Of a stretch of 55,370 bases of DNA, positions 1 through 55,370 are shown piece by piece (within the stretch, counting starts at the first letter, position 1; the number at the start of each line of letters is the position of its first letter). The notes beneath the pieces are model-generated. The model saw nothing but the letters and a program-made list of their open reading frames with translations. It was not told the origin of the DNA and searched no databases. The translations under genes and the position numbers were made by a program. The stretch lies in assembly GCA_017961235.1 (NCBI GenBank), contig JAGCXQ010000020.1, positions 1-55,370 on the forward strand, written 5' to 3'. The DNA is from Clostridiales bacterium (lineage in GTDB: Bacteria; Bacillota; Clostridia; Saccharofermentanales; Saccharofermentanaceae).

Positions 1-971
1 ATACGGCAGTTCTTACCTACTTCACAGTCCGATGCGATCGAGTTGTCGATCACGGTTCCGTCACCGACGATCACATTCTCCAGACGGGAATTCTCACCGA
101 TGACACACTCGTCGCCGATGACGGTGTTACCGAGCAGGATCGAGCCCGGGAGAATGAGTGTATCCATACCGATCTTGACGGTATCTGCGATCCAGGTCGT
201 CTCTGTATCGACGATCTGCACGCCGTCACGCATCAGCTTCTCGCAGGTTCTTCTATTGAGCATCTTGCCGACTTCCTGCAGCTGGATGCGGTCATTTACG
301 CCACGGGTCTCATCGAAGTCCGCCACATACGCGCCGACCTTATGGCCGTCACGGATCAGGATCTCGATGGTATCTGTCAGGTAGTATTCCTTCTGTGCAT
401 TCTTCGCATCGATACGTCCGAGTGCGGAAAGAAGCAGCGGTGTCTTAAAGCAGTAGATCGAGGAGTTGATCTCATTGACCTTCAGTTCCTCTTCCGTGCA
501 GTCACGGTGCTCGACGATCTTTACGACATTCCCCTCCGCGTTACGGATCACGCGTCCGTATCCCTTCGGATCCGGTGCCAGACCGGTGATGATGACCGCG
601 CCGTAATCACCCTGCTCGAACATCTCCAGTGCTTTTGAAATCGTATCGGAAGTAATGAGCGGAGCATCGCCCGGAAGTACGATCGTACATCCGTTTCTTC
701 CCTCGAGGAAAGGAGCTGCCTGCATGACCGCGTGTCCGGTACCGAGCTGCTGCTCCTGGAAAACAAATGCCACGTCTTCGCCGAGTACTTCTCTGACTTC
801 TTCCTGTCTGTGTCCTACGATATATACCTGCTCGTTCGCGCCTACTCCGGAAAGTGCTTCCGCGACCCAGCGGATCAGGGGTTTACCTGCAGCGAGCTGA
901 ACGACCTTCGAATGATTCGAGTGCATACGCTTTCCTTCACCGGCTGCCATGACAACTGCACAAAGCTCCAT
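1..971 (-). CDS. glmU: Bifunctional GlmU (N-acetylglucosamine-1-phosphate uridyltransferase / glucosamine-1-phosphate acetyltransferase), 3' end cut by window
   Basis: The gene makes UDP-N-acetylglucosamine for peptidoglycan and other envelope polymers. About 323 residues are visible and the frame runs open through the left edge. The N-terminal pyrophosphorylase domain shows MAAGEGKRMHSNHSK (residues 8-22), QLGTGHAV (75-82) and PGDAPL (100-105). From about residue 255 the hexapeptide repeats of the left-handed beta-helix acetyltransferase domain begin (LPGSILLGNTVIGDECVIG). The nucleotide loop differs from the textbook GxGTRM...PKVL form: Thr is Lys, Pro is Ser and Leu is Val, but the Arg and the second Lys are kept. 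The start at 971 has an AAGGAG site just upstream. Enzymatic identity is confident; the acetyltransferase half cannot be judged. Confidence 0.93.
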   Translation of the reverse strand, partial: MELCAVVMAAGEGKRMHSNHSKVVQLAAGKPLIRWVAEALSGVGANEQVYIVGHRQEEVREVLGEDVAFVFQEQQLGTGHAVMQAAPFLEGRNGCTIVLPGDAPLITSDTISKALEMFEQGDYGAVIITGLAPDPKGYGRVIRNAEGNVVKIVEHRDCTEEELKVNEINSSIYCFKTPLLLSALGRIDAKNAQKEYYLTDTIEILIRDGHKVGAYVADFDETRGVNDRIQLQEVGKMLNRRTCEKLMRDGVQIVDTETTWIADTVKIGMDTLILPGSILLGNTVIGDECVIGENSRLENVIVGDGTVIDNSIASDCEVGKNCR

Positions 972-1325
972 ATTCGTGTTCTCCTTTAAGGTTAAGTTAT
1001 TCCTTGTCTATGCACACAAAAACCCCAATGATCCTGCTCTTACGGGGGGCATCGATCATCGGATTCCTGATGATTTTCATATCAAGGATATTATATCTTT
1101 TTTCCGGGCGCTTTTCTACCTTTTTCTTTATCACATATCCCGCCTGATATGATTTATTTCATACTGCAAAAGCACTGTTCCCTTTACCGGGCGGCGGTTT
1201 AGAGAATATCAATAGATTTTTATGATGATTTCTGTTAAGATGGATGAAATACATCATCTTCGAAGAAAAGAGCGGAGTGTGTCCCGCGCTTCGAAGTCCC
1301 GCAACAATGGGGGAAAGGGATTAAC
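972..1325. other. Divergent intergenic region, glmU / sugar nucleotidyltransferase
   Basis: 354 bases without a credible gene. It holds the 5' regions of two divergent genes. A TATAAT box on the minus strand (1090-1095) could serve glmU but lacks a good -35 box. The octamer CTTCGAAG occurs twice (about 1259-1266 and 1289-1296) in the leader of the plus-strand gene and could form a hairpin. One copy of the over-represented nonamer AAAAGCACT lies at 1168-1176. Confidence 0.5.
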
Positions 1326-2096
1326 ATGATTGCATTGATTCTTGCTGCCGGATATGCCACGCGCCTCTATCCGCTGACGATTAATACTCCGAAGCCGCTT
1401 CTTCCGGTCGGACCGAAGGCTATGATCGATTACATCACCGATGAGATCGAGACCATCCCGGATGTAACACGGATCGCCGTAGTAACGAACCATCGTTTCG
1501 CCAGCCACTTCGACGAATGGTCAAAAGCCCGTTCCGAGAAGGATATCGCAGAAGGTAAGCTCTCTTCTCCGATCATCGTGATCGATGACGGTACGACCGA
1601 CGATACAAATAAACTCGGTGCGATCGGCGACATCCAGTTCGTCATCGACCAGCTCTCTATCGACGAGGACATGATGATCATCGCCGGCGATAATCTCTTC
1701 ACATATAAGCTCAGTGACATGTATGCTTTCTTTAAAGAGAAGCAGCACGATACACTTATCTCCGTCACCGTTGAAGATGTCAACCAATTAAGAAAACTCG
1801 CTGTTGCTACGATCAACGAAGACGGCAAGGTCGAAGCTCTCGCCGAAAAGCCGAAGGAGCCAAAGTCCACCGATGCCGTCTATGCGACATACATGTATCT
1901 TAAGGAAACGATCCCGATGATCCGCCAGTATCTCGACGAGGGAAATACACCGGATGCTCCGGGTCACTTCCCGTCCTGGCTCTACACCAGAAAAGACGTC
2001 TATGTCTATCGCGCGCCGGGAACCTGCATCGACATCGGAACTCCCGAGAACTATAAGGATGTGTGCGAGAATTATAAGGAGATCCTCGGAATCTGA
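1326..2096 (+). CDS. Sugar-1-phosphate nucleotidyltransferase family protein
   Basis: A 256-residue protein of the NTP_transferase family, which activates sugar phosphates (glucose-1-phosphate thymidylyl- or uridylyltransferase type). The signature loop LAAGYATRLYPLT (residues 6-18) is followed by KPLLPVG, the usual phosphate and sugar-binding start of this fold. IIAGDNLF (about 118-125) supplies the metal-binding Asp, and the later EKP and GTCIDIGTPENY stretches also fit the family. It lacks the C-terminal beta-helix, so it is not a second GlmU. An AG-rich GGGGAAAGG ribosome site precedes the ATG. The exact sugar and nucleotide cannot be read from sequence. It stands divergent to glmU and is closed by a hairpin terminator. 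Confidence 0.85.
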   Translation: MIALILAAGYATRLYPLTINTPKPLLPVGPKAMIDYITDEIETIPDVTRIAVVTNHRFASHFDEWSKARSEKDIAEGKLSSPIIVIDDGTTDDTNKLGAIGDIQFVIDQLSIDEDMMIIAGDNLFTYKLSDMYAFFKEKQHDTLISVTVEDVNQLRKLAVATINEDGKVEALAEKPKEPKSTDAVYATYMYLKETIPMIRQYLDEGNTPDAPGHFPSWLYTRKDVYVYRAPGTCIDIGTPENYKDVCENYKEILGI

Positions 2097-2133
2097 TCCG
2101 GGATGCCGGACAAGTTCTTTTGAAGCAGAAAAC

Positions 2134-2166
2134 AAGAGGGTTCACTTCAATGAAGCGAACCCTCTT
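2134..2166. terminator. Bidirectional terminator between the nucleotidyltransferase and ribU
   Basis: AAGAGGGTTC (2134-2143) pairs with GAACCCTCTT (2157-2166), with an inner CTTCA/TGAAG stem. T-rich sequence follows on both strands, so it can close both convergent genes. Confidence 0.8.
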
Positions 2167-2197
2167 TCTTCGTGCGTTTACTTGATATCCCGAGGGA

Positions 2198-2869
2198 TCA
2201 CTCCTCCGATGAAACCTCAGTTTCCACTTCTTTTTCCGCCTTCTCTTCGAAGAATCCTCTCAGCGGCATGTAGCACAGGAATGCCACCATCGAGATCGTG
2301 ATGCCCTTGAAGATATTGAACGGTACGAAGGTCATAAGAATAACATCCAGCTTCGAGTTGATCGTAACCAGTGTATTTGCTTTATCACACATACCGATGA
2401 TTGCTTCAAGCGGGAAACCCATTACCTTCTCATACAGCGGGATCGTGAAGAAGTAATTCACGAAAGAGGTCGCGATCACCAGCGCAACTGTGCCGAGGCC
2501 AAGAGAAAGGATAACGCCCTTTTTGTTTCTCATGCGCAGGTAGATCATCGTCGTTGTAAGAACGAAGATGCTTCCGGAGATGAAGTTCGCGATTTCACCG
2601 ATATTCTGTGTATTCGTAAACGGCATGTGGATCAGGTTCTTCAGCAGTTCGACGACTACACCCGCGACCGGGCCGCATGCAAATCCGGCAAACAGCGCCG
2701 GGATATCGGAGAAATCGTACTTAAGGAAGCCCGGCATCAGAGGAAGCGCGATCTCAAGCAGCATGAGCACTTCCGCGAGCGCCGTCATCATACCTGTAAG
2801 CGCGATCCTGCGGATCATCTTCTTTCTGGATTCGTTCTGGGATTTGAGATTTGATGTGACTTCTGACAT
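2198..2869 (-). CDS. ribU: Riboflavin ECF transporter substrate-binding (S) component RibU
   Basis: A 223-residue integral membrane protein with about six hydrophobic segments. It is the substrate-binding S component that works with a shared ECF energizing module (EcfA1/A2/T), which is not in this window. The stretch YDFSDIPALFAGFACGP (residues 51-67) matches the conserved N-terminal DFSDxP region of RibU. An FMN riboswitch directly upstream makes riboflavin or FMN the very likely substrate. The C-terminus is a charged Glu-rich tail, probably cytoplasmic. The gene is monocistronic with its own promoter, riboswitch and terminator. Confidence 0.92.
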   Translation of the reverse strand: MSEVTSNLKSQNESRKKMIRRIALTGMMTALAEVLMLLEIALPLMPGFLKYDFSDIPALFAGFACGPVAGVVVELLKNLIHMPFTNTQNIGEIANFISGSIFVLTTTMIYLRMRNKKGVILSLGLGTVALVIATSFVNYFFTIPLYEKVMGFPLEAIIGMCDKANTLVTINSKLDVILMTFVPFNIFKGITISMVAFLCYMPLRGFFEEKAEKEVETEVSSEE

Positions 2870-2874
2870 TTATA

Positions 2875-3000
2875 CCACTCCTTCCATCCGGACTATACCG
2901 TCGGCACCGGATTCTCACCGGTTCGGCTCTTCGCTCGCGGGCTCGTATCTTCTCGTGATACATCACCGCCGGTGGGGAATTACACCCCGCCCTGAAGTTA
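2875..3000 (-). promoter_or_regulatory. FMN riboswitch (RFN element) controlling ribU
   Basis: On the minus strand all conserved RFN blocks appear in order: AGGGCGGGGTG...ATTCCCCACCGGCGGTGAT, then GAGCCCGCGAGC, then CCGGTGAGAATCCGGTGCC, then GTCCGGATGGAAGGAG. The closing P1 helix can form between ACTTC (complement of 2994-2998) and GGAGT (complement of 2877-2881). The second strand is the ribU Shine-Dalgarno itself, eight bases from the ATG. There is no room for a separate terminator, so ligand binding probably blocks translation. Confidence 0.95.
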
Positions 3001-3007
3001 CGATGGG

Positions 3008-3036
3008 ATTATAAAACCAAGCGCACCAAGCGTCAA
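3008..3036 (-). promoter_or_regulatory. Promoter of ribU (TTGACG-N17-TATAAT)
   Basis: On the minus strand TTGACG (complement of 3031-3036) is separated by exactly 17 bases from a perfect TATAAT (complement of 3008-3013). Transcription would begin near 3000-3002, a few bases before the riboswitch P1 strand. Confidence 0.85.
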
Positions 3037-3166
3037 TAGAAAAACCGAAATCTTTCTTCACGAAAAGCACCCGCCTTATTCAGAAATTAATATAAGTGAA
3101 ACACTACCGTTGCTTTTGCTGGGATATACTTAATCATGTGAAATTATGTAAGGAAGGAATCTTCTC

Positions 3167-4075
3167 ATGAAGCGAAATATATTTCCAGGTCTTCTGGTCA
3201 TCTCGATCCTCTCATCTTCGATGCTTGTTTCCGGATGCAAGGATAAGAAGCAGATAGGTCCGTCATATACGGACTGGACGGCTCCCTCTTCGGCCTCGCA
3301 GGCATCGGAAGGGACATCCGAAACTTCGAAGGAAACGGAGGCACCTACTCCGACTCCTTCCCCGGAGCCGACCGCGACCCCGACACCAACTCCTTCGCCG
3401 ACACCTGTACCGGAGTATGTCGAGCCGGTCCTCGAGGGCGGGCCGAAGTGGTACAGCGGCTACGTCGATCCCCGCTCCGTCCGCGCGGAGATCGTTTCCA
3501 ATCCGAATGATGTCGCCGTACTTGTGAACAAGTATTATGCCAGCCCGGAGACCTATGTACCGGAACTGGTCTGGGCAAAATACTCCGCCAGCCAGCAGCT
3601 CCGTCCGGAAGCCGCAGAGGCTTGGGAAAAGATGCACGATGCGTGCCTCGCGGATATCGGTCAGGACCTTTATCTGATCTCCGGCTACAGATCCTGGGCC
3701 ACGCAGACGGCAAGCTTTAACAATGCGATCCCGAGGCGCGGTCTGGATAAGGCCGTATGTAAAAATGCCTATCCGGGAAGATCCGAGCACCCTCTCGGAC
3801 TGGCTCTCGATATCAATATCAAGAGCGACCCGGAGATCCGCGATAATTTTGTCTATACGAAGGCCGGCCAGTGGGTCCTCGAGCATGGTCATGAATATGG
3901 TTTTATCTGGCGTTATCCGGCAGAGAAAGGCCACATCACGGGCTATGGCGTAGAAGGCTGGCACTTCCGCTTCGTCGGTGTCGATGTGGCGACCGAGATG
4001 TACGAGAAGAAGATCGATACGCTGGAAGAATACTACGGGAAGCCGCAGATCCTTCCGGATGATTATAACGAGTGA
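3167..4075 (+). CDS. VanY-like D-alanyl-D-alanine carboxypeptidase lipoprotein (peptidase M15)
   Basis: A 302-residue surface lipoprotein predicted to trim D-Ala from peptidoglycan stem peptides. The signal peptide ends in a lipobox, LVSGC, with Cys at residue 24. A low-complexity Ser/Thr then Pro/Thr linker (about residues 40-83) spaces it from the membrane. The M15B zinc-peptidase domain shows SGYRSW, SEHPLGLALD (Ser206, His208, Asp215) and GWHFRF (His266), which supply the zinc ligands. An AAGGAAGG ribosome site precedes the ATG. A metallo-hydrolase gene follows eight bases after the stop, so the two are probably cotranscribed. The family assignment is firm; VanY-type resistance need not be implied. 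Confidence 0.9.
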   Translation: MKRNIFPGLLVISILSSSMLVSGCKDKKQIGPSYTDWTAPSSASQASEGTSETSKETEAPTPTPSPEPTATPTPTPSPTPVPEYVEPVLEGGPKWYSGYVDPRSVRAEIVSNPNDVAVLVNKYYASPETYVPELVWAKYSASQQLRPEAAEAWEKMHDACLADIGQDLYLISGYRSWATQTASFNNAIPRRGLDKAVCKNAYPGRSEHPLGLALDINIKSDPEIRDNFVYTKAGQWVLEHGHEYGFIWRYPAEKGHITGYGVEGWHFRFVGVDVATEMYEKKIDTLEEYYGKPQILPDDYNE

Positions 4076-4082
4076 GTCCGCC

Positions 4083-4763
4083 ATGCTTCTGAGTCACAAT
4101 GGAGATTACCAGTTTTTCGACATCGGCACGAAGATCTATTCGTGTTATGTCGTCACGTATAAAGATAAGGCTGTCATGATCGATGCCGGTCCTCTTTCCG
4201 AGCGCGACGAGATCGAGAAGAACATGCAGAAGGATTTTCTCTTTGCCATTGATGCGGTATTTCTTACTCATGTGCACGGAGATACCGCAGGAAATGCGGA
4301 ATACTTTTCCATGCTCTTTAACTGTCCGGTCTATTGCATGAAGGATGCGATCCTTACGCTTCAGAGGGGTGTCTGCAAACGTCCCGGAAAGGATCACCCC
4401 TATGTGAAGAGAGCCGGTCCCGCAGGAAGTGTCGTTCCGAAGCTTCCGGCATTTATGCCTTTCGAGTCCTGTCAGAATGCGCAGCCGCTCACGAAGAAGA
4501 TCGCCGAAGAATATCTGGGAAAAGATGTCCAGCTTCTTATGACCCCCGGTCACTGTGAGGATTCGATCTCCCTTAAGATCGGAGATGTCGCGCTGATCGG
4601 TGATGCCGCTCAGTTCAATAAGCGCGTGCTCGCCCCGGTCTTTGTCGATAACGAAGCACAGCTTGCAAGAACCTGGGAGACACTCATCGGACTTTCCTGC
4701 AAGCAGTACCTAAGCGCCCACGGCCGCCCCTTCTCCGCCGAAGAATGGCTCAAAAACAAATAA
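4083..4763 (+). CDS. Metallo-beta-lactamase-fold hydrolase
   Basis: A 226-residue cytosolic protein of the metallo-beta-lactamase superfamily. The metal-binding loop reads THVHGDT (residues 62-68): the HxHxD core is kept, but the usual His after Asp is Thr, which should weaken one metal site. Further ligand positions appear as GHCEDS (His157), GDAA (Asp174) and SAHG (His213). The substrate is unknown. I chose the ATG at 4083; an in-frame ATG at 4059 inside the previous gene is possible. The ribosome site is weak, consistent with translation coupled to the VanY-like gene. Confidence 0.78.
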   Translation: MLLSHNGDYQFFDIGTKIYSCYVVTYKDKAVMIDAGPLSERDEIEKNMQKDFLFAIDAVFLTHVHGDTAGNAEYFSMLFNCPVYCMKDAILTLQRGVCKRPGKDHPYVKRAGPAGSVVPKLPAFMPFESCQNAQPLTKKIAEEYLGKDVQLLMTPGHCEDSISLKIGDVALIGDAAQFNKRVLAPVFVDNEAQLARTWETLIGLSCKQYLSAHGRPFSAEEWLKNK

Positions 4764-4800
4764 GAGCGGAACCGGAAAGAAGATTTCATCAGAAAGAAAA

Positions 4801-4880
4801 AGAGTGAAAAGATCTCCGTAGAGACGAATTTTTTGCGAAGCAAAAACTGTCTGAGTCTCGCGGAGATACGTTTCACTCTT
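4801..4880. terminator. Long bidirectional hairpin between convergent genes
   Basis: AGAGTGAAA...GATCTCCG (4801-4818) pairs with CGGAGAT...TTTCACTCT (4861-4879). GAGAC/GTCTC and TTTTTTGC/GCAAAAA helices nest inside. It separates the metallo-hydrolase from the convergent permease gene. Confidence 0.75.
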
Positions 4881-4890
4881 TCATTTATAT

Positions 4891-7515
4891 TTAATAAAAG
4901 TCTTTCCGGATCCCCTCGATGATCTCATCACGCATGACCCTCGACAAACCGATCGCCGTCGTCAGCACCACAACCAGAAGATGCGCCAGGACGACGATAA
5001 TGAAGTACGGCACATTGATATAGTGCGGGATCGAGGGCGCAATAAAGTGCACTGTTATCTGCATCGAGACAAGCAGGATCAGGACCAGCAGGAAGATACT
5101 CTCGAAGAAATAGATGAGGCTCTCCGAAATGACCATCCGGAATAGTGTTTTTCGCGACATACCGACAGCATTGAGAAGAATATATTCTTTCCTTCGGAAC
5201 ACGATATTACTGAGTACGGTCATGATGACGTTCAGGAAGCACATGAAACTGAGCATGGCGACATATCCGTACATGATGATGCGCACCAGTGAATTGACCG
5301 CGCTCCGTGCACGGTAATCGATACCGTTATCGATCAGCGTATCCGTCAGATACAGATTGTTTTCGAGTATATCCTTCATCCGGGCAACCGCCGTCACCGG
5401 ATTTCCTGCGGTAAAGAGGAATACCTCGTAACCGGACGAAGATCCCAGGTGATAATAATCTAATCTCGAGAGCGGCACATAGATCTCCATAACAGGTTCA
5501 CTGGTCTGAAGATCATCCGACAGATCGACCTCCGCGACCGGTTTCAGCGAGTGAATAAAACTCGGCCGGTTTTCAGAATTGATGTCCATCCTCATCTCGT
5601 CAGGAAGCTGCGAAAAGCCTTTCCCTTCATAGATCACTCTTCCGGTTTCCGTGTACATCGTGAGATTATTATTCACGATGCATAGCTCCGATCCGTATTC
5701 GAAGAACGGATCCGGATCGATGTCATTTTTCGTCAGAAGTTCCCGGTATGTTCCATCGTCGATAAAAACGATCGGCATATTAATATATTCTTCACCATAC
5801 GATGAGTTGATCAGATATTCACGTATCTGCTGAGATGCCAGAAATGAGGAAGAAAACTGCATCTGCTCGAAAGTCACATACATCATTTTACCGGTCTTCA
5901 CCGTATCCGCTTTATTCAGCAGATAGAACAAAGACTGGTCTTCTTCGGTAAAACCGCGATCTCCGGTCGGGAGCGTGTAGGAGATCACATTACTTGCCTC
6001 GTTCTCCTCGACGTGATAATTCTTGGTCACAGAGCGCACCATCATATTGGCAAAGAGGATCATAAATACACTGGCCATGATCGATATGACTGTCGCCATA
6101 TATCTCTTTCTGTACCGCTGATAGTTCTTCAGTGAGAGCGCACCGGTGAAGCCCAGAAGACGCATGGTGAGTGCGCGGTAGTTTTTCTTTTCCTTCTTTT
6201 GAAAAGCACTATCCTGGGATCTTACTGCTTCCATAGGAAGGACTTTTGATACTTTTATCACAGGGATCAGGACAGCGGCAAACACCGTCAGAAGTGAAAG
6301 GACAAGAGGTCCGGCCGTATTCTGGTATCCGATACGGTACTGCAGATCGATATTCTTGAGAATAAAGTAATTGGCGGCATTTCTGCCCAGATCACTCAGC
6401 GCAATAAACAGATAATAACTGCTTATATTTCCCAGGATAAGACCGATCGGGATCCCGAGAACAGAGTAGTAAAATGCCTCCTTAAACATGAGATCCCTTA
6501 CCTGTCTTCTGGTCGCGCCGACGGACTTCAGAAGGCCGATCGCACGAAGTCTCTCGGACGATGAGGATGCAAACGAATTATAGATAAGCATGATGGCCAG
6601 AAGTGCGATCATGGCGATCGTTCCGGCAGACACGATCGCAATGATCCTCTCGATCCTGGTATCGTCTGCGGAGTTCTCCAAGCGGATAAAATCCTTGTTG
6701 TAAAGGCAGTCATCCTCATAATCAAAATTGTCGGAAGTAAAGGCGATATAATCGGCCGGATCATTGAACTCAAAATATGCATTTACGGCAGAACCTGCCA
6801 TGACGCTCTCTGAGCGTGTAAGGATCGTATTTCTCGCGACCGATTTCCATGTCGCATATTCCGGTACTACAAAATAACCGACGATCGTATATTCCTGCTC
6901 GCCGATCGAGTAGAACTGTTCATTGACAAGACCGTTCTTATCTCTCTGAAGTCCCCGGAGATTCATGACCTTATGTCCCTGTGAATAGCGGGCATAGTAC
7001 GAAAGGTCGATAATAGTTCCGATCTCCAGATTATTCCTGTCATCCGAGAACATCTCCAGCGAGATGATCGCTTCGTTACTGTTCTGCGGCATTCTTCCTC
7101 TTACCAGAGAGATGTGGCACATATCCTCAAATCCGGGACTCATCGCAGCCAGAAAAAAATCATACTTGTCGATATACTGCAGAAGCCTCGGTTCCGCTTT
7201 CATCAGTTCTTCATCATATCCGAAGCCTGCGTTAAATCCGAGTTCCTGGATATATTCCACATTCTTGATCCGCTCATCCTTGGAGATGCTCTGGAAATCC
7301 ATGGAGGTCATCGAGTATGCTTCGACATGCCATGTACCATAGGCGTCACTTGCGAAGCTCTTCAGGATATCGATCGCGCTCTGATGCGCCGATGTCACGA
7401 TGGTAAACATCATCGTCGCGACAATGATCCCGATGAGAGTCAGTATCGATCTTCCTTTGTTCTTGAATACCGTACGCTTGGCATATTTGCTGACGATATT
7501 GGAGGACCGGCTCAT
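4891..7515 (-). CDS. ABC transporter permease, double FtsX/MacB type
   Basis: An 874-residue permease. About eight transmembrane helices are visible, arranged as two FtsX-like units: TM1 near residue 22-45, a large extracytoplasmic domain, TM2-4 near 290-425, TM5 near 470-495, a second large extracytoplasmic domain, and TM6-8 near 745-860. The SVGATRRQVRDLMFKEAF stretch after TM2 is the typical cytoplasmic coupling region. Eight rather than ten helices argues against a strict BceB assignment. Its ATG overlaps the stop of the ATPase gene (TCAT at 7512-7515), so the two are translationally coupled. Placement after a kinase-regulator pair suggests export or sensing of an envelope-active peptide; this is inference. 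Confidence 0.85.
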   Translation of the reverse strand: MSRSSNIVSKYAKRTVFKNKGRSILTLIGIIVATMMFTIVTSAHQSAIDILKSFASDAYGTWHVEAYSMTSMDFQSISKDERIKNVEYIQELGFNAGFGYDEELMKAEPRLLQYIDKYDFFLAAMSPGFEDMCHISLVRGRMPQNSNEAIISLEMFSDDRNNLEIGTIIDLSYYARYSQGHKVMNLRGLQRDKNGLVNEQFYSIGEQEYTIVGYFVVPEYATWKSVARNTILTRSESVMAGSAVNAYFEFNDPADYIAFTSDNFDYEDDCLYNKDFIRLENSADDTRIERIIAIVSAGTIAMIALLAIMLIYNSFASSSSERLRAIGLLKSVGATRRQVRDLMFKEAFYYSVLGIPIGLILGNISSYYLFIALSDLGRNAANYFILKNIDLQYRIGYQNTAGPLVLSLLTVFAAVLIPVIKVSKVLPMEAVRSQDSAFQKKEKKNYRALTMRLLGFTGALSLKNYQRYRKRYMATVISIMASVFMILFANMMVRSVTKNYHVEENEASNVISYTLPTGDRGFTEEDQSLFYLLNKADTVKTGKMMYVTFEQMQFSSSFLASQQIREYLINSSYGEEYINMPIVFIDDGTYRELLTKNDIDPDPFFEYGSELCIVNNNLTMYTETGRVIYEGKGFSQLPDEMRMDINSENRPSFIHSLKPVAEVDLSDDLQTSEPVMEIYVPLSRLDYYHLGSSSGYEVFLFTAGNPVTAVARMKDILENNLYLTDTLIDNGIDYRARSAVNSLVRIIMYGYVAMLSFMCFLNVIMTVLSNIVFRRKEYILLNAVGMSRKTLFRMVISESLIYFFESIFLLVLILLVSMQITVHFIAPSIPHYINVPYFIIVVLAHLLVVVLTTAIGLSRVMRDEIIEGIRKDFY

Positions 7516-8195
7516 TTACGTATCACCTCATCGTGCTGGATCCGCCCGTCCTGGATCGTGATGATACGCTTTGCCTGCAGTGCCACGTTTTCATCATGGG
7601 TGATAAGTACAGTCGTCTGATTATATTTCTGGTTCGAATACCGGAGAAGCTCGACGACTTCCTGGCTGTTCTTGGAATCGAGGTTACCGGTCGGCTCATC
7701 TGCGAGAAGGATCGTCGGCGCATTGATCAGGGCACGTCCGATCGCGACACGCTGCTGCTGGCCGCCGCTGAGCTGGCTCGGAAATGCATCCCTCTTCTCT
7801 TTCAGTCCGAGAAGAGAAAGGAGCTCCCGTAAGCGGTCCCGGTTCACTTTTCTGTGATCAAGGAGCACCGGCATCGTGATATTCTCCACCACGGAGAGAA
7901 CCGGGATCAGATTGAAAAACTGATATACCAGACCGATCTCTCTTCTGCGGAAGATCGCCAGCTGCTCGTCGTTCTGTTTAAAGATATCTTTCCCATCGAT
8001 GAGGACAGTGCCGGATGTCGGCCTATCTACGCCGCCCAGCATATGAAGAAGTGTGGATTTACCGGAGCCGGAAGCACCGATGATCGCGACAAATTCACCC
8101 TTATTGATGGTCAGGGATACATCGTTCAGAGCAGCAACGACATTCTCGTCCTTGCCGTATGTCTTGGTAAGATGTTCCGCTCTAAGTAGTTCCAT
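7512..8195 (-). CDS. ABC transporter ATP-binding protein (LolD/MacB/BceA type)
   Basis: A 227-residue ATPase that drives the permease encoded immediately downstream. Walker [10 protein letters not shown] (about residues 40-48), the Q-loop region, the signature LSGGQQQR, Walker B ILLADEP and the switch His in LITHDE are all intact. I place the start at ATG 8195 ([11 protein letters not shown]), with AAGGGG just upstream. A GTG at 8207 would add four residues. The stop overlaps the permease start by ATGA. Confidence 0.9.
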
Positions 8196-8228
8196 TTTCC
8201 CCTTCACCCCGCTCTATTTTCGGATCCG

Positions 8229-9239
8229 TTATCTTTTCGAGTTGTAGAAACGCACCGTGAAGACTGCGCCTGTTGCCGGTGCCTCACGGTTACTCGCACG
8301 GATCGTACCGCTTTGTCTCTCGACGATCATCTTCGTCAGTGCAAGTCCGATACCGATACTGGTATTCAAGGCCACTTTTCCTCTGTAGAAACGCTCGAAC
8401 ACGTGCGGTATATCCTCCGGATCAAAGCCCGATCCGGTATCGAAGATCACAAGCTCCGTATAGATCGGAGTATGCTTGACCCGGACTTCGATCACGCCGC
8501 CCTCGGGAGTGTGCTCCATGCAGTTCTTGAGGATATTTCCGATCGCCTCGGATGTCCACATCATATCTCCGCGGATGACCGCATCCTCCGGGACATACAT
8601 CTTAAGCGTAACGCCATTGATGTCCAGCGGCACTGCCAGCGGGCCTGCCGCCTTTGCGAGCATCTGTCTGACGTTATATTCTTTCTGCTCGAAGAAGACC
8701 GTATCCGCATCGATCTTACTCATCTTCAGAAGTGTGTTGATGAGCCACTCGATACGGTTTAAGCTCTGCATCATCTCCGCCAGAAGATCGAATCTCTTCT
8801 CATCGGAGAGCTCCGCATCCGAGAACATATCCACGACGATATTCATAGACGTCAGCGGCGTCCTCAGCTGATGGGCGATATCCGCGATGGAGTCGGAGAG
8901 GAATCTCTTATCGGCCAGAAGCTGCGATGCCTGTTCACGAAGCCGGATGACCAGCTTATGGATCTCGGAACTTAAGATGGCCACTTCGCCTTCCTGATAT
9001 TCTTCAAACTTCACATTCTCCGCGCCGTGCAGGATCTTATCGATACTGTCCGAAAGATCAGCGATCCTTCGGTAGCGCCGGATATCAGCGACCAGGCGGA
9101 CCAGGATCAGGGTAACGGAAGTAATAACGACAGCGATCACGCTGTTCCTTCCCAGGAAAGATGCTCCACCGGCAAGGATCACCGTGATCACGATGTAGAT
9201 AAGATATTCACGTCGGAGTTCTGCGTTATTGCGGATCAT
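8229..9239 (-). CDS. Sensor histidine kinase with two transmembrane helices
   Basis: A 336-residue membrane kinase. Two helices (about residues 12-29 and 33-50) are joined by only a few extracellular residues, the architecture of intramembrane-sensing kinases that read the state of a partner ABC transporter. HisKA carries DIAHQLRTPLTS with the phospho-accepting His123. The HATPase domain shows the N box (IGNILKNCMEHT) and the G boxes DTGSGFDPEDI and GIGLALTKMI. The response regulator ends two bases upstream, and the ABC genes follow after 33 bases. It probably phosphorylates the adjacent regulator in response to an envelope stress or peptide. Confidence 0.9.
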   Translation of the reverse strand: MIRNNAELRREYLIYIVITVILAGGASFLGRNSVIAVVITSVTLILVRLVADIRRYRRIADLSDSIDKILHGAENVKFEEYQEGEVAILSSEIHKLVIRLREQASQLLADKRFLSDSIADIAHQLRTPLTSMNIVVDMFSDAELSDEKRFDLLAEMMQSLNRIEWLINTLLKMSKIDADTVFFEQKEYNVRQMLAKAAGPLAVPLDINGVTLKMYVPEDAVIRGDMMWTSEAIGNILKNCMEHTPEGGVIEVRVKHTPIYTELVIFDTGSGFDPEDIPHVFERFYRGKVALNTSIGIGLALTKMIVERQSGTIRASNREAPATGAVFTVRFYNSKR

Positions 9240-9241
9240 GC

Positions 9242-9916
9242 TTACTCCCCGGCTTTGTATCCGAAACCGCGGATCGTGCGGATCAGCATCGGCTGTGCCG
9301 GATCGTCCTCGATCTTCTCACGGAGTCTCTTGATATACACTGTCAGAGTGTTGTCGTTTACATACTCGCCGCCGACATCCCACAGATCCTGCAGGAGCTT
9401 GGCGCGCGTCAGGACGATGCCCTGGTTATTTGCAAATAGAAGAAGAAGTCTATACTCGAGCGCGGACAGGATGATCTCCTCCCCATCTTTGCTGACGTTA
9501 CCTCTGGCGGTATCGATCTTTACATTTCCGAGTTCCACTACATCAGAGGATTTATGGGTCCTTCTCATGACGCTCTTGATGCGGGACAGCATCTCTCTCG
9601 GACGGAAGGGCTTGCTGATGTAGTCATCCGCGCCCATGTCGAGGCCCGTTACGACGCTGTATTCATCTCCGGAAGCCGTTACGAAAATGACCGGGATATC
9701 TGTCTTCTGCGCTTTGATCGCTGCACAGACGGCATATCCGTTTCCATCCGTCAGGGAAATATCGATAAGTGCAAGATCGAAAGATTCATTCTCGATCTTC
9801 GTCATTGCCGTCGTCTGACCCGGTGCCCAGATCACTTCAAATCCTTCGGATTTTAAGAAGGCAGATAGTGTAGTAACAATGCTTGAATCATCTTCTACCA
9901 GTAAAATTCGTCCCAT
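9242..9916 (-). CDS. OmpR-family response regulator
   Basis: A 224-residue regulator. The receiver domain has the acidic pocket EDD (residues 8-10), phospho-acceptor Asp52 (LIDISL), Thr80 and Lys102 (SKPFRP). The C-terminal winged helix (about 125-224) is OmpR/PhoB type, with the familiar end RTIRGFGYKAGE. GAGGTTGAG upstream of the ATG serves as the ribosome site. It is first in a four-gene operon with the kinase and the ABC transporter, whose expression it probably controls. Confidence 0.92.
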   Translation of the reverse strand: MGRILLVEDDSSIVTTLSAFLKSEGFEVIWAPGQTTAMTKIENESFDLALIDISLTDGNGYAVCAAIKAQKTDIPVIFVTASGDEYSVVTGLDMGADDYISKPFRPREMLSRIKSVMRRTHKSSDVVELGNVKIDTARGNVSKDGEEIILSALEYRLLLLFANNQGIVLTRAKLLQDLWDVGGEYVNDNTLTVYIKRLREKIEDDPAQPMLIRTIRGFGYKAGE

Positions 9917-10023
9917 AACTCAACCTCTTCCACAGATTTCTCTTGATACTATTTTACCTTTTTTATGGGAGCTGTGGGTGACTAATTTCACACATTTGCG
10001 CGAAGATACATATCGGGAGCAGA

Positions 10024-12366
10024 TCATGCTTCTGCTGAAGCTTCCGAAGATACCGCCGAAGCATTTCCCTTTCTCTTTCTTCCCGTCGCGAAAAGCACTA
10101 TAAACGCGATCACGATCACGATCGTTACGCAGAGGCCGCCCTCCGGTCCGAATTTACCGCCGGTCAGAATATCCTTGGACATCTTGGTTGGCGCGGACGA
10201 GAAGATCGTCGCCGATTGCGGGTTGCCGCTGACTTCAAGACCGTACAGGTTGCCCTGGCAGAAGTTCCACACCGTATGCATGGCGCAGACGGTATAGATA
10301 TGTCCCTGACGGAGCGCGATGCAGGCAAAGAGTGCAGCGATCAGTGCGAGGTTGATCAAGGCCAGAACAGAGAATCCGGCGTTTCCTGCATGCAAGAGGG
10401 AGAAGCACAGCGAGGAGAAGATAATACCGGCCGGGATACCGAATCTTCCGGCGACACGCGGCATCATGTAGCCTCGCATCATGATCTCTTCCGTCGCGCC
10501 CTGCGGGATCCACATCAGAAGATAAAGGAAGAAAAGTCCTACGTTATCCGAAGTCAGTGCATATCCCTTGAAGGAGACCTGACCGGTCACAAACAGGAGG
10601 ACATATACCGAGGAGATCAGGATAAATCCGAGGAGCATTCCCCTCAGGTAGTTTCTCCACAGTGCCTTGCCCTTGCCTCTAAGGAAGGACGGGTTCGGGG
10701 TCCATGTATTCGCCGCAGTATCTTTCCCGGCGAGTTCTTTTGCCGAAGCAAAACCCATCGTGGCAAGACGGTTTCTCTCCAGGAGTTTTACGATCAGCAT
10801 ATAGATACCGATGATGCACCAGTAGCCGAGACCCATGAAGAAGATGAACCAGTGGTTCGCCATGAATTCAGAAAAGAGCGAAGCGGATTCCGACACCGCA
10901 TCTTCCACCGCAGAAAGGCTGGAGAGTTCGCGGAACATACGCAGGAACCGGACGGATTCTTCGGTCTTCATGTAGGAGATGACCGCCGGGATCATGGAGA
11001 TCAGCTGGAATACCGAGAGCAGCGCCAGCGGCAGAGCCGCATGACCGATCAGGAAACCGCCGAGTGATTTTCTCTTCACCGGACGATACCCGAAGACATT
11101 TGCTCTGGCGCGGGAAACATAGTCTTTCTCCTGCTTCTTCGCGCGCTCCATGGCTTTTCGGATCTCTTTATCGGATTTCGACTCGACGGATACCGTGAAC
11201 ATCTCGGTAGTAAGAAGCTTCTTCGATACCAGAAGGCAGATCCCCGCAAGAAGGAACGAGGTGAGTACACAGACCATGACCGGCAGGAATTCCGCCGTAT
11301 TCATCAGGCAGTCGCCGATACCGAAGAAATGTCCGTAGATCGGGAAAAACTTATTGATCGCATTGGCAGTGCTCGGCTGCATACAGGTCACACAGGCCAC
11401 CAGCACGATCATGAAGATCGGAAGGAATGCCGTCTGCGCGGAGATGATGGACTGGCTCATACAGGAGATCATGATCGTGATGGCTGCCATCAGCGCGATC
11501 ATAGACAGGGAGAGCGCCAGCACTCCGAGGAAACCGCCGATGGAAGTCGGGAAGAAAACGATCATGCATATCACGCTCGGGATCAGGGCATGAAGTGCCA
11601 CGCCCAGGAAATTACCCAGCACGATCGTCCAGCGGGACATCGGGGTCATGAGGATCGATGCAAATGTGCCTCTCTCCTTCTCACCGGCGATCGCATTCAT
11701 CGCGATGAGCATACATGTGTACATGATCGATACGAAGAAAAGAAGCGGTGCGACCATTCTCGAGATACGGTCACGGACCATGCCGGACTGTTTCTCACTC
11801 TCTATTGCTTCCGTATAGATGAGCGGCTGCTCACCGGAAGGAAGGTTAACACCGAGCCGGTTGGACAGATAATTGTAGTATCCGCTGCCGAGTTCATTGT
11901 CCAGGAAGTTTTCTCTGGCTTCTTCATATTCGAGATGATCTGTCGATATGAACGTCAGTATCTCCGGACGTTCCTCCACCTTTTTCACCAGGACTTTCTC
12001 ATCAAAATCCTTCGGGAAGACCAGGACCATAAACGCATCATATTCTTTCATCCATTTTGAGAAGGTGAAGACATCAAAGACCGCATCCGTCTCTTTATCC
12101 TCGATACCCAGCCAGAAGTAGTAATCCCTCTCCTCCGCATATTCCTTCCAGGAATCCGGAGCGTTGACTACGACGATGTTGGATGCAAGGGATGGATCCG
12201 GTCCGTCATTTCTGTGGATATACATATCGATAAAGCTGAAGAAATAGCACAGAACAACAAATACGAATGCTACACAGGCCAGGAATGTGATCACGGATGC
12301 CTGTGACTTCATCGTATGGTTCTTACCGAATGTTTTTCGGATCAATGCCTTCAGCGAACGACGCAT
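10024..12366 (-). CDS. ABC-2 type permease fused to a CPBP intramembrane protease domain
   Basis: A 780-residue membrane protein with two parts. Residues 1 to about 400 form an ABC-2 (NatB-like) permease: one N-terminal helix, a large extracytoplasmic domain, then about five helices, beginning with the MVAPLLFFVSIMYTCML stretch. Residues from about 440 to 770 form a second bundle carrying the three CPBP (CAAX-protease family) motifs: EEIMMR (EExxxR, near residue 625), FSLLH (near 657) and HTVWN (HxxxN, near 698). The start lies two bases after the ATPase stop behind GGGAGGGG. Such a fusion joins an exporter to a membrane protease that might process or protect against the cargo; the role is inference. 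Confidence 0.85.
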   Translation of the reverse strand: MRRSLKALIRKTFGKNHTMKSQASVITFLACVAFVFVVLCYFFSFIDMYIHRNDGPDPSLASNIVVVNAPDSWKEYAEERDYYFWLGIEDKETDAVFDVFTFSKWMKEYDAFMVLVFPKDFDEKVLVKKVEERPEILTFISTDHLEYEEARENFLDNELGSGYYNYLSNRLGVNLPSGEQPLIYTEAIESEKQSGMVRDRISRMVAPLLFFVSIMYTCMLIAMNAIAGEKERGTFASILMTPMSRWTIVLGNFLGVALHALIPSVICMIVFFPTSIGGFLGVLALSLSMIALMAAITIMISCMSQSIISAQTAFLPIFMIVLVACVTCMQPSTANAINKFFPIYGHFFGIGDCLMNTAEFLPVMVCVLTSFLLAGICLLVSKKLLTTEMFTVSVESKSDKEIRKAMERAKKQEKDYVSRARANVFGYRPVKRKSLGGFLIGHAALPLALLSVFQLISMIPAVISYMKTEESVRFLRMFRELSSLSAVEDAVSESASLFSEFMANHWFIFFMGLGYWCIIGIYMLIVKLLERNRLATMGFASAKELAGKDTAANTWTPNPSFLRGKGKALWRNYLRGMLLGFILISSVYVLLFVTGQVSFKGYALTSDNVGLFFLYLLMWIPQGATEEIMMRGYMMPRVAGRFGIPAGIIFSSLCFSLLHAGNAGFSVLALINLALIAALFACIALRQGHIYTVCAMHTVWNFCQGNLYGLEVSGNPQSATIFSSAPTKMSKDILTGGKFGPEGGLCVTIVIVIAFIVLFATGRKRKGNASAVSSEASAEA

Positions 12367-12368
12367 CT

Positions 12369-13103
12369 TTACCCCTCCCGATGGTACTCTGAATAAAGTT
12401 TGAAAAATGCTTCTTCAAAATTCCTGCTTGCTGTCTTCTCTGTCAGGGCCTGTGCCGACCCCTGTTCTACGATCTTACCGTCCACGAGGATCGCGATCTC
12501 ATCGCAGAGCTGCTCCGCGACCGAGAAGATATGTGTCGAAAGAAGGACACAGCAGCCCTTCTGACGAAGTTCCAGCAGATAGTCCATGACCTGTCTGGAA
12601 GTAAGGATATCCAGTCCGTTGGTCGGCTCATCGAAGATGATCACCTCCGGTTCATGGATCAGTGAAATGACGATGGACACTTTCTGCTTCATGCCGGTAG
12701 ATAATTCAACGATCCTCTTATCAGCGAAAGGACCGATGCCGAATCTCGCGAAGCTTGCCTGCTTTCTCGCCTCGACCTCTTCCTTCGGAATATCGTAGAG
12801 TTCACTGAAGAAGCTGTAGAGCTGGTTCGGTGTCGAGAGCGGATCCAGCTTGATCTCCGTCGTCAGGAATCCGATCCTTTTCCGGATCTCCTGCGCGGAG
12901 GCCTGTGTGTCCAGACCGCAGATCGATATGATACCGGTCGTCGGCATAAGAAGCGTGGAGATCATCTGCATCAGTGTCGTTTTACCGGCACCGTTCGGTC
13001 CGAGGAGTCCGAAGATCGTCCCCTTTCCCACCGAAAAACTGACGTCTTTGACGACCAGATCGCGCTTATTATATCTTTTGCTTACGTGATTTACCGAAAT
13101 CAT
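12369..13103 (-). CDS. ABC transporter ATP-binding protein (NatA/CcmA type)
   Basis: A 244-residue ATPase with Walker A GPNGAGKTT (residues 35-43), signature LSTGMKQK (about 138), Walker B VIIFDEPTNGLD (about 153-164) and the switch His in LLSTHIF. AAGAAGGAGG lies five bases before the ATG. Its first 35 bases overlap the end of the preceding permease gene, and the next permease begins two bases after its stop. It energizes a two-permease exporter. Confidence 0.92.
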   Translation of the reverse strand: MISVNHVSKRYNKRDLVVKDVSFSVGKGTIFGLLGPNGAGKTTLMQMISTLLMPTTGIISICGLDTQASAQEIRKRIGFLTTEIKLDPLSTPNQLYSFFSELYDIPKEEVEARKQASFARFGIGPFADKRIVELSTGMKQKVSIVISLIHEPEVIIFDEPTNGLDILTSRQVMDYLLELRQKGCCVLLSTHIFSVAEQLCDEIAILVDGKIVEQGSAQALTEKTASRNFEEAFFKLYSEYHREG

Positions 13104-14388
13104 TGGCGCCTCCTTCTTCTGCTATATGCAGCATGCCGTCTTTACTCTTCAGGCATACGATAAACAGCTCAGCTGCGAAAATCAGGTTAATAAAGATGAC
13201 CAGTAAGACGGTCCACCAGGAATATGTCCCGTTGAAGATCTCCCGGATCGTCATGATCACATTATGGATAGGTATGAAGTACTCGGCGAGAATAGCATCC
13301 GACGGACGGAACATATTGCCGAAGAATTCGAAGATCAGAAGTACCAGCGGTACCTGCAGGTTCATGATGACATCCTGCATACGGCGGACCATGAAGGTGA
13401 TCCCGAAGCAGAGCATCGCTATCATGATCGCAGCGGTGACAAGAAGAATAAAGAATGCCAGCAGCTGCGAAGGTGTCAGGAAGAGTCCGAACGGGAGAAG
13501 TGAATAGGCACTGTTGCTCCGGTTCAGCCACGAGGACACAAATAGCAGGAAGAATGTCACCACGGCGCTGATAATGCCGACGAAGATGACCATGAGTGCT
13601 TTTCCGATAAGAAGGGATTCCTTCGAGATCGGGCTGAGATATACCTTCGTAAGAAAACCGCTCTGTCTTGCGGAAGCAAGTGTCTCCGCCGTCAGGGAAT
13701 AGATGCAGTAATACATAAGAAGTATCATCATGCTCGGAATCGTTCTGGATGCGCCGAGATTGGCGACCGAGCGGTTACTCGTCACGAATGTGAACGGATT
13801 AAAAAGATCGGTATCCCATCGCTCTCCTCCACCGGAGTCCAGATACGGCTGGCCGAGATGCTCGAGAAGATACGGGGAGTATCCTTTTGCTATATCTTCC
13901 TTGAACTGTTCGGCCTGAAGGTAGCTGTTATAATCTCCTTTATAGTCGATCTCCAGGATCATATGCATTCTTCTCGTACTCTCGCCTTGCGCAAGACGGG
14001 AATAGTAATCCGCTACGCATTCGTCAAAATCGACGACCTCAGTTCTTTCAGAAGCTGCGAAAAAGACGAAGATCCCGCCCTTTTTCATCTGCTCTTCCCG
14101 ATACTCTTCATCCATTGCCATCGCTTCGTCCATGCTCAGCCAGGTGACGGAGTAGAACGAGGACTTGGGATTGGACTCGAAATAATCCACAAAAGAATCC
14201 GGTGCATTTACTATCGTAACAGGACGGCTCTGAAGAGATCCGGTCGATAGATAGTTCATCAGCATCGGGAAAAGATTAATAGCGGCAAGGAGCAGGAGCG
14301 CCGGCAGAAGGAAGACCTTAAGTGTCTTCTGCCAGTTGTTGATGATCTTACTCATCTCCCATTTCAAAATCGTGATCGTGTGCCGCAT
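13069..14388 (-). CDS. ABC-2 type transporter permease
   Basis: A 439-residue permease of the ABC-2 (NatB-like) family. One N-terminal helix (about residues 25-47) is followed by an extracytoplasmic domain of roughly 165 residues and then about five helices (TM2 with PSMMILLMYYCIYSL, the LTKVYLSPISKESLLIG coupling region, and further helices to about 420). The extracytoplasmic part resembles that of the fused permease downstream in opening (VNAPDSF versus VNAPDSW) and layout, so the two probably form a heterodimer. A GAGG site precedes the ATG. The 3' end overlaps the ATPase gene by 35 bases. Confidence 0.85.
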   Translation of the reverse strand: MRHTITILKWEMSKIINNWQKTLKVFLLPALLLLAAINLFPMLMNYLSTGSLQSRPVTIVNAPDSFVDYFESNPKSSFYSVTWLSMDEAMAMDEEYREEQMKKGGIFVFFAASERTEVVDFDECVADYYSRLAQGESTRRMHMILEIDYKGDYNSYLQAEQFKEDIAKGYSPYLLEHLGQPYLDSGGGERWDTDLFNPFTFVTSNRSVANLGASRTIPSMMILLMYYCIYSLTAETLASARQSGFLTKVYLSPISKESLLIGKALMVIFVGIISAVVTFFLLFVSSWLNRSNSAYSLLPFGLFLTPSQLLAFFILLVTAAIMIAMLCFGITFMVRRMQDVIMNLQVPLVLLIFEFFGNMFRPSDAILAEYFIPIHNVIMTIREIFNGTYSWWTVLLVIFINLIFAAELFIVCLKSKDGMLHIAEEGGANDFGKSRKQKI

Positions 14389-14518
14389 GAAATAACCTCT
14401 GAAATGATTTGTCTCAGGTGAATCAGTTTATGATTTTATTATAGAAAGCCGTCGTCAGAATGGGGTAAAGCAAACATTCAGTTTCTGTGAACAATCTGAA
14501 AACGGCTATAACTTTTCT

Positions 14519-15193
14519 TTACATTTTTTCCGGAAGTCCCATATGTCTGGTCTCGCACAGAAGCTCCACAACAGGCGTTGTTGCGCTTCCCGGCGTGCTG
14601 TTCATGCGGATGATCGTGATCGCCGTATGACGCATGCGGACAAGTGCACAGAGATAAGGGAACGGAATATTCAGAAGACGGGAGAGCATCGCCGTAAGAG
14701 ATCCGCCATGCGCGAAAAGCACTACCGTATATTCTTCATCGGTCTCTCTTTCACAGCGGTAGTAAAGGCCGTCTCTTCTATATCCGAGAGATGCCATCCA
14801 GGTGTCGGTCTCTTCCATGACGCGGTCCACATCAGAAGTCGCGAGGTTGCCCTGGAAGAACGGCCAGTCATGCCAGGAAGGATCGTTGATCAGTTCTCCT
14901 CTTTCTGCCATCGCATCTACTTCATCCCACGGATTTCCGCCGTCATAGAGCGCCTCACCATAGCCGAAGCGGATCTCCTTCATGAAGTCCAGGGTCTGGA
15001 TCTCACGGATGCCGGAGAGGTCTGAAAAAGCTTTTGCCGTTTCAAAGGCACGTCCGTACGGCGAAGAATAGATCTCGCGGATCTTATCTTCCATCAGTCT
15101 TTCCGCCGCCTGCCTGGCTTCTTTTCTTCCAAGTTCTGTCAGACAGTTCTTCTCATAATTCGGCTCGCCGTGCCGTACTAAAATAATTCTCAT
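14519..15193 (-). CDS. Histidine phosphatase family protein (phosphoglycerate-mutase-like)
   Basis: A 224-residue protein of the histidine phosphatase superfamily. The catalytic loop is LVRHGEPN (residues 5-12, His8). YSSPYGRAFETA supplies the second Arg, KEIRFGYGE the Glu region, and VLFAHGGS the second catalytic His. The family hydrolyses small phosphorylated metabolites; the substrate here is unknown. A GGAGCGAGGG stretch precedes the ATG. It lies after ackA but is separated from it by a strong terminator, so it is probably a separate unit. Confidence 0.88.
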   Translation of the reverse strand: MRIILVRHGEPNYEKNCLTELGRKEARQAAERLMEDKIREIYSSPYGRAFETAKAFSDLSGIREIQTLDFMKEIRFGYGEALYDGGNPWDEVDAMAERGELINDPSWHDWPFFQGNLATSDVDRVMEETDTWMASLGYRRDGLYYRCERETDEEYTVVLFAHGGSLTAMLSRLLNIPFPYLCALVRMRHTAITIIRMNSTPGSATTPVVELLCETRHMGLPEKM

Positions 15194-15221
15194 CCCTCGC
15201 TCCTCCAGATCAAAGGGTGTT

Positions 15222-15294
15222 AAAAAGGGGGCTTCCGCAAAGCGTCAGACAGTTTTTGCATTCACCAAAAACCCGCCGTGCGGAAGAAACCCCC
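15222..15294 (-). terminator. Rho-independent terminator of ackA
   Basis: GGGGGCTTCCGCA (15227-15239) pairs with TGCGGAAG...CCCCC (15279-15294). On the minus strand the stem ends in TTTTT (complement of 15222-15226), as expected for a terminator downstream of ackA. Confidence 0.85.
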
Positions 15295-15334
15295 AAATTA
15301 AACTTTTCTCATTCCGAACGGAATACTCCGTTTA

Positions 15335-16528
15335 TTATTTCACCAGTTCCTCTGTTTCCTGAGCAATTGCCAGTTCCTCGTTGGTCGGGATGATAGCAAC
15401 TGTTACCTTGGAATCATCCGCAGAGATAACTGCTTCGGAGCGTACTCCGTTGTTCTTAGAAGGATCGATCTTAACGCCCATGAATTCCAGGCCCTCACAG
15501 GCAGCAGCACGGATATAGTCGGTGTTCTCACCGATACCGGCTGTAAATGCGATCACATCCACACCGCCCATAGCAGCAGCGTAAGAACCGATGATCTTTC
15601 TTGCCTGGTACTCGAACATCTCGAGTGCCAGTGTCGCACGCTCATTGCCCTCACGGGAAGCCTTTTCCAGATCTCTGAAGTCGGAAGAAACACCGGACAG
15701 ACCCTCAACACCGGATTTCTTATTCATGAGGACATCGATGTCATCCGGGCTCAGGTTCTCGTTCGTCATCAGGAACGGAACGATCGCCGGGTCGATATCA
15801 CCGCAGCGGGTACCCATGCAGATACCTGCAAGAGGGGTAAGACCCATGGAAGTATCGACGCACTTGCCGTGATCTACTGCAGCAAAGGAAGAACCGTTGC
15901 CGAGGTGGCAGGTGATGATCTTAATGTCGTTATAATCCTTACCGAGGAATTCCGCAGCACGGCGGGAAACATAACGGTGGGATGTACCATGGAAACCATA
16001 GCGGCGGATGGAATACTTCTCTGTGAGCTCATAAGGGAGCGCATAGGTGTAAGCCTTCGGCGGCATGGTCATATGGAAAGCGGTATCAAATACAGCTACT
16101 TGCGGTGTGCCCTCAGGGAGTACGGACTCGCAAGCCTCGATACCTGTAAGGTTTGCCGGGTTGTGCAGAGGTCCCAGAGGGAAGCACTCACGGATAACAC
16201 GCTTAACGTCGTCGTTTACGATAACGGACTTGCTGTAGTACTTACCGCCGTGGAGTACACGGTGGCCGACTGCCTTGATCTCGGAGATGTCGGAGAGTAC
16301 GCCGTGATCCTTATCAACGAGTGCGTCGAGGATCATCTTAACAGCTACCTTATGGTCCGGCATCGGATCTGTGCAGACATAGTCCTCTTTGCCCGGAGCC
16401 TTATATGTGAGCTTACCGTCGATACCGATACGCTCGGCATTACCTTTTGCGAGAACGTCGCCTGTAGATGTTTCAAAGAGCTGGAACTTGCAGGAAGAAC
16501 TTCCGCAGTTGATAACTAAAATCTTCAT
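15335..16528 (-). CDS. ackA: Acetate kinase
   Basis: A 397-residue protein, the usual length for AckA. It converts acetyl phosphate and ADP to acetate and ATP, the substrate-level phosphorylation step of acetate fermentation. Family landmarks include [17 protein letters not shown] at the start, GHRVLHGG, the catalytic-Asp region [28 protein letters not shown] and FTAGIGENT. It follows pta after 70 bases that contain a hairpin. An AGGAG ribosome site precedes the ATG. Confidence 0.97.
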
Positions 16529-16562
16529 TCATTTTCTCCTTTTGTTTCGTTATATCAAAACA

Positions 16563-16590
16563 GGGTGGAACGGTTTTTTCCGTCCCACCC
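16563..16590 (-). terminator. Intercistronic hairpin between pta and ackA
   Basis: GGGTGGAACGG (16563-16573) and CCGTCCCACCC (16580-16590) form an almost perfect stem with a six-base loop. On the minus strand it is followed only by TGTTTTG, so it is likely a partial terminator or an mRNA-stability element that sets the pta to ackA ratio. Confidence 0.6.
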
Positions 16591-16598
16591 GATTTTAC

Positions 16599-17594
16599 TT
16601 AGGAATTCTGAGCCTGTACTGCTGTGATCGCGATTACACCGACGATATCCTTTGCGGAGCATCCGCGGGACAGATCGTTGACCGGCTTTGCGATACCCTG
16701 GCACATCGGGCCGTAAGCCTCTGCCTTACCCAGTCTCTGAACGAGCTTGTAACCGATGTTACCGGCATCGAGGTCCGGGAAGATAAGAACGTTAGCCTTA
16801 CCTGCTACCTTGCTGTCCGGAGCTTTGCTTGCGCCGATGGACGGAACCATCGCTGCGTCAGCCTGGAGCTCACCGTCGATCGCGAACTGAGGATATTCTT
16901 CTTTTGCGATCTTTGTTGCTTCAACGACCTTGGTAACGTCATCGTGCTTTGCAGATCCCATGGAAGAGTGGGAAAGAAGAGCGACTACCGGCTCTTTGCC
17001 GACGAGCTGCTTGAAGGATGCAGCGGAGGAACCTGCGATTGCAGCGAGTTCTTCCGGATTCGGGTTCTGAACGAGACCGCAGTCACCGAATACGAATACA
17101 CCATCTTCACCATACTCGCAGTCCGGAACGACCATTACGAAGAAAGCGGAAACGAGCTTGGTGCCCGGAGCTGTCTTGATGATCTGAAGGGACGGACGGA
17201 GTGTGTTTGCCGTGGAGTGGCAGGCACCGGAAACGATACCGTCACCGTCGCCCATCTTTACCATCATGCAGGCATAGTACATATAATCACCGAGGAGAGT
17301 CTTCTCAGCTTCTTCCGGTGTCATACCCTTTGCCTTACGGAGTTCATAGAAGCCGTTGATGTACTCCTGTGTCTTTTCATAAGTATGCGGGTTGATGATC
17401 GTTGCCTTGGAAATATCGAGTCCTTCGCTGTTCGCCTTAACTTCCTCATCTGTACCGATGATGATCAGGTTTGCGATGTCCTCTGCGAGGATCTCTGCTG
17501 CCGCCTCAAATGTTCTTCTGTCCATAGACTCAGGAAGAATGACGGTCTTTTTGTTGCTCTTTGCTTTTGCTTTAATTTCATCAATGAATGCCAT
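16599..17594 (-). CDS. pta: Phosphate acetyltransferase
   Basis: A 331-residue protein, the length of the short bacterial Pta class without the regulatory N-terminal domain. It converts acetyl-CoA and phosphate to acetyl phosphate for AckA. Typical stretches are KTVILPESMDRRTFEAA near the start, GMTPEEAEKTLLGDYMYYACMM, SGACHSTANTLRPSLQIIKT and NVLIFPDLDAGNIGYKL. The ribosome site is weak (GGCGAT). A strong promoter lies about 90 bases upstream. The adjacent ackA confirms the role. Confidence 0.97.
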   Translation of the reverse strand: MAFIDEIKAKAKSNKKTVILPESMDRRTFEAAAEILAEDIANLIIIGTDEEVKANSEGLDISKATIINPHTYEKTQEYINGFYELRKAKGMTPEEAEKTLLGDYMYYACMMVKMGDGDGIVSGACHSTANTLRPSLQIIKTAPGTKLVSAFFVMVVPDCEYGEDGVFVFGDCGLVQNPNPEELAAIAGSSAASFKQLVGKEPVVALLSHSSMGSAKHDDVTKVVEATKIAKEEYPQFAIDGELQADAAMVPSIGASKAPDSKVAGKANVLIFPDLDAGNIGYKLVQRLGKAEAYGPMCQGIAKPVNDLSRGCSAKDIVGVIAITAVQAQNS

Positions 17595-17682
17595 AAAACT
17601 ATCGCCTGCCTTACATAATATTTTTCATCCTCCGGCCCCGTAAAGACACGCGACGCGGGAGGCATTGAAATCACGCCTAAAT

Positions 17683-17711
17683 ATTATACTCTTATAAGGA
17701 GGCCTTTTCAA
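17683..17711 (-). promoter_or_regulatory. Promoter of pta-ackA (TTGAAA-N17-TATAAT)
   Basis: On the minus strand TTGAAA (complement of 17706-17711), 17 bases and a perfect TATAAT (complement of 17683-17688). A copy of the AAAAGCACT nonamer (17716-17724) lies five bases upstream of the -35 box. Confidence 0.85.
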
Positions 17712-17738
17712 TTCCAAAAGCACTGCCCCTCGTACGTG

Positions 17739-18722
17739 TTATTGCTCCAGCTGAGACTTCAGATACAGAAGCATCTTTTCTTCGAACTTCAGAAAGATCT
17801 CATACTGTCTGGGATCATCGACCGTAAGTCCCGCCAGTCCTTCCTCGACGAACCGTCTCGCCGCCTCTTTGTCGTTTAAGATGTAGTACGCATAGTACGC
17901 GAGTTTTCTTCTTCCGTTCGAGTCCGTATCCGCATCGATATTTCTCTTCGAGTGCTGATAGAACTGGTTCGCCAGTTCCGGCACCTTATGACGGAAGGAA
18001 TAGTATGAGAATAAGACATTATCCAGATAGAAATGTCCCATATCCGTGAGGCCCACTGCCTTGAGCCGGGTCATCTCATCGATACACTCGGACATAGCGG
18101 CAAGATCGTTTCTCATCTCCGCGACCCGGTAGAAAGTGCACAGATATTTGAGCTTGGAACCCAGCGCAGCCGATCCGTACAGTACATGATCAAAGGGCAG
18201 AACCGCAAGATCTTCTTCCGTCTTCGCCTGATGGATGGACATCATCAGCTGCCATGTCTGTGCATCAAGACCTGTCGGCGTTTGTACTCTCTTGAGCTTG
18301 TAATAAGATATGCTAAAGAAAAGACCGAAACCGCCGGCACACATACCACCGAGAAGCGCACTTACTTCCGAACTGAGCGAATCGGTCCTTATAACTCCAA
18401 GCAGTAAGCTCAGCACACCAAAGATGACGGCAAGAACGATAGCAAGAACCGTATGGAAAGTGCTTTTCTCCTTGCTCGCGTCCACTCCTTTTTTATACAG
18501 GAAGGCCGTCGGATAGATCTGATTCAGGCGGGTCCTCGAGAACTTCATCTTCCCGGGCCGCTCTTTATCGTAGTAATCTCTGTCCCATCGGATAAATAAA
18601 CCGGCTACAGTAATAAGAATAAAGCCTTTGGCCTTGTAATATAAATATTCGAAAAGCACCCAGATCCACCCGAATACGAGAAGACCCAGTATCATACCTA
18701 GAAATATCAATAGAAAACCCAT
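17739..18722 (-). CDS. Membrane protein of unknown function
   Basis: I do not recognise this 327-residue protein. An N-terminal helix (about residues 4-26) is followed by a second hydrophobic stretch (about 30-45), a charged segment, and two further helices (about 90-112 and 120-140). The remaining 185 residues are hydrophilic and mostly helical, with Tyr, Leu and Ala spacing suggestive of TPR-like repeats, probably cytoplasmic. Its own promoter lies upstream. It stands between pta and the GH9 gene without close spacing to either, so context gives no functional hint. Confidence 0.7.
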   Translation of the reverse strand: MGFLLIFLGMILGLLVFGWIWVLFEYLYYKAKGFILITVAGLFIRWDRDYYDKERPGKMKFSRTRLNQIYPTAFLYKKGVDASKEKSTFHTVLAIVLAVIFGVLSLLLGVIRTDSLSSEVSALLGGMCAGGFGLFFSISYYKLKRVQTPTGLDAQTWQLMMSIHQAKTEEDLAVLPFDHVLYGSAALGSKLKYLCTFYRVAEMRNDLAAMSECIDEMTRLKAVGLTDMGHFYLDNVLFSYYSFRHKVPELANQFYQHSKRNIDADTDSNGRRKLAYYAYYILNDKEAARRFVEEGLAGLTVDDPRQYEIFLKFEEKMLLYLKSQLEQ

Positions 18723-18774
18723 ACGCCCTCACATCCTGCCGGGAAACGGCATTGCCTACCCCTTGTTCCCGTTT

Positions 18775-18804
18775 ATTGTACACGTCTGGCGCATGGCATG
18801 TAAA
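18775..18804 (-). promoter_or_regulatory. Promoter of the unknown membrane-protein gene
   Basis: On the minus strand TTTACA (complement of 18799-18804), an 18-base spacer and TACAAT (complement of 18775-18780), about 55 bases before the ATG. Confidence 0.6.
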
Positions 18805-18813
18805 GAATAAAGG

Positions 18814-21450
18814 TCAGCCCGGCTCGGTTCCGTAGATGCTCTTTCCGCCGGAACGGATGACGATCTTATCCGCACCCGATCTCGAGTAATCATCAGAGAG
18901 ATTGAAGTCGGACCAGTCGCCGTGGTGGATCGAGAACTGTACGATCAGCTTGTCGCCCTTCTCCAGTTTTCCCGATCCAAAAGCACTGATCGTGCAGCTT
19001 GTATCGGCTCCCGTTTTCTTCGGTTCGATCTTGGAGAATTCTCCTTTAACACTGTTAACAGCCTCGTAGTTTCCACCTTTGCGGCTCACGGCTGCGTGGT
19101 AGCAGTCAAAGGCAAGCGCACCGGATTTCTCGTTGGTGAAGTAGTACTCGACGGAAAGCGAAGCAAGATCGATCGGATCCGACCCTGTGTTCTCGATGGT
19201 CATATTTCCGGAGATCGCATTCCCTGTTCCGCTCATGCTGTACTCGATGGCTACCGTCACTTTTCCGTTTCCGGAAGGAGCCGGAGACGTCGGTGCAGGT
19301 GTCGTATCGGAAGGTCCCTGCGTCGGGGATGTCGGAGCAGGTGTCACCACATTTCCGGATCCGTCCGGAACCTGTCCGAAGACGAGAGAGCCATCTTCAA
19401 AGAGTGCTGCCGAAGCGGAGGACGAAGCATCCTGCGGAAGTCCCGTGATCCTGAACTGTACTTCTTTCTTATACTCTTCCTGTCCGCCAGGATAGCAGGA
19501 ATGATCCTTAAAGAGGACCTGCACGCAGGCGGTATTTCCGTCTCCGGCAAGGATCGTAAGGGATGATACATCCTGCCCGAAGGAAGAGGAGACCGACAGA
19601 TCCGATGCACTCTTTCCGGACGGGACAGTGAAGTAATAGCGCAGTTCAAGGCCCTTCGGGGCTCTTGCCGGCCATCCGGTCATGTTAAAAGTCAGTGCTT
19701 TTATCTCGAGAAAATCACTACCTCCGGCATTGACGGATGTTTCCACACGGTATTCTTCGCCGACACTTTCGCCGGCACCGAATCCCGTCAGCGTCTGGCC
19801 GTGGTAGCGTGTGTAGAGCTTTGCGAGAAGGCCTGTAAATCCTGCGTTATAGTCGCAGGCGACTTCGTTGGTGTTGTAGTTCGTGACTGTATCTTCATAG
19901 CCGTCACTTGCATCCGGGCCGCCGACCAGCGCGCCACAGAGCACGTGTCTGGAGGTCCCAGGTTCATTCATATTGTCGCAGTAGGAGCCCTGCGCTGTAC
20001 GATGGTGCGGATGCACCGGATAATTCTCGCCAAAGCCGATCATAAAAGAACGGCCGGTATCGCCCAGTGCATATCCCGCCTGATCGACTGCGAAGTTCCA
20101 GTAGGTATCCTTTTTCGCAGAAGGACATGCGTCACTCTCGCTATATACCGATGCGACAAAAGCGGTAGTCGTCGCATATCTGAGAGACCCCCAGCTATCG
20201 AGCCATGCCAGTCCTTTTGGCGTATAGGTGATCCTCTCTCCGGAAGATGTTCCGACCGTCCAGAAATCGAGATGCTTCTCGACCGCCTGCGTATAGGTCT
20301 TCTCGCCGGTCTCCTGCGAAAGGAGGACCGCAGCACCGATATGCACATCGTCCCAGCAGAGAGACCAGTTAAAGTCCTGATTTGCCTTCGGGTAATAATC
20401 CTTTGCCTTGCTCAGGTAAGAAGCATCCCCGGTGGCGCGGTAGAGCCATACAGCCGCCCAGGAGAGCTCATCATAAAAACCGCTCCAGGAGTTATAGAAG
20501 CCGTTCGCCGCGGTATATCCCGCATCGCTCTTATACTTGTCTGCGAAGGCATAAAGTGATTTTGCATGATTCAGGCAGGATTCGCTGAAGGATGGATCGA
20601 TGTCCTTAAAGAGGATACTGCAGATCGCAAGAGATGCAGCCGTCTCACCGGTCACCGCTGATCCCGGATGCTGTGCATCCACGAAGTAGGAAGGGCGGTT
20701 CATCTGATACTCGACGCATTCGCAAGCGCCCCACCATCCATGATCGGCATTACCGTCACCGACCTGGTAGAAGTACTTCTCCTCAGACGGATGGCACTTG
20801 ATGAAATATTCATTTGCCCAGCGGATATTTCCGAGCGCATAGTCGAGCTGCTTGCTCTCCACATAGGCGTCTTTATCTTCATAGACAGACCATCCGAGCA
20901 TGGATGCCGTATAGGCCATCGGGAGATTGAACTTGACGTTATCTCCTGCATCGAACCATCCTCCGGTCAGATCGATCCCCGCGTCAGATCCGTCGTTCAG
21001 GCAGGAGTCTCCGCGCCAGTTGGATCTGGTGTTCTCCGGGAGTTTTCCCGAGCGCTGGAGTTCATAGAAAAGAAGCGATTTCTGAAGAGCCTCGCCGTAG
21101 TTATATTTTCCGGTTCCCTTCGTGCCTTCGTAGCCGTCGCCCTTGATCGTGCCGATCTTCTTGATCTCGATGGGAGCATCCGGAGCAGTCGTCTCTTCCG
21201 TGCTTTCACTCTCTGAAGGGAGGGTATCGGAAGTTGTCTCATCCTCGGATTCCGAGGAAGATCCCTCTTCGGTCTCATCTATGACAGTCTCGGTTCCAGA
21301 AGTTTCCGGGGCCGATGTCGTCTCGGTCTTTTTCTTTCCGAAGGTGTTATGCCATGCGTAAACGACGCCGCCCAGAATAAGTGCGACGAGAATAAAAATG
21401 CCGCAAAGCACGGCAATTTTAGCTTTCTTCTGCATCTCTTTCAGTTTCAT
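18814..21450 (-). CDS. Membrane-anchored GH9 cellulase (endoglucanase) with CBM3-like modules
   Basis: An 878-residue glycoside hydrolase. A single hydrophobic helix (about residues 12-32) with no clear cleavage site is followed by a Ser/Thr/Glu linker (about 43-95). The GH9 domain (about 113-555) shows GGWFDAGDNVKFNLP (DAGD at 167-170, catalytic base), HPHHRTA (near 478) and NEVACDYNAGF (acid Glu near 528). A CBM3c-like module follows (about 570-705), as in processive theme-B GH9 enzymes. A Thr/Pro linker and a second CBM3-like module (about 735-878) end the protein. It should cut beta-1,4-glucan at the cell surface. The start overlaps the helicase gene by 32 bases behind AGGAG. Confidence 0.92.
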   Translation of the reverse strand: MKLKEMQKKAKIAVLCGIFILVALILGGVVYAWHNTFGKKKTETTSAPETSGTETVIDETEEGSSSESEDETTSDTLPSESESTEETTAPDAPIEIKKIGTIKGDGYEGTKGTGKYNYGEALQKSLLFYELQRSGKLPENTRSNWRGDSCLNDGSDAGIDLTGGWFDAGDNVKFNLPMAYTASMLGWSVYEDKDAYVESKQLDYALGNIRWANEYFIKCHPSEEKYFYQVGDGNADHGWWGACECVEYQMNRPSYFVDAQHPGSAVTGETAASLAICSILFKDIDPSFSESCLNHAKSLYAFADKYKSDAGYTAANGFYNSWSGFYDELSWAAVWLYRATGDASYLSKAKDYYPKANQDFNWSLCWDDVHIGAAVLLSQETGEKTYTQAVEKHLDFWTVGTSSGERITYTPKGLAWLDSWGSLRYATTTAFVASVYSESDACPSAKKDTYWNFAVDQAGYALGDTGRSFMIGFGENYPVHPHHRTAQGSYCDNMNEPGTSRHVLCGALVGGPDASDGYEDTVTNYNTNEVACDYNAGFTGLLAKLYTRYHGQTLTGFGAGESVGEEYRVETSVNAGGSDFLEIKALTFNMTGWPARAPKGLELRYYFTVPSGKSASDLSVSSSFGQDVSSLTILAGDGNTACVQVLFKDHSCYPGGQEEYKKEVQFRITGLPQDASSSASAALFEDGSLVFGQVPDGSGNVVTPAPTSPTQGPSDTTPAPTSPAPSGNGKVTVAIEYSMSGTGNAISGNMTIENTGSDPIDLASLSVEYYFTNEKSGALAFDCYHAAVSRKGGNYEAVNSVKGEFSKIEPKKTGADTSCTISAFGSGKLEKGDKLIVQFSIHHGDWSDFNLSDDYSRSGADKIVIRSGGKSIYGTEPG

Positions 21451-22564
21451 TCAGATCTAGCTCCTGTGTCTGTACCTTGGTGTAGTGCAGTATGTCATCC
21501 ATTCTCAGGCTCTGGGAATAGTTTACGAAAGTGAAGGCCTGGCCTGCTCTTCCGGCACGTCCCGTTCTACCGATCCTGTGAAGGTAATACTCGTTTTCAT
21601 TCGGTACTTCGAAATTGAAGACCGTATCGATATCGGATACATCGATACCTCGCGCCGCGACATCCGTTGCGACGAGGATGTTGAATTTGCCTCTCCGGAA
21701 ATCATCCATGATGCGGTTTCTTGCGCCCTGTCCGATATCTCCGTGGAGACACTCCGCCTTGAATCCGAGCCGCTTGATGCCCTCGGTCACGACACGCACG
21801 CGGGTCTTGGTATTGCAGAAAGCCATCACGCGGTTGCAGTTATACCTTTCCATGATCTTCCCGAATGCATCCATCTTCTCTCTTTCTTCGAGATGCAGGA
21901 TGTACTGGCTGATCTTCGGCATGTCTTCCGCCTTCGGAGCGACCTCGATCTCGTCGGCGCCGTCCATATATTCCCAGGTAATATTCATGACTTCACGGGA
22001 CATCGTCGCAGAGAACATCGCGATCTGCTTGTCCTGCGGCGTGATCCTCATGATCTTTCGGATGTCCTTGATGAATCCCATATCCAGCATCTTATCCGCT
22101 TCGTCGAGAACGAGTGTATAGATGTCGGAGATATCGATATTTCTGTGCTGCACATGATCGAGAAGACGGCCCGGCGTCGCGACTACGATCTGCGGTTTTT
22201 TCTTCAGCATCTGGACCTGCTTATCCATCTTCTGTCCGCCGATGATGCCGCAGATCTTTAATCCTTTGATAAAAGCACCCAAAGCCCGCAGCTCCGTGCA
22301 GATCTGAAGTGCCAGCTCTCTGGTCGGGCAGAGGATCAGGGCCTGGACAAAGTCCGCATCCATATTCAGGTACTCCAGGATCGGGATGCCGAAAGCGAAG
22401 GTCTTACCTGTGCCGGTCGGTGCTTTTGCGATAACACAGCGGTTATCCATAAGAAGCGGTATTGCTTGTTTCTGTACGGATGTCGGCGTTTTCATGCCCA
22501 TTTTGTCCAGGGCGCGCATGACCTCCTCGGACAGGTCCATTTGTTCGAAAGATGTGTATTCCAA
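21419..22564 (-). CDS. DEAD-box ATP-dependent RNA helicase
   Basis: A 381-residue helicase core with almost no extra tail. Motifs in order: a Q motif (TPTSVQKQAIP), motif I APTGTGKT (residues 48-55), PTRELA, TPGRLLDH, LVLDEADKMLD, FSATM, and in the second RecA domain the ARGIDVSDI and HRIGRTGRAGRAG motifs. It presumably remodels RNA, for example in ribosome assembly or mRNA decay. It starts three bases after the sulfatase gene, and its end overlaps the cellulase gene. Lack of a C-terminal RNA-binding extension leaves the target undefined. Confidence 0.95.
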   Translation of the reverse strand: MEYTSFEQMDLSEEVMRALDKMGMKTPTSVQKQAIPLLMDNRCVIAKAPTGTGKTFAFGIPILEYLNMDADFVQALILCPTRELALQICTELRALGAFIKGLKICGIIGGQKMDKQVQMLKKKPQIVVATPGRLLDHVQHRNIDISDIYTLVLDEADKMLDMGFIKDIRKIMRITPQDKQIAMFSATMSREVMNITWEYMDGADEIEVAPKAEDMPKISQYILHLEEREKMDAFGKIMERYNCNRVMAFCNTKTRVRVVTEGIKRLGFKAECLHGDIGQGARNRIMDDFRRGKFNILVATDVAARGIDVSDIDTVFNFEVPNENEYYLHRIGRTGRAGRAGQAFTFVNYSQSLRMDDILHYTKVQTQELDLNETERDAEES

Positions 22565-22567
22565 TGA

Positions 22568-25156
22568 TTATTCCTCGATTTCCGTTTCCTTTTTCTGCGG
22601 GATGAAATAGACTACGTCATATAGCTCAGACCGCCGTTTCTTCGACTCAAAGAGATTGTTATATGTGAGGATGTTGTACTCATTAAGGAGCCCGGAAGCG
22701 TCCGGTACATCCATCACGGTATCGTATCTGTTACCCAGCTTGTCATAGACACCCATCGATGTCAGTACCGGGTAGTGATCGTATGCATCTGCGATCAGAA
22801 GATTATACGCAGGAAGATCCATGCCTGTCTGCTGCAGCAGAAGTGTCGAAAGATAGTTCAGGCTGATCTGCGGAACTTCGTATTCAGGAATATCGTAGTT
22901 CGCCCAGATGAAGAAATCCGTCTTATACAGATCCTGCATCTCCTCACCGGTAAGATCGACGATCTCTTTTCCGAGAAGCGTCTCATAGAATCCGTTGATC
23001 ATGCTCGGCAGATGATCGCCGAAAAAGCAGATGAGGACCGGATCATCCACATTGCTGAAGTAATCGATCAGATCTTCCAGCGCCATATCACTCTGGCGAG
23101 CAAGGGTAAGATACTGCTCCGTCTCCGGGAATTTATCCGGATAATCGACCAGACGGACATCCTGATTAAAGTTCGGATCCGTGCTGGTATAGGAGCCGTG
23201 ATTCTGCATCGTGACGTTAAAGAGGAACAGCGGATGTTTCGGGTCTCTTTCCTCATACAGTTCGATCAGTTTTTTATACGAGCTTCTGTCCGAAATATAA
23301 GAACGGATATACTCGCAGTTCTCATTAAAGTCATCGATCGAGACGAAGCGGTCGAAGGCCATGCTGGTATATACACTCGGACGGTTCCAGCCGCTGGCCA
23401 GGTACGGATGCACAGCGATCGTCTGGTAGCCCTGGCTCTTTAAGAATCTCGGGAGAGATCCGGTCGTCGAGCCGATATACTGCTGGTATGGGATACTTCC
23501 TGTCGGGAAGAATGCCATCGGGTTACCGGTCAGGAACTCGAACTCGGAGTTTGCGGTACCGCCGCCATACACAGATACGCAAAGATCACCGTGGATCACG
23601 TTCTGCTTCTGGTAAAGCGAATCCATATACGGATGCATCGGCAGGTTCGTCTCAAAGGATCCGACCGTGGACATATCCGAGTAGGACTCGTTCATGATGC
23701 AGATGATCGTCGGCTTCTCGTCTTCTTTCAGGACACGCTCGCCACAGGCCTCGCGGATCTTCTTGCCGTCTTCATATGTTTTCACGACATCATTCGGCAG
23801 GATATAGTGGGCATACTGGTTCTCGATCTTTTCTTCCACTCTCTGGACCTGCTCGACACTGTAGTTGTCCGGTTTTTCGACCGACAGGTGCTGCGCATTC
23901 ATGGTCAGCGCCACGATCATACCGTTCTTACTGAAGTTCTGCGCCGGGTTTCCCGTGTTATTTACTACGCCCATTTTCTCCATCAGGCTGAAGTTCGCAT
24001 TCTGATATCTTCTGGTATCGATCAGGGTCAGCGCCAGGAAGATGATCAGGAGTATGCAGACACCGCCGATGTAGGCACGGTTTCTCTTCATGACGATCGC
24101 ATATCTGCACTTGGAGATAAGAAGGATCGACAGCACGAACAGAAGCGTCGCGATGATCAGGATCGGCGATAGTTCGATGTGGTAATTATCCGAAACATTC
24201 ATCGCCGTTTTCAGAGTAACGACATCCCACAGCTGGACAGGTTCGCCACGCCACAGGAGCTTGAAATAATTGAAGATCGCCACACCGAAAAGGATGGAGT
24301 TGACGATGATCGTCGTGAGGCGGAACCGGTTAAAGATAACCAGCAGCACGACATAGATCACGAGGTAATAGATGTAGTTGACGATATACGCAGGCGGTGA
24401 TTTTTTCAGAACGGAATTACCATTCAGAAGCTCCACGATCGTAAACATCAGGATCGGCATGAAGTACATGACGGAGATCGTCAGATACTCTCTGTTCTTC
24501 TCGGAAAGATCGAAGTGCAGGACAGCGATCAGACCACAAAGGAACACCAGAAGGATACTGATGATCATCGCCGGATAATCCATGCGGGAATACCGGATCT
24601 GCGTATTGCACTGCATATGGGCGCCTGCCGGAATACCCGGGAAAATAACATCATTCAGTTCGTCCGGGACATTGGTAGAGATCCATACGGATGGTACTTC
24701 CTCACCGATCGTATCGATGGTCTCCAGGACCAGCATATATTCTTTCTGGATATCCAGATCCTTCCGGACGCGGAAACGCAGATACTCATTATCCTTGATG
24801 TTGCGGATCGGGACCTTCTCCTCATAGATGATCTTTCCGTCCATCTTCGTAAGCTTGAAGTGGAGGCTTCCCTGAGGAGCCAGGACATTTCCCGATTCCA
24901 GATTCGTTGCCATACGGATCTCGATATAATCGACATGTATCTGGGTCGGAGAAAATGTCTGGACCAGCGGCGCGCCGCCATTCAGCTTACCGGTCGGCTG
25001 AGCGCCCTGTCCTAAACAGGAGACTGTCTTCTTTGACGCGAAAATAGAGGACCAGAAAATGACGATGCACAGCACCACCAGCATTACCAGGATAACGCAT
25101 GCCCAGCGTGCTTTATTTCTCGTGAAGCTTACTGCTTTTTTCGTAAACTTGATCAA
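22568..25156 (-). CDS. LTA synthase-like membrane sulfatase-fold protein with an added N-terminal extracytoplasmic domain
   Basis: An 862-residue membrane enzyme of the LtaS/MdoB alkaline-phosphatase superfamily. After the first helix (about residues 19-39) come about 155 extracytoplasmic residues rich in beta-strand. Several helices follow (about 196-215, 225-245, 255-282, 288-305, 330-350, 358-378). The extracellular catalytic domain (about 480-790) contains ICIMNESYSDM, the nucleophile loop GGGTANSEFEFLTG (Thr near 537), VHPYLASGWNR and CFFGDHLPS. Classical LtaS has five helices and no large loop after the first. It probably transfers phosphoglycerol or a related group onto a cell-envelope polymer. 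It is first in the operon with the helicase and the cellulase. Confidence 0.85.
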   Translation of the reverse strand: MIKFTKKAVSFTRNKARWACVILVMLVVLCIVIFWSSIFASKKTVSCLGQGAQPTGKLNGGAPLVQTFSPTQIHVDYIEIRMATNLESGNVLAPQGSLHFKLTKMDGKIIYEEKVPIRNIKDNEYLRFRVRKDLDIQKEYMLVLETIDTIGEEVPSVWISTNVPDELNDVIFPGIPAGAHMQCNTQIRYSRMDYPAMIISILLVFLCGLIAVLHFDLSEKNREYLTISVMYFMPILMFTIVELLNGNSVLKKSPPAYIVNYIYYLVIYVVLLVIFNRFRLTTIIVNSILFGVAIFNYFKLLWRGEPVQLWDVVTLKTAMNVSDNYHIELSPILIIATLLFVLSILLISKCRYAIVMKRNRAYIGGVCILLIIFLALTLIDTRRYQNANFSLMEKMGVVNNTGNPAQNFSKNGMIVALTMNAQHLSVEKPDNYSVEQVQRVEEKIENQYAHYILPNDVVKTYEDGKKIREACGERVLKEDEKPTIICIMNESYSDMSTVGSFETNLPMHPYMDSLYQKQNVIHGDLCVSVYGGGTANSEFEFLTGNPMAFFPTGSIPYQQYIGSTTGSLPRFLKSQGYQTIAVHPYLASGWNRPSVYTSMAFDRFVSIDDFNENCEYIRSYISDRSSYKKLIELYEERDPKHPLFLFNVTMQNHGSYTSTDPNFNQDVRLVDYPDKFPETEQYLTLARQSDMALEDLIDYFSNVDDPVLICFFGDHLPSMINGFYETLLGKEIVDLTGEEMQDLYKTDFFIWANYDIPEYEVPQISLNYLSTLLLQQTGMDLPAYNLLIADAYDHYPVLTSMGVYDKLGNRYDTVMDVPDASGLLNEYNILTYNNLFESKKRRSELYDVVYFIPQKKETEIEE

Positions 25157-25226
25157 ACCGGTTCTCCTTCAGAGCTCAAAGGACTATTAGCGCCCATATC
25201 TGCCCTATTATATTTGCATGATACCT

Positions 25227-25254
25227 ATTATAAGTCGTTTTTGTTTTCTTTCAA
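25227..25254 (-). promoter_or_regulatory. Promoter of the LtaS-like operon (TTGAAA-N16-TATAAT)
   Basis: On the minus strand TTGAAA (complement of 25249-25254), 16 bases and TATAAT (complement of 25227-25232), about 70 bases from the ATG. Confidence 0.75.
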
Positions 25255-25312
25255 TGACATGTGGCTTGTAATATTGCACAGTTTTACCTCATCGATATGA
25301 CTTTCGTTAATA

Positions 25313-25333
25313 TTTTATCGTTTTTCGATAAAA
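25313..25333. promoter_or_regulatory. Inverted-repeat operator candidate TTTTATCG-N5-CGATAAAA
   Basis: Eight-base arms (25313-25320 and 25326-25333) around TTTTT, ending six bases before the -35 box of the DUF2975-HTH operon. The palindrome TATCGATA (25344-25351) in the promoter spacer shares its half-site. The HTH protein of the operon is the natural candidate ligand (inference). Confidence 0.6.
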
Positions 25334-25338
25334 AATGC

Positions 25339-25367
25339 TTGCATATCGATAACGACCGTGCTATTAT
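25339..25367 (+). promoter_or_regulatory. Promoter of the DUF2975-HTH-DUF4153 operon (TTGCAT-N17-TATTAT)
   Basis: TTGCAT (25339-25344) and TATTAT (25362-25367) are separated by exactly 17 bases, about 90 bases before the first ATG. Confidence 0.75.
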
Positions 25368-25456
25368 GATGACAACAGAGGATCTTTCTTCTGATTCTTC
25401 ATCCCGGGAAAGATGAGAAAAGATCCGCATTCCTAGTCTTACGGAGGTACAAAATT

Positions 25457-25963
25457 ATGAATAATAAAGATTCTTCCAAGCCCTCATACTCTGTGTGGCT
25501 GAATATGACACTTGCCGCCTGCGGCGTCTTTTTCTTCTGCTGTCTTCTCGGAGATATCTTCGGATACTCTTTCTGCAAATACTGCTGGAACGGTGGCCTC
25601 TTCAATGAAGGATACCTGCCTTTCCTCTCTTTCCTCGAGAGCGACAGTGTCCGCTTCGTAGTGTTCCTTACCTGTTTTTATCTTTCCACAGGTATCTCGT
25701 ACATCATCATCTACAGCGTCGTAAATCTCATTATCAACCTGAAGAAAAATATCATCTTCGATAAAGTGAATACCCGCTATATGACGGCGATCTCGGTCTG
25801 CTGCTTCCTCATCTGCCTGGTCTGCATCATCGGGGCATGCGCTTCCTATGCACTGTTCCTCATCTCGCTGATCGGACTGTTTGTAGGACTTATCGTCCAG
25901 TGTGTACGCCTCGTGATGGACAAGGCCATCGACATGCGTACTGAGCTGGATCTGACAGTATAA
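25457..25963 (+). CDS. DUF2975-like four-helix membrane protein
   Basis: A 168-residue integral membrane protein with four hydrophobic segments (about residues 13-35, 65-90, 110-130 and 132-153). The stretch IIYSVVNLIINLKKNIIFDKVNTRYM, between the second and third helices, fits the DUF2975 family, where a loop containing a Phe-Asn or Phe-Asp motif precedes helix 3. ACGGAGG lies just upstream of the ATG. In Firmicutes such proteins are commonly encoded directly before a small YozG-type Cro/C1 regulator, as here. The molecular function is unknown. Confidence 0.75.
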   Translation: MNNKDSSKPSYSVWLNMTLAACGVFFFCCLLGDIFGYSFCKYCWNGGLFNEGYLPFLSFLESDSVRFVVFLTCFYLSTGISYIIIYSVVNLIINLKKNIIFDKVNTRYMTAISVCCFLICLVCIIGACASYALFLISLIGLFVGLIVQCVRLVMDKAIDMRTELDLTV

Positions 25964-25976
25964 GGAGGTGGGAATT

Positions 25977-26189
25977 ATGGCAATCATTGTTAATCTCGAT
26001 GTCATGATGGCGAAGCGGAAGATCTCCGCAGGTGACCTTGCCACAAAGATCGGCATCACCCCCGCCAACCTCTCTATTCTGAAGAACCAGAAGGCAAAGG
26101 CCGTTCGCTTCTCGACCCTGAACGATATCTGCAAAGCGCTGGACTGCCAGCCCGGAGATATCCTGGAATATCAGGAAGATAAAGAATAA
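25977..26189 (+). CDS. Cro/C1-type HTH regulator, YozG-like
   Basis: A 70-residue protein consisting of a single helix-turn-helix domain (HTH_26 type): MMAKRKISAGDLATKIGI, then the recognition helix in TPANLSILKN, and the closing helix LNDICKALDCQPGDIL. AAGGAGGTG (25962-25970) lies seven bases before the ATG. A GTG at 25968 overlaps this site and is unlikely to be used. It probably represses its own operon through the CGATAA-type inverted repeat upstream; that link is inference. Confidence 0.88.
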   Translation: MAIIVNLDVMMAKRKISAGDLATKIGITPANLSILKNQKAKAVRFSTLNDICKALDCQPGDILEYQEDKE

Positions 26190-26200
26190 AAACTCACGCT

Positions 26201-26227
26201 GTGCACCGGTCATACCGGCCGGTGCAC
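26201..26227. other. GC-rich hairpin between the HTH and DUF4153-like genes
   Basis: GTGCACCGG (26201-26209) pairs perfectly with CCGGTGCAC (26219-26227). No T-run follows, so it is more likely an mRNA processing or stability element, or a partial attenuator, than a full terminator. Confidence 0.5.
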
Positions 26228-26270
26228 GGCCAGTTATCCACATAATCGTTTTCACCTGAAGGAGTAAAAA

Positions 26271-27596
26271 ATGAATACGGACATCAAGCGGGCAGAGATC
26301 CTGAAAAAGCTCTGTCTTGGTTCAAGTTACGTTTTTTCTTACGCATATGTATATCTTTTTACCGGAACATACGGATTCAGTGAACTATTTATCACGATCT
26401 ATCTGACACTTCTTTCCGTCGGTGCGATCATCTGGCTGGAGATGTCCATGAGACAGCAGCAGCTTCTTGGGAAGAATGACCCGACGAGATCCGAGCTCTG
26501 TGAGACACGCTTCTGGGAAGTGATCCTGATCCTTCTTTCGCTCAGCACTTTCTCCGGAGAGCTGCAGGCTTTAAGTCTCTTTTTCATTCACGCCGTTGTA
26601 ATCTATATGGTACTCTCGGGGACCGGGCATCTTCTTTTCAGACGGTCTTCCGTCCTTCTTCCCGCAGACATGATAAATGGCTTTTTCGTCATTCCGTTTG
26701 TTAACTTTTTCCGTCGTATCCTGACGATCGGAGAGTGTATCCATCCGAAAGATGAGATCGTCGAAGTGATCCTTCCGGATGGAAGTACTGTAGCGGGCAA
26801 AAAGTCGGAAAAGAAACCGCTCAATACCTTTGGTATTTTCATGGTCCTGATCATCATTACAGGATTCTTCTTCGCTGCACTTAGTAATCTCGTTTCTGTG
26901 GATAATCACTTCAGTGATGCGGTGTCTTCGATCGAGCATTTTTTCGACAATGTGTCCGTAGCTGATTCTATCGGAAGATTCATCTTCAGCCTGCCTATCG
27001 GTGCTTTTCTCTTCGGATTATTCCAGGGAAGTGCCAGAAAAGAGGATACTCTGGAAAGAAAGATCCATGATAAACTCGTCTCTTTCTCTCCCCGTCTCCG
27101 CTTCATGCCGGATACCATCCTGACCATCGTGCTTTCTCTCTTCAGCATGCTCTATATAGCTTTCTTCATCTCGCAGGCAAGCTACATGTTCAGTGCTTTT
27201 GCAGGCGTACTTCCGGAAGCATTCACCGCATCAGAATATGCGGTCAGCGGCTTTCACGAACTCATCAATGTCGTTCTGATCAACTTCGCACTTCTTGCGA
27301 CCGTCCGTCTTTTCGGTTCGCATGACCGGAAACTCCTCCGCATCCTGAGTGTGATCCTCATGGTGGAAAGCATGGTATTCGCGACGATCTCCGCGTCGAA
27401 GATCATCCTGTATATGTCGCGCTTCGGATACACGCTCTCCCGAACACTCGGCCTCTGGGGAACCACCGTCGTCTTTGCCGGATCCGTACTTGCTGTCATC
27501 CATCTTCTAAAAGAAAAAAAGACCTTCGCCCCATGGCTGTGGTACTCCGCAGGAAGCTATGTGGTTACGGCAATTATCACCTGGTTTTTTGTATAA
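26271..27596 (+). CDS. DUF4153/DUF4173-like polytopic membrane protein
   Basis: A 441-residue membrane protein with about ten hydrophobic segments spread from residue 14 to the C-terminus. One charged hydrophilic loop (about 160-185) holds a short DGSTVAGKKSEKK segment. The C-terminal region, with SEYAVSGFHELINVVLINFALLA and ILYMSRFGYTLSRT, resembles the DUF4153/DUF4173 family (Tyr-x-x-x-Gly-Phe before a helix, then a Tyr-Gly-Leu-Thr-Arg-like motif). GAAGGAG precedes the ATG. It is the third gene of the probable operon with DUF2975 and HTH genes, an arrangement often seen for this family. Function is unknown. Confidence 0.72.
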   Translation: MNTDIKRAEILKKLCLGSSYVFSYAYVYLFTGTYGFSELFITIYLTLLSVGAIIWLEMSMRQQQLLGKNDPTRSELCETRFWEVILILLSLSTFSGELQALSLFFIHAVVIYMVLSGTGHLLFRRSSVLLPADMINGFFVIPFVNFFRRILTIGECIHPKDEIVEVILPDGSTVAGKKSEKKPLNTFGIFMVLIIITGFFFAALSNLVSVDNHFSDAVSSIEHFFDNVSVADSIGRFIFSLPIGAFLFGLFQGSARKEDTLERKIHDKLVSFSPRLRFMPDTILTIVLSLFSMLYIAFFISQASYMFSAFAGVLPEAFTASEYAVSGFHELINVVLINFALLATVRLFGSHDRKLLRILSVILMVESMVFATISASKIILYMSRFGYTLSRTLGLWGTTVVFAGSVLAVIHLLKEKKTFAPWLWYSAGSYVVTAIITWFFV

Positions 27597-27607
27597 AGAA
27601 AAGCACT

Positions 27608-27720
27608 AAGTAAAGTTTCTCGTGCTGGTCCTCAGCTTCGCCTGCGGAGGCACTTCGAATAAACCCGCAAGTAAAGTTTCTCGTGCTGGTCCTCGGCTTC
27701 GCCTGCGGAGGCACTTCGAA
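27608..27720. repeat. Tandem 52-bp direct repeat with internal hairpin
   Basis: Two copies (27608-27659 and 27669-27720) with a 61-base period and one difference (CTCAGC versus CTCGGC). Each can fold as GTGC...CCTC-GGC-TTC-GCC...GAGG-CAC. The second copy is also flanked by AAAGTTTC/GAAACTTT and GCAAG/CTTGC arms. It lies between convergent genes and may serve as a bidirectional terminator or be a small repetitive element. Confidence 0.85.
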
Positions 27721-27733
27721 ACTTTCTTGCGAG

Positions 27734-28150
27734 TTATTTTTCGAATATGAATGCTTTGGGAAGAAGGTCGGAAAGGGTGCAGGTCGAAGGCTTCCCGTTT
27801 TCTTCTGTGATGATTTGGAAAGAAGAAAGCGCAACATGTTCGGAGAGTGCCTGGCGGCAGACGCCGCAGGGGTAACATGGTTCTTTGGATGCCTCGCCTT
27901 CCGGGGCTCCGGCGATAGCGATCGCCACGAAATCCTTCTCTCCTTCGCTGATTGCTTTTGCCAGCGCGACACGCTCGGCGCAAAGGCTCGGAGACATGAC
28001 GGACGACTCGATATTGCAGCCCCTGTAGATCTTTCCGCTTTTGGTAAGGAGCGCTGCTCCGACGGTAAATCCGGAGAATGGAGCATACGCATTTTCACGC
28101 GCTTCTTTTGCTTCATTAAGAAGTTTTTTCTCATCGATCTTCATGTCCAT
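27734..28150 (-). CDS. cdd: Cytidine deaminase
   Basis: A 138-residue enzyme that deaminates cytidine and deoxycytidine to uridine and deoxyuridine. The zinc site is complete: CAER (Cys ligand plus catalytic Glu) and PCGVC (two Cys ligands). FSGFTVGAAL and CNIESSV are substrate-binding landmarks. I chose ATG 28150 (MDMKIDEK), which gives the usual family length. An ATG at 28183 would add 11 residues without a good ribosome site. It follows deoC by about 70 bases, in a nucleoside catabolic operon with deoB. Confidence 0.94.
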   Translation of the reverse strand: MDMKIDEKKLLNEAKEARENAYAPFSGFTVGAALLTKSGKIYRGCNIESSVMSPSLCAERVALAKAISEGEKDFVAIAIAGAPEGEASKEPCYPCGVCRQALSEHVALSSFQIITEENGKPSTCTLSDLLPKAFIFEK

Positions 28151-28221
28151 TTCTGTCCCGCCTTTCCATCGCGCCGTCTCCATTTCCGGACGCTTTTATC
28201 TACTCGCGTTTTTCACCCGGT

Positions 28222-28872
28222 TTACTTTACTAATCTGCTCGTTCCGAGTCTGTCTGCACCGGCCTCGATCATGGCCTTCGCATCAGAAAAATCCTTGATC
28301 CCTCCGGCTGCTTTTACCTTCACTTCCGGAGCGGAATATTTACGTAGAAGTGCGACGTCCTCGACCGTTGCTCCACCTGTGGAAAAACCGGTCGAAGTCT
28401 TGATGAAGTCTGCCTTTGCTTTACTTACGAGTTCGCACATCTTGATCTTCTCTTCTTCCGTGAGCTGGCAGGTCTCGATGATGACCTTGAGGATCACGCC
28501 TTCGCATGCTTCTCTCATCGCGAGAAGTTCCAGATAGACCCGGTCGAAATTTCCGTTTTTCACATCGCAGAGATTAATGACCATGTCGATCTCCGAGGCG
28601 CCCTGACGGATCGCTTCCTTCGCCTCGAATACTTTCGTAGCCGCGGTGCTGTATCCATTCGGGAAACCGATGACCGTGCACACCGGCAGTCGTCCTTTCA
28701 GGAACTGTGCCGCATCATTTACATAGCACGGCGGGATGCATACACTTGCCGTACCGGCGGAAAGAGCCGCCTCACAAAGTGCTTTTATCTCAGGAAGCGT
28801 AGCGGTCGTACGAAGTAACGTATGGTCCACTTTTGCGATGATCTTCTTTTCTTCTTCCGTGTATTCTTTCAT
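28222..28872 (-). CDS. deoC: Deoxyribose-phosphate aldolase
   Basis: A 216-residue class I aldolase that cleaves 2-deoxyribose-5-phosphate to acetaldehyde and glyceraldehyde-3-phosphate. VDHTLL opens the barrel. EIDMVIN carries the conserved Asp, ILKVIIET the second active Lys, and DFIKTSTGF the Schiff-base Lys. KAAGGIKD and the ending GTSR bind phosphate. Its length matches the short bacterial DeoC. It lies between deoB (52 bases upstream) and cdd. Confidence 0.96.
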   Translation of the reverse strand: MKEYTEEEKKIIAKVDHTLLRTTATLPEIKALCEAALSAGTASVCIPPCYVNDAAQFLKGRLPVCTVIGFPNGYSTAATKVFEAKEAIRQGASEIDMVINLCDVKNGNFDRVYLELLAMREACEGVILKVIIETCQLTEEEKIKMCELVSKAKADFIKTSTGFSTGGATVEDVALLRKYSAPEVKVKAAGGIKDFSDAKAMIEAGADRLGTSRLVK

Positions 28873-28924
28873 ATTCTTTCCTCTCTCATTTTCGGTTTTA
28901 ATTTTTCCGGGAGTCCTTGCCTCT

Positions 28925-30103
28925 TTATTTCATTCGCATCTCTTTCCAGAAGGATTCTCCGTCCAGATTCGACGTATTGATCCCGAAGAAATCACCGATC
29001 GTTTTCGCGATATCGGCAAAGCTCGATCTCGTGCCGAGATCTGTTCCCGGACGGACTCTCTCGCCATAGGCGAGGAACGGTACATTCTCCCGGGAATGGT
29101 CAGTCGAAGGTGTCGAAGGATCGCATCCGTGATCGGCCGTGATCATGAGGATATCGTCCTTCTGCATGCGCGACAGGATCTCCGGCAGGCGGTCGTCAAA
29201 ATACGTCAGCGCCTGCGCATATCCGTGCACGTCATTTCTGTGTCCGTAGAGCATATCGAAATCCACGAGGTTCACGAAGATCAGACCTTCCTTCTGCATG
29301 TCCATCGCGCCCAGTGTCTGCTCGATCCCGTCTTCGTTTCCGGATGTCCGCACCGACATGCCGACTCCTTTTCCGGCGAAGATATCGTAGATCTTTCCGA
29401 CACCATATACCGGGATCTTTGCTTCTGTCAGGTCATCAAGAAGCGTCGCTCTCGGCGGGACCAGCGAGAAGTCATGACGGTTCGAGGTCCTCTCGAAGTT
29501 CGGATATTCTCCGACAAATGGTCTCGCGATGACTCTTCCGACACCGTGCTTCCCGGTCAGTATCTTTCTTGCGATCTCGCAGTAGCGGTATAGTTCTTTT
29601 ACCGGGACGACATCTTCATGTGCCGCGATCTGGAAGACGCTGTCTGCGGAAGTATAGACGATCAGGTCCCCGGTCTTTACGTGCTCCTGCCCGAAATCCC
29701 GGATGACTTCGGTGCCGGAATAAGGCTTGTTGCACAGTGCTTTTCGACCGGTCTGCTTCTCGAATTCCGCGATCACTTCCTCCGGGAAACCGTCCGGATA
29801 GGTAGGAAGCGGTTCCGGGGAGATCAGTCCTGCGATCTCCCAGTGCCCGATGGTCGTATCTTTCCCCATCGAGGCTTCTTCCAGTCTTGCCCAGGCGCCC
29901 ACGCCTTTTCCGTCGGGCCCGTCATAAGGAAGTGCATCCTTGATGCACCCCATACCGATACGTCTCATATTTGCTATGGAAAAAGCACTGTCCTTCGAGC
30001 AGGCGGCCAGTGTATGCGACCCTTCGTCTCCGAAGGCCGCCGCGTCTTTCGCACCGCCGATCCCGCAGCTGTCCAGCACGATCAGGATAACTCTCTTACC
30101 CAT
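28925..30103 (-). CDS. deoB: Phosphopentomutase
   Basis: A 392-residue alkaline-phosphatase-superfamily mutase that interconverts (deoxy)ribose-1- and 5-phosphate. Metal ligands appear in VLDSCGIG (residues 8-15) and TADHGCDPST plus DHSRENVP near the C-terminus. The phosphorylated Thr lies in GKDTTIGHWE (about residue 85). AAAGAGGG precedes the ATG. It is first in the deoB-deoC-cdd operon, which together feeds nucleosides into glycolysis and acetyl-CoA. Confidence 0.96.
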   Translation of the reverse strand: MGKRVILIVLDSCGIGGAKDAAAFGDEGSHTLAACSKDSAFSIANMRRIGMGCIKDALPYDGPDGKGVGAWARLEEASMGKDTTIGHWEIAGLISPEPLPTYPDGFPEEVIAEFEKQTGRKALCNKPYSGTEVIRDFGQEHVKTGDLIVYTSADSVFQIAAHEDVVPVKELYRYCEIARKILTGKHGVGRVIARPFVGEYPNFERTSNRHDFSLVPPRATLLDDLTEAKIPVYGVGKIYDIFAGKGVGMSVRTSGNEDGIEQTLGAMDMQKEGLIFVNLVDFDMLYGHRNDVHGYAQALTYFDDRLPEILSRMQKDDILMITADHGCDPSTPSTDHSRENVPFLAYGERVRPGTDLGTRSSFADIAKTIGDFFGINTSNLDGESFWKEMRMK

Positions 30104-30165
30104 ATTGATCCCTCTTTCGTTTATTTACTAAATTCAAATCTTATTATATCGTATATGTGAACGAA

Positions 30166-30177
30166 AACGATCGTTTC
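30166..30177. promoter_or_regulatory. Palindrome AAACGATCGTTT between deoB and the divergent phosphatase gene
   Basis: A perfect 12-base palindrome with partly symmetric flanks (CGAA/TTCG), just upstream of the ribosome site of the gene at 30192 and about 60 bases upstream of deoB. It resembles a LacI-type operator with a central CG step. A leftward TATAAT box lies next to it near 30142-30147. Confidence 0.5.
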
Positions 30178-30191
30178 GGAGGAATTTACCT

Positions 30192-31436
30192 ATGCGCAAG
30201 AATCTCAGCGGACGGCCGATCATCATGATCTCCCTGGACGCTATTTCAGATACGGATGTCAACTATCTCCTGACGCTTCCGAATTTCAGGAAACTCGCTT
30301 CTTACGGGCTTTTGCACCGCGGGGTCGAGTCGCTGTTCATCTCGAATACCTACCCCGTCCACACGAGTATCTCTACCGGTGTTCTTCCTTCGGAACATGG
30401 TCTCTTCGATAATGTCATTTTCGATCCGGTGAAAAACTCGGAGAAATGGCGCGCACATAAGAAGCTCATCAAGGTGAAGACTCTTCCTGAAAGGGCCTAT
30501 GAAAAAGGACTCGTCTCCTGCGCGATGATGTACCCCTGTACCCCGGGCGAGAAGATCCGCTACCACCTTGCCGAGGTCCCAGGTACCGAGAGCATGTTCT
30601 TCCGCGGCATCAAGTTCGTCCACTACAGTTCGACGTTCCGCCTGTGCCCGAAGTTCTTCCGTTATATGAAGAAGTGCAAGTCATTCAACTACTTCGGTAT
30701 CGATACTTTTATCGCATTTACCGCACGTGACCTGATCGCGAAGGGAAAAGCGGATTTTTATATGCTGCACCTGCAGGATACCGACCACCAGAAACATCAC
30801 TCCGGCATCGACTCCGAAGATGTGAAAAAATCGATCGAATACGACGATAAACTTCTGGGAACGATCCTCGAGGGTATCTTCGAAGCGGAGAGAAACGCGG
30901 GTGGCGATCCGGAGAAAGGGATCTCCCATTTCGATATTCTTCTTTTCAGTGATCACGCCTGCTTCAATATCCACACGAATATCCTTCCGAATGATCTTCT
31001 GAAGAAGGCAGGCATCGGCCCGGAGGTCGCCTGGTTCCAGACGGTGAACGGTGCATGTTTCCTGCACATATCACCTTCTATTCCGAGCGAAGACCGCGCC
31101 AAGCTCGACAGTTTCCTGGAGGATTTTTCGAAGATGGAAGGCGTGAAAAGAAGACTCACCGAAGAGGAGATGCATGACAGCGGCGCGATCGATGCCGGCT
31201 TCTCCCTGGGCTTTACGCCGATCCCCGGTTTTACCTTTGGCGCGATGAAGAAGGGCCAGCACGGCTATACTCTCGATAACGATAACTATAAGATCTTCTA
31301 TCTCGAGATCGGTCCCGGCCTAATCACATCGGAGCAGGCAGGAACCGAAGTCTCCGGCGGTAATATCCTGGAGGTCGGTAAAAAAGCGATCGGCCTTGTG
31401 GAGCACACCGGTACTTCCACAGGAACCGACCGCTAA
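30192..31436 (+). CDS. Alkaline phosphatase superfamily protein (nucleotide pyrophosphatase / phosphodiesterase type)
   Basis: A 414-residue cytosolic protein; there is no signal peptide or transmembrane helix. MISLDAISDTD (residues 13-23) holds the first metal ligand. SNTYPVHTSISTGVLPSEHG (about 50-70) is the nucleophile loop, with Thr in the family position followed by the typical GxxPxxHG. DTDHQKHH and FSDHACFNIH give the remaining Asp and His ligands. Members cleave phosphodiester or pyrophosphate bonds; the substrate is unknown. GGAGGAA precedes the ATG. It is divergent from deoB and shares its regulatory region. Confidence 0.85.
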   Translation: MRKNLSGRPIIMISLDAISDTDVNYLLTLPNFRKLASYGLLHRGVESLFISNTYPVHTSISTGVLPSEHGLFDNVIFDPVKNSEKWRAHKKLIKVKTLPERAYEKGLVSCAMMYPCTPGEKIRYHLAEVPGTESMFFRGIKFVHYSSTFRLCPKFFRYMKKCKSFNYFGIDTFIAFTARDLIAKGKADFYMLHLQDTDHQKHHSGIDSEDVKKSIEYDDKLLGTILEGIFEAERNAGGDPEKGISHFDILLFSDHACFNIHTNILPNDLLKKAGIGPEVAWFQTVNGACFLHISPSIPSEDRAKLDSFLEDFSKMEGVKRRLTEEEMHDSGAIDAGFSLGFTPIPGFTFGAMKKGQHGYTLDNDNYKIFYLEIGPGLITSEQAGTEVSGGNILEVGKKAIGLVEHTGTSTGTDR

Positions 31437-31465
31437 ACGGTTCATATTTTCATCCTGTCAGGATC

Positions 31466-32494
31466 TTATCTCTGCACTCTTCCGGATCCGTCGCCGCGCA
31501 TCAGTGTCTCGACTTCTTTCACCGTGACACGGTTAAAGTCACCCGGGATCGAGTGCTTCAGGCAGCTTGCGGCAACCGCGTATTCCAGCGCCTCGGTGTC
31601 TTTCTCGAAGGTACGAAGGCCGTAGATCAGGCCCGCTGCAAAAGAGTCACCGCCGCCGACACGGTCCACGATATCTCTGATCTCATATTTTCTGCTTACA
31701 TAGAATACCGATCCGTTATTGATGCATGCTGCCCATCCGTTATGGTCTGCGCTGTGGCTCTCACGGAGTGTGATCGCAACCTTGGAAACATTCGGATATT
31801 CCTCGAGAAGACGGCTCGTCAGTTTCTCGTATTTACTGGTGTCGAGCGCACCCTCTTCAACATCCACATCGATCTCGATGCCGAGGGATTTCTGGCAGTC
31901 TTCCTCGTTGCCGATGACCACGTCGGTATATTTTGTGATCTCTGTCATTACGTCCTTAGAAGGCACACCATACTTCCACAGGTTCTTACGGAAATTCAGG
32001 TCCACGGAAACGGTGATGCCGCGCTTCTTTGCTTCTTTTACCGCTTCGATCGACAGCTCGGATGCACTCTTGCTGATCGCCGGAGTGATACCCGTGATAT
32101 GGAACCAGTCCACATCGGCAAAAGCACTATCCCAGTCAATATCGCCGATCTTTGCTTCTGCCATCGTTGATCCCGCACGGTCATAGACGACTTTGCTCGG
32201 ACGCTGGTTGGCGCCGGTCTCCAGATAGTAGATGCCCATTCTTCCCGGAGCTCGGAGGATACGGTCTGTTCCGACACCGAAGGAGCGGACTTCGCAGATG
32301 CATGCATCACCGATCGGGCCTTCCGGAAGGATCGTCAGAAAATCTACCGGCATATTGAAGTTTGCAAGCGAAACCGCCACATTTGCTTCACCGCCGCCGA
32401 AGGTCGCCTCGAATTCCGGGCTCTGGAAGAAACGCTCATTGCCCTTCGTCTTCAGTCTCAGCATGATCTCGCCCATTGTCAGTACTTTTGCCAT
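31466..32494 (-). CDS. kdgK: 2-keto-3-deoxygluconate kinase (PfkB family)
   Basis: A 342-residue sugar kinase that phosphorylates KDG to KDPG. The PfkB signatures are [14 protein letters not shown] (about residues 33-46) near the N-terminus and [17 protein letters not shown] near the C-terminus, with the catalytic Asp in GGGD. AAGGAGG precedes the ATG. Its gene follows eda by 15 bases, and the uxaC, uxuA and uxuB genes nearby produce its substrate, which supports KDG over other sugars. Confidence 0.93.
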
Positions 32495-32509
32495 GGAAAT
32501 ATATCCTCC

Positions 32510-33154
32510 TTATACTCTCGCCGCGTGGATCTTCTCCACGGATTCTTTACTTAAATTCGTGATCGTCAGAAAGTTATGCTCACGGATATCTTTCGATGTG
32601 CATACGAAACTTCCGCCGATCGCGACGATGCACTTCTCCGAAGCAAACTCGGAGATATTCTCTAAGTTGACACCGCCTGTCGGCAGGAAACGCATATCGC
32701 GGAATACACCGGAAAGCGTTTTGATCGCCTTGATCCCGCCGAAGAGATTTGCCGGGAAGAATTTTACGACCGACAGTCCGAGTGCACGGGCCGCCATGAT
32801 CTCTGTCGGAGTGACACATCCGGGAACGACACCGGTCTTATTCTCGATACACCAGCGGACAACTTCTTCCGAGAATCCGGGGGAAACGATAAACTCTGCA
32901 CCGGCAGCAACAGCATCCTGTGCCTGTTTTACATCCAGGATCGTTCCTGCACCGACTACCATATCCGGCACTTCTGCCTTTACCTTCGCGATCGCATCTT
33001 TCGCACATGCAGTACGGAAAGTGATCTCCATCATACCGATGCCGCCCTGTAAAAGTGCTTTTGCCGTAGGAACCGCGTCTTCAATATTATCGATGACAAC
33101 GACCGGAACCAGTCCTGTCTCTTCCATCTTTTGCAAGATGATCTTATCTTCCAT
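32510..33154 (-). CDS. eda: KDPG/KHG aldolase
   Basis: A 214-residue class I aldolase that splits 2-keto-3-deoxy-6-phosphogluconate to pyruvate and glyceraldehyde-3-phosphate. MMEITFRT carries the catalytic Glu, GAGTILD and FIVSPGF the barrel loops, and VVKFFPANLFGG the Schiff-base Lys. LPTGGVN binds phosphate. A GGGAGGCAC stretch precedes the ATG. It is the first gene of the eda-kdgK unit and is divergent from uxaC. Confidence 0.95.
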   Translation of the reverse strand: MEDKIILQKMEETGLVPVVVIDNIEDAVPTAKALLQGGIGMMEITFRTACAKDAIAKVKAEVPDMVVGAGTILDVKQAQDAVAAGAEFIVSPGFSEEVVRWCIENKTGVVPGCVTPTEIMAARALGLSVVKFFPANLFGGIKAIKTLSGVFRDMRFLPTGGVNLENISEFASEKCIVAIGGSFVCTSKDIREHNFLTITNLSKESVEKIHAARV

Positions 33155-33318
33155 GATGTGCCTCCCTCGGAGAATTTTTCATAATGACTAATATTCTACC
33201 ATCTTTTTCGAAAAAAAGAGGTTTTGTCTTTGCTTTATTTATAATATCTCTGTTATCATAGTATTTGGATGAGGAATAAGTAGAAAATGGCTTAAATATA
33301 GAATAACGGGAGGTCAGT

Positions 33319-34731
33319 ATGGCTAACTTGATCAATAACCAGTTTATGCTGAAATCTGCAACTGCAGAGAGGCTGTATTATGACTATGCGAAGAATTGTC
33401 CGATCATCGATTATCACTGTCATCTGGATGCACAGGATATCGCTGATGATGTATCCTATCCGAACATCACACAGATCTGGCTTTCCGGCGATCATTATAA
33501 GTGGAGACTGATGCGCTCCGCCGGTATCGAAGAGCACTATATCACCGGCGATGCAGATGACTACGAGAAGTTCCTGGCATGGGCAAGCGTGATCGAGCGT
33601 GCCGTCGGAAATCCGATGTACCACTGGTCCAGTCTCGAGCTCTACCGTTACTTCGATATTAAAGAACCCCTTACCCTGGCCAATGCGGATCAGGTATGGG
33701 AGATGGCAAATGCCAAGCTCATGAGCGGCATGCTCAGCGCACGCCAGCTTCTTGACCGCTCGAATGTCGAGCTTCTCTGCACGACCGACGATCCGATCGA
33801 TGACCTTTCCGCACATCGTGCCATCGCAGAAGATTTCTCGATCAAGACTCTCGTTCTTCCGACCTTCCGTCCTGACCGTATCATGGATATCGAGAAGATC
33901 GGATTCACCGATTATCTCCGTGCACTTTCCGGCCCGAGCCGTATGGTGAGCAGCTGGATCGATCTGAAGATCCTTCTTACTTCACGAATCGAGCACTTCG
34001 CCGCGCACGGCTGCCGTCTGGCGGACCACGCGATGGAGAACTTCGTATTTGTTCCGGCTTCTGATTTTGACGCGGAGCAGGTCTTCCACAAGAAACTGGA
34101 AGATCCGGACACGCCGCTTACCGATCATGAGATCGCTATGTATAAGAGTGCACTTCTTCTGTTCTTAGCTTCCGAGTATCACGCCAGAGGCTGGACGATG
34201 CAGATCCACTTCGGCTGCCGTCGTGATAACAACGCCCGCCAGTTCCGTGCACTCGGTGCCAACACCGGCTTTGACACGATCAGCGGCACCAGTAATTTTG
34301 TCGCTCCTATGGCAGAGTTCATGAGCCATCTGGAGGATCACGAGATCCTTCCGAGAATGATCATCTACAGTCTCAATCCGCATGACGATCCGATCATCGA
34401 TACCCTGATCGGATGTTTCCAGAACGGTAACGATGCGATGTGGATCCAGCACGGCGCTGCATGGTGGTTCAATGATAACGAGCAGGGGATCAGAAATCAT
34501 CTTCGTTCGCTTGCTGCGCAGAGCTTCCTTCCGGGATTCATCGGTATGCTTACCGACTCGCGTTCGTTCCTGTCTTATACTCGTCACGAGTATTTCAGAA
34601 GGATCCTCTGTGATTATCTGGGCGGACTTGTCGAGCGCGGAGAATTTGCAAAGAACATGGAGATCTTAGGATCTATCGTTCAGGATATCTGCTACAACAA
34701 CGCCAGAAGGATCTTCATTCCGGAGGAGTAA
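33319..34731 (+). CDS. uxaC: Glucuronate isomerase (uronate isomerase)
   Basis: A 470-residue amidohydrolase-fold isomerase, full family length, converting D-glucuronate to D-fructuronate (and galacturonate to tagaturonate). IIDYHCHLDAQDIADD (about residues 29-44) holds the first HxH metal pair. TTDDPIDDL, FRPDRIMDI and MQIHFGCRRDNNARQF are characteristic, and GMLTDSRSFLSYTRHEYFRR carries the late Asp and Arg. GGGAGGT precedes the ATG. It is transcribed divergently from eda-kdgK and ends at a strong terminator. Confidence 0.96.
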   Translation: MANLINNQFMLKSATAERLYYDYAKNCPIIDYHCHLDAQDIADDVSYPNITQIWLSGDHYKWRLMRSAGIEEHYITGDADDYEKFLAWASVIERAVGNPMYHWSSLELYRYFDIKEPLTLANADQVWEMANAKLMSGMLSARQLLDRSNVELLCTTDDPIDDLSAHRAIAEDFSIKTLVLPTFRPDRIMDIEKIGFTDYLRALSGPSRMVSSWIDLKILLTSRIEHFAAHGCRLADHAMENFVFVPASDFDAEQVFHKKLEDPDTPLTDHEIAMYKSALLLFLASEYHARGWTMQIHFGCRRDNNARQFRALGANTGFDTISGTSNFVAPMAEFMSHLEDHEILPRMIIYSLNPHDDPIIDTLIGCFQNGNDAMWIQHGAAWWFNDNEQGIRNHLRSLAAQSFLPGFIGMLTDSRSFLSYTRHEYFRRILCDYLGGLVERGEFAKNMEILGSIVQDICYNNARRIFIPEE

Positions 34732-34787
34732 AGTCAGGTCAGATATATCCTGCTCCGGATCGTATTTCCGGTATATAAAATGACACA

Positions 34788-34838
34788 AAAAAAGAACTGT
34801 CATCGTGGAAGCCCCATCCACGTCGGCAGTTCTTTTTT
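34788..34838. terminator. Bidirectional terminator between uxaC and the pilin-like gene
   Basis: AAAAAAGAACTG (34788-34799) pairs with CAGTTCTTTTTT (34827-34838), with an inner CGTGGA/TCCACG stem. T-runs occur on both strands. Confidence 0.88.
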
Positions 34839-34914
34839 CGAAAAAATGAAAAAGACGGTTTCAGATAATGTGGGAGAACATTATCTTCAGAAAAATGCTT
34901 AATTTCAGTCCGTA

Positions 34915-35118
34915 TTAAGAAAGAACGGAATCAATCTCTGCGGTTACTGTGTTGATCGCGTCATTATGCTCCTTGATAGAAGAAGTTGCAGACTGAGCTT
35001 TGCCGATATAAGAAGCTACGCTAAAGAAAACAACTACTGCCAGAATGACGATAATGGCAATAACGAGTACCATTTCAACCAGTGTGAAACCCTTTTTCGA
35101 TTTATGCAATCTGATCAT
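34915..35118 (-). CDS. Type IV pilin-like prepilin
   Basis: A 67-residue class III signal protein. The N-terminus has a short basic leader, MIRLHKSKKG, followed by FTLVEMVLVIAIIVILAV: prepilin cleavage is expected after Gly10, with Phe+1 and the invariant Glu+5. A single hydrophobic helix is followed by only about 35 polar residues, so the mature pilin is very small. I chose ATG 35118 because AGGAGG lies eight bases upstream; an ATG at 35139 is in frame but lies before that site. No pilus assembly genes are near. It could be a competence or type IV pilus subunit. Confidence 0.88.
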   Translation of the reverse strand: MIRLHKSKKGFTLVEMVLVIAIIVILAVVVFFSVASYIGKAQSATSSIKEHNDAINTVTAEIDSVLS

Positions 35119-35281
35119 ACCCCATACCTCCTGATGCATATAAATGGTTATTCACAGTTCATTCACATTTATGTCACAATTATACTCTCGATTTGGGGGG
35201 GATGCAATATATTTTTTGCAAAAAATGCCTATTTTTTGCACATTTTCAACCATATTTTGCGATTTCCAGGCGGAAATATCA

Positions 35282-35309
35282 AAAAGCCTCTGCAAAAACA
35301 GAGGCTTTT
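35282..35309 (-). terminator. Terminator of the esterase gene
   Basis: AAAAGCCTCTG (35282-35292) and CAGAGGCTTTT (35299-35309) form a perfect 11-base stem. On the minus strand it closes with TTTTT, downstream of the esterase stop at 35349. Confidence 0.88.
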
Positions 35310-35348
35310 GTCACACTTTGTGTTCAATTTGTGGTTGGATCTTGCGGC

Positions 35349-36878
35349 TCAGTAGAACATTTTTTCCGCTACTTCTGCCATTCTTGCGCCGAGCTCACTT
35401 TTACGCTGCGGGTGAAGTTCGAGAGGCGCTCCGAGATCTTTTGCCGAGACGACGGCACAGTCCTTCACCTCTTTTGCCGCTGCCACCTGCTGGGCCTGAA
35501 TGCTCGCCCAGCCCTCCGTCTCTTCACATGTGATCGGATCCATATAATCACACATCTCTACGACAATGACGGGAAGTTTCTGCTGATACAGATCCCTCCA
35601 GTAATTCATCATGGCAAGGAATTTCTCCCCGTACCGCTCCGGTTCCTCTGCGTTCGACTCTCCCTGATACCACCATATTCCGGAGAATGTGAAGTCCTTG
35701 AGCGGACGGACAGATGTCTTAAATAGTGATGTCGGTACTTCCTGTCCCATCTTAAAGGACGGGACCGGCGTCTCCGAGCTGACTCCCTTCACCATCTTCC
35801 AGGTGCCGGTAAGCTCGACTTTTTCTTTTCCCGAGCGGATATAGTACGGATGCTCGGCTACAAAGCCGCCCTCTCCGGTCTCGATGAGAAGCCGTACGGA
35901 GATCAGGTTCATTCCCTTTCGGAGGATCGATCCGTCAAATGGATACTTTCTCGGCGGATAACGGTATTCTATTCTGCCGACTGCTTTCCCGTTGATAAAG
36001 GTCTGATCCGCATCGATCAGATTTCCGAGATACAGGAAGGCATCCTCCTCGGGTTCCTCCTTTAATTCAAATTCCTTATAAAACCATACGATACCGGTGT
36101 GATCCGTTCCTTCTCTTTTCAGAAGCATTCCCGGTACGGTAAAGTCCGAAGCTTCCTTAGGAATTGAGGATATATATTTTTCCTCATCTTCCCGTTCCAG
36201 CGCCTGTCTCCAGGAAGCGATCCCATCCTCACGCGCTTTCAGGTAATTTGTCAGAGCATTCTTTTCCATAAAGGGCTTCATCTGACTTTCATAATCTCCG
36301 AATTCCGAAAGAAGGGAAACATCCATCCAGGATTCGATCGTCGATCCACCCTGTGCGCCGAGGACCAGGCCGATCGGTATCTTCTTTTTATCATAGAGCC
36401 TTCTGGCACAGTAGAATCCTGCGGCACTCAGTTCTCCGATCTTTCCGGGGACCGCCGGTACCCAGGGATTATCAGCAAGCTCGGCAACTTCGTCTTCCGC
36501 CATATTGTACTGCGGAGTGACACGGTATTGGCGGATATAAGGATAGTTCGAATTCTTCACTTCCTCTTCCGAGACATCCAGCGTACGGGATACCGGAAGC
36601 TCCATGTTAGACTGTCCGCCCAGATAGAATACATCTCCGAAGCAGATATCCCTGATCTCGATATCTGTACTCCCCTTTATACTCATGGAAAGTCCTGTAG
36701 CAGCATCATGCGGATCTAAACGGATCAGGAACTGTCCGTCATTTACTGTGGCTGTATATTCTTTTCCTTCCAGGATCAGAGATACTTCCGATACCTGATC
36801 GTCCTTCCCGAAGACGGCACATGCACAGTCTCTCTGAAGTATCATGCCATCTCTGAAGATTTCCGCTAATTTCAACAT
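35349..36878 (-). CDS. Sialate O-acetylesterase / SGNH-type carbohydrate esterase
   Basis: A 509-residue SGNH-hydrolase of the sialate O-acetylesterase family, which also contains deacetylases for plant glycans. GGQSNMELP (near residue 92) gives the nucleophile Ser, and WWYQGESNAEEP (near 400) the oxyanion and substrate loop. A beta-sandwich insert (about 255-330) is usual in the family. There is no signal peptide, so it should act in the cytosol on imported acetylated oligosaccharides. Within the uronate region an acetyl-xylo-oligosaccharide role is more likely than sialate; this is inference. Confidence 0.85.
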   Translation of the reverse strand: MLKLAEIFRDGMILQRDCACAVFGKDDQVSEVSLILEGKEYTATVNDGQFLIRLDPHDAATGLSMSIKGSTDIEIRDICFGDVFYLGGQSNMELPVSRTLDVSEEEVKNSNYPYIRQYRVTPQYNMAEDEVAELADNPWVPAVPGKIGELSAAGFYCARRLYDKKKIPIGLVLGAQGGSTIESWMDVSLLSEFGDYESQMKPFMEKNALTNYLKAREDGIASWRQALEREDEEKYISSIPKEASDFTVPGMLLKREGTDHTGIVWFYKEFELKEEPEEDAFLYLGNLIDADQTFINGKAVGRIEYRYPPRKYPFDGSILRKGMNLISVRLLIETGEGGFVAEHPYYIRSGKEKVELTGTWKMVKGVSSETPVPSFKMGQEVPTSLFKTSVRPLKDFTFSGIWWYQGESNAEEPERYGEKFLAMMNYWRDLYQQKLPVIVVEMCDYMDPITCEETEGWASIQAQQVAAAKEVKDCAVVSAKDLGAPLELHPQRKSELGARMAEVAEKMFY

Positions 36879-37073
36879 ATTCCCTTATTTCCTCTCGAGG
36901 ATCGGCACGTCAAAGATCCTTCCGATCTTCTGCCGATATATCATCTTATTTATAAAGTATAACACTCCATTACGCATTTCTATGGAATAACATGCTAAAA
37001 TACTAGACTTTTTCCACTTGTTTTTTCGATTCTCTCCATCTAATATATTGTGGAACAGGAGCCTAAGATATTT

Positions 37074-37904
37074 ATGGATCAACAAGCAAACAATTCAAAT
37101 CCCTCCGGGAAGTCCACCTCCGTTTTCTCAAAACTGGGGGTCATCGTTCTGCTCAGCTCCTGCTTTGTGCTCGGATCTCTCCTGGTCGTGACATTCGGCG
37201 TATCCTGCACAGCGCTCTACTACGCGATCAACAAACGTTATAAAGATCATTCCGAAACACCGGCCGCGGATTTTTTCCGTTCCTATCGTGAGAATCTCCT
37301 TCAGGGGATCATCCTGACTGTCTTTCTGATCTGCTATCTCGGCGGCGCCGGATTCTTCCTGTATTATTCTCTTTTCGGTCTGAATAAGACACCCCCGCCG
37401 GGCTGGTGCCTGCCGGTGGCCGTATTTCTTCTGATCCCGACATTTTTCGTAACTATGTTTACGTTCCCGTACCTGGCCAGATTCAAGAACACGGTAAAGG
37501 GAACTATCTTTCACTCGTTCACTTTCTCCATGATGTATCTGGGACACAATGTCACCATGTGGCTTCTCTTCCTGGCATCGGTCGCCCTGGTCATTCTTTT
37601 CCCTCCGTTTGTTCTCGTCGTTCCTTTCGCCTGCGGCTTTCTCTGCTGGAAGCTCTGTGAACCGGATTTCAACTATGCCCGTCTTCTGAAAGATAAGCGC
37701 GAAAATCCGGATAAGTATAAGACCGAGCAGCCGGAAGAAGAGGAAGAAGACGAGTACGAGGACGACGATGAGGATGAGTCCGAAGACGGCGAAGAAGATG
37801 AATCCGAAGAGTATGACGAAGATGACGAAGATTCGGATGAAGATTCGGATGAAGATCCGGATGAAGACGATAACGATGAAGAATATGAAGAAGATGAGGA
37901 ATGA
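37074..37904 (+). CDS. YesL-like (DUF624) membrane protein with long acidic tail
   Basis: A 276-residue protein. Residues 1-205 carry about five helices and match the YesL/DUF624 pattern: VTFGVSCTALYYAINK, then DFFRSYRENLLQGIILT. YesL proteins are found in polysaccharide-utilization loci, as here. Residues 220-276 are a tail about four fifths Asp and Glu, partly built from a repeated DSDE unit. Such a tail is not part of the normal family. I chose ATG 37074, with AGGAG about 11 bases upstream; a GTG at 37050 would precede that site. The role in uronate use is unknown. Confidence 0.78.
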   Translation: MDQQANNSNPSGKSTSVFSKLGVIVLLSSCFVLGSLLVVTFGVSCTALYYAINKRYKDHSETPAADFFRSYRENLLQGIILTVFLICYLGGAGFFLYYSLFGLNKTPPPGWCLPVAVFLLIPTFFVTMFTFPYLARFKNTVKGTIFHSFTFSMMYLGHNVTMWLLFLASVALVILFPPFVLVVPFACGFLCWKLCEPDFNYARLLKDKRENPDKYKTEQPEEEEEDEYEDDDEDESEDGEEDESEEYDEDDEDSDEDSDEDPDEDDNDEEYEEDEE

Positions 37905-37913
37905 GGTAAAAGT

Positions 37914-38333
37914 ATGAGATTTTTAGCTGCATTAGACGCTGCCGGAGCTGCTGTTGAGAATTCACCGTACGATAAGACTACCGCCCTGGTCTGCACGTGT
38001 GTGCTGATCGCTGCCGTAGTCGGTATTATCGTGTTTTTCTTCCTGGCCTTTAAGGGTGTCGCCCGGGAATATAAGAAGGATGAGGGCGCCCACCTGATCC
38101 CAAGAAATGTTCTTATCAAGGCCTCGATATTTCTGGTCATCGCATGTATCTGCCTTGGAGCCATCGAATTTATCAACAACTATAAGACCTACTATTTAGG
38201 AGAGTGTTCTCTCTCGGAACTGATCACTGCCTGCTTCGTTTCGACACTGTGGCACTGGGGCTGGATCGTTCTTATTCCGTGGCTTTTGAATATGTTCAGA
38301 AGATCGACTCTCCGCCGCACAAGAGACAATTAA
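37914..38333 (+). CDS. Small membrane protein of unknown function in the uxu operon
   Basis: I do not recognise this 139-residue protein. Three hydrophobic segments are visible (about residues 24-46, 66-86 and 100-125), separated by a basic loop (VAREYKKDEG) and ending in an Arg-rich tail. It begins nine bases after the YesL-like gene and is followed by uxuA after 27 bases, so it is almost certainly cotranscribed with both. Size and context are compatible with a transporter accessory or a regulatory membrane protein; nothing in the sequence decides. Confidence 0.75.
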   Translation: MRFLAALDAAGAAVENSPYDKTTALVCTCVLIAAVVGIIVFFFLAFKGVAREYKKDEGAHLIPRNVLIKASIFLVIACICLGAIEFINNYKTYYLGECSLSELITACFVSTLWHWGWIVLIPWLLNMFRRSTLRRTRDN

Positions 38334-38360
38334 TCCATTAAAGAAAAGAGGCATTTCATT

Positions 38361-39434
38361 ATGAAAATGGTTTTCCGCTGGTGGCCGCAAGGCGACGACA
38401 CAGTAACGCTTCAGCAGATCCGTCAGATCCCCGGTGTATCCGGAGTTGCAACGATGCTCCCGCATATTCCCGCCGGTCAGGTCTGGCCGAAGGAAGACAT
38501 CACGGCGCTTCGTGACGAGATCAATTCCGCCGGACTTGAGATGGAGGTCATCGAGAGCGTCAATATCCACGAGGATATTAAGAAGGGCCTTTCCACGAGA
38601 GACGAATATATCTCGAATTACATCACTACGATGAAGTACCTTTCCGAAGCCGGTGTAAAGTGCATCTGCTATAACTTCATGCCGGTCATGGACTGGTTCA
38701 GAAGTAACCTCGAGCTCCCTCTTCCGGACGGAAGCTTCGCCATGGCATATAACCATGACTACGCACAGTCTCTGGACCTGGAGAAGATCATCCATTCCAT
38801 GATGGATGGCTCCCGCGATATGACGCTTCCGGGATGGGAACCGGAAAGATTCCCGCAGATGGCGAAGGATATCGAGTTCTATAACAGCATCTCGGCCGAT
38901 GAATACTTCAAGAATATCGCTTACTTCCTTGACGCGGTCATGCCGTATGCCGAGGAATATGATATCGATTTCGGTGTGCACCCGGATGATCCGCCGTGGC
39001 CGCTTTTCGGTCTGAAGAAAGTCGTCTGCTCCGCAGAGTCGATCCGGAAGTACCTGTCCCTGAATAACAGTAAGAGAAACGGTCTTACACTCTGCACCGG
39101 TTCCCTCGGCGCAAATCCCGAGAACGATGTACCGTCGATGGCCGCTGAGTTTGCTTCGATGGGCAGGATCCCGTTCGTACATCTCCGTAATATCAAGCAC
39201 ACCACAGAGAAAGATTTCCACGAGAGTGCGCATCTTTCTTCCGAGGGTGATCTGGATATGTTCGCTATTATCTCCGAGCTCCAGAAAAACGGATTTGACG
39301 GATATATCCGTCCGGATCACGGACGTAAGATCTGGGATGAGACCTGCCGTCCGGGATATGGCCTTTATGACCGTGCACTGGGTGCTTCCTACCTCGAAGG
39401 ACTCTGGGAAGCTGTGAAGAAGAGCCGCGGATGA
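38361..39434 (+). CDS. uxuA: Mannonate dehydratase
   Basis: A 357-residue TIM-barrel dehydratase converting D-mannonate to 2-keto-3-deoxygluconate. The start MKMVFRWWPQGDDTVTLQQI and IPAGQVWPKEDI are hallmark UxuA sequence. CICYNFMPVMDW, FGVHPDDPP, FVHLRNIK and YIRPDHGRKIW contribute the metal and substrate residues (His and Asp in HPDDPP, Asp-His in RPDHG). It lies 33 bases before uxuB. Confidence 0.97.
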   Translation: MKMVFRWWPQGDDTVTLQQIRQIPGVSGVATMLPHIPAGQVWPKEDITALRDEINSAGLEMEVIESVNIHEDIKKGLSTRDEYISNYITTMKYLSEAGVKCICYNFMPVMDWFRSNLELPLPDGSFAMAYNHDYAQSLDLEKIIHSMMDGSRDMTLPGWEPERFPQMAKDIEFYNSISADEYFKNIAYFLDAVMPYAEEYDIDFGVHPDDPPWPLFGLKKVVCSAESIRKYLSLNNSKRNGLTLCTGSLGANPENDVPSMAAEFASMGRIPFVHLRNIKHTTEKDFHESAHLSSEGDLDMFAIISELQKNGFDGYIRPDHGRKIWDETCRPGYGLYDRALGASYLEGLWEAVKKSRG

Positions 39435-39467
39435 TCCCGCAGTAATACAAAGTTTAGGAGACACAAT

Positions 39468-41087
39468 ATGCAATCTCTTTCGATGACAAGAGCTGATCTA
39501 AAGAATACGGAAGAATGGGAGAAAAGGAATATCGTTCTTCCCCGTTTTGATATCGATACCGTTAAGTCCAATACGGCAAAAGCACCGACATGGCTGCATT
39601 TCGGCGCCGGCAATATCTTCCGCGGTTTTATCGCACGCCTCTCGCAGGATCTTCTGAACCAGGGTCTTTGCGATACCGGCATCATCGCCGCGGATACTTT
39701 TGACTATGAGATCATCGACCGGATCTACCGTCCATACGATGACCTGACACTGATGGTCGATCTTCGTCCGGACGGAAGTACGGGATATGAGATCATCGGA
39801 AGTGTAACAGAGTCCAGAAAAGCAGATCCGTCGGATCAGGAAGAACTGACCCGCCTCTATGAGATCGCTGCTTCTTCCTCCCTCCAGCTGATCAGCTTTA
39901 CGATCACGGAGAAAGGATATGCTCTCCGAAATCTTCACGGAGATCTTCTCCCGGTAGTAGTAAGCGACATGGAAAAGGGTCCCTCCGATGCGCATCACGC
40001 GATGAGTATCGTCTGTGCTCTTCTGTGGGAACGCTTCCAGAAGGGCGGCGCTCCTTTGGCGCTGGCCTCGATGGACAACTGCAGCCAGAACGGCAAGAAG
40101 CTCAAGAGCAGCATCATCGAGATCGCGGAAGCCTGGGAAAGCAAGGGCTTCGTCAGCAGTGCTTTTGTAGAATATATCAATGACAGTTCCCGTATCTCCT
40201 TCCCATGGAGCATGATCGATAAGATCACTCCGCGTCCGGATGCCTCCGTCGAGAAGATGATCCTGGATATGGGAATAACGGATATGAGTCCTTTTACCAC
40301 ATCAAAGGGCACCTTCATCGCACCGTTTGTAAATGCGGAAGTTCCCCAGTATCTCGTGATCGAGGATGCCTTCCCGAACGGCCGTCCGCCGCTGGAAAAA
40401 GCAGGCGTGTTCATGACTGACCGCGACACGGTAAATAAGGCCGAGCGAATGAAGGTCACCACCTGCCTGAATCCGCTTCACACTGCGCTGGCAGTCTTCG
40501 GCTGCGTGCTGGGTTATACGCGTATCTCCGAGGAGATGAAGGACCCGCAGCTGGTCTCCCTGATCACAAAGATCGGTTACACCGAGGGCCTTCCCGTAGT
40601 TACTGATCCGGTCATTCTGAATCCGCGTTCTTTCCTCGCGGAAGTAATCGAAGAGCGTCTTCCGAATCCATTTATTCCGGATGCCCCGCAGCGTATTGCT
40701 ACCGATACGAGCCTGAAAGTCCCGATCCGTTTCGGCGAGACGATCAAGTCCTACATTTCCGATCCTTCGCTGGATCCTTCCGACCTGACATATATTCCTC
40801 TGGCGATCGCCGGATGGCTGAGATATCTTCTCGGCGTAGATGATAAGGGAGAGCCGATCGAGCTCAGCTCGGATCCGCTTCTGCCTTCCCTTCAGGCGCA
40901 GCTCTCCTCTGTGAAGTTCGGCGATCCGGAAAGTGTCTCCGGAAATCTGGATGAACTTCTCTCCAATACATCCGTATTCGGATCTGATCTTGTTGCATGC
41001 GGCCTTTCCAAAAAGATCGAAAAGTATCTCTCTGAAATGATCCAGGGACCGGGTGCAGTAAGAGAAACATTAGTAAGGAGACTGTGA
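39468..41087 (+). CDS. uxuB: D-mannonate oxidoreductase (fructuronate reductase)
   Basis: A 539-residue member of the long-chain mannitol dehydrogenase family, reducing D-fructuronate to D-mannonate with NADH. The nucleotide-binding site is WLHFGAGNIFRGF (about residues 42-54). The substrate region includes ALASMDNCSQNGKKL (with the Asp-Asn pair), and the catalytic Lys/His region appears as MKVTTCLNPLHTAL. Order uxuA-uxuB-regulator is typical of Firmicutes uronate operons. A TTAGGAG ribosome site precedes the ATG, and the stop codon overlaps a GTG of the next gene. Confidence 0.94.
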   Translation: MQSLSMTRADLKNTEEWEKRNIVLPRFDIDTVKSNTAKAPTWLHFGAGNIFRGFIARLSQDLLNQGLCDTGIIAADTFDYEIIDRIYRPYDDLTLMVDLRPDGSTGYEIIGSVTESRKADPSDQEELTRLYEIAASSSLQLISFTITEKGYALRNLHGDLLPVVVSDMEKGPSDAHHAMSIVCALLWERFQKGGAPLALASMDNCSQNGKKLKSSIIEIAEAWESKGFVSSAFVEYINDSSRISFPWSMIDKITPRPDASVEKMILDMGITDMSPFTTSKGTFIAPFVNAEVPQYLVIEDAFPNGRPPLEKAGVFMTDRDTVNKAERMKVTTCLNPLHTALAVFGCVLGYTRISEEMKDPQLVSLITKIGYTEGLPVVTDPVILNPRSFLAEVIEERLPNPFIPDAPQRIATDTSLKVPIRFGETIKSYISDPSLDPSDLTYIPLAIAGWLRYLLGVDDKGEPIELSSDPLLPSLQAQLSSVKFGDPESVSGNLDELLSNTSVFGSDLVACGLSKKIEKYLSEMIQGPGAVRETLVRRL

Positions 41088-41089
41088 TC

Positions 41090-41773
41090 ATGAATGTTCC
41101 GGCAAAGCTTCCAGGCGAAACAAACCGCGAATATGCTTTTCGCACCATATCCGATAATATTATCAGCCTGAATATCGAGCCGGGCAGTATGATCGGAGAG
41201 CAGGAGATCGCCAATGAACTCGGTCTCTCGAGAACGCCTGTGCACGAGGCTTTTCTGGAACTCTCGAAATCGAAGATCCTGAATATCCTTCCGCAGAAGG
41301 GATGTCTTGTTTCCATGATCGACTCCGACTTGATCCGTGAGTCGAGGTTCCTCCGTATCACCGTCGAGACCGCACTGGTCGAGGACGCATGTGAACTGGC
41401 TAAGGAATCCGATCTCAAAGAACTGGAAGACAACCTGGCACTTCAGGAGTTCTATCTTTCCAAAGACGTAGATAAGATCCTTGCGCTCGATAACGAATTC
41501 CATAGAACGATCTACCGCATCTGTAATGCCATGCAGTGCTACTACATGGTCAGCCTGATGAGCATCCACTTCGACCGCGTCAGAAGCCTGAGCCTTCACT
41601 CCGTCAAAGATCTGACGATCGTATCCGATCACAGAGCGATCTTCGATGCGATAAAGAAGAAGAACCCGAAGGCGGCGCGTGCTGCCTTCCAGAAGCATAT
41701 GGCACGCTTCGATCTGGACTGGAATATCATTACTCAGGAATATAAGCAGTACATCATCGACAGCAGCAAATGA
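41090..41773 (+). CDS. GntR-family (FCD) transcriptional regulator, UxuR/ExuR-like
   Basis: A 227-residue regulator. The N-terminal winged helix (about residues 8-75) contains IANELGLSRTPVHEAFLEL, the usual GntR recognition helix. The C-terminal helical FCD domain carries candidate metal or effector ligands in DNEFHRTIY and SDHRAIFDAI. I use ATG 41090, nine bases after AAGGAG; a GTG at 41084 overlaps the uxuB stop. The position at the end of uxuA-uxuB suggests it senses a uronate intermediate and controls the operon. The stop overlaps the start of the next gene (ATGA). Confidence 0.9.
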   Translation: MNVPAKLPGETNREYAFRTISDNIISLNIEPGSMIGEQEIANELGLSRTPVHEAFLELSKSKILNILPQKGCLVSMIDSDLIRESRFLRITVETALVEDACELAKESDLKELEDNLALQEFYLSKDVDKILALDNEFHRTIYRICNAMQCYYMVSLMSIHFDRVRSLSLHSVKDLTIVSDHRAIFDAIKKKNPKAARAAFQKHMARFDLDWNIITQEYKQYIIDSSK

Positions 41774-42882
41774 ATCAGCCGGAAGAAAGAAAAGAAGATC
41801 TATGGGGGTATCTGGCATCCGCCGGAAGACCTGTCGTCTTATATGGCACGGGAAACGGTGCCGACAAGATCCTGGACCAGCTGAACCTCCGTCATATTCC
41901 CGTCTCCGGTGTATTTGCCAGCAGTGGCTTTGTACGTGACCGCTCATTTCGGGGCTTCCCTGTCGAGACCTATGAAGCGCTGAAAGCATGCTTCCCGGAC
42001 ATGATCGTTCTTATCTGTTTCGGCACTTCTCTTCCCGATGTTCTCGGAAATATCGACCGCATTGCCAAAGAATGTGAGACCTATGCCCCGGATGTCCCGG
42101 TGTACGGAGATCATCTCTTTGATGCCGCTTTTTATGCGGCGCACCGTGAGGAATTCTCTTCTGTCCGCAGCTATCTCGAAGATGATCTTTCAAGAGATAC
42201 TTTTGACCGTGTGATCTCCTATAAATTGACAGGCAACTATGTTTTATTACGCCCATGCGAGAGGCCTTCCGAGGAATTAAAAGATCTTCTTTCGCCGCCG
42301 GAAGGCTCCAGATATATAGACCTCGGTGCATATAATGGAGATACGGTGCTTTTTTATTCAGAATTATACCCGCAGATCCGGAGTATTCTTGCCGTCGAAC
42401 CGGACAGAAGAAACTTCCGTAAGCTGACGGAGACCGCCCGATCGAATTTCCCCTCCGATGTTTCCCATCCTTCTCAAGGATCCTTCGGAAAAGCATCGGT
42501 TTCCTGCATCCGTGCCCTCGTTTCTGACCGCGATGGGACGGCTTTTGTCCCTCGAAACAGAGGTCGGGGAGTCCACGAGACCGGTTCTTCCGAAAAGGGC
42601 GAAGAGCTTACAGCTATCTCACTTGTAACGCTGTTACAGGACCAGAAAGCCGACCTGATCAAGATGGATGTGGAAGGAAATGAAAGAAAAGCCATCGAGG
42701 GCGGCCGGGAGATCCTCCTGCGGGATAAGCCGGACCTCATCGTGTCCTGTTATCACAGAAGCGAAGACCTGTTTTCACTTCCTCTTCTCATTAGGGAGAT
42801 CGTCCCGGAGTATAAGGTATATATGCGTCATCATCCGCATCTTCTCTGCTGGGAAACGGAGTTTATCTTCACCTGCCGCTAA
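41770..42882 (+). CDS. FkbM-family methyltransferase with N-terminal Rossmann-like domain
   Basis: A 370-residue protein. The first part (about residues 20-110) has VVLYGTGNGADKIL and MIVLICFGTSLPDV, a nucleotide or cofactor-binding Rossmann pattern often found in sugar-modifying proteins. The second part (about 175-365) is an FkbM methyltransferase: YIDLGAYNGDTVLFY (SAM loop), LAVEPDRRNF, and LIKMDVEGNERKAIEGG. FkbM enzymes O-methylate sugars or polyketides. The ATG overlaps the regulator stop (ATGA), so it is translationally coupled to the uxu operon. The acceptor is unknown. Confidence 0.85.
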   Translation: MNQPEERKEDLWGYLASAGRPVVLYGTGNGADKILDQLNLRHIPVSGVFASSGFVRDRSFRGFPVETYEALKACFPDMIVLICFGTSLPDVLGNIDRIAKECETYAPDVPVYGDHLFDAAFYAAHREEFSSVRSYLEDDLSRDTFDRVISYKLTGNYVLLRPCERPSEELKDLLSPPEGSRYIDLGAYNGDTVLFYSELYPQIRSILAVEPDRRNFRKLTETARSNFPSDVSHPSQGSFGKASVSCIRALVSDRDGTAFVPRNRGRGVHETGSSEKGEELTAISLVTLLQDQKADLIKMDVEGNERKAIEGGREILLRDKPDLIVSCYHRSEDLFSLPLLIREIVPEYKVYMRHHPHLLCWETEFIFTCR

Positions 42883-42915
42883 AATATTCTTGTTATTTTG
42901 CCGCTTGTGCTCTGT

Positions 42916-42954
42916 TTTACCGACCTATTTCCATGTAAAATATAATCAGGTCGG
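42916..42954 (+). promoter_or_regulatory. Promoter with overlapping inverted repeat upstream of the zinc-ribbon module
   Basis: TTTACC (42916-42921), a 19-base spacer and a perfect TATAAT (42941-42946). The arms CCGACCT (42920-42926) and AGGTCGG (42948-42954) bracket the -10 box, so a repressor bound there would block transcription. Confidence 0.55.
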
Positions 42955-42998
42955 GTCTATCCCTTAGTCTGGTAGGTCCGGGAAATGGGAGAATAAAT

Positions 42999-44240
42999 AT
43001 GGCTAAAAACTGTCCGGGGTGTGGTGCCCCGCTTGAGTACGATCCGGGATTTGATGCCCTGGTCTGCGGATCCTGCGGTAATATCGTCGATCCTCAGTCC
43101 CTTCCGGATGCACAGGATTTCTATCTCAATTACGATTCCGATGAGCCTGTCGATCTTGAAGATACCCTCGAAGAAGAAGAATTAAGTGGCGAGACATATG
43201 ACTGCCACATCTACACCTGCAGCCAGTGCGGCGGCGAAGTTATCGTATCCGGAACCGAAGCCTCCACGAAGTGCATCTACTGCGGTTCCACGGCGGTAGT
43301 TTTTAACCGCATTGCCAAAGAGCAGCGTCCGGATTATATCGTGCCCTTCAAGATCACGAAGGAGGAAGCTCTGACCAACGTGAAGAGGAAGCTTATTGCA
43401 GGTCTCTTCGTCCCGAAATACTTTAAGAAAGCCGAGCCCACTGTCGTCCGAGGCATCTATGTTCCTTATTTCCTCTACCAGGGCTGGTATAAAGATACAC
43501 AGCGTTTCCAGGTCGGTGATAATGCAAAGATCTATGACGGTGAATGTGAATTTGTCGATCTGCCGGTCGAAGCCTGCCGGGCACTCGCCGATCAGACTTC
43601 CGCCCAGCTGGATCCTTTCCACCTGAACGAGAAGGTCCCGTTCGAGTCCTCGTACCTCATGGGTTTTTACTCGAATATTCAGGATCTTGATCTGAAACAT
43701 GCCAAAGGACAGGCACAGATACGGGCCCGTGCGATCTTTGACAAAGCAATGCTGGATCAGATCCGGAACATGAAAAGTTCCAACCGGGTAACATCCGTCC
43801 CTACTTCTGAATTAGCATTTTCATCTTATGCACTGCTTCCGGTCTGGTTTATCTCGTTTGAAAAGAACGGTACTCCATATACGTTCCTCGTTAACGGGCA
43901 GACTGGAAAAGTCGTCGGCACTGTTCCGTGGAACCGTGCACTGGCCGCAATTATGGTCGGCGGATTCTTCCTGGCAATGGCCGCTCTTACGACTTTTATC
44001 TTTATTCAGTCCGGTCTTCTTCCGGCTGTACACGATTTTTTCCTTGGACGTTCTTCTCGAGTGATGAACAGATACGGAGACAATAGTGAGGCTATGGCAA
44101 GTATCGGATTATTATCCGCCGCTGGCGGTCTCTTCGGTTATGGTGTCGCCAAATTCAAGAAAGTCGTAAGAAATCTGAATCTGTCCAGATCCGTAGTTAC
44201 ATTTATTTTCTCGAAAAAGAGACAGGGGGATGTCAAATGA
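42999..44240 (+). CDS. Double zinc-ribbon membrane protein, paralog A
   Basis: A 413-residue protein of a zinc-ribbon family whose function I cannot name. Two ribbons are visible: Cys5-Cys8 with Cys23-Cys26, and Cys74-Cys77 with Cys92-Cys95, separated by an acidic stretch. A long middle domain includes SSYLMGFYSNIQD and YTFLVNGQTGKVVGTVPW. Two hydrophobic helices follow (about residues 309-340 and 370-390), then a basic C-terminus. The next paralog at 44480 shares all these landmarks. GGGAGAA precedes the ATG, and the stop overlaps the start of a small membrane protein (ATGA). Confidence 0.85.
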   Translation: MAKNCPGCGAPLEYDPGFDALVCGSCGNIVDPQSLPDAQDFYLNYDSDEPVDLEDTLEEEELSGETYDCHIYTCSQCGGEVIVSGTEASTKCIYCGSTAVVFNRIAKEQRPDYIVPFKITKEEALTNVKRKLIAGLFVPKYFKKAEPTVVRGIYVPYFLYQGWYKDTQRFQVGDNAKIYDGECEFVDLPVEACRALADQTSAQLDPFHLNEKVPFESSYLMGFYSNIQDLDLKHAKGQAQIRARAIFDKAMLDQIRNMKSSNRVTSVPTSELAFSSYALLPVWFISFEKNGTPYTFLVNGQTGKVVGTVPWNRALAAIMVGGFFLAMAALTTFIFIQSGLLPAVHDFFLGRSSRVMNRYGDNSEAMASIGLLSAAGGLFGYGVAKFKKVVRNLNLSRSVVTFIFSKKRQGDVK

Positions 44241-44410
44241 TACTCATCGTTGTTGGTTATGCTGCTGCTATTATCGCTTGTGCCGGTCTGGCATTGCTCT
44301 TCGTCGCCAATATCCTCCGGATGTCCAACAGCTACGGCTCCGAGAGCGAGGATCATTCATGCATGAAAAGATTCAAATGTATGGATGTAGATCAGCGGCC
44401 GCGTCTGTAA
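44237..44410 (+). CDS. Small membrane protein, partner of zinc-ribbon paralog A
   Basis: A 57-residue protein. The ATG overlaps the stop of the zinc-ribbon gene (ATGA), which strongly supports translation. One transmembrane helix (about residues 2-27) is followed by a polar tail with NSYGSESEDH and CMKRFKCMDVDQR. The tail resembles that of the equivalent protein after the second zinc-ribbon gene (CMKHFRYEDVTKR). Function unknown. Its stop codon shares its last base with an AGTGCTTTT nonamer. Confidence 0.8.
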   Translation: MILIVVGYAAAIIACAGLALLFVANILRMSNSYGSESEDHSCMKRFKCMDVDQRPRL

Positions 44411-44479
44411 GTGCTTTTCCGAAAGATACATAAAAAGTGCTATAGTATTTCCTAGAGATAACTATTAGGGGGAAAGGAA

Positions 44480-45724
44480 ATGGCAAAGAGTTGTCCGGGC
44501 TGTGGAGCTCCGATGGAATATGATCCGGGATTTGATTCTCTGGTCTGCACTTCGTGCGGAAATATCATCGACCCGAAGACACTGCCGGACGCCGATAGTT
44601 TTTACTACGAGAACGATGACGCGGATGAGAAACCTACCGATATCGCGGATACCCTCTCCGAGTTTGAAGAACTGACCGGCGAGATGTATGACCGTAATGT
44701 GTACAAGTGCAGCCAGTGTGGCGGCGAGGTCCTTGTGTCCGGTACGGAGATCTCCACAAGATGTATCTACTGCGGATCGACATCCGTCGTATTCTCCAGG
44801 ATCTCGAAGGAGAACCGGCCGGATAAGATCGTGCCTTTCTCCATCACGAAAGAAGAAGCCATCGAGACCGTAAAGAAAAACATCCTTTCCGGCGCATTCA
44901 TGCCGAGAGGATTTAAGAAGATCGATCCGGAGCTTGTACGCGGCATCTATATCCCGTATTTTACCTATGACGGCGTGATCTCCGACACGCAGCAGCACGT
45001 CATCGGAGTTACGGAGAAGTCCTATGTGTTCGACGGAAGCGCCGAGTTCGAGAATCTCCTGGTCGAGTGCTGTACTGCCCTCGATGACCGTTCCACGGCA
45101 CTGCTCGAACCATATAATGTAAAAGCCGCCGTTGACTTTGACACATCGTATCTCATGGGTTTTTACTCGAATATTCAGGATGTTACTCCGAGAAAAGCAC
45201 AGGGCACCGCCGAACTGAAAGCAAAGACGATCTTCAATTCCCAGATGCGTATGCTTTCGAAAAACAGCACGGCAAGAGCTGTATCTTCGCATCCGAAGCT
45301 GGAACTGGAGCGCACGGGATATATTCTCCTTCCCGCCTGGTTCGTCACGATCAGCACAAAGGATGCACCTTATACATTCCTTGTAAACGGTCAGTCAGGC
45401 CGCTGCACCGGTACCGCCCCCTGGAGTAAGGTTAAGGTCTTTGGAACGATTGCGGCAGCTACAGCCGTACTATGGACGCTGCTCTTTACATTGCTTACGA
45501 AGGTCGCATTTCCACATATCAATAGAATCACGGATATAGAGAAAGCGGATTATATCATAATAGGGGGCGGACCTCAGATCGTAGCGGGAATCATTGCTGT
45601 CGTGGCCGGCATTATTCTGACTATTGCAATCAGGAAACTTCTGCGTCTGTTCCGGAAGCTGAAGCGCACCGGTTCCGTAACGACGCTCATTTTCGCAAAG
45701 AGACGACAGGGAGGTGTCAAATGA
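44480..45724 (+). CDS. Double zinc-ribbon membrane protein, paralog B
   Basis: A 414-residue paralog of the upstream protein. Zinc ligands are Cys5-Cys8, Cys23-Cys26, Cys77-Cys80 and Cys95-Cys98. Identical or nearly identical landmarks include CPGCGAPMEYDPGFDSLVC, CSQCGGEVLVSGTE, SSYLMGFYSNIQD (here TSYLMGFYSNIQD) and YTFLVNGQSG. Two hydrophobic helices lie at about 315-340 and 355-385. A GGGGGAAAGG site precedes the ATG. As in copy A, the stop overlaps the start of a small membrane protein. The copies are clearly divergent, so the duplication is not recent. Confidence 0.85.
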   Translation: MAKSCPGCGAPMEYDPGFDSLVCTSCGNIIDPKTLPDADSFYYENDDADEKPTDIADTLSEFEELTGEMYDRNVYKCSQCGGEVLVSGTEISTRCIYCGSTSVVFSRISKENRPDKIVPFSITKEEAIETVKKNILSGAFMPRGFKKIDPELVRGIYIPYFTYDGVISDTQQHVIGVTEKSYVFDGSAEFENLLVECCTALDDRSTALLEPYNVKAAVDFDTSYLMGFYSNIQDVTPRKAQGTAELKAKTIFNSQMRMLSKNSTARAVSSHPKLELERTGYILLPAWFVTISTKDAPYTFLVNGQSGRCTGTAPWSKVKVFGTIAAATAVLWTLLFTLLTKVAFPHINRITDIEKADYIIIGGGPQIVAGIIAVVAGIILTIAIRKLLRLFRKLKRTGSVTTLIFAKRRQGGVK

Positions 45725-46056
45725 TTCCATTCCTGTTCACTATCTTGTACTCGGACGTTGGTGACGAAATAAGAGAGAAATGGCGTAAGAATGTGCTCGA
45801 GGATTCTCTCCGGGATCTGCGGGTATTCGCCGTTATCATCACGCTGGTCCTCTGCATTCTTGCCCTGGCTGTCGTCATTCTGGTCGTGGCAAAGATCCTT
45901 GAAAAGAAGAACGATTACGGTGATGAGGATGAGATGCATATGCAGGCGGATAGGGCAACCTTCAGCTCCATCAATGCCAAAATGTACTCGGATCTCGCCT
46001 CCGGTTCCACCAACTGTATGAAGCATTTCCGGTATGAGGATGTCACCAAGCGGTAA
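45721..46056 (+). CDS. Small membrane protein, partner of zinc-ribbon paralog B
   Basis: A 111-residue protein starting within the stop of paralog B (ATGA). A charged amphipathic N-terminus (about residues 11-35) precedes one transmembrane helix (about 36-60). The acidic tail has NDYGDEDEMH and ends with CMKHFRYEDVTKR, recalling the 57-residue protein after paralog A. The longer N-terminus is the main difference. It is convergent with galK, with 12 bases between them. No known family is recognised. Confidence 0.82.
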   Translation: MIPFLFTILYSDVGDEIREKWRKNVLEDSLRDLRVFAVIITLVLCILALAVVILVVAKILEKKNDYGDEDEMHMQADRATFSSINAKMYSDLASGSTNCMKHFRYEDVTKR

Positions 46057-46068
46057 AACGGTGTAGCA

Positions 46069-47364
46069 TCAGATGATCTGCACCGCGCCCTTCGGCCGGA
46101 TCCGTAAGATATGGCATGCTCCGGTGCCAAAAAGGCCCTCCAGCGAAGTGGTATATTCTATTACTTTTTCCTTCGGAACGAATGCCTGTATCGTCCCGGC
46201 AAAGCCACCTCCGTGGACACGGCATGCGCCATCGTTTCCGAGGATCCTTCTGCTCATCATAAGCGCGAGAGGAATCGCCTGCGATTGCGGAGTATTATTG
46301 CAATACAAGTTCTGAAGAAAACCGGCGGAGGACTCTCCGGATTCATTGACCAGAGCAAGGAAAGCCGGGACATCTCCGGCATCCAGCGCCTGCGCTTCCT
46401 TTCTCACGCGGGCATTGTCCGAGAAGAAATGCGCGCTTCGAAGGATCGCACGTTCACAGATCTCCGGATCTCTACGAAGCTTGCTGATCCTGGCATAAAA
46501 CTCCTTCTCATCCACCTCGGAAAGACGGTCTTTTCCGAAGAAACGAGCGACACTTTTCATCTCTCTCGGAATGGCGGAATACTCGTCCGAAAGATCTGCG
46601 TGGCTTCCGCCGGTATCTGTAATGATCAGTGCATATCCGGCCCTATCAAAATCAAATTGATGATTATCTATCTTTGGATCCTTCGAATATCCGAAATCGA
46701 TCTCTACCAGACCGCCCACAGAAGATGCCGTCTGATCCATCAGACCGCAGGCTTTTCCGAAATACCAGTTTTCGGCAAACCGTCCGATCTTTGCGATCTC
46801 GACAGGTCCCGTCTCTCCTTCATTATCACGGGTGTCGATGATTTTCCCAAGGAGAACTTCAAATGCTGCAGAGGAAGACAGTCCGCTTCCGGACAGAACA
46901 TTCGATGTGATATAAGCATCAAAACCGCTCACCTTCACTCCACGAGCGCCAAACTGTGCCACCACACCGCGGACCAGAGATGCTGTCGTGTTTTTCTCCT
47001 CCTCACGAGGCAGAAGATCGTCGGTATCGATACTGACCATCGGATACCCTTCCGAGTGTATACGGATCAGATGCTTTTCTCCGGAAGATACGACCGCGAC
47101 CGTATCCAGATCGACCGACGCTGCCAGTACGCAGCCTTTCTGATGATCCGTGTGATTCCCGCAGATCTCTGTCCTGCCGGGTGCCGAGAAGATGGAAACA
47201 TCACGATCCGGTTCTTCAGGAAAAGTTTCGGAAAACTTCTCAAGCGCATGGATATAGCGCTCTTTCTGCTTCTTCAGGATGTCTTCTCCTTCCCCATACA
47301 GTTCGGAGAAAACATCATCCAGTGCACATTCATTTATCTTCGTCAATATATCGCTGATCTTCAT
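46069..47364 (-). CDS. galK: Galactokinase
   Basis: A 431-residue GHMP kinase phosphorylating galactose to galactose-1-phosphate. The galactose signature is GRTEICGNHTDHQKG (about residues 64-78). The ATP loop is SGSGLSSSAAFE (about 158-169), and the third motif is VHGGGFAGTIQAF near the C-terminus. About 35 extra N-terminal residues precede the galactose motif compared with the shorter enterobacterial enzyme; this longer form is common in Clostridia. AAGGAGG precedes the ATG. It follows a phosphoesterase gene by 16 bases and is probably cotranscribed with it. No galT or galE is nearby. Confidence 0.94.
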   Translation of the reverse strand: MKISDILTKINECALDDVFSELYGEGEDILKKQKERYIHALEKFSETFPEEPDRDVSIFSAPGRTEICGNHTDHQKGCVLAASVDLDTVAVVSSGEKHLIRIHSEGYPMVSIDTDDLLPREEEKNTTASLVRGVVAQFGARGVKVSGFDAYITSNVLSGSGLSSSAAFEVLLGKIIDTRDNEGETGPVEIAKIGRFAENWYFGKACGLMDQTASSVGGLVEIDFGYSKDPKIDNHQFDFDRAGYALIITDTGGSHADLSDEYSAIPREMKSVARFFGKDRLSEVDEKEFYARISKLRRDPEICERAILRSAHFFSDNARVRKEAQALDAGDVPAFLALVNESGESSAGFLQNLYCNNTPQSQAIPLALMMSRRILGNDGACRVHGGGFAGTIQAFVPKEKVIEYTTSLEGLFGTGACHILRIRPKGAVQII

Positions 47365-47380
47365 GGAGAAACCTCCTTTT

Positions 47381-48118
47381 TTATCTTGAATATATGCCGG
47401 TCCTTATTTCTTTCGCATATGCTTCCGCCATGGGAAGTCCTTCTGCCGCAAGTGCGATCTGCGCCTCTCTCTCATTATCGTACGGAACAGACAGAATTGT
47501 AAAGGAGATCGGTGATTTTTCCTCGCTTCCCAGGTCTCCTTCCACCAGGAGCGCATGTGCGCGCGGTACACCGATACTATTTCCCACACTGCCGGTATTT
47601 ACCGCGTACCCGTCATGGAGAGATCTCACATATGGGCGGTGGCTGTCTGCACAGATGATGCTGTCATATTTCGTTTTCTTATCGGATGAATAAAAACCCT
47701 GCGAGATCCTCTCATCCGGATCATAGCCCTGATAGAGCTGATCGATCGGGCGTCCATGGATCAGACGGATCCGGATACCGCTGATAAGGATCTCATCTTC
47801 CAGAGGAAGAGAGTAGAGCCAGTTGATGCGATCTTCACCCAGCTGTTCATAGAAATACCGGTTCATCGCTGCATAAGTATCCTCCGGATCCTCTCTATGG
47901 AAATAGCCGAAACATACCCAGTCGTCCCAGTTGCCTTTCAGGAAGTGATCGCAGTGTTCTTTTACCCAGTCACAGGTCTTATCGTTGGAAGGTCCTTTTC
48001 CGACCGCATCCCCCAGAAACCACACCATATCCGGAGCGATCTTACGGATATGCTCCTCCATCGCCTTGGTTGCGACGATATTTCCATGTAGGTCTCCCAG
48101 AAAAACAATACAGCTCAT
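47381..48118 (-). CDS. Calcineurin-like metallophosphoesterase
   Basis: A 245-residue phosphoesterase. The metal-binding blocks are present in order: GDLHGN (residues 8-13), FLGDAVGKGPSN (about 35-46), KGNWDD (about 60-65, with Asn in the family position) and LIHGRP (about 118-123). Proteins of this size class include YfcE-like and protein-phosphatase-like members; the substrate is not predictable. GGGAGGATC precedes the ATG. It is the first gene before galK and is separated from the CapD-like gene by a terminator. Confidence 0.88.
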   Translation of the reverse strand: MSCIVFLGDLHGNIVATKAMEEHIRKIAPDMVWFLGDAVGKGPSNDKTCDWVKEHCDHFLKGNWDDWVCFGYFHREDPEDTYAAMNRYFYEQLGEDRINWLYSLPLEDEILISGIRIRLIHGRPIDQLYQGYDPDERISQGFYSSDKKTKYDSIICADSHRPYVRSLHDGYAVNTGSVGNSIGVPRAHALLVEGDLGSEEKSPISFTILSVPYDNEREAQIALAAEGLPMAEAYAKEIRTGIYSR

Positions 48119-48147
48119 AATCGATCCTCCCTACTCATGATAATACA

Positions 48148-48175
48148 AAAGACCTGCTCTTGCGAGCAGGTCTTT
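48148..48175. terminator. Terminator downstream of the CapD/WbpM-like gene
   Basis: AAAGACCTGCTC (48148-48159) pairs perfectly with GAGCAGGTCTTT (48164-48175) around a four-base loop. It lies after the minus-strand CapD/WbpM-like gene and before the phosphoesterase gene. Confidence 0.8.
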
Positions 48176-48213
48176 CAAGTTTTTCGCGTGCTTTTCGGGC
48201 TTTCCGATCAGAA

Positions 48214-50112
48214 TTACAGGGAACCCGGCTTATACGTCGGAACGATCTCCTGGACGTATTTCTTGATGTTCTCATCGTCTTCCTGGCTATCCAGGTCGAG
48301 CTCCTCGATTTTCTTTCTGAGCCACTCATCGTCCATCTCGATCGGCTGTCCGATAAAGATAAGCTTATTATCTGTCGTCTGCATACCTTCTTCGTTCATG
48401 AGCTTCTCTTCGTAGAGTTTCTCACCCGGACGAAGACCGGTATATACGATCTTGATATCGACATCCGGAGTCAGACCGGAAAGCTTGATGAGGTTTCTGG
48501 CCATATCGTCGATCTTGACCGGATCACCCATGTCGAGGACGAAGATCTCACCGCCCTTGGCATACTGGGAAGCCTGAAGTACCAGAGATACCGCCTCCGG
48601 AATCGTCATGAAGTAACGGATGATGTCCTTATGTGTAACCGTGACCGGACCGCCTTCTTCGATCTGCTTTCTGAAGAGCGGGATAACGGAACCGTTCGAG
48701 CCGAGAACGTTACCGAAACGGACTGCGACGAACTTCGTATTTGTCTCCTGGCGGTTCATCATCTGGATGACCATCTCACAGATACGCTTGGAAGCACCCA
48801 TCAGGTTCGTCGGGTTAACGGCCTTATCGGTAGAGATGAGTACAAAGGTCTCAACGCCGGCCTTGGCAGCAGCTACAGCTGTCTTATATGTACCCATGAC
48901 GTTGTTCTTGATGGCTTCGTTCGGGCTGTCTTCCATGAGCGGTACATGCTTATGCGCAGCTGCGTGGAATACGATGTTCGGCTTATACTTCTGCATTACG
49001 CTCTCGATACGGTGTGTGTTACGTACCGAACCGATCAGGGTAACGAGATTCAGCTTGTTGTGATACTTACGTACCAGTTCCTGCTGGATGTCGTAAGCAC
49101 CGTTCTCATAGATATCGAAGATGATCAGCTGCTTCGGCTGATGGGCTGCGATCTGACGGCAAAGCTCGGAACCGATGGATCCGCCGCCGCCGGTAACCAG
49201 GATCGTCTTGCCCTGGAGCATCGCGAATACTTCGTCGTTATTGATCTCGATCGGGTCTCTGCCCAGAAGGTCAGTAAGCTCAACATCCTTCAGACGGTTT
49301 ACACTGACTTCACCATTGGCGAGCTGATAAACACCCGGAAGGACACGAACCTTCGCACCGGTTTCCTTACAGATGCTCAGGATGTTCTTTCTGTCTCTCG
49401 GAGAAGCTGTCGGCATTGCGAAAATGATGGAACCGATGTTATACTCAGCCGCCTTCTCAACAATCGCATCACGGCCGCCGACGATCGGAATACCATAGAG
49501 TTCTCTTCCGATCTTTCCCGGGTTATCATCGATGATACATACCGGTCTCTGGTTCTGGTGCGTATCGCTCTTCAGCTCACGGATCAGGATGCTTCCTGCA
49601 GAACCACCGCCGATGATCATTACATTTTCCAGTTTACCTGTCTTATATTCGAAGCTCTTGCTGTACTGGTTACGCAGGTAACGGACCAGTCTATACGAGA
49701 ACCGGACGACCACATGCAGAACGAAAGCGATGAAAACACCGAAGAAATAGAAGGATCTCGGCTCATCGATCTTCAGGATATACTTGGTTGCCACATAGCA
49801 AAGTGTGATCACGGCATAGGCTTTCACCATCGTGAAGGTCTCATCGATACTGACATACGTCCAGATGCTGTGATACAGCTTAAACACAAGGAATACTGCT
49901 ATCGTAATGGCACACCAGATCGGTATGATACGAAGATATGTCTTAAAGTAATCCTCCGGAATGCTCCGGAATCTCATATCAAAGCGGAGCCACAGCGCGG
50001 CAAAAAAGGAAAACACTACTACCAGAATGTCCGCAATAACAACAACGATGGAGTGGGTGACCCACTGCATGTCTATCTTTTTCTTCGTTTTATCAGGTTT
50101 ATTCTTCTCCAT
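48214..50112 (-). CDS. Membrane-bound UDP-sugar 4,6-dehydratase (CapD/WbpM/PglF family)
   Basis: A 632-residue enzyme of the large 4,6-dehydratase class used in capsule, O-antigen or glycoprotein sugar synthesis (for example to UDP-4-keto-6-deoxy-GlcNAc). Four N-terminal helices lie at about residues 20-140. A first Rossmann motif MIIGGGSAGS (about 166) begins a regulatory-type domain. The catalytic SDR domain begins with LVTGGGGSIGSELCRQ (about 300). STDKAVNPTNLMGASKR carries the Met in place of the usual catalytic Tyr, plus Lys, which is normal for this class. It may act on the UDP-GlcNAc made by GlmU. It stands alone with its own promoter. Confidence 0.93.
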   Translation of the reverse strand: MEKNKPDKTKKKIDMQWVTHSIVVVIADILVVVFSFFAALWLRFDMRFRSIPEDYFKTYLRIIPIWCAITIAVFLVFKLYHSIWTYVSIDETFTMVKAYAVITLCYVATKYILKIDEPRSFYFFGVFIAFVLHVVVRFSYRLVRYLRNQYSKSFEYKTGKLENVMIIGGGSAGSILIRELKSDTHQNQRPVCIIDDNPGKIGRELYGIPIVGGRDAIVEKAAEYNIGSIIFAMPTASPRDRKNILSICKETGAKVRVLPGVYQLANGEVSVNRLKDVELTDLLGRDPIEINNDEVFAMLQGKTILVTGGGGSIGSELCRQIAAHQPKQLIIFDIYENGAYDIQQELVRKYHNKLNLVTLIGSVRNTHRIESVMQKYKPNIVFHAAAHKHVPLMEDSPNEAIKNNVMGTYKTAVAAAKAGVETFVLISTDKAVNPTNLMGASKRICEMVIQMMNRQETNTKFVAVRFGNVLGSNGSVIPLFRKQIEEGGPVTVTHKDIIRYFMTIPEAVSLVLQASQYAKGGEIFVLDMGDPVKIDDMARNLIKLSGLTPDVDIKIVYTGLRPGEKLYEEKLMNEEGMQTTDNKLIFIGQPIEMDDEWLRKKIEELDLDSQEDDENIKKYVQEIVPTYKPGSL

Positions 50113-50188
50113 TTATTCCCTCAAACACCGTAAGAAGCATTAAATACATATTAAACAAATAATACCATAAATCTAATATGCTTTCGAG

Positions 50189-50217
50189 ATATTAATATAC
50201 ATTCCGATATGTGTCAA
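50189..50217 (-). promoter_or_regulatory. Promoter of the CapD/WbpM-like gene (TTGACA-N17-TAATAT)
   Basis: On the minus strand TTGACA (complement of 50212-50217), a 17-base spacer and TAATAT (complement of 50189-50194). A second TTGACA lies 14 bases further upstream, giving a direct repeat that could be an alternative -35 box or a regulator site. Confidence 0.65.
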
Positions 50218-50262
50218 CACATAAATGTCAATTATCAAATTTCCTCGCGAAATAGTGTTCGT

Positions 50263-52221
50263 CTAAGGGTTCAGATCGCATGGAGCCCTTCCGTAAAGTG
50301 TGTCTCCTCTGAAGCAGGAAAGAATGGCCTCTTCGAGATTCGGCGGATACGCACTTCCCGCCCCGGCTTCAGGGGGTACGTCTTTCAAGTCGGAAGAACA
50401 GTAAGAAAGGATCACCGCATCCGCTTCCGGGAATCTTTCCCCATCATATGGGAGCTGGCAGGAGATCACGATCACTGTCTTTCCTTCATCGTGTCTCGCC
50501 TTTATGATCCTGTCAAAAACGCCTGTAGAAAAACCGGCATCTTTTTTCGGATCCAGACAGGATCTGCTATAGACACGGGAGACGAGGATCACATTCTCCA
50601 CCCGCGAGGCCGCATCGAGGCACTCCTTCTCGTTCTCTTTCGTACTGACCATCAGTGTGATGTTTTCCTCCGGAAGTTTCTCCTTCGCCAGTTTCCCATA
50701 GCCGATCCGGCTCTCTGCACTTCCGGAAAACAGGATCAGTGTCTCCTTTCCGGATCTGGAAGAAAGCGGATACGCGCTGTTTTCATTTTTCAGAAGTGTC
50801 AGTGCCTGACGGGCGGTCTCGTGTGACTTTTCTCTGTGTTCCGCACACCCTACGATCTCTTTTGCAGCGGAGATCTTTTCGTCAGATACGGCAAAATCAC
50901 TTTCCTCCAGTATGCCGTGCTTTTCTTTCAGTATCAGGATCCTAAGAACAGAGTCATTGATCTCTTCTTCCTTGATGCGTCCGTCCTTTACCATCTCCAC
51001 GACCATCGCCACAGCACCGTCGGTCTTCTTGAAAGTGCTGTCGTTCCATACTCCCGGAAGAAGTAACATGTCTGCTCCGGCGTTGATCGTCATGCAAAGA
51101 ACATCTTCGAACCGGAAGTTCTCAGAGATGGCGGCCATCTCCAGAGAGTCAGTAACGATCACGCCGTGAAAACCCATGTCCTCACGAAGTATGTCCGTCA
51201 GGATCGTCCTGCTCAATGTCGCCGGAAGATACACCTCTTTTCCGGAAGAAGTCATATATGTCTCTTTCTCGATCAGGGGGTACTGGATATGCGCTGTCAT
51301 GATCATCTCTGCCCCGTTTCCGATGGCGGCGTCATAAGGGATAAGCTCGAAGTTTTTCAGTTCCTCGTACGTCTTGTCGATCCGAGGGAAACCAGTATGG
51401 CTGTCCGTACTTGTATCACCATGTCCCGGGAAGTGCTTCAGTGTCGATATCACGTTTCCATCAGAAAGCCCCTCGATGTAGGCTATTCCGAAGCTTGCGA
51501 CCACCTCCGGGTCATCGGAAAAAGAACGTACTCCGATCACGGGATTATTCGGATCATTATTCACATCGAGCACCGGTGCAAAGTCTGTATTGATCCCAAG
51601 AGTCCTCAGCTCTTCGGCATAGATCGAAGCCATCTCCTTCGCATTTTCCGGATCTCCGGTCGCTGCAAGCGCCATATTCCCGACACCACATGTGCCGTAG
51701 TGGACTCTTGTGATCAGCCCTCCCTCCTGATCTGTAGAGATCAGAAGCGGGATACTGCTTCCTCTCTGATTCGAGGTCTGAAGATCACTGACCAGACGAA
51801 GCGTCTGCTCTGCATCTGAGAAGTTCCCCGTGCCAAGCATCACCCCTCCGAAGTGATTGTCGGAAAGGCATGTTCTAATATCGTCGGTCAATTCAGTTCC
51901 GCTAAAAGAAGCGATCATCATCTGGCCGGCTTTCTCCTCGAGCGTCATACGCTGAAGGATCTCATATGCTTTCTCTTCCAGTGCTTTTTCCGAGGAAATA
52001 GTCTGCTCTGAGGAAGACTCTGAAGATAGGACCAGCGGATCCGTTTCTGACGATGTGATCTCCGTATATGTTTCTGAGGTCCGGCTTACTGACTCCACCT
52101 CGGATGATACCTGCGATTCAGTATCTTTTTTCTTTTCCGAGCAGCCTGAAATCATCCCAAGAATCACTCCTAAACTAAGGATCACAGCCTGAATCTGTTT
52201 TTTTCGCTTGTTCGTGTTCAT
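50263..52221 (-). CDS. Lipoprotein GH3 beta-N-acetylhexosaminidase (NagZ-like)
   Basis: A 652-residue exported lipoprotein. The lipobox MISGC puts the lipidated Cys at about residue 27, followed by a Ser/Thr/Glu linker (to about 85). The GH3 catalytic domain (about 85-430) has KHFPGHGDTSTDSH (near 262-275), the His-Asp loop typical of NagZ-type enzymes, and VIVTDSLEM (near 355) with the nucleophile Asp. A C-terminal GH3 domain (about 450-650) follows, as in Bacillus NagZ (YbbD). It probably releases GlcNAc from peptidoglycan fragments outside the cell. It has its own promoter region, divergent from the next gene. Confidence 0.92.
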   Translation of the reverse strand: MNTNKRKKQIQAVILSLGVILGMISGCSEKKKDTESQVSSEVESVSRTSETYTEITSSETDPLVLSSESSSEQTISSEKALEEKAYEILQRMTLEEKAGQMMIASFSGTELTDDIRTCLSDNHFGGVMLGTGNFSDAEQTLRLVSDLQTSNQRGSSIPLLISTDQEGGLITRVHYGTCGVGNMALAATGDPENAKEMASIYAEELRTLGINTDFAPVLDVNNDPNNPVIGVRSFSDDPEVVASFGIAYIEGLSDGNVISTLKHFPGHGDTSTDSHTGFPRIDKTYEELKNFELIPYDAAIGNGAEMIMTAHIQYPLIEKETYMTSSGKEVYLPATLSRTILTDILREDMGFHGVIVTDSLEMAAISENFRFEDVLCMTINAGADMLLLPGVWNDSTFKKTDGAVAMVVEMVKDGRIKEEEINDSVLRILILKEKHGILEESDFAVSDEKISAAKEIVGCAEHREKSHETARQALTLLKNENSAYPLSSRSGKETLILFSGSAESRIGYGKLAKEKLPEENITLMVSTKENEKECLDAASRVENVILVSRVYSRSCLDPKKDAGFSTGVFDRIIKARHDEGKTVIVISCQLPYDGERFPEADAVILSYCSSDLKDVPPEAGAGSAYPPNLEEAILSCFRGDTLYGRAPCDLNP

Positions 52222-52245
52222 AACAAATACTTCTACATAGTTTTC

Positions 52246-52254
52246 TGCTATAAT
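52246..52254 (+). promoter_or_regulatory. Extended -10 promoter of the cyclic-nucleotide-binding gene
   Basis: TGCTATAAT combines the TGn extension with a perfect TATAAT (52249-52254); no good -35 box is visible. Transcription would start near 52261, leaving an 85-base leader. Confidence 0.6.
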
Positions 52255-52345
52255 TAAACAATAAAATATCTGACGTCGATAATCAATCAGACAGTACAGA
52301 TCCTATGCATAAGTTCATTTGCTATACGGGGAGGGAGACAGCAAT

Positions 52346-53251
52346 ATGAGTATGGTTCAGCACGAGTATAAAAAAGGCGAAGTTATCATCAAAGAGGGAG
52401 ACAGCGGTAAGAGTTTCTTCTTCCTTTTGGAAGGTGGCGCCAGTGTTTATGGTGGTTTCGGAAAGAATAACCAGATCAAGATCGCCGATCTGGAAGCCGG
52501 AGAGTTTTTCGGTGAGATGGCGATCCTTGAAGCGTATCCCAGAAGCGCTACTGTAGTTGCCAAGGGCAATACCCGGGTAGTTGAGATCCCCGGAAACGAG
52601 ATGAACGAATTCTTCAATGAGAATCCCGACATGATCCTTGAGCTGATGAGACACCTCGGAAACAGGATCCAGGTCATGACAAGCGACTATGCTGAATCAA
52701 AAGCTCTTCTCCGTGAGCTTCGCGGTTCAGAAAACGAGAATACGAAGAAATCTCTTTTCTCCAAGATCAAGAAGCACATCGATGTATATCAGACGAACAA
52801 GAATAAAGTGATCGAGACAACCAAGTCTTTCGATGTGAAGTTCGACTATTTCGCGGCTAATGGCGCCGACTATACCAAGGAATTCAGAAAAGGCGGGATC
52901 ATCTGCAACAAAGGCGATGCAAGCAACTGCATGTATGTACTGCTCTCCGGTGAAGTCGGCATTTACGACAACTATAAAAAACCGAATGAAGAGAAGCTCT
53001 CTACTCTGGACGCCATCTCGTTCTTTGGTGAGATGGGCCTGTTCACTGAAGATCCCAGAACTGCTTCTGCAGTAGCTGAGACAGATAACACAAAAGTCGA
53101 GATGATCGATCAGAACGATATCATGGACACATACAAGTCCAACCCGGAAAAGATCGAAATGGTCCTCCGCCACATGTCTTACCGCTTAAGAAGACTTACC
53201 TCTGATTTCTTAAACGCTTGTAAGGAGATCACCGAAAACTACAACAGCTGA
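52346..53251 (+). CDS. Protein with two cyclic-nucleotide-binding domains
   Basis: A 301-residue cytosolic protein made of two CNB (Crp-like effector) domains and nothing else recognisable. Domain 1 (about residues 5-120) has the phosphate-binding cassette FFGEMAILEAYPRSATVV. Domain 2 (about 170-285) has FFGEMGLFTEDPRTASAV. Both keep Gly-Glu and Arg-Thr/Ser-Ala, so ligand binding is plausible. A charged Lys-rich helix links them. There is no DNA-binding domain, so it is not a Crp/Fnr regulator. GGGAGGGAG lies before the ATG. The output is unknown. Confidence 0.88.
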   Translation: MSMVQHEYKKGEVIIKEGDSGKSFFFLLEGGASVYGGFGKNNQIKIADLEAGEFFGEMAILEAYPRSATVVAKGNTRVVEIPGNEMNEFFNENPDMILELMRHLGNRIQVMTSDYAESKALLRELRGSENENTKKSLFSKIKKHIDVYQTNKNKVIETTKSFDVKFDYFAANGADYTKEFRKGGIICNKGDASNCMYVLLSGEVGIYDNYKKPNEEKLSTLDAISFFGEMGLFTEDPRTASAVAETDNTKVEMIDQNDIMDTYKSNPEKIEMVLRHMSYRLRRLTSDFLNACKEITENYNS

Positions 53252-53300
53252 TTAGATTTCTCCTCAGCCGTCTGTGAAATCCGTTTCCAGTAAAGATCGA

Positions 53301-53339
53301 AAAGAAGACCCGGACACTACTGCCCGGGTCTTCTCTTTA
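53301..53339 (+). terminator. Terminator of the cyclic-nucleotide-binding gene
   Basis: GAAGACCCGG (53304-53313) pairs with CCGGGTCTTC (53324-53333), followed by TCTTT. Confidence 0.8.
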
Positions 53340-53374
53340 GAGGGGGTATATTATGAGTTTTGAGAGCTGCTTCT

Positions 53375-53575
53375 TTACTTGACTGATGTATCGTTTTTCT
53401 CAATCAGTCTTTTATTCAGGCAGACCATGATGGCGGCAAATACACTGGCAATTCCGAAAAAGATAACAGAAATCTGCAGTTTTTCAAGATTAAAAGCAAT
53501 TGCCGATATAGCCAGACATGCTGCAAATATAACAAATACGATCTTGAGAAGAATTTTGACTGTATGCTTTTTCAC
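53375..53575 (-). CDS. Small two-helix membrane protein
   Basis: A 66-residue hydrophobic protein with a basic start (VKKHTVKILLK) and two helices (about residues 8-28 and 33-53), ending in a charged tail. The start codon is GTG at 53575, with GGAGG about nine bases upstream, which supports translation. No family is recognised. It lies between a terminator and the XRE-GyrI regulator gene in the same orientation, about 150 bases downstream of it, and could be in its transcript. Confidence 0.65.
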   Translation of the reverse strand: MKKHTVKILLKIVFVIFAACLAISAIAFNLEKLQISVIFFGIASVFAAIMVCLNKRLIEKNDTSVK

Positions 53576-53722
53576 TGACCTGCCTCCATGCCGTTCCCTG
53601 TTTTATGACTCCATCTTACCCTTGAAAAGTAAAGGCATCGTCAAATGAAGTTAAAGAAAGGTTAAAGATTGATCAGAGGCATCCGTCTTTGATAAGACAG
53701 TCGGACACTCTCACGTCCGGTT

Positions 53723-54427
53723 TTATACATCCACACAGATGTAAATATCCATGTACCCTGTGCCGTCTTTCTCATACTCGTATTCGAAGCAGCCAAGCAC
53801 GTTATCGTCCTGTCTGCCCTTAATACTGTTTGCTTCCAGGTATTCCATGATGTGCTTATACCCGACCGGGATGCGCTCGAACGGCTGCACCATCGGATCT
53901 TTTACCGTGATCACCGCATAGCTGGCTTCCTTGTTATCACAATATTCCACGCCTTCGCAATTCGTCTGGAAGCCATCAGGAAGAACATATGCAGCTGCAT
54001 ATCCGTGCATTCCGAAACGCATGCTCTGCTCCTGGGAAACAAACGGGAAATCCCATCCGATCAGCTTCGCATTCGGATCAGAAGCAAGAAGGCCGCTTTT
54101 TTCCGCCCAGTTTCTCATATGCGTCAGCACGTCATCTTCCGGATTCTGCGAGATAACGGCATACTTCGCCATCCGGAAAGCCGGTACTTTCCGGATCGTG
54201 ACATCGGAATAGATCTCCCCTTTAGAAGTCAGATCTCCTCTGACCAGTTCGTCCAAATTACAGGAAAACAGAGAACACATCTCCACCAGCTTGGGAAGTT
54301 CCGGTGTCACTTCGTCCGACTCCCAGCGTGAAATGGTCTGTCTGCTGACACCCATCTTCTCTGCAAGCTGGTCCTGCTTCAGCTTATTGATCTTACGCAA
54401 ATATTGAATATTCTTTCCTAGACTCAT
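53723..54427 (-). CDS. XRE-family regulator with C-terminal GyrI-like effector domain
   Basis: A 234-residue regulator. The N-terminal HTH (about residues 6-60) is classic XRE: LRKINKLKQDQLAEKMGVSRQTISRWE. Residues about 75-234 form a GyrI-like (SbmC/BmrR-C) small-molecule-binding domain, with VRKVPAFRMAKYAV-like opening strands and the terminal YMDIYICVDV strand. Such proteins usually sense drugs or hydrophobic ligands and control exporters. The gene diverges from the AraC-type gene, and both share a 400-base intergenic region. The ribosome site is GAGGAG before the ATG. Confidence 0.88.
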   Translation of the reverse strand: MSLGKNIQYLRKINKLKQDQLAEKMGVSRQTISRWESDEVTPELPKLVEMCSLFSCNLDELVRGDLTSKGEIYSDVTIRKVPAFRMAKYAVISQNPEDDVLTHMRNWAEKSGLLASDPNAKLIGWDFPFVSQEQSMRFGMHGYAAAYVLPDGFQTNCEGVEYCDNKEASYAVITVKDPMVQPFERIPVGYKHIMEYLEANSIKGRQDDNVLGCFEYEYEKDGTGYMDIYICVDV

Positions 54428-54596
54428 GGTGTAATCTCCTCGACTTTATAGATTATTCTGCCGGCCGAAACAGTGAAGCCGGATCTTTCTGATCCGTGAT
54501 GCCATTATGTCATACGGGGATTTACATGTACACCAATCAGAACGTGCTTTTCAAGAAGATCATGTCGCACCGGCTTTACATTTGTACACAAAAAGA

Positions 54597-54632
54597 AAAT
54601 CCTGAACATCCAATCAGGGACATTCAGGATTT
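54597..54632. terminator. Hairpin in the divergent region
   Basis: AAATCCTGAA (54597-54606) pairs with TTCAGGATTT (54623-54632). T-rich sequence follows on the minus strand (complement of AAAAAGAA). It may insulate the XRE gene from leftward transcription. Confidence 0.5.
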
Positions 54633-54694
54633 GTGTATTATTTCTATATCCGATATATAGCGTATTTAGAGGGGGACGAATGGTCACGCGTTTG

Positions 54695-54719
54695 GTGAAG
54701 TCACAATTTGTGACTTCAC
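54695..54719. promoter_or_regulatory. Perfect 25-base palindrome, probable operator
   Basis: GTGAAGTCACAA (54695-54706), a single T, and TTGTGACTTCAC (54708-54719). Twelve-base perfect arms with one central base are typical of a dimeric repressor site rather than a terminator, and no T-run follows. It lies about 110 bases upstream of the AraC-type gene. Confidence 0.75.
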
Positions 54720-54827
54720 GAGTTCTGTCCCCTCGCAAACACAGCAAAACAGGAAATGTTTTCGATTAGCATATGAGCTATCATAAACTTGTTGCAGCTG
54801 CAAGAAATTGAGAAAGGAGGTACCAAA

Positions 54828-55370
54828 GTGTATAAGGACTGTATCCAGAAAACATTGGATAAGATCGAAGCGAATCTTAAGGATGAGATCGATGCTGAGA
54901 TGCTCTCTCAGGAAGCGGGATATTCGCTGTTCCATTTCTACAGGATATTTCAGGATGCCGTGGGCTTTCCTGTTATGCAGTATATCCTGAGAAGAAAGCT
55001 TCTTAATGCGATATACGAGATAGGGAAAGGACGCAGGAAAAGTGATGTCGCTTTCGAGTACGGTTTTGATACGTATTCGGGATTCTACAGATCCTTCGTT
55101 CGAGAGACCGGATATACACCATCAGAGTACCTTCGTAAGTTCAAGGTCAAAAAGCCTTACAAAATCAATATCTTACAGGAGGAACACATTATGATAAATC
55201 ATAAGTTGATCACGGAAATTCTCTCTAACTGGGACCTTCAAGAGCAGAAAGTCTCTGATATCGTATTTCCCGAGACAGGAGAAATAAGCGATACATCCAA
55301 GTTTGTCGGTGATGAATATGTGATCAAGTACACTGCAAATCTTGGCAATACGAAGAAAGCGATCGAGATA
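54828..55370 (+). CDS. AraC-type DNA-binding protein with C-terminal extension, cut by the window edge
   Basis: The visible 181 residues start at GTG 54828, seven bases after AAAGGAGG. An N-terminal AraC/XylS double HTH (about residues 1-108) shows LSQEAGYSLFHFYRIFQDAVG and the second motif VAFEYGFDTYSGFYRSFVRETGYTPSEYLRKF. The frame continues without a stop into a different domain (from about residue 122) with FVGDEYVIKYTANLGNTKKAIEI, vaguely like the start of a kinase or phosphotransferase fold. An in-frame ATG at 55191 has a perfect AGGAGG (55177-55182) eight bases upstream, so the C-terminal domain may also be made alone. Confidence 0.82.
   Translation, partial: MYKDCIQKTLDKIEANLKDEIDAEMLSQEAGYSLFHFYRIFQDAVGFPVMQYILRRKLLNAIYEIGKGRRKSDVAFEYGFDTYSGFYRSFVRETGYTPSEYLRKFKVKKPYKINILQEEHIMINHKLITEILSNWDLQEQKVSDIVFPETGEISDTSKFVGDEYVIKYTANLGNTKKAIEI

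Follow-up and report, generated by a model that had tools for sequence, protein, structure and literature searches.

The window examined here, a 55,370-nucleotide stretch of a Clostridiales genome, carries 20 exact copies of the 9-base word AAAAGCACT, some within and some between genes, as well as a gene for a short type IV prepilin (Table 1). A reading made from the sequence alone (hereafter the sequence-only reading) had reported these copies over 628..51988, and we recovered the same count and span, with 9 copies on the plus and 11 on the minus strand. Only 0.19 copies (sd 0.44) were expected from 100 dinucleotide shuffles of the window and 0.69 from a third-order Markov model, which bears out the claim of strong over-representation. 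The core AAAAGCAC occurs 31 times, including the 11 sites beyond the exact copies that had been noted. Four copies (starting at 1168, 17716, 27599, and 44410) lie outside called genes, matching the number described as intergenic, and the pilin-like gene that had been mentioned is present.

Table 1. Positions of AAAAGCACT copies and of the prepilin gene in the window
Feature	Position	Strand	Context
AAAAGCACT copy 1	628..636	-	coding
AAAAGCACT copy 2	1168..1176	+	intergenic, between divergent genes
AAAAGCACT copy 3	6202..6210	+	coding
AAAAGCACT copy 4	10091..10099	+	coding
AAAAGCACT copy 5	13595..13603	-	coding
AAAAGCACT copy 6	14715..14723	+	coding
AAAAGCACT copy 7	17716..17724	+	intergenic
AAAAGCACT copy 8	18459..18467	-	coding
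AAAAGCACT copy 9	18979..18987	+	coding, in GH9 cellulase gene
AAAAGCACT copy 10	19694..19702	-	coding, in GH9 cellulase gene
AAAAGCACT copy 11	27192..27200	-	coding; aligned position in G009 is AAATGCACT
AAAAGCACT copy 12	27599..27607	+	intergenic, between convergent genes
AAAAGCACT copy 13	28778..28786	-	coding
AAAAGCACT copy 14	29736..29744	-	coding
AAAAGCACT copy 15	29981..29989	+	coding; aligned position in G009 is AAATGCACT
AAAAGCACT copy 16	32120..32128	+	coding; aligned position in G009 is AAATGCACT
AAAAGCACT copy 17	33054..33062	-	coding
AAAAGCACT copy 18	40158..40166	-	coding
AAAAGCACT copy 19	44410..44418	-	intergenic
AAAAGCACT copy 20	51980..51988	-	coding
Short type IV prepilin gene, 67 aa	34915..35118	-	N_methyl match; paralogous to pilin 1 of the pilus operon (contig C47)

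The 2.73 Mb genome contains 917 copies of AAAAGCACT against 38 of the reversed-word control, i.e., 336 per Mb or about one per 3 kb, so the enrichment is not confined to the window and the earlier suggestion of a genome-wide signal holds. In 455 kb of this genome, 145 copies were observed and 10.2 expected under a fourth-order Markov model, and when k-mers were ranked, the core AAAAGCAC was the top 8-mer, AAAAGCACT the top 9-mer, and its extensions the top 10- to 13-mers. The codon-aware expectation proposed earlier as a check is far exceeded, as 106 coding copies were found in these 455 kb against 5.4 (sd 2.3) in 60 synonymous-codon shuffles. Most of these coding copies fall in the phases AAA GCA CT (49), AGT GCT TTT (30), or GTG CTT TT (20), and the remaining three phases hold 7; AAG (60% of Lys) and TTC (58% of Phe) are the commoner forms and AGT makes up 12% of Ser, in agreement with the earlier remark that the copies occur in several frames and use AAA, AGT, and TTT against a local preference for AAG and TTC. 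The over-representation of AAAAGCACT beyond composition and codon use is thereby confirmed as real, genome-wide, and independent of codon use.

Within the same 455 kb, the word is denser in intergenic (0.71/kb) than in coding DNA (0.26/kb, p 2.8e-6). Gaps of up to 500 bp have 0.90/kb and longer ones 0.47/kb. Because genes were called with a home-made caller that overlooks some of them (e.g., ComEC), some copies labelled intergenic may be coding. The flanks are patterned across ~25 bp, intergenic copies included, and the extended consensus of the latter is TTTTTCTTCGGG-AAAAGCACT-TGTCC; past ~13 bp conservation is slight, except for a weak T at +20/+21. Certain single-base variants are also enriched (AAAAGCACC 5.3-fold and AAAAGAACT 2.7-fold), which fits a tolerant reader of the word. 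Another word, AAAAGAACTG, was considered as the dialect of species with weak AAAAGCACT (see below) and rejected, since most genus genomes are enriched in it (10–291 copies; the present genome has 116 against a scaled expectation of ~35) and can thus be regarded as a tolerated variant. Codon-atypical genes are richer in AAAAGCACT (0.40/kb vs 0.16/kb), and two long gaps free of the word contain genes of ordinary look; avoidance of the word in foreign DNA was not seen in these genes and gaps.

AAAAGCACT is restricted to one genus; the closest named relatives of this genus are mostly from the guts of ruminants. Of the 23 genus genomes, 18 carry the word strongly (148–361 per Mb), and it is weak in four species (G007, G008, G020, and G021; 57–67 per Mb), which lie within the upper end of the class-wide range and possess ComEC and ComEA nevertheless. 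Family members from other genera (35 genomes) contain 9–55 copies each and order members (40 genomes) 1–47, and the class-wide maximum among 290 genomes is ~70 per Mb. In one genome of the class, G114, 147 copies were counted over 2.1 Mb, with 20 of the reversed control. No alternative word was found in ~100 kb each of G008, G020, and G021, nor a word of comparable strength in 200 kb of a sister genus, where the top 8-mer was CGCGAAAA (26 vs 4.3 expected). As a candidate third dialect, ATACCCAGTA (101 copies in G021, 79 in G008) was rejected because its copies lie in pairs ~276 bp apart and in clusters, and it was taken as a repeated coding domain; GAAGCTCCTG in G008 was discarded as well, with 8 of its 10 copies in a 60-bp tandem coding repeat. 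Words that were high in the sister PilB loci are probably an artefact of the same genes counted many times.

A second form of the word, AAATGCACT (T form, as opposed to the A form AAAAGCACT), is present in 388 copies in G009, 318 in G010, and 294 in G016, compared with 17–77 in the other 20 genus genomes. In the ComEC tree, these three species belong to two different branches, and G010 and G016 carry both forms. When AAAAGCACT sites of the present genome were aligned to G009 (excluding alignments under 300 bases and strongly overlapping ones), 12 of 51 were exactly AAATGCACT, an A-to-T change with a background of 22 in 2,099 (1.05%; p 1.9e-13). As expected of an uptake sequence, the word is therefore shared by a clade and has sequence dialects, with weak representation in 4 of the 23 genomes. 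Conservation among relatives, named in the sequence-only reading as a further check, was found in part (excluding alignments under 400 bases and strongly overlapping ones). Four strong A-form relatives below 80% identity keep 19 of 48 aligned sites against 7.2 expected (G002 6/12, G005 3/14, G012 5/13, and G017 5/9), whereas the three nearest relatives keep no more than background (11 of 25, 9.3 expected; G015 4/10, G006 5/9, and G001 2/6). The weak species keep 4 of 28 (3.5 expected; G007 3/11, G008 0/7, G020 1/6, and G021 0/4), and the T-form species keep 1/21 (G009, plus five as AAATGCACT), 1/5 (G010), and 1/7 (G016). All 14 relatives pooled keep 37 of 134 sites against 24.3 expected; p values for conservation are optimistic, as the same site may recur in several relatives.

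Competence machinery, whose presence had also been proposed for checking, occurs in the same genomes as the word. ComEC was detected in 21 of the 23 genus genomes (not found in G001 and G017), ComEA in 22 (not found in G017), and each in all 12 genomes with a counted completeness of 90% or more and contamination of 5% or less. Of the 23, 22 encode a PilB-type ATPase; in G010 neither this ATPase nor the fourth pilin was found, though both words are kept. The pilus operon of the present genome encodes PilB, PilT, PilC, PilM, PilN, a prepilin peptidase, and four pilins, and the 67-aa prepilin of the window is a possible candidate part of an uptake pilus. Considering that 11 of the 12 family genomes sampled outside the genus also have a PilB-type ATPase, the pilus by itself does not explain the word. 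Examination of the third and fourth pilins did not identify a receptor, and their co-variation with the T form was weak: residues exclusive to T-form species occupy five columns of the fourth pilin with 18 species and three, tied, with 22, and five columns of the third pilin, for which an unrelated pair scores higher. The fourth pilin is very divergent among clades sharing the A word. Its structure model (pLDDT 79.5, pTM 0.65) had no match among solved structures at E 0.001; the closest was a minor pilin of S. sanguinis, PilB (3.7e-3), which is not informative on DNA binding.

Several other roles might produce such a word. Chi words are genome-wide, short, non-palindromic, and lineage-specific. 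If AAAAGCACT were a Chi-like hot spot of recombination, recognized by AddAB/RecBCD and additionally serving to protect or process self DNA on entry, these same properties of the word and its frequency could be accounted for. However, the Chi words known so far follow replication in their orientation, whereas AAAAGCACT copies divide 462/455 between the strands of the genome, 35/38 and 20/25 on two long contigs, and 54/52 relative to transcription (coding copies in 455 kb). With replication direction gauged only through GC skew and gene-strand bias of the long contigs, no strand polarity was observed on these two contigs, even on the strongly strand-biased one (123 kb of coding sequence on one strand and 39 kb on the other, GC skew 0.058), and neither the orientation with replication typical of Chi nor the bias toward the terminus typical of KOPS/FtsK-orienting words was found on them. 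The earlier argument from mixed orientation against both roles thus stands, and use of both strands free of replication or transcription polarity is as expected of an uptake sequence. A flank pattern over ~25 bp is also untypical of Chi, and we regard the Chi-like role as unlikely. Even strand use and the intergenic preference would suit a word bound by a protein that organises the nucleoid or segregates chromosomes, as would the unequal densities of the two contigs (45 in 200 kb vs 73 in 180 kb, p 0.0017). On the other hand, spacing is near random with no regularity seen (CV 1.16 vs 1.05, sd 0.09), density spans 7-fold (51 to 361 per Mb) inside one genus, and the A-to-T change at many homologous sites in one species, together with mixed forms in two, would demand a shifted site preference of a general DNA-binding protein; such a role appears quite improbable.

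That a DNA methylase or a restriction system targets the word is very doubtful, considering that restriction targets are usually avoided and not enriched, and extended flanks and variant tolerance fit it poorly. A dispersed repeat, a terminator part, or codon or dipeptide bias could draw on the fact that AAA GCA and GCT TTT are ordinary codons and that perfect stems enclose 2 of 36 intergenic copies in their loops. Stems at only these 2 of 36 copies led us to reject a terminator or hairpin role, several frames and both strands are used, and the synonymous shuffles and the limited reach of flank conservation already make explanations of this kind unlikely; we give them hardly any credence.

The density, strand symmetry, genus restriction, flanks, in-place dialect change, and machinery genes instead favor uptake over nucleoid binding or modification, the roles that the sequence-only reading had listed with uptake first. 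On these genomic grounds, it is quite likely that AAAAGCACT is a DNA uptake sequence of these Clostridia, and fairly likely that it evolved independently of the uptake words known from two Gram-negative families, with dialects AAAAGCACT/AAATGCACT that wall off exchange between gut species. The competence pilus is predicted to bind DNA bearing AAAAGCACT, perhaps through a minor pilin at its tip or another surface DNA receptor, and cells would take in and recombine kin DNA more readily than foreign DNA. The word may have spread as fragments carrying it were taken up and recombined time and again, and the A and T forms would act as recognition dialects lowering exchange between species. A literature search confined to one library turned up no uptake sequence in Clostridia. 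If uptake is indeed the role, this would be a third, unrelated origin, making self-recognition in transformation a recurrent outcome, and natural competence would be implied for members of the genus. Whether uptake words exist because of receptor bias or because of a preference for kin DNA could also be tested on a new example, one that shows a dialect switch at homologous sites, and the word would be a practical key for transforming genus members.

Among known genomic words, HIP1 of cyanobacteria is a highly over-represented and lineage-specific palindromic octamer. AAAAGCACT shares the first two properties but, as the sequence itself makes clear, is non-palindromic, and its flanks are oriented. 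Strong uptake preference for short motifs is described, in the parts of a 2020 study drawn on here (PMC7811141), for species belonging to two families (the Pasteurellaceae and the Neisseriaceae), with 1,465 copies of the USS core in H. influenzae. Like AAAAGCACT, the Pasteurellaceae USS AAGTGCGGT has a core of nine bases with flanks that extend the motif, and it occurs hundreds of times or more. The reverse complement of AAAAGCACT, often within AAGTGCTTTT, has AAGTGC in common with this USS, which may be a coincidence; AAAAGCACT is otherwise a different word, from the class Clostridia, with a lower density, a flank pattern strongest beside the A run, and a putative uptake role. Dialects of the Neisseriaceae DUS differ by single bases and follow lineages, and the S. 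muelleri genome holds two of them, according to the sections consulted of PMC3630211; two forms within one genome are likewise seen in G010 and G016. The DUS is an unrelated word, no ComP-like receptor has been identified in the present genus, and the uptake role here is putative. Compared with just the two USS words given in PMC12616744 and the DUS given in PMC6370729, AAAAGCACT matches none. The monoderm competence pilus of the ComG type resembles the situation in this genus in having type IV pilus genes, ComEA, and ComEC. To our knowledge, the ComG type lacks PilM, PilN, and PilT, whereas the operon of the present genome has all three. In S. pneumoniae, DNA binding is ascribed, in the portion of PMC12040237 used here, to positively charged residues at the minor-pilin tip, whereas in the Clostridia genus studied here, a sequence preference would be involved.

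The sequence-only reading had claimed a strong excess of the 9-base word AAAAGCACT (the A form) in the window, and this was confirmed: 20 copies (9 on the plus and 11 on the minus strand) were found versus 0.19 in dinucleotide shuffles, with AAAAGCACT, its core or its extensions heading the lists of 8- to 11-mers. Its suggestion of a genome-wide signal also held, since enrichment is not confined to the window (placed on contig C56): the genome, GCA_017961235.1 (2.73 Mb, 64 contigs, 87% complete), contains 462 + 455 copies by strand versus 19 + 19 for the reversed word, which served to control for composition. In a sample of 455,370 bases (the window plus 400 kb), 145 copies were observed versus 10.2 expected under a fourth-order Markov model, and gene calls from a home-made caller (349 genes, 89% coding) placed 106 as coding, 36 as intergenic and 3 as straddling. 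Since 60 synonymous-codon shuffles give 5.4 coding copies (sd 2.3) and the score of AAAAGCACT is the highest of the 3,000 commonest coding 9-mers, the excess is not explained by codon use. Density is 0.71/kb in intergenic versus 0.26/kb in intragenic sequence (p 2.8e-6).

Copies in this sample share a 5' flank with T at -12 and -9, C at -7, T at -6, C at -4, G/T at -3, G or C at -2 and G at -1, and a 3' flank with T/G at +9, C at +11/+12 and a weak T at +20/+21. The consensus in the 36 intergenic copies, which lie outside any reading frame, is TTTTTCTTCGGG-AAAAGCACT-TGTCC. Enriched one-base variants include AAAAGCACC (48 versus 9.0 expected) and AAAAGAACT (49 versus 18); the majority of variants showed no enrichment. 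We observed no polarity relative to transcription (54 along the gene, 52 against) or to strand on contig C47 (35/38, despite 123 versus 39 kb of coding sequence and a GC skew of 0.058), contig C24 has 20/25 by strand, and regular spacing was not seen (gap CV 1.16 versus 1.05 for random placement, sd 0.09). Density differs nearly two-fold between C24 (45 in 200 kb) and C47 (73 in 180 kb; p 0.0017). Moderate enrichment was also noted for the palindromic TTTTTCGAAAAA / TTTTCGAAAA, both in the window (4 copies, both strands counted) and in a sister-genus genome, G030 (L104-L107).

The density of AAAAGCACT is 148-361 copies per Mb in 18 of the 23 genus genomes and 51-67 in the other five (G009 and the four weak species G007, G008, G020 and G021). 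Genomes from other genera of the family (n=35) contain 9-55 copies each and other genomes of the order (n=40) 1-47. In a class sample of 290 other genomes, nine of which were already among the family and order sets, the maximum count was 164 copies in 4.8 Mb, and the densest genome outside the genus was a distant one, G114 (147 in 2.1 Mb, ~70 per Mb; reversed control 20); thus, the five weak genus genomes do not exceed the class range. The nine nearest named loci by PilB (94-98% identical, including the MAGs Clostridiales bacterium Firm_16, Mageeibacillus sp. UBA3781 and RUG251; a ruminant gut organ is named in six titles) contain AAAAGCACT 18 times in 185 kb (control 2), whereas 1.25 Mb from the remaining 71 loci yields 14 copies (control 10). 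The tier after the nine (71-82%) includes Saccharofermentans MAGs and the records KHP2 and AB4001. A cellulase in the window, carrying two AAAAGCACT copies, fits a fibre-degrading gut organism. In pooled sister-genus g2 sequence (L100-L103, L108-L110, L117-L119; 200 kb), the top 8-mer was CGCGAAAA (26 versus 4.3 expected), which could be a weaker word of that genus itself. ATACCCAGTA in G021 and G008 occurs in clustered pairs ~276 bp apart and is probably an amplified repeat-domain family.

In the comparison with relatives proposed in the sequence-only reading, 37 of 134 own sites were kept in 14 relatives versus 24.3 expected from a background of identical 9-mers. In groups chosen after the rows were known, four strong A-form relatives below 80% identity kept 19 of 48 sites (7.2 expected; simulated p 3e-5), while no excess was found in the three nearest relatives (11 of 25 versus 9.3; p 0.30), the four weak species (4 of 28 versus 3.5) or the three T-form species (3 of 33 versus 4.4). 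Sites thus last between distant lineages with a strong word, but not in species whose word is weak or altered.

The T form, AAATGCACT, differs from AAAAGCACT by a single A-to-T change. AAATGCACTG turned up in an 80-kb sample of G009, and whole-genome counts of AAATGCACT were 388 in G009, 318 in G010 and 294 in G016, versus 17-77 in the other 20 genus genomes (reversed controls 6-18). G010 and G016 also carry 399 and 418 copies of AAAAGCACT, i.e., both forms in one genome, and 510 kb of G009 contained 83 AAATGCACT (7.2 expected), 54 AAATGCACC (7.3) and 24 AAAAGCACT (8.4). When 51 own AAAAGCACT sites were aligned to G009 (75.7% identity), 12 read exactly AAATGCACT, 3 AAAAGCACT and 3 AAAGGCACT, 4 were gapped and the others were other words; among 2,099 further 9-mers that begin with AAAA, 22 showed the same A-to-T-only change (p 1.9e-13). 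Conversely, 12 of 32 aligned G009 sites read AAAAGCACT in the own genome. A ComEC tree covering 21 of the 23 genus genomes pairs G010 with G016 (100/100), joins G007 to them and places G009 elsewhere with moderate support (91/93); therefore, judging from this gene, the T form looks to have arisen twice.

The competence machinery that the sequence-only reading proposed to look for is present: ComEC was detected in 21, ComEA in 22 and a PilB-type ATPase in 22 of the 23 genus genomes. The own pilus operon encodes PilB, PilT, PilC, PilM and PilN, with an adjoining prepilin peptidase, and four pilins, all of which recur in every one of the 19 genus genomes for which this region was read. A long open frame near the operon, running off its stretch, is perhaps a surface protein, and the prepilin gene of the window stands isolated among sugar-acid genes. 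Outside the genus, 11 of the 12 family genomes sampled also have a PilB-type ATPase, so the machinery would be necessary at most.

Features located in the window and near the pilus operon
Feature	Position	Strand	Remark
GH9 cellulase with CBM3	window 18814-21450	-	
Uronate catabolism genes (UxaC, UxuA, mannitol-dehydrogenase type oxidoreductase, GntR/FCD regulator)	window 33319-41773		
Short type IV prepilin gene, 67 aa	window 34915-35118	-	very like first pilin of C47 pilus operon
Open frame >2,300 aa	L062:13048-20000	+	

Under the uptake reading, a pilus- or ComEA-linked receptor preferring AAAAGCACT may import kin DNA, and recombination of fragments bearing the word could spread and maintain it. 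If the receptor changed, its preferred base would shift and existing sites would be converted where they stand. The A-to-T shift at aligned sites is as this step predicts, and codon use, repeats or terminators do not easily account for it. The four weak species count against uptake, as does G010 (95% complete), which retains ComEC, ComEA and the two word forms and in which neither a PilB-type ATPase nor the fourth pilin was found, reflecting either a recent loss or sequence missing from the bin. As a possible receptor, the fourth pilin carries a faint T-form signal with 18 species (5 columns, ranking first among 112 distant pairs), which falls to 3 columns, tied, with all 22, and its versions are very different between clades with a common A word. 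Further results against uptake are that atypical genes are richer in AAAAGCACT (0.40/kb versus 0.16/kb), genes in two long word-free gaps look ordinary by eye, and the pilus operon region is itself a 14.8-kb gap without AAAAGCACT.

Our literature search found no uptake word in Clostridia. Pasteurellaceae and Neisseriaceae have such words (PMC7811141), with dialects that include two within one genome (PMC3630211, PMC12616744). AAAAGCACT differs from the printed uptake words with which it was compared and is therefore not classed within either family's words; by analogy, it is taken to work like them.
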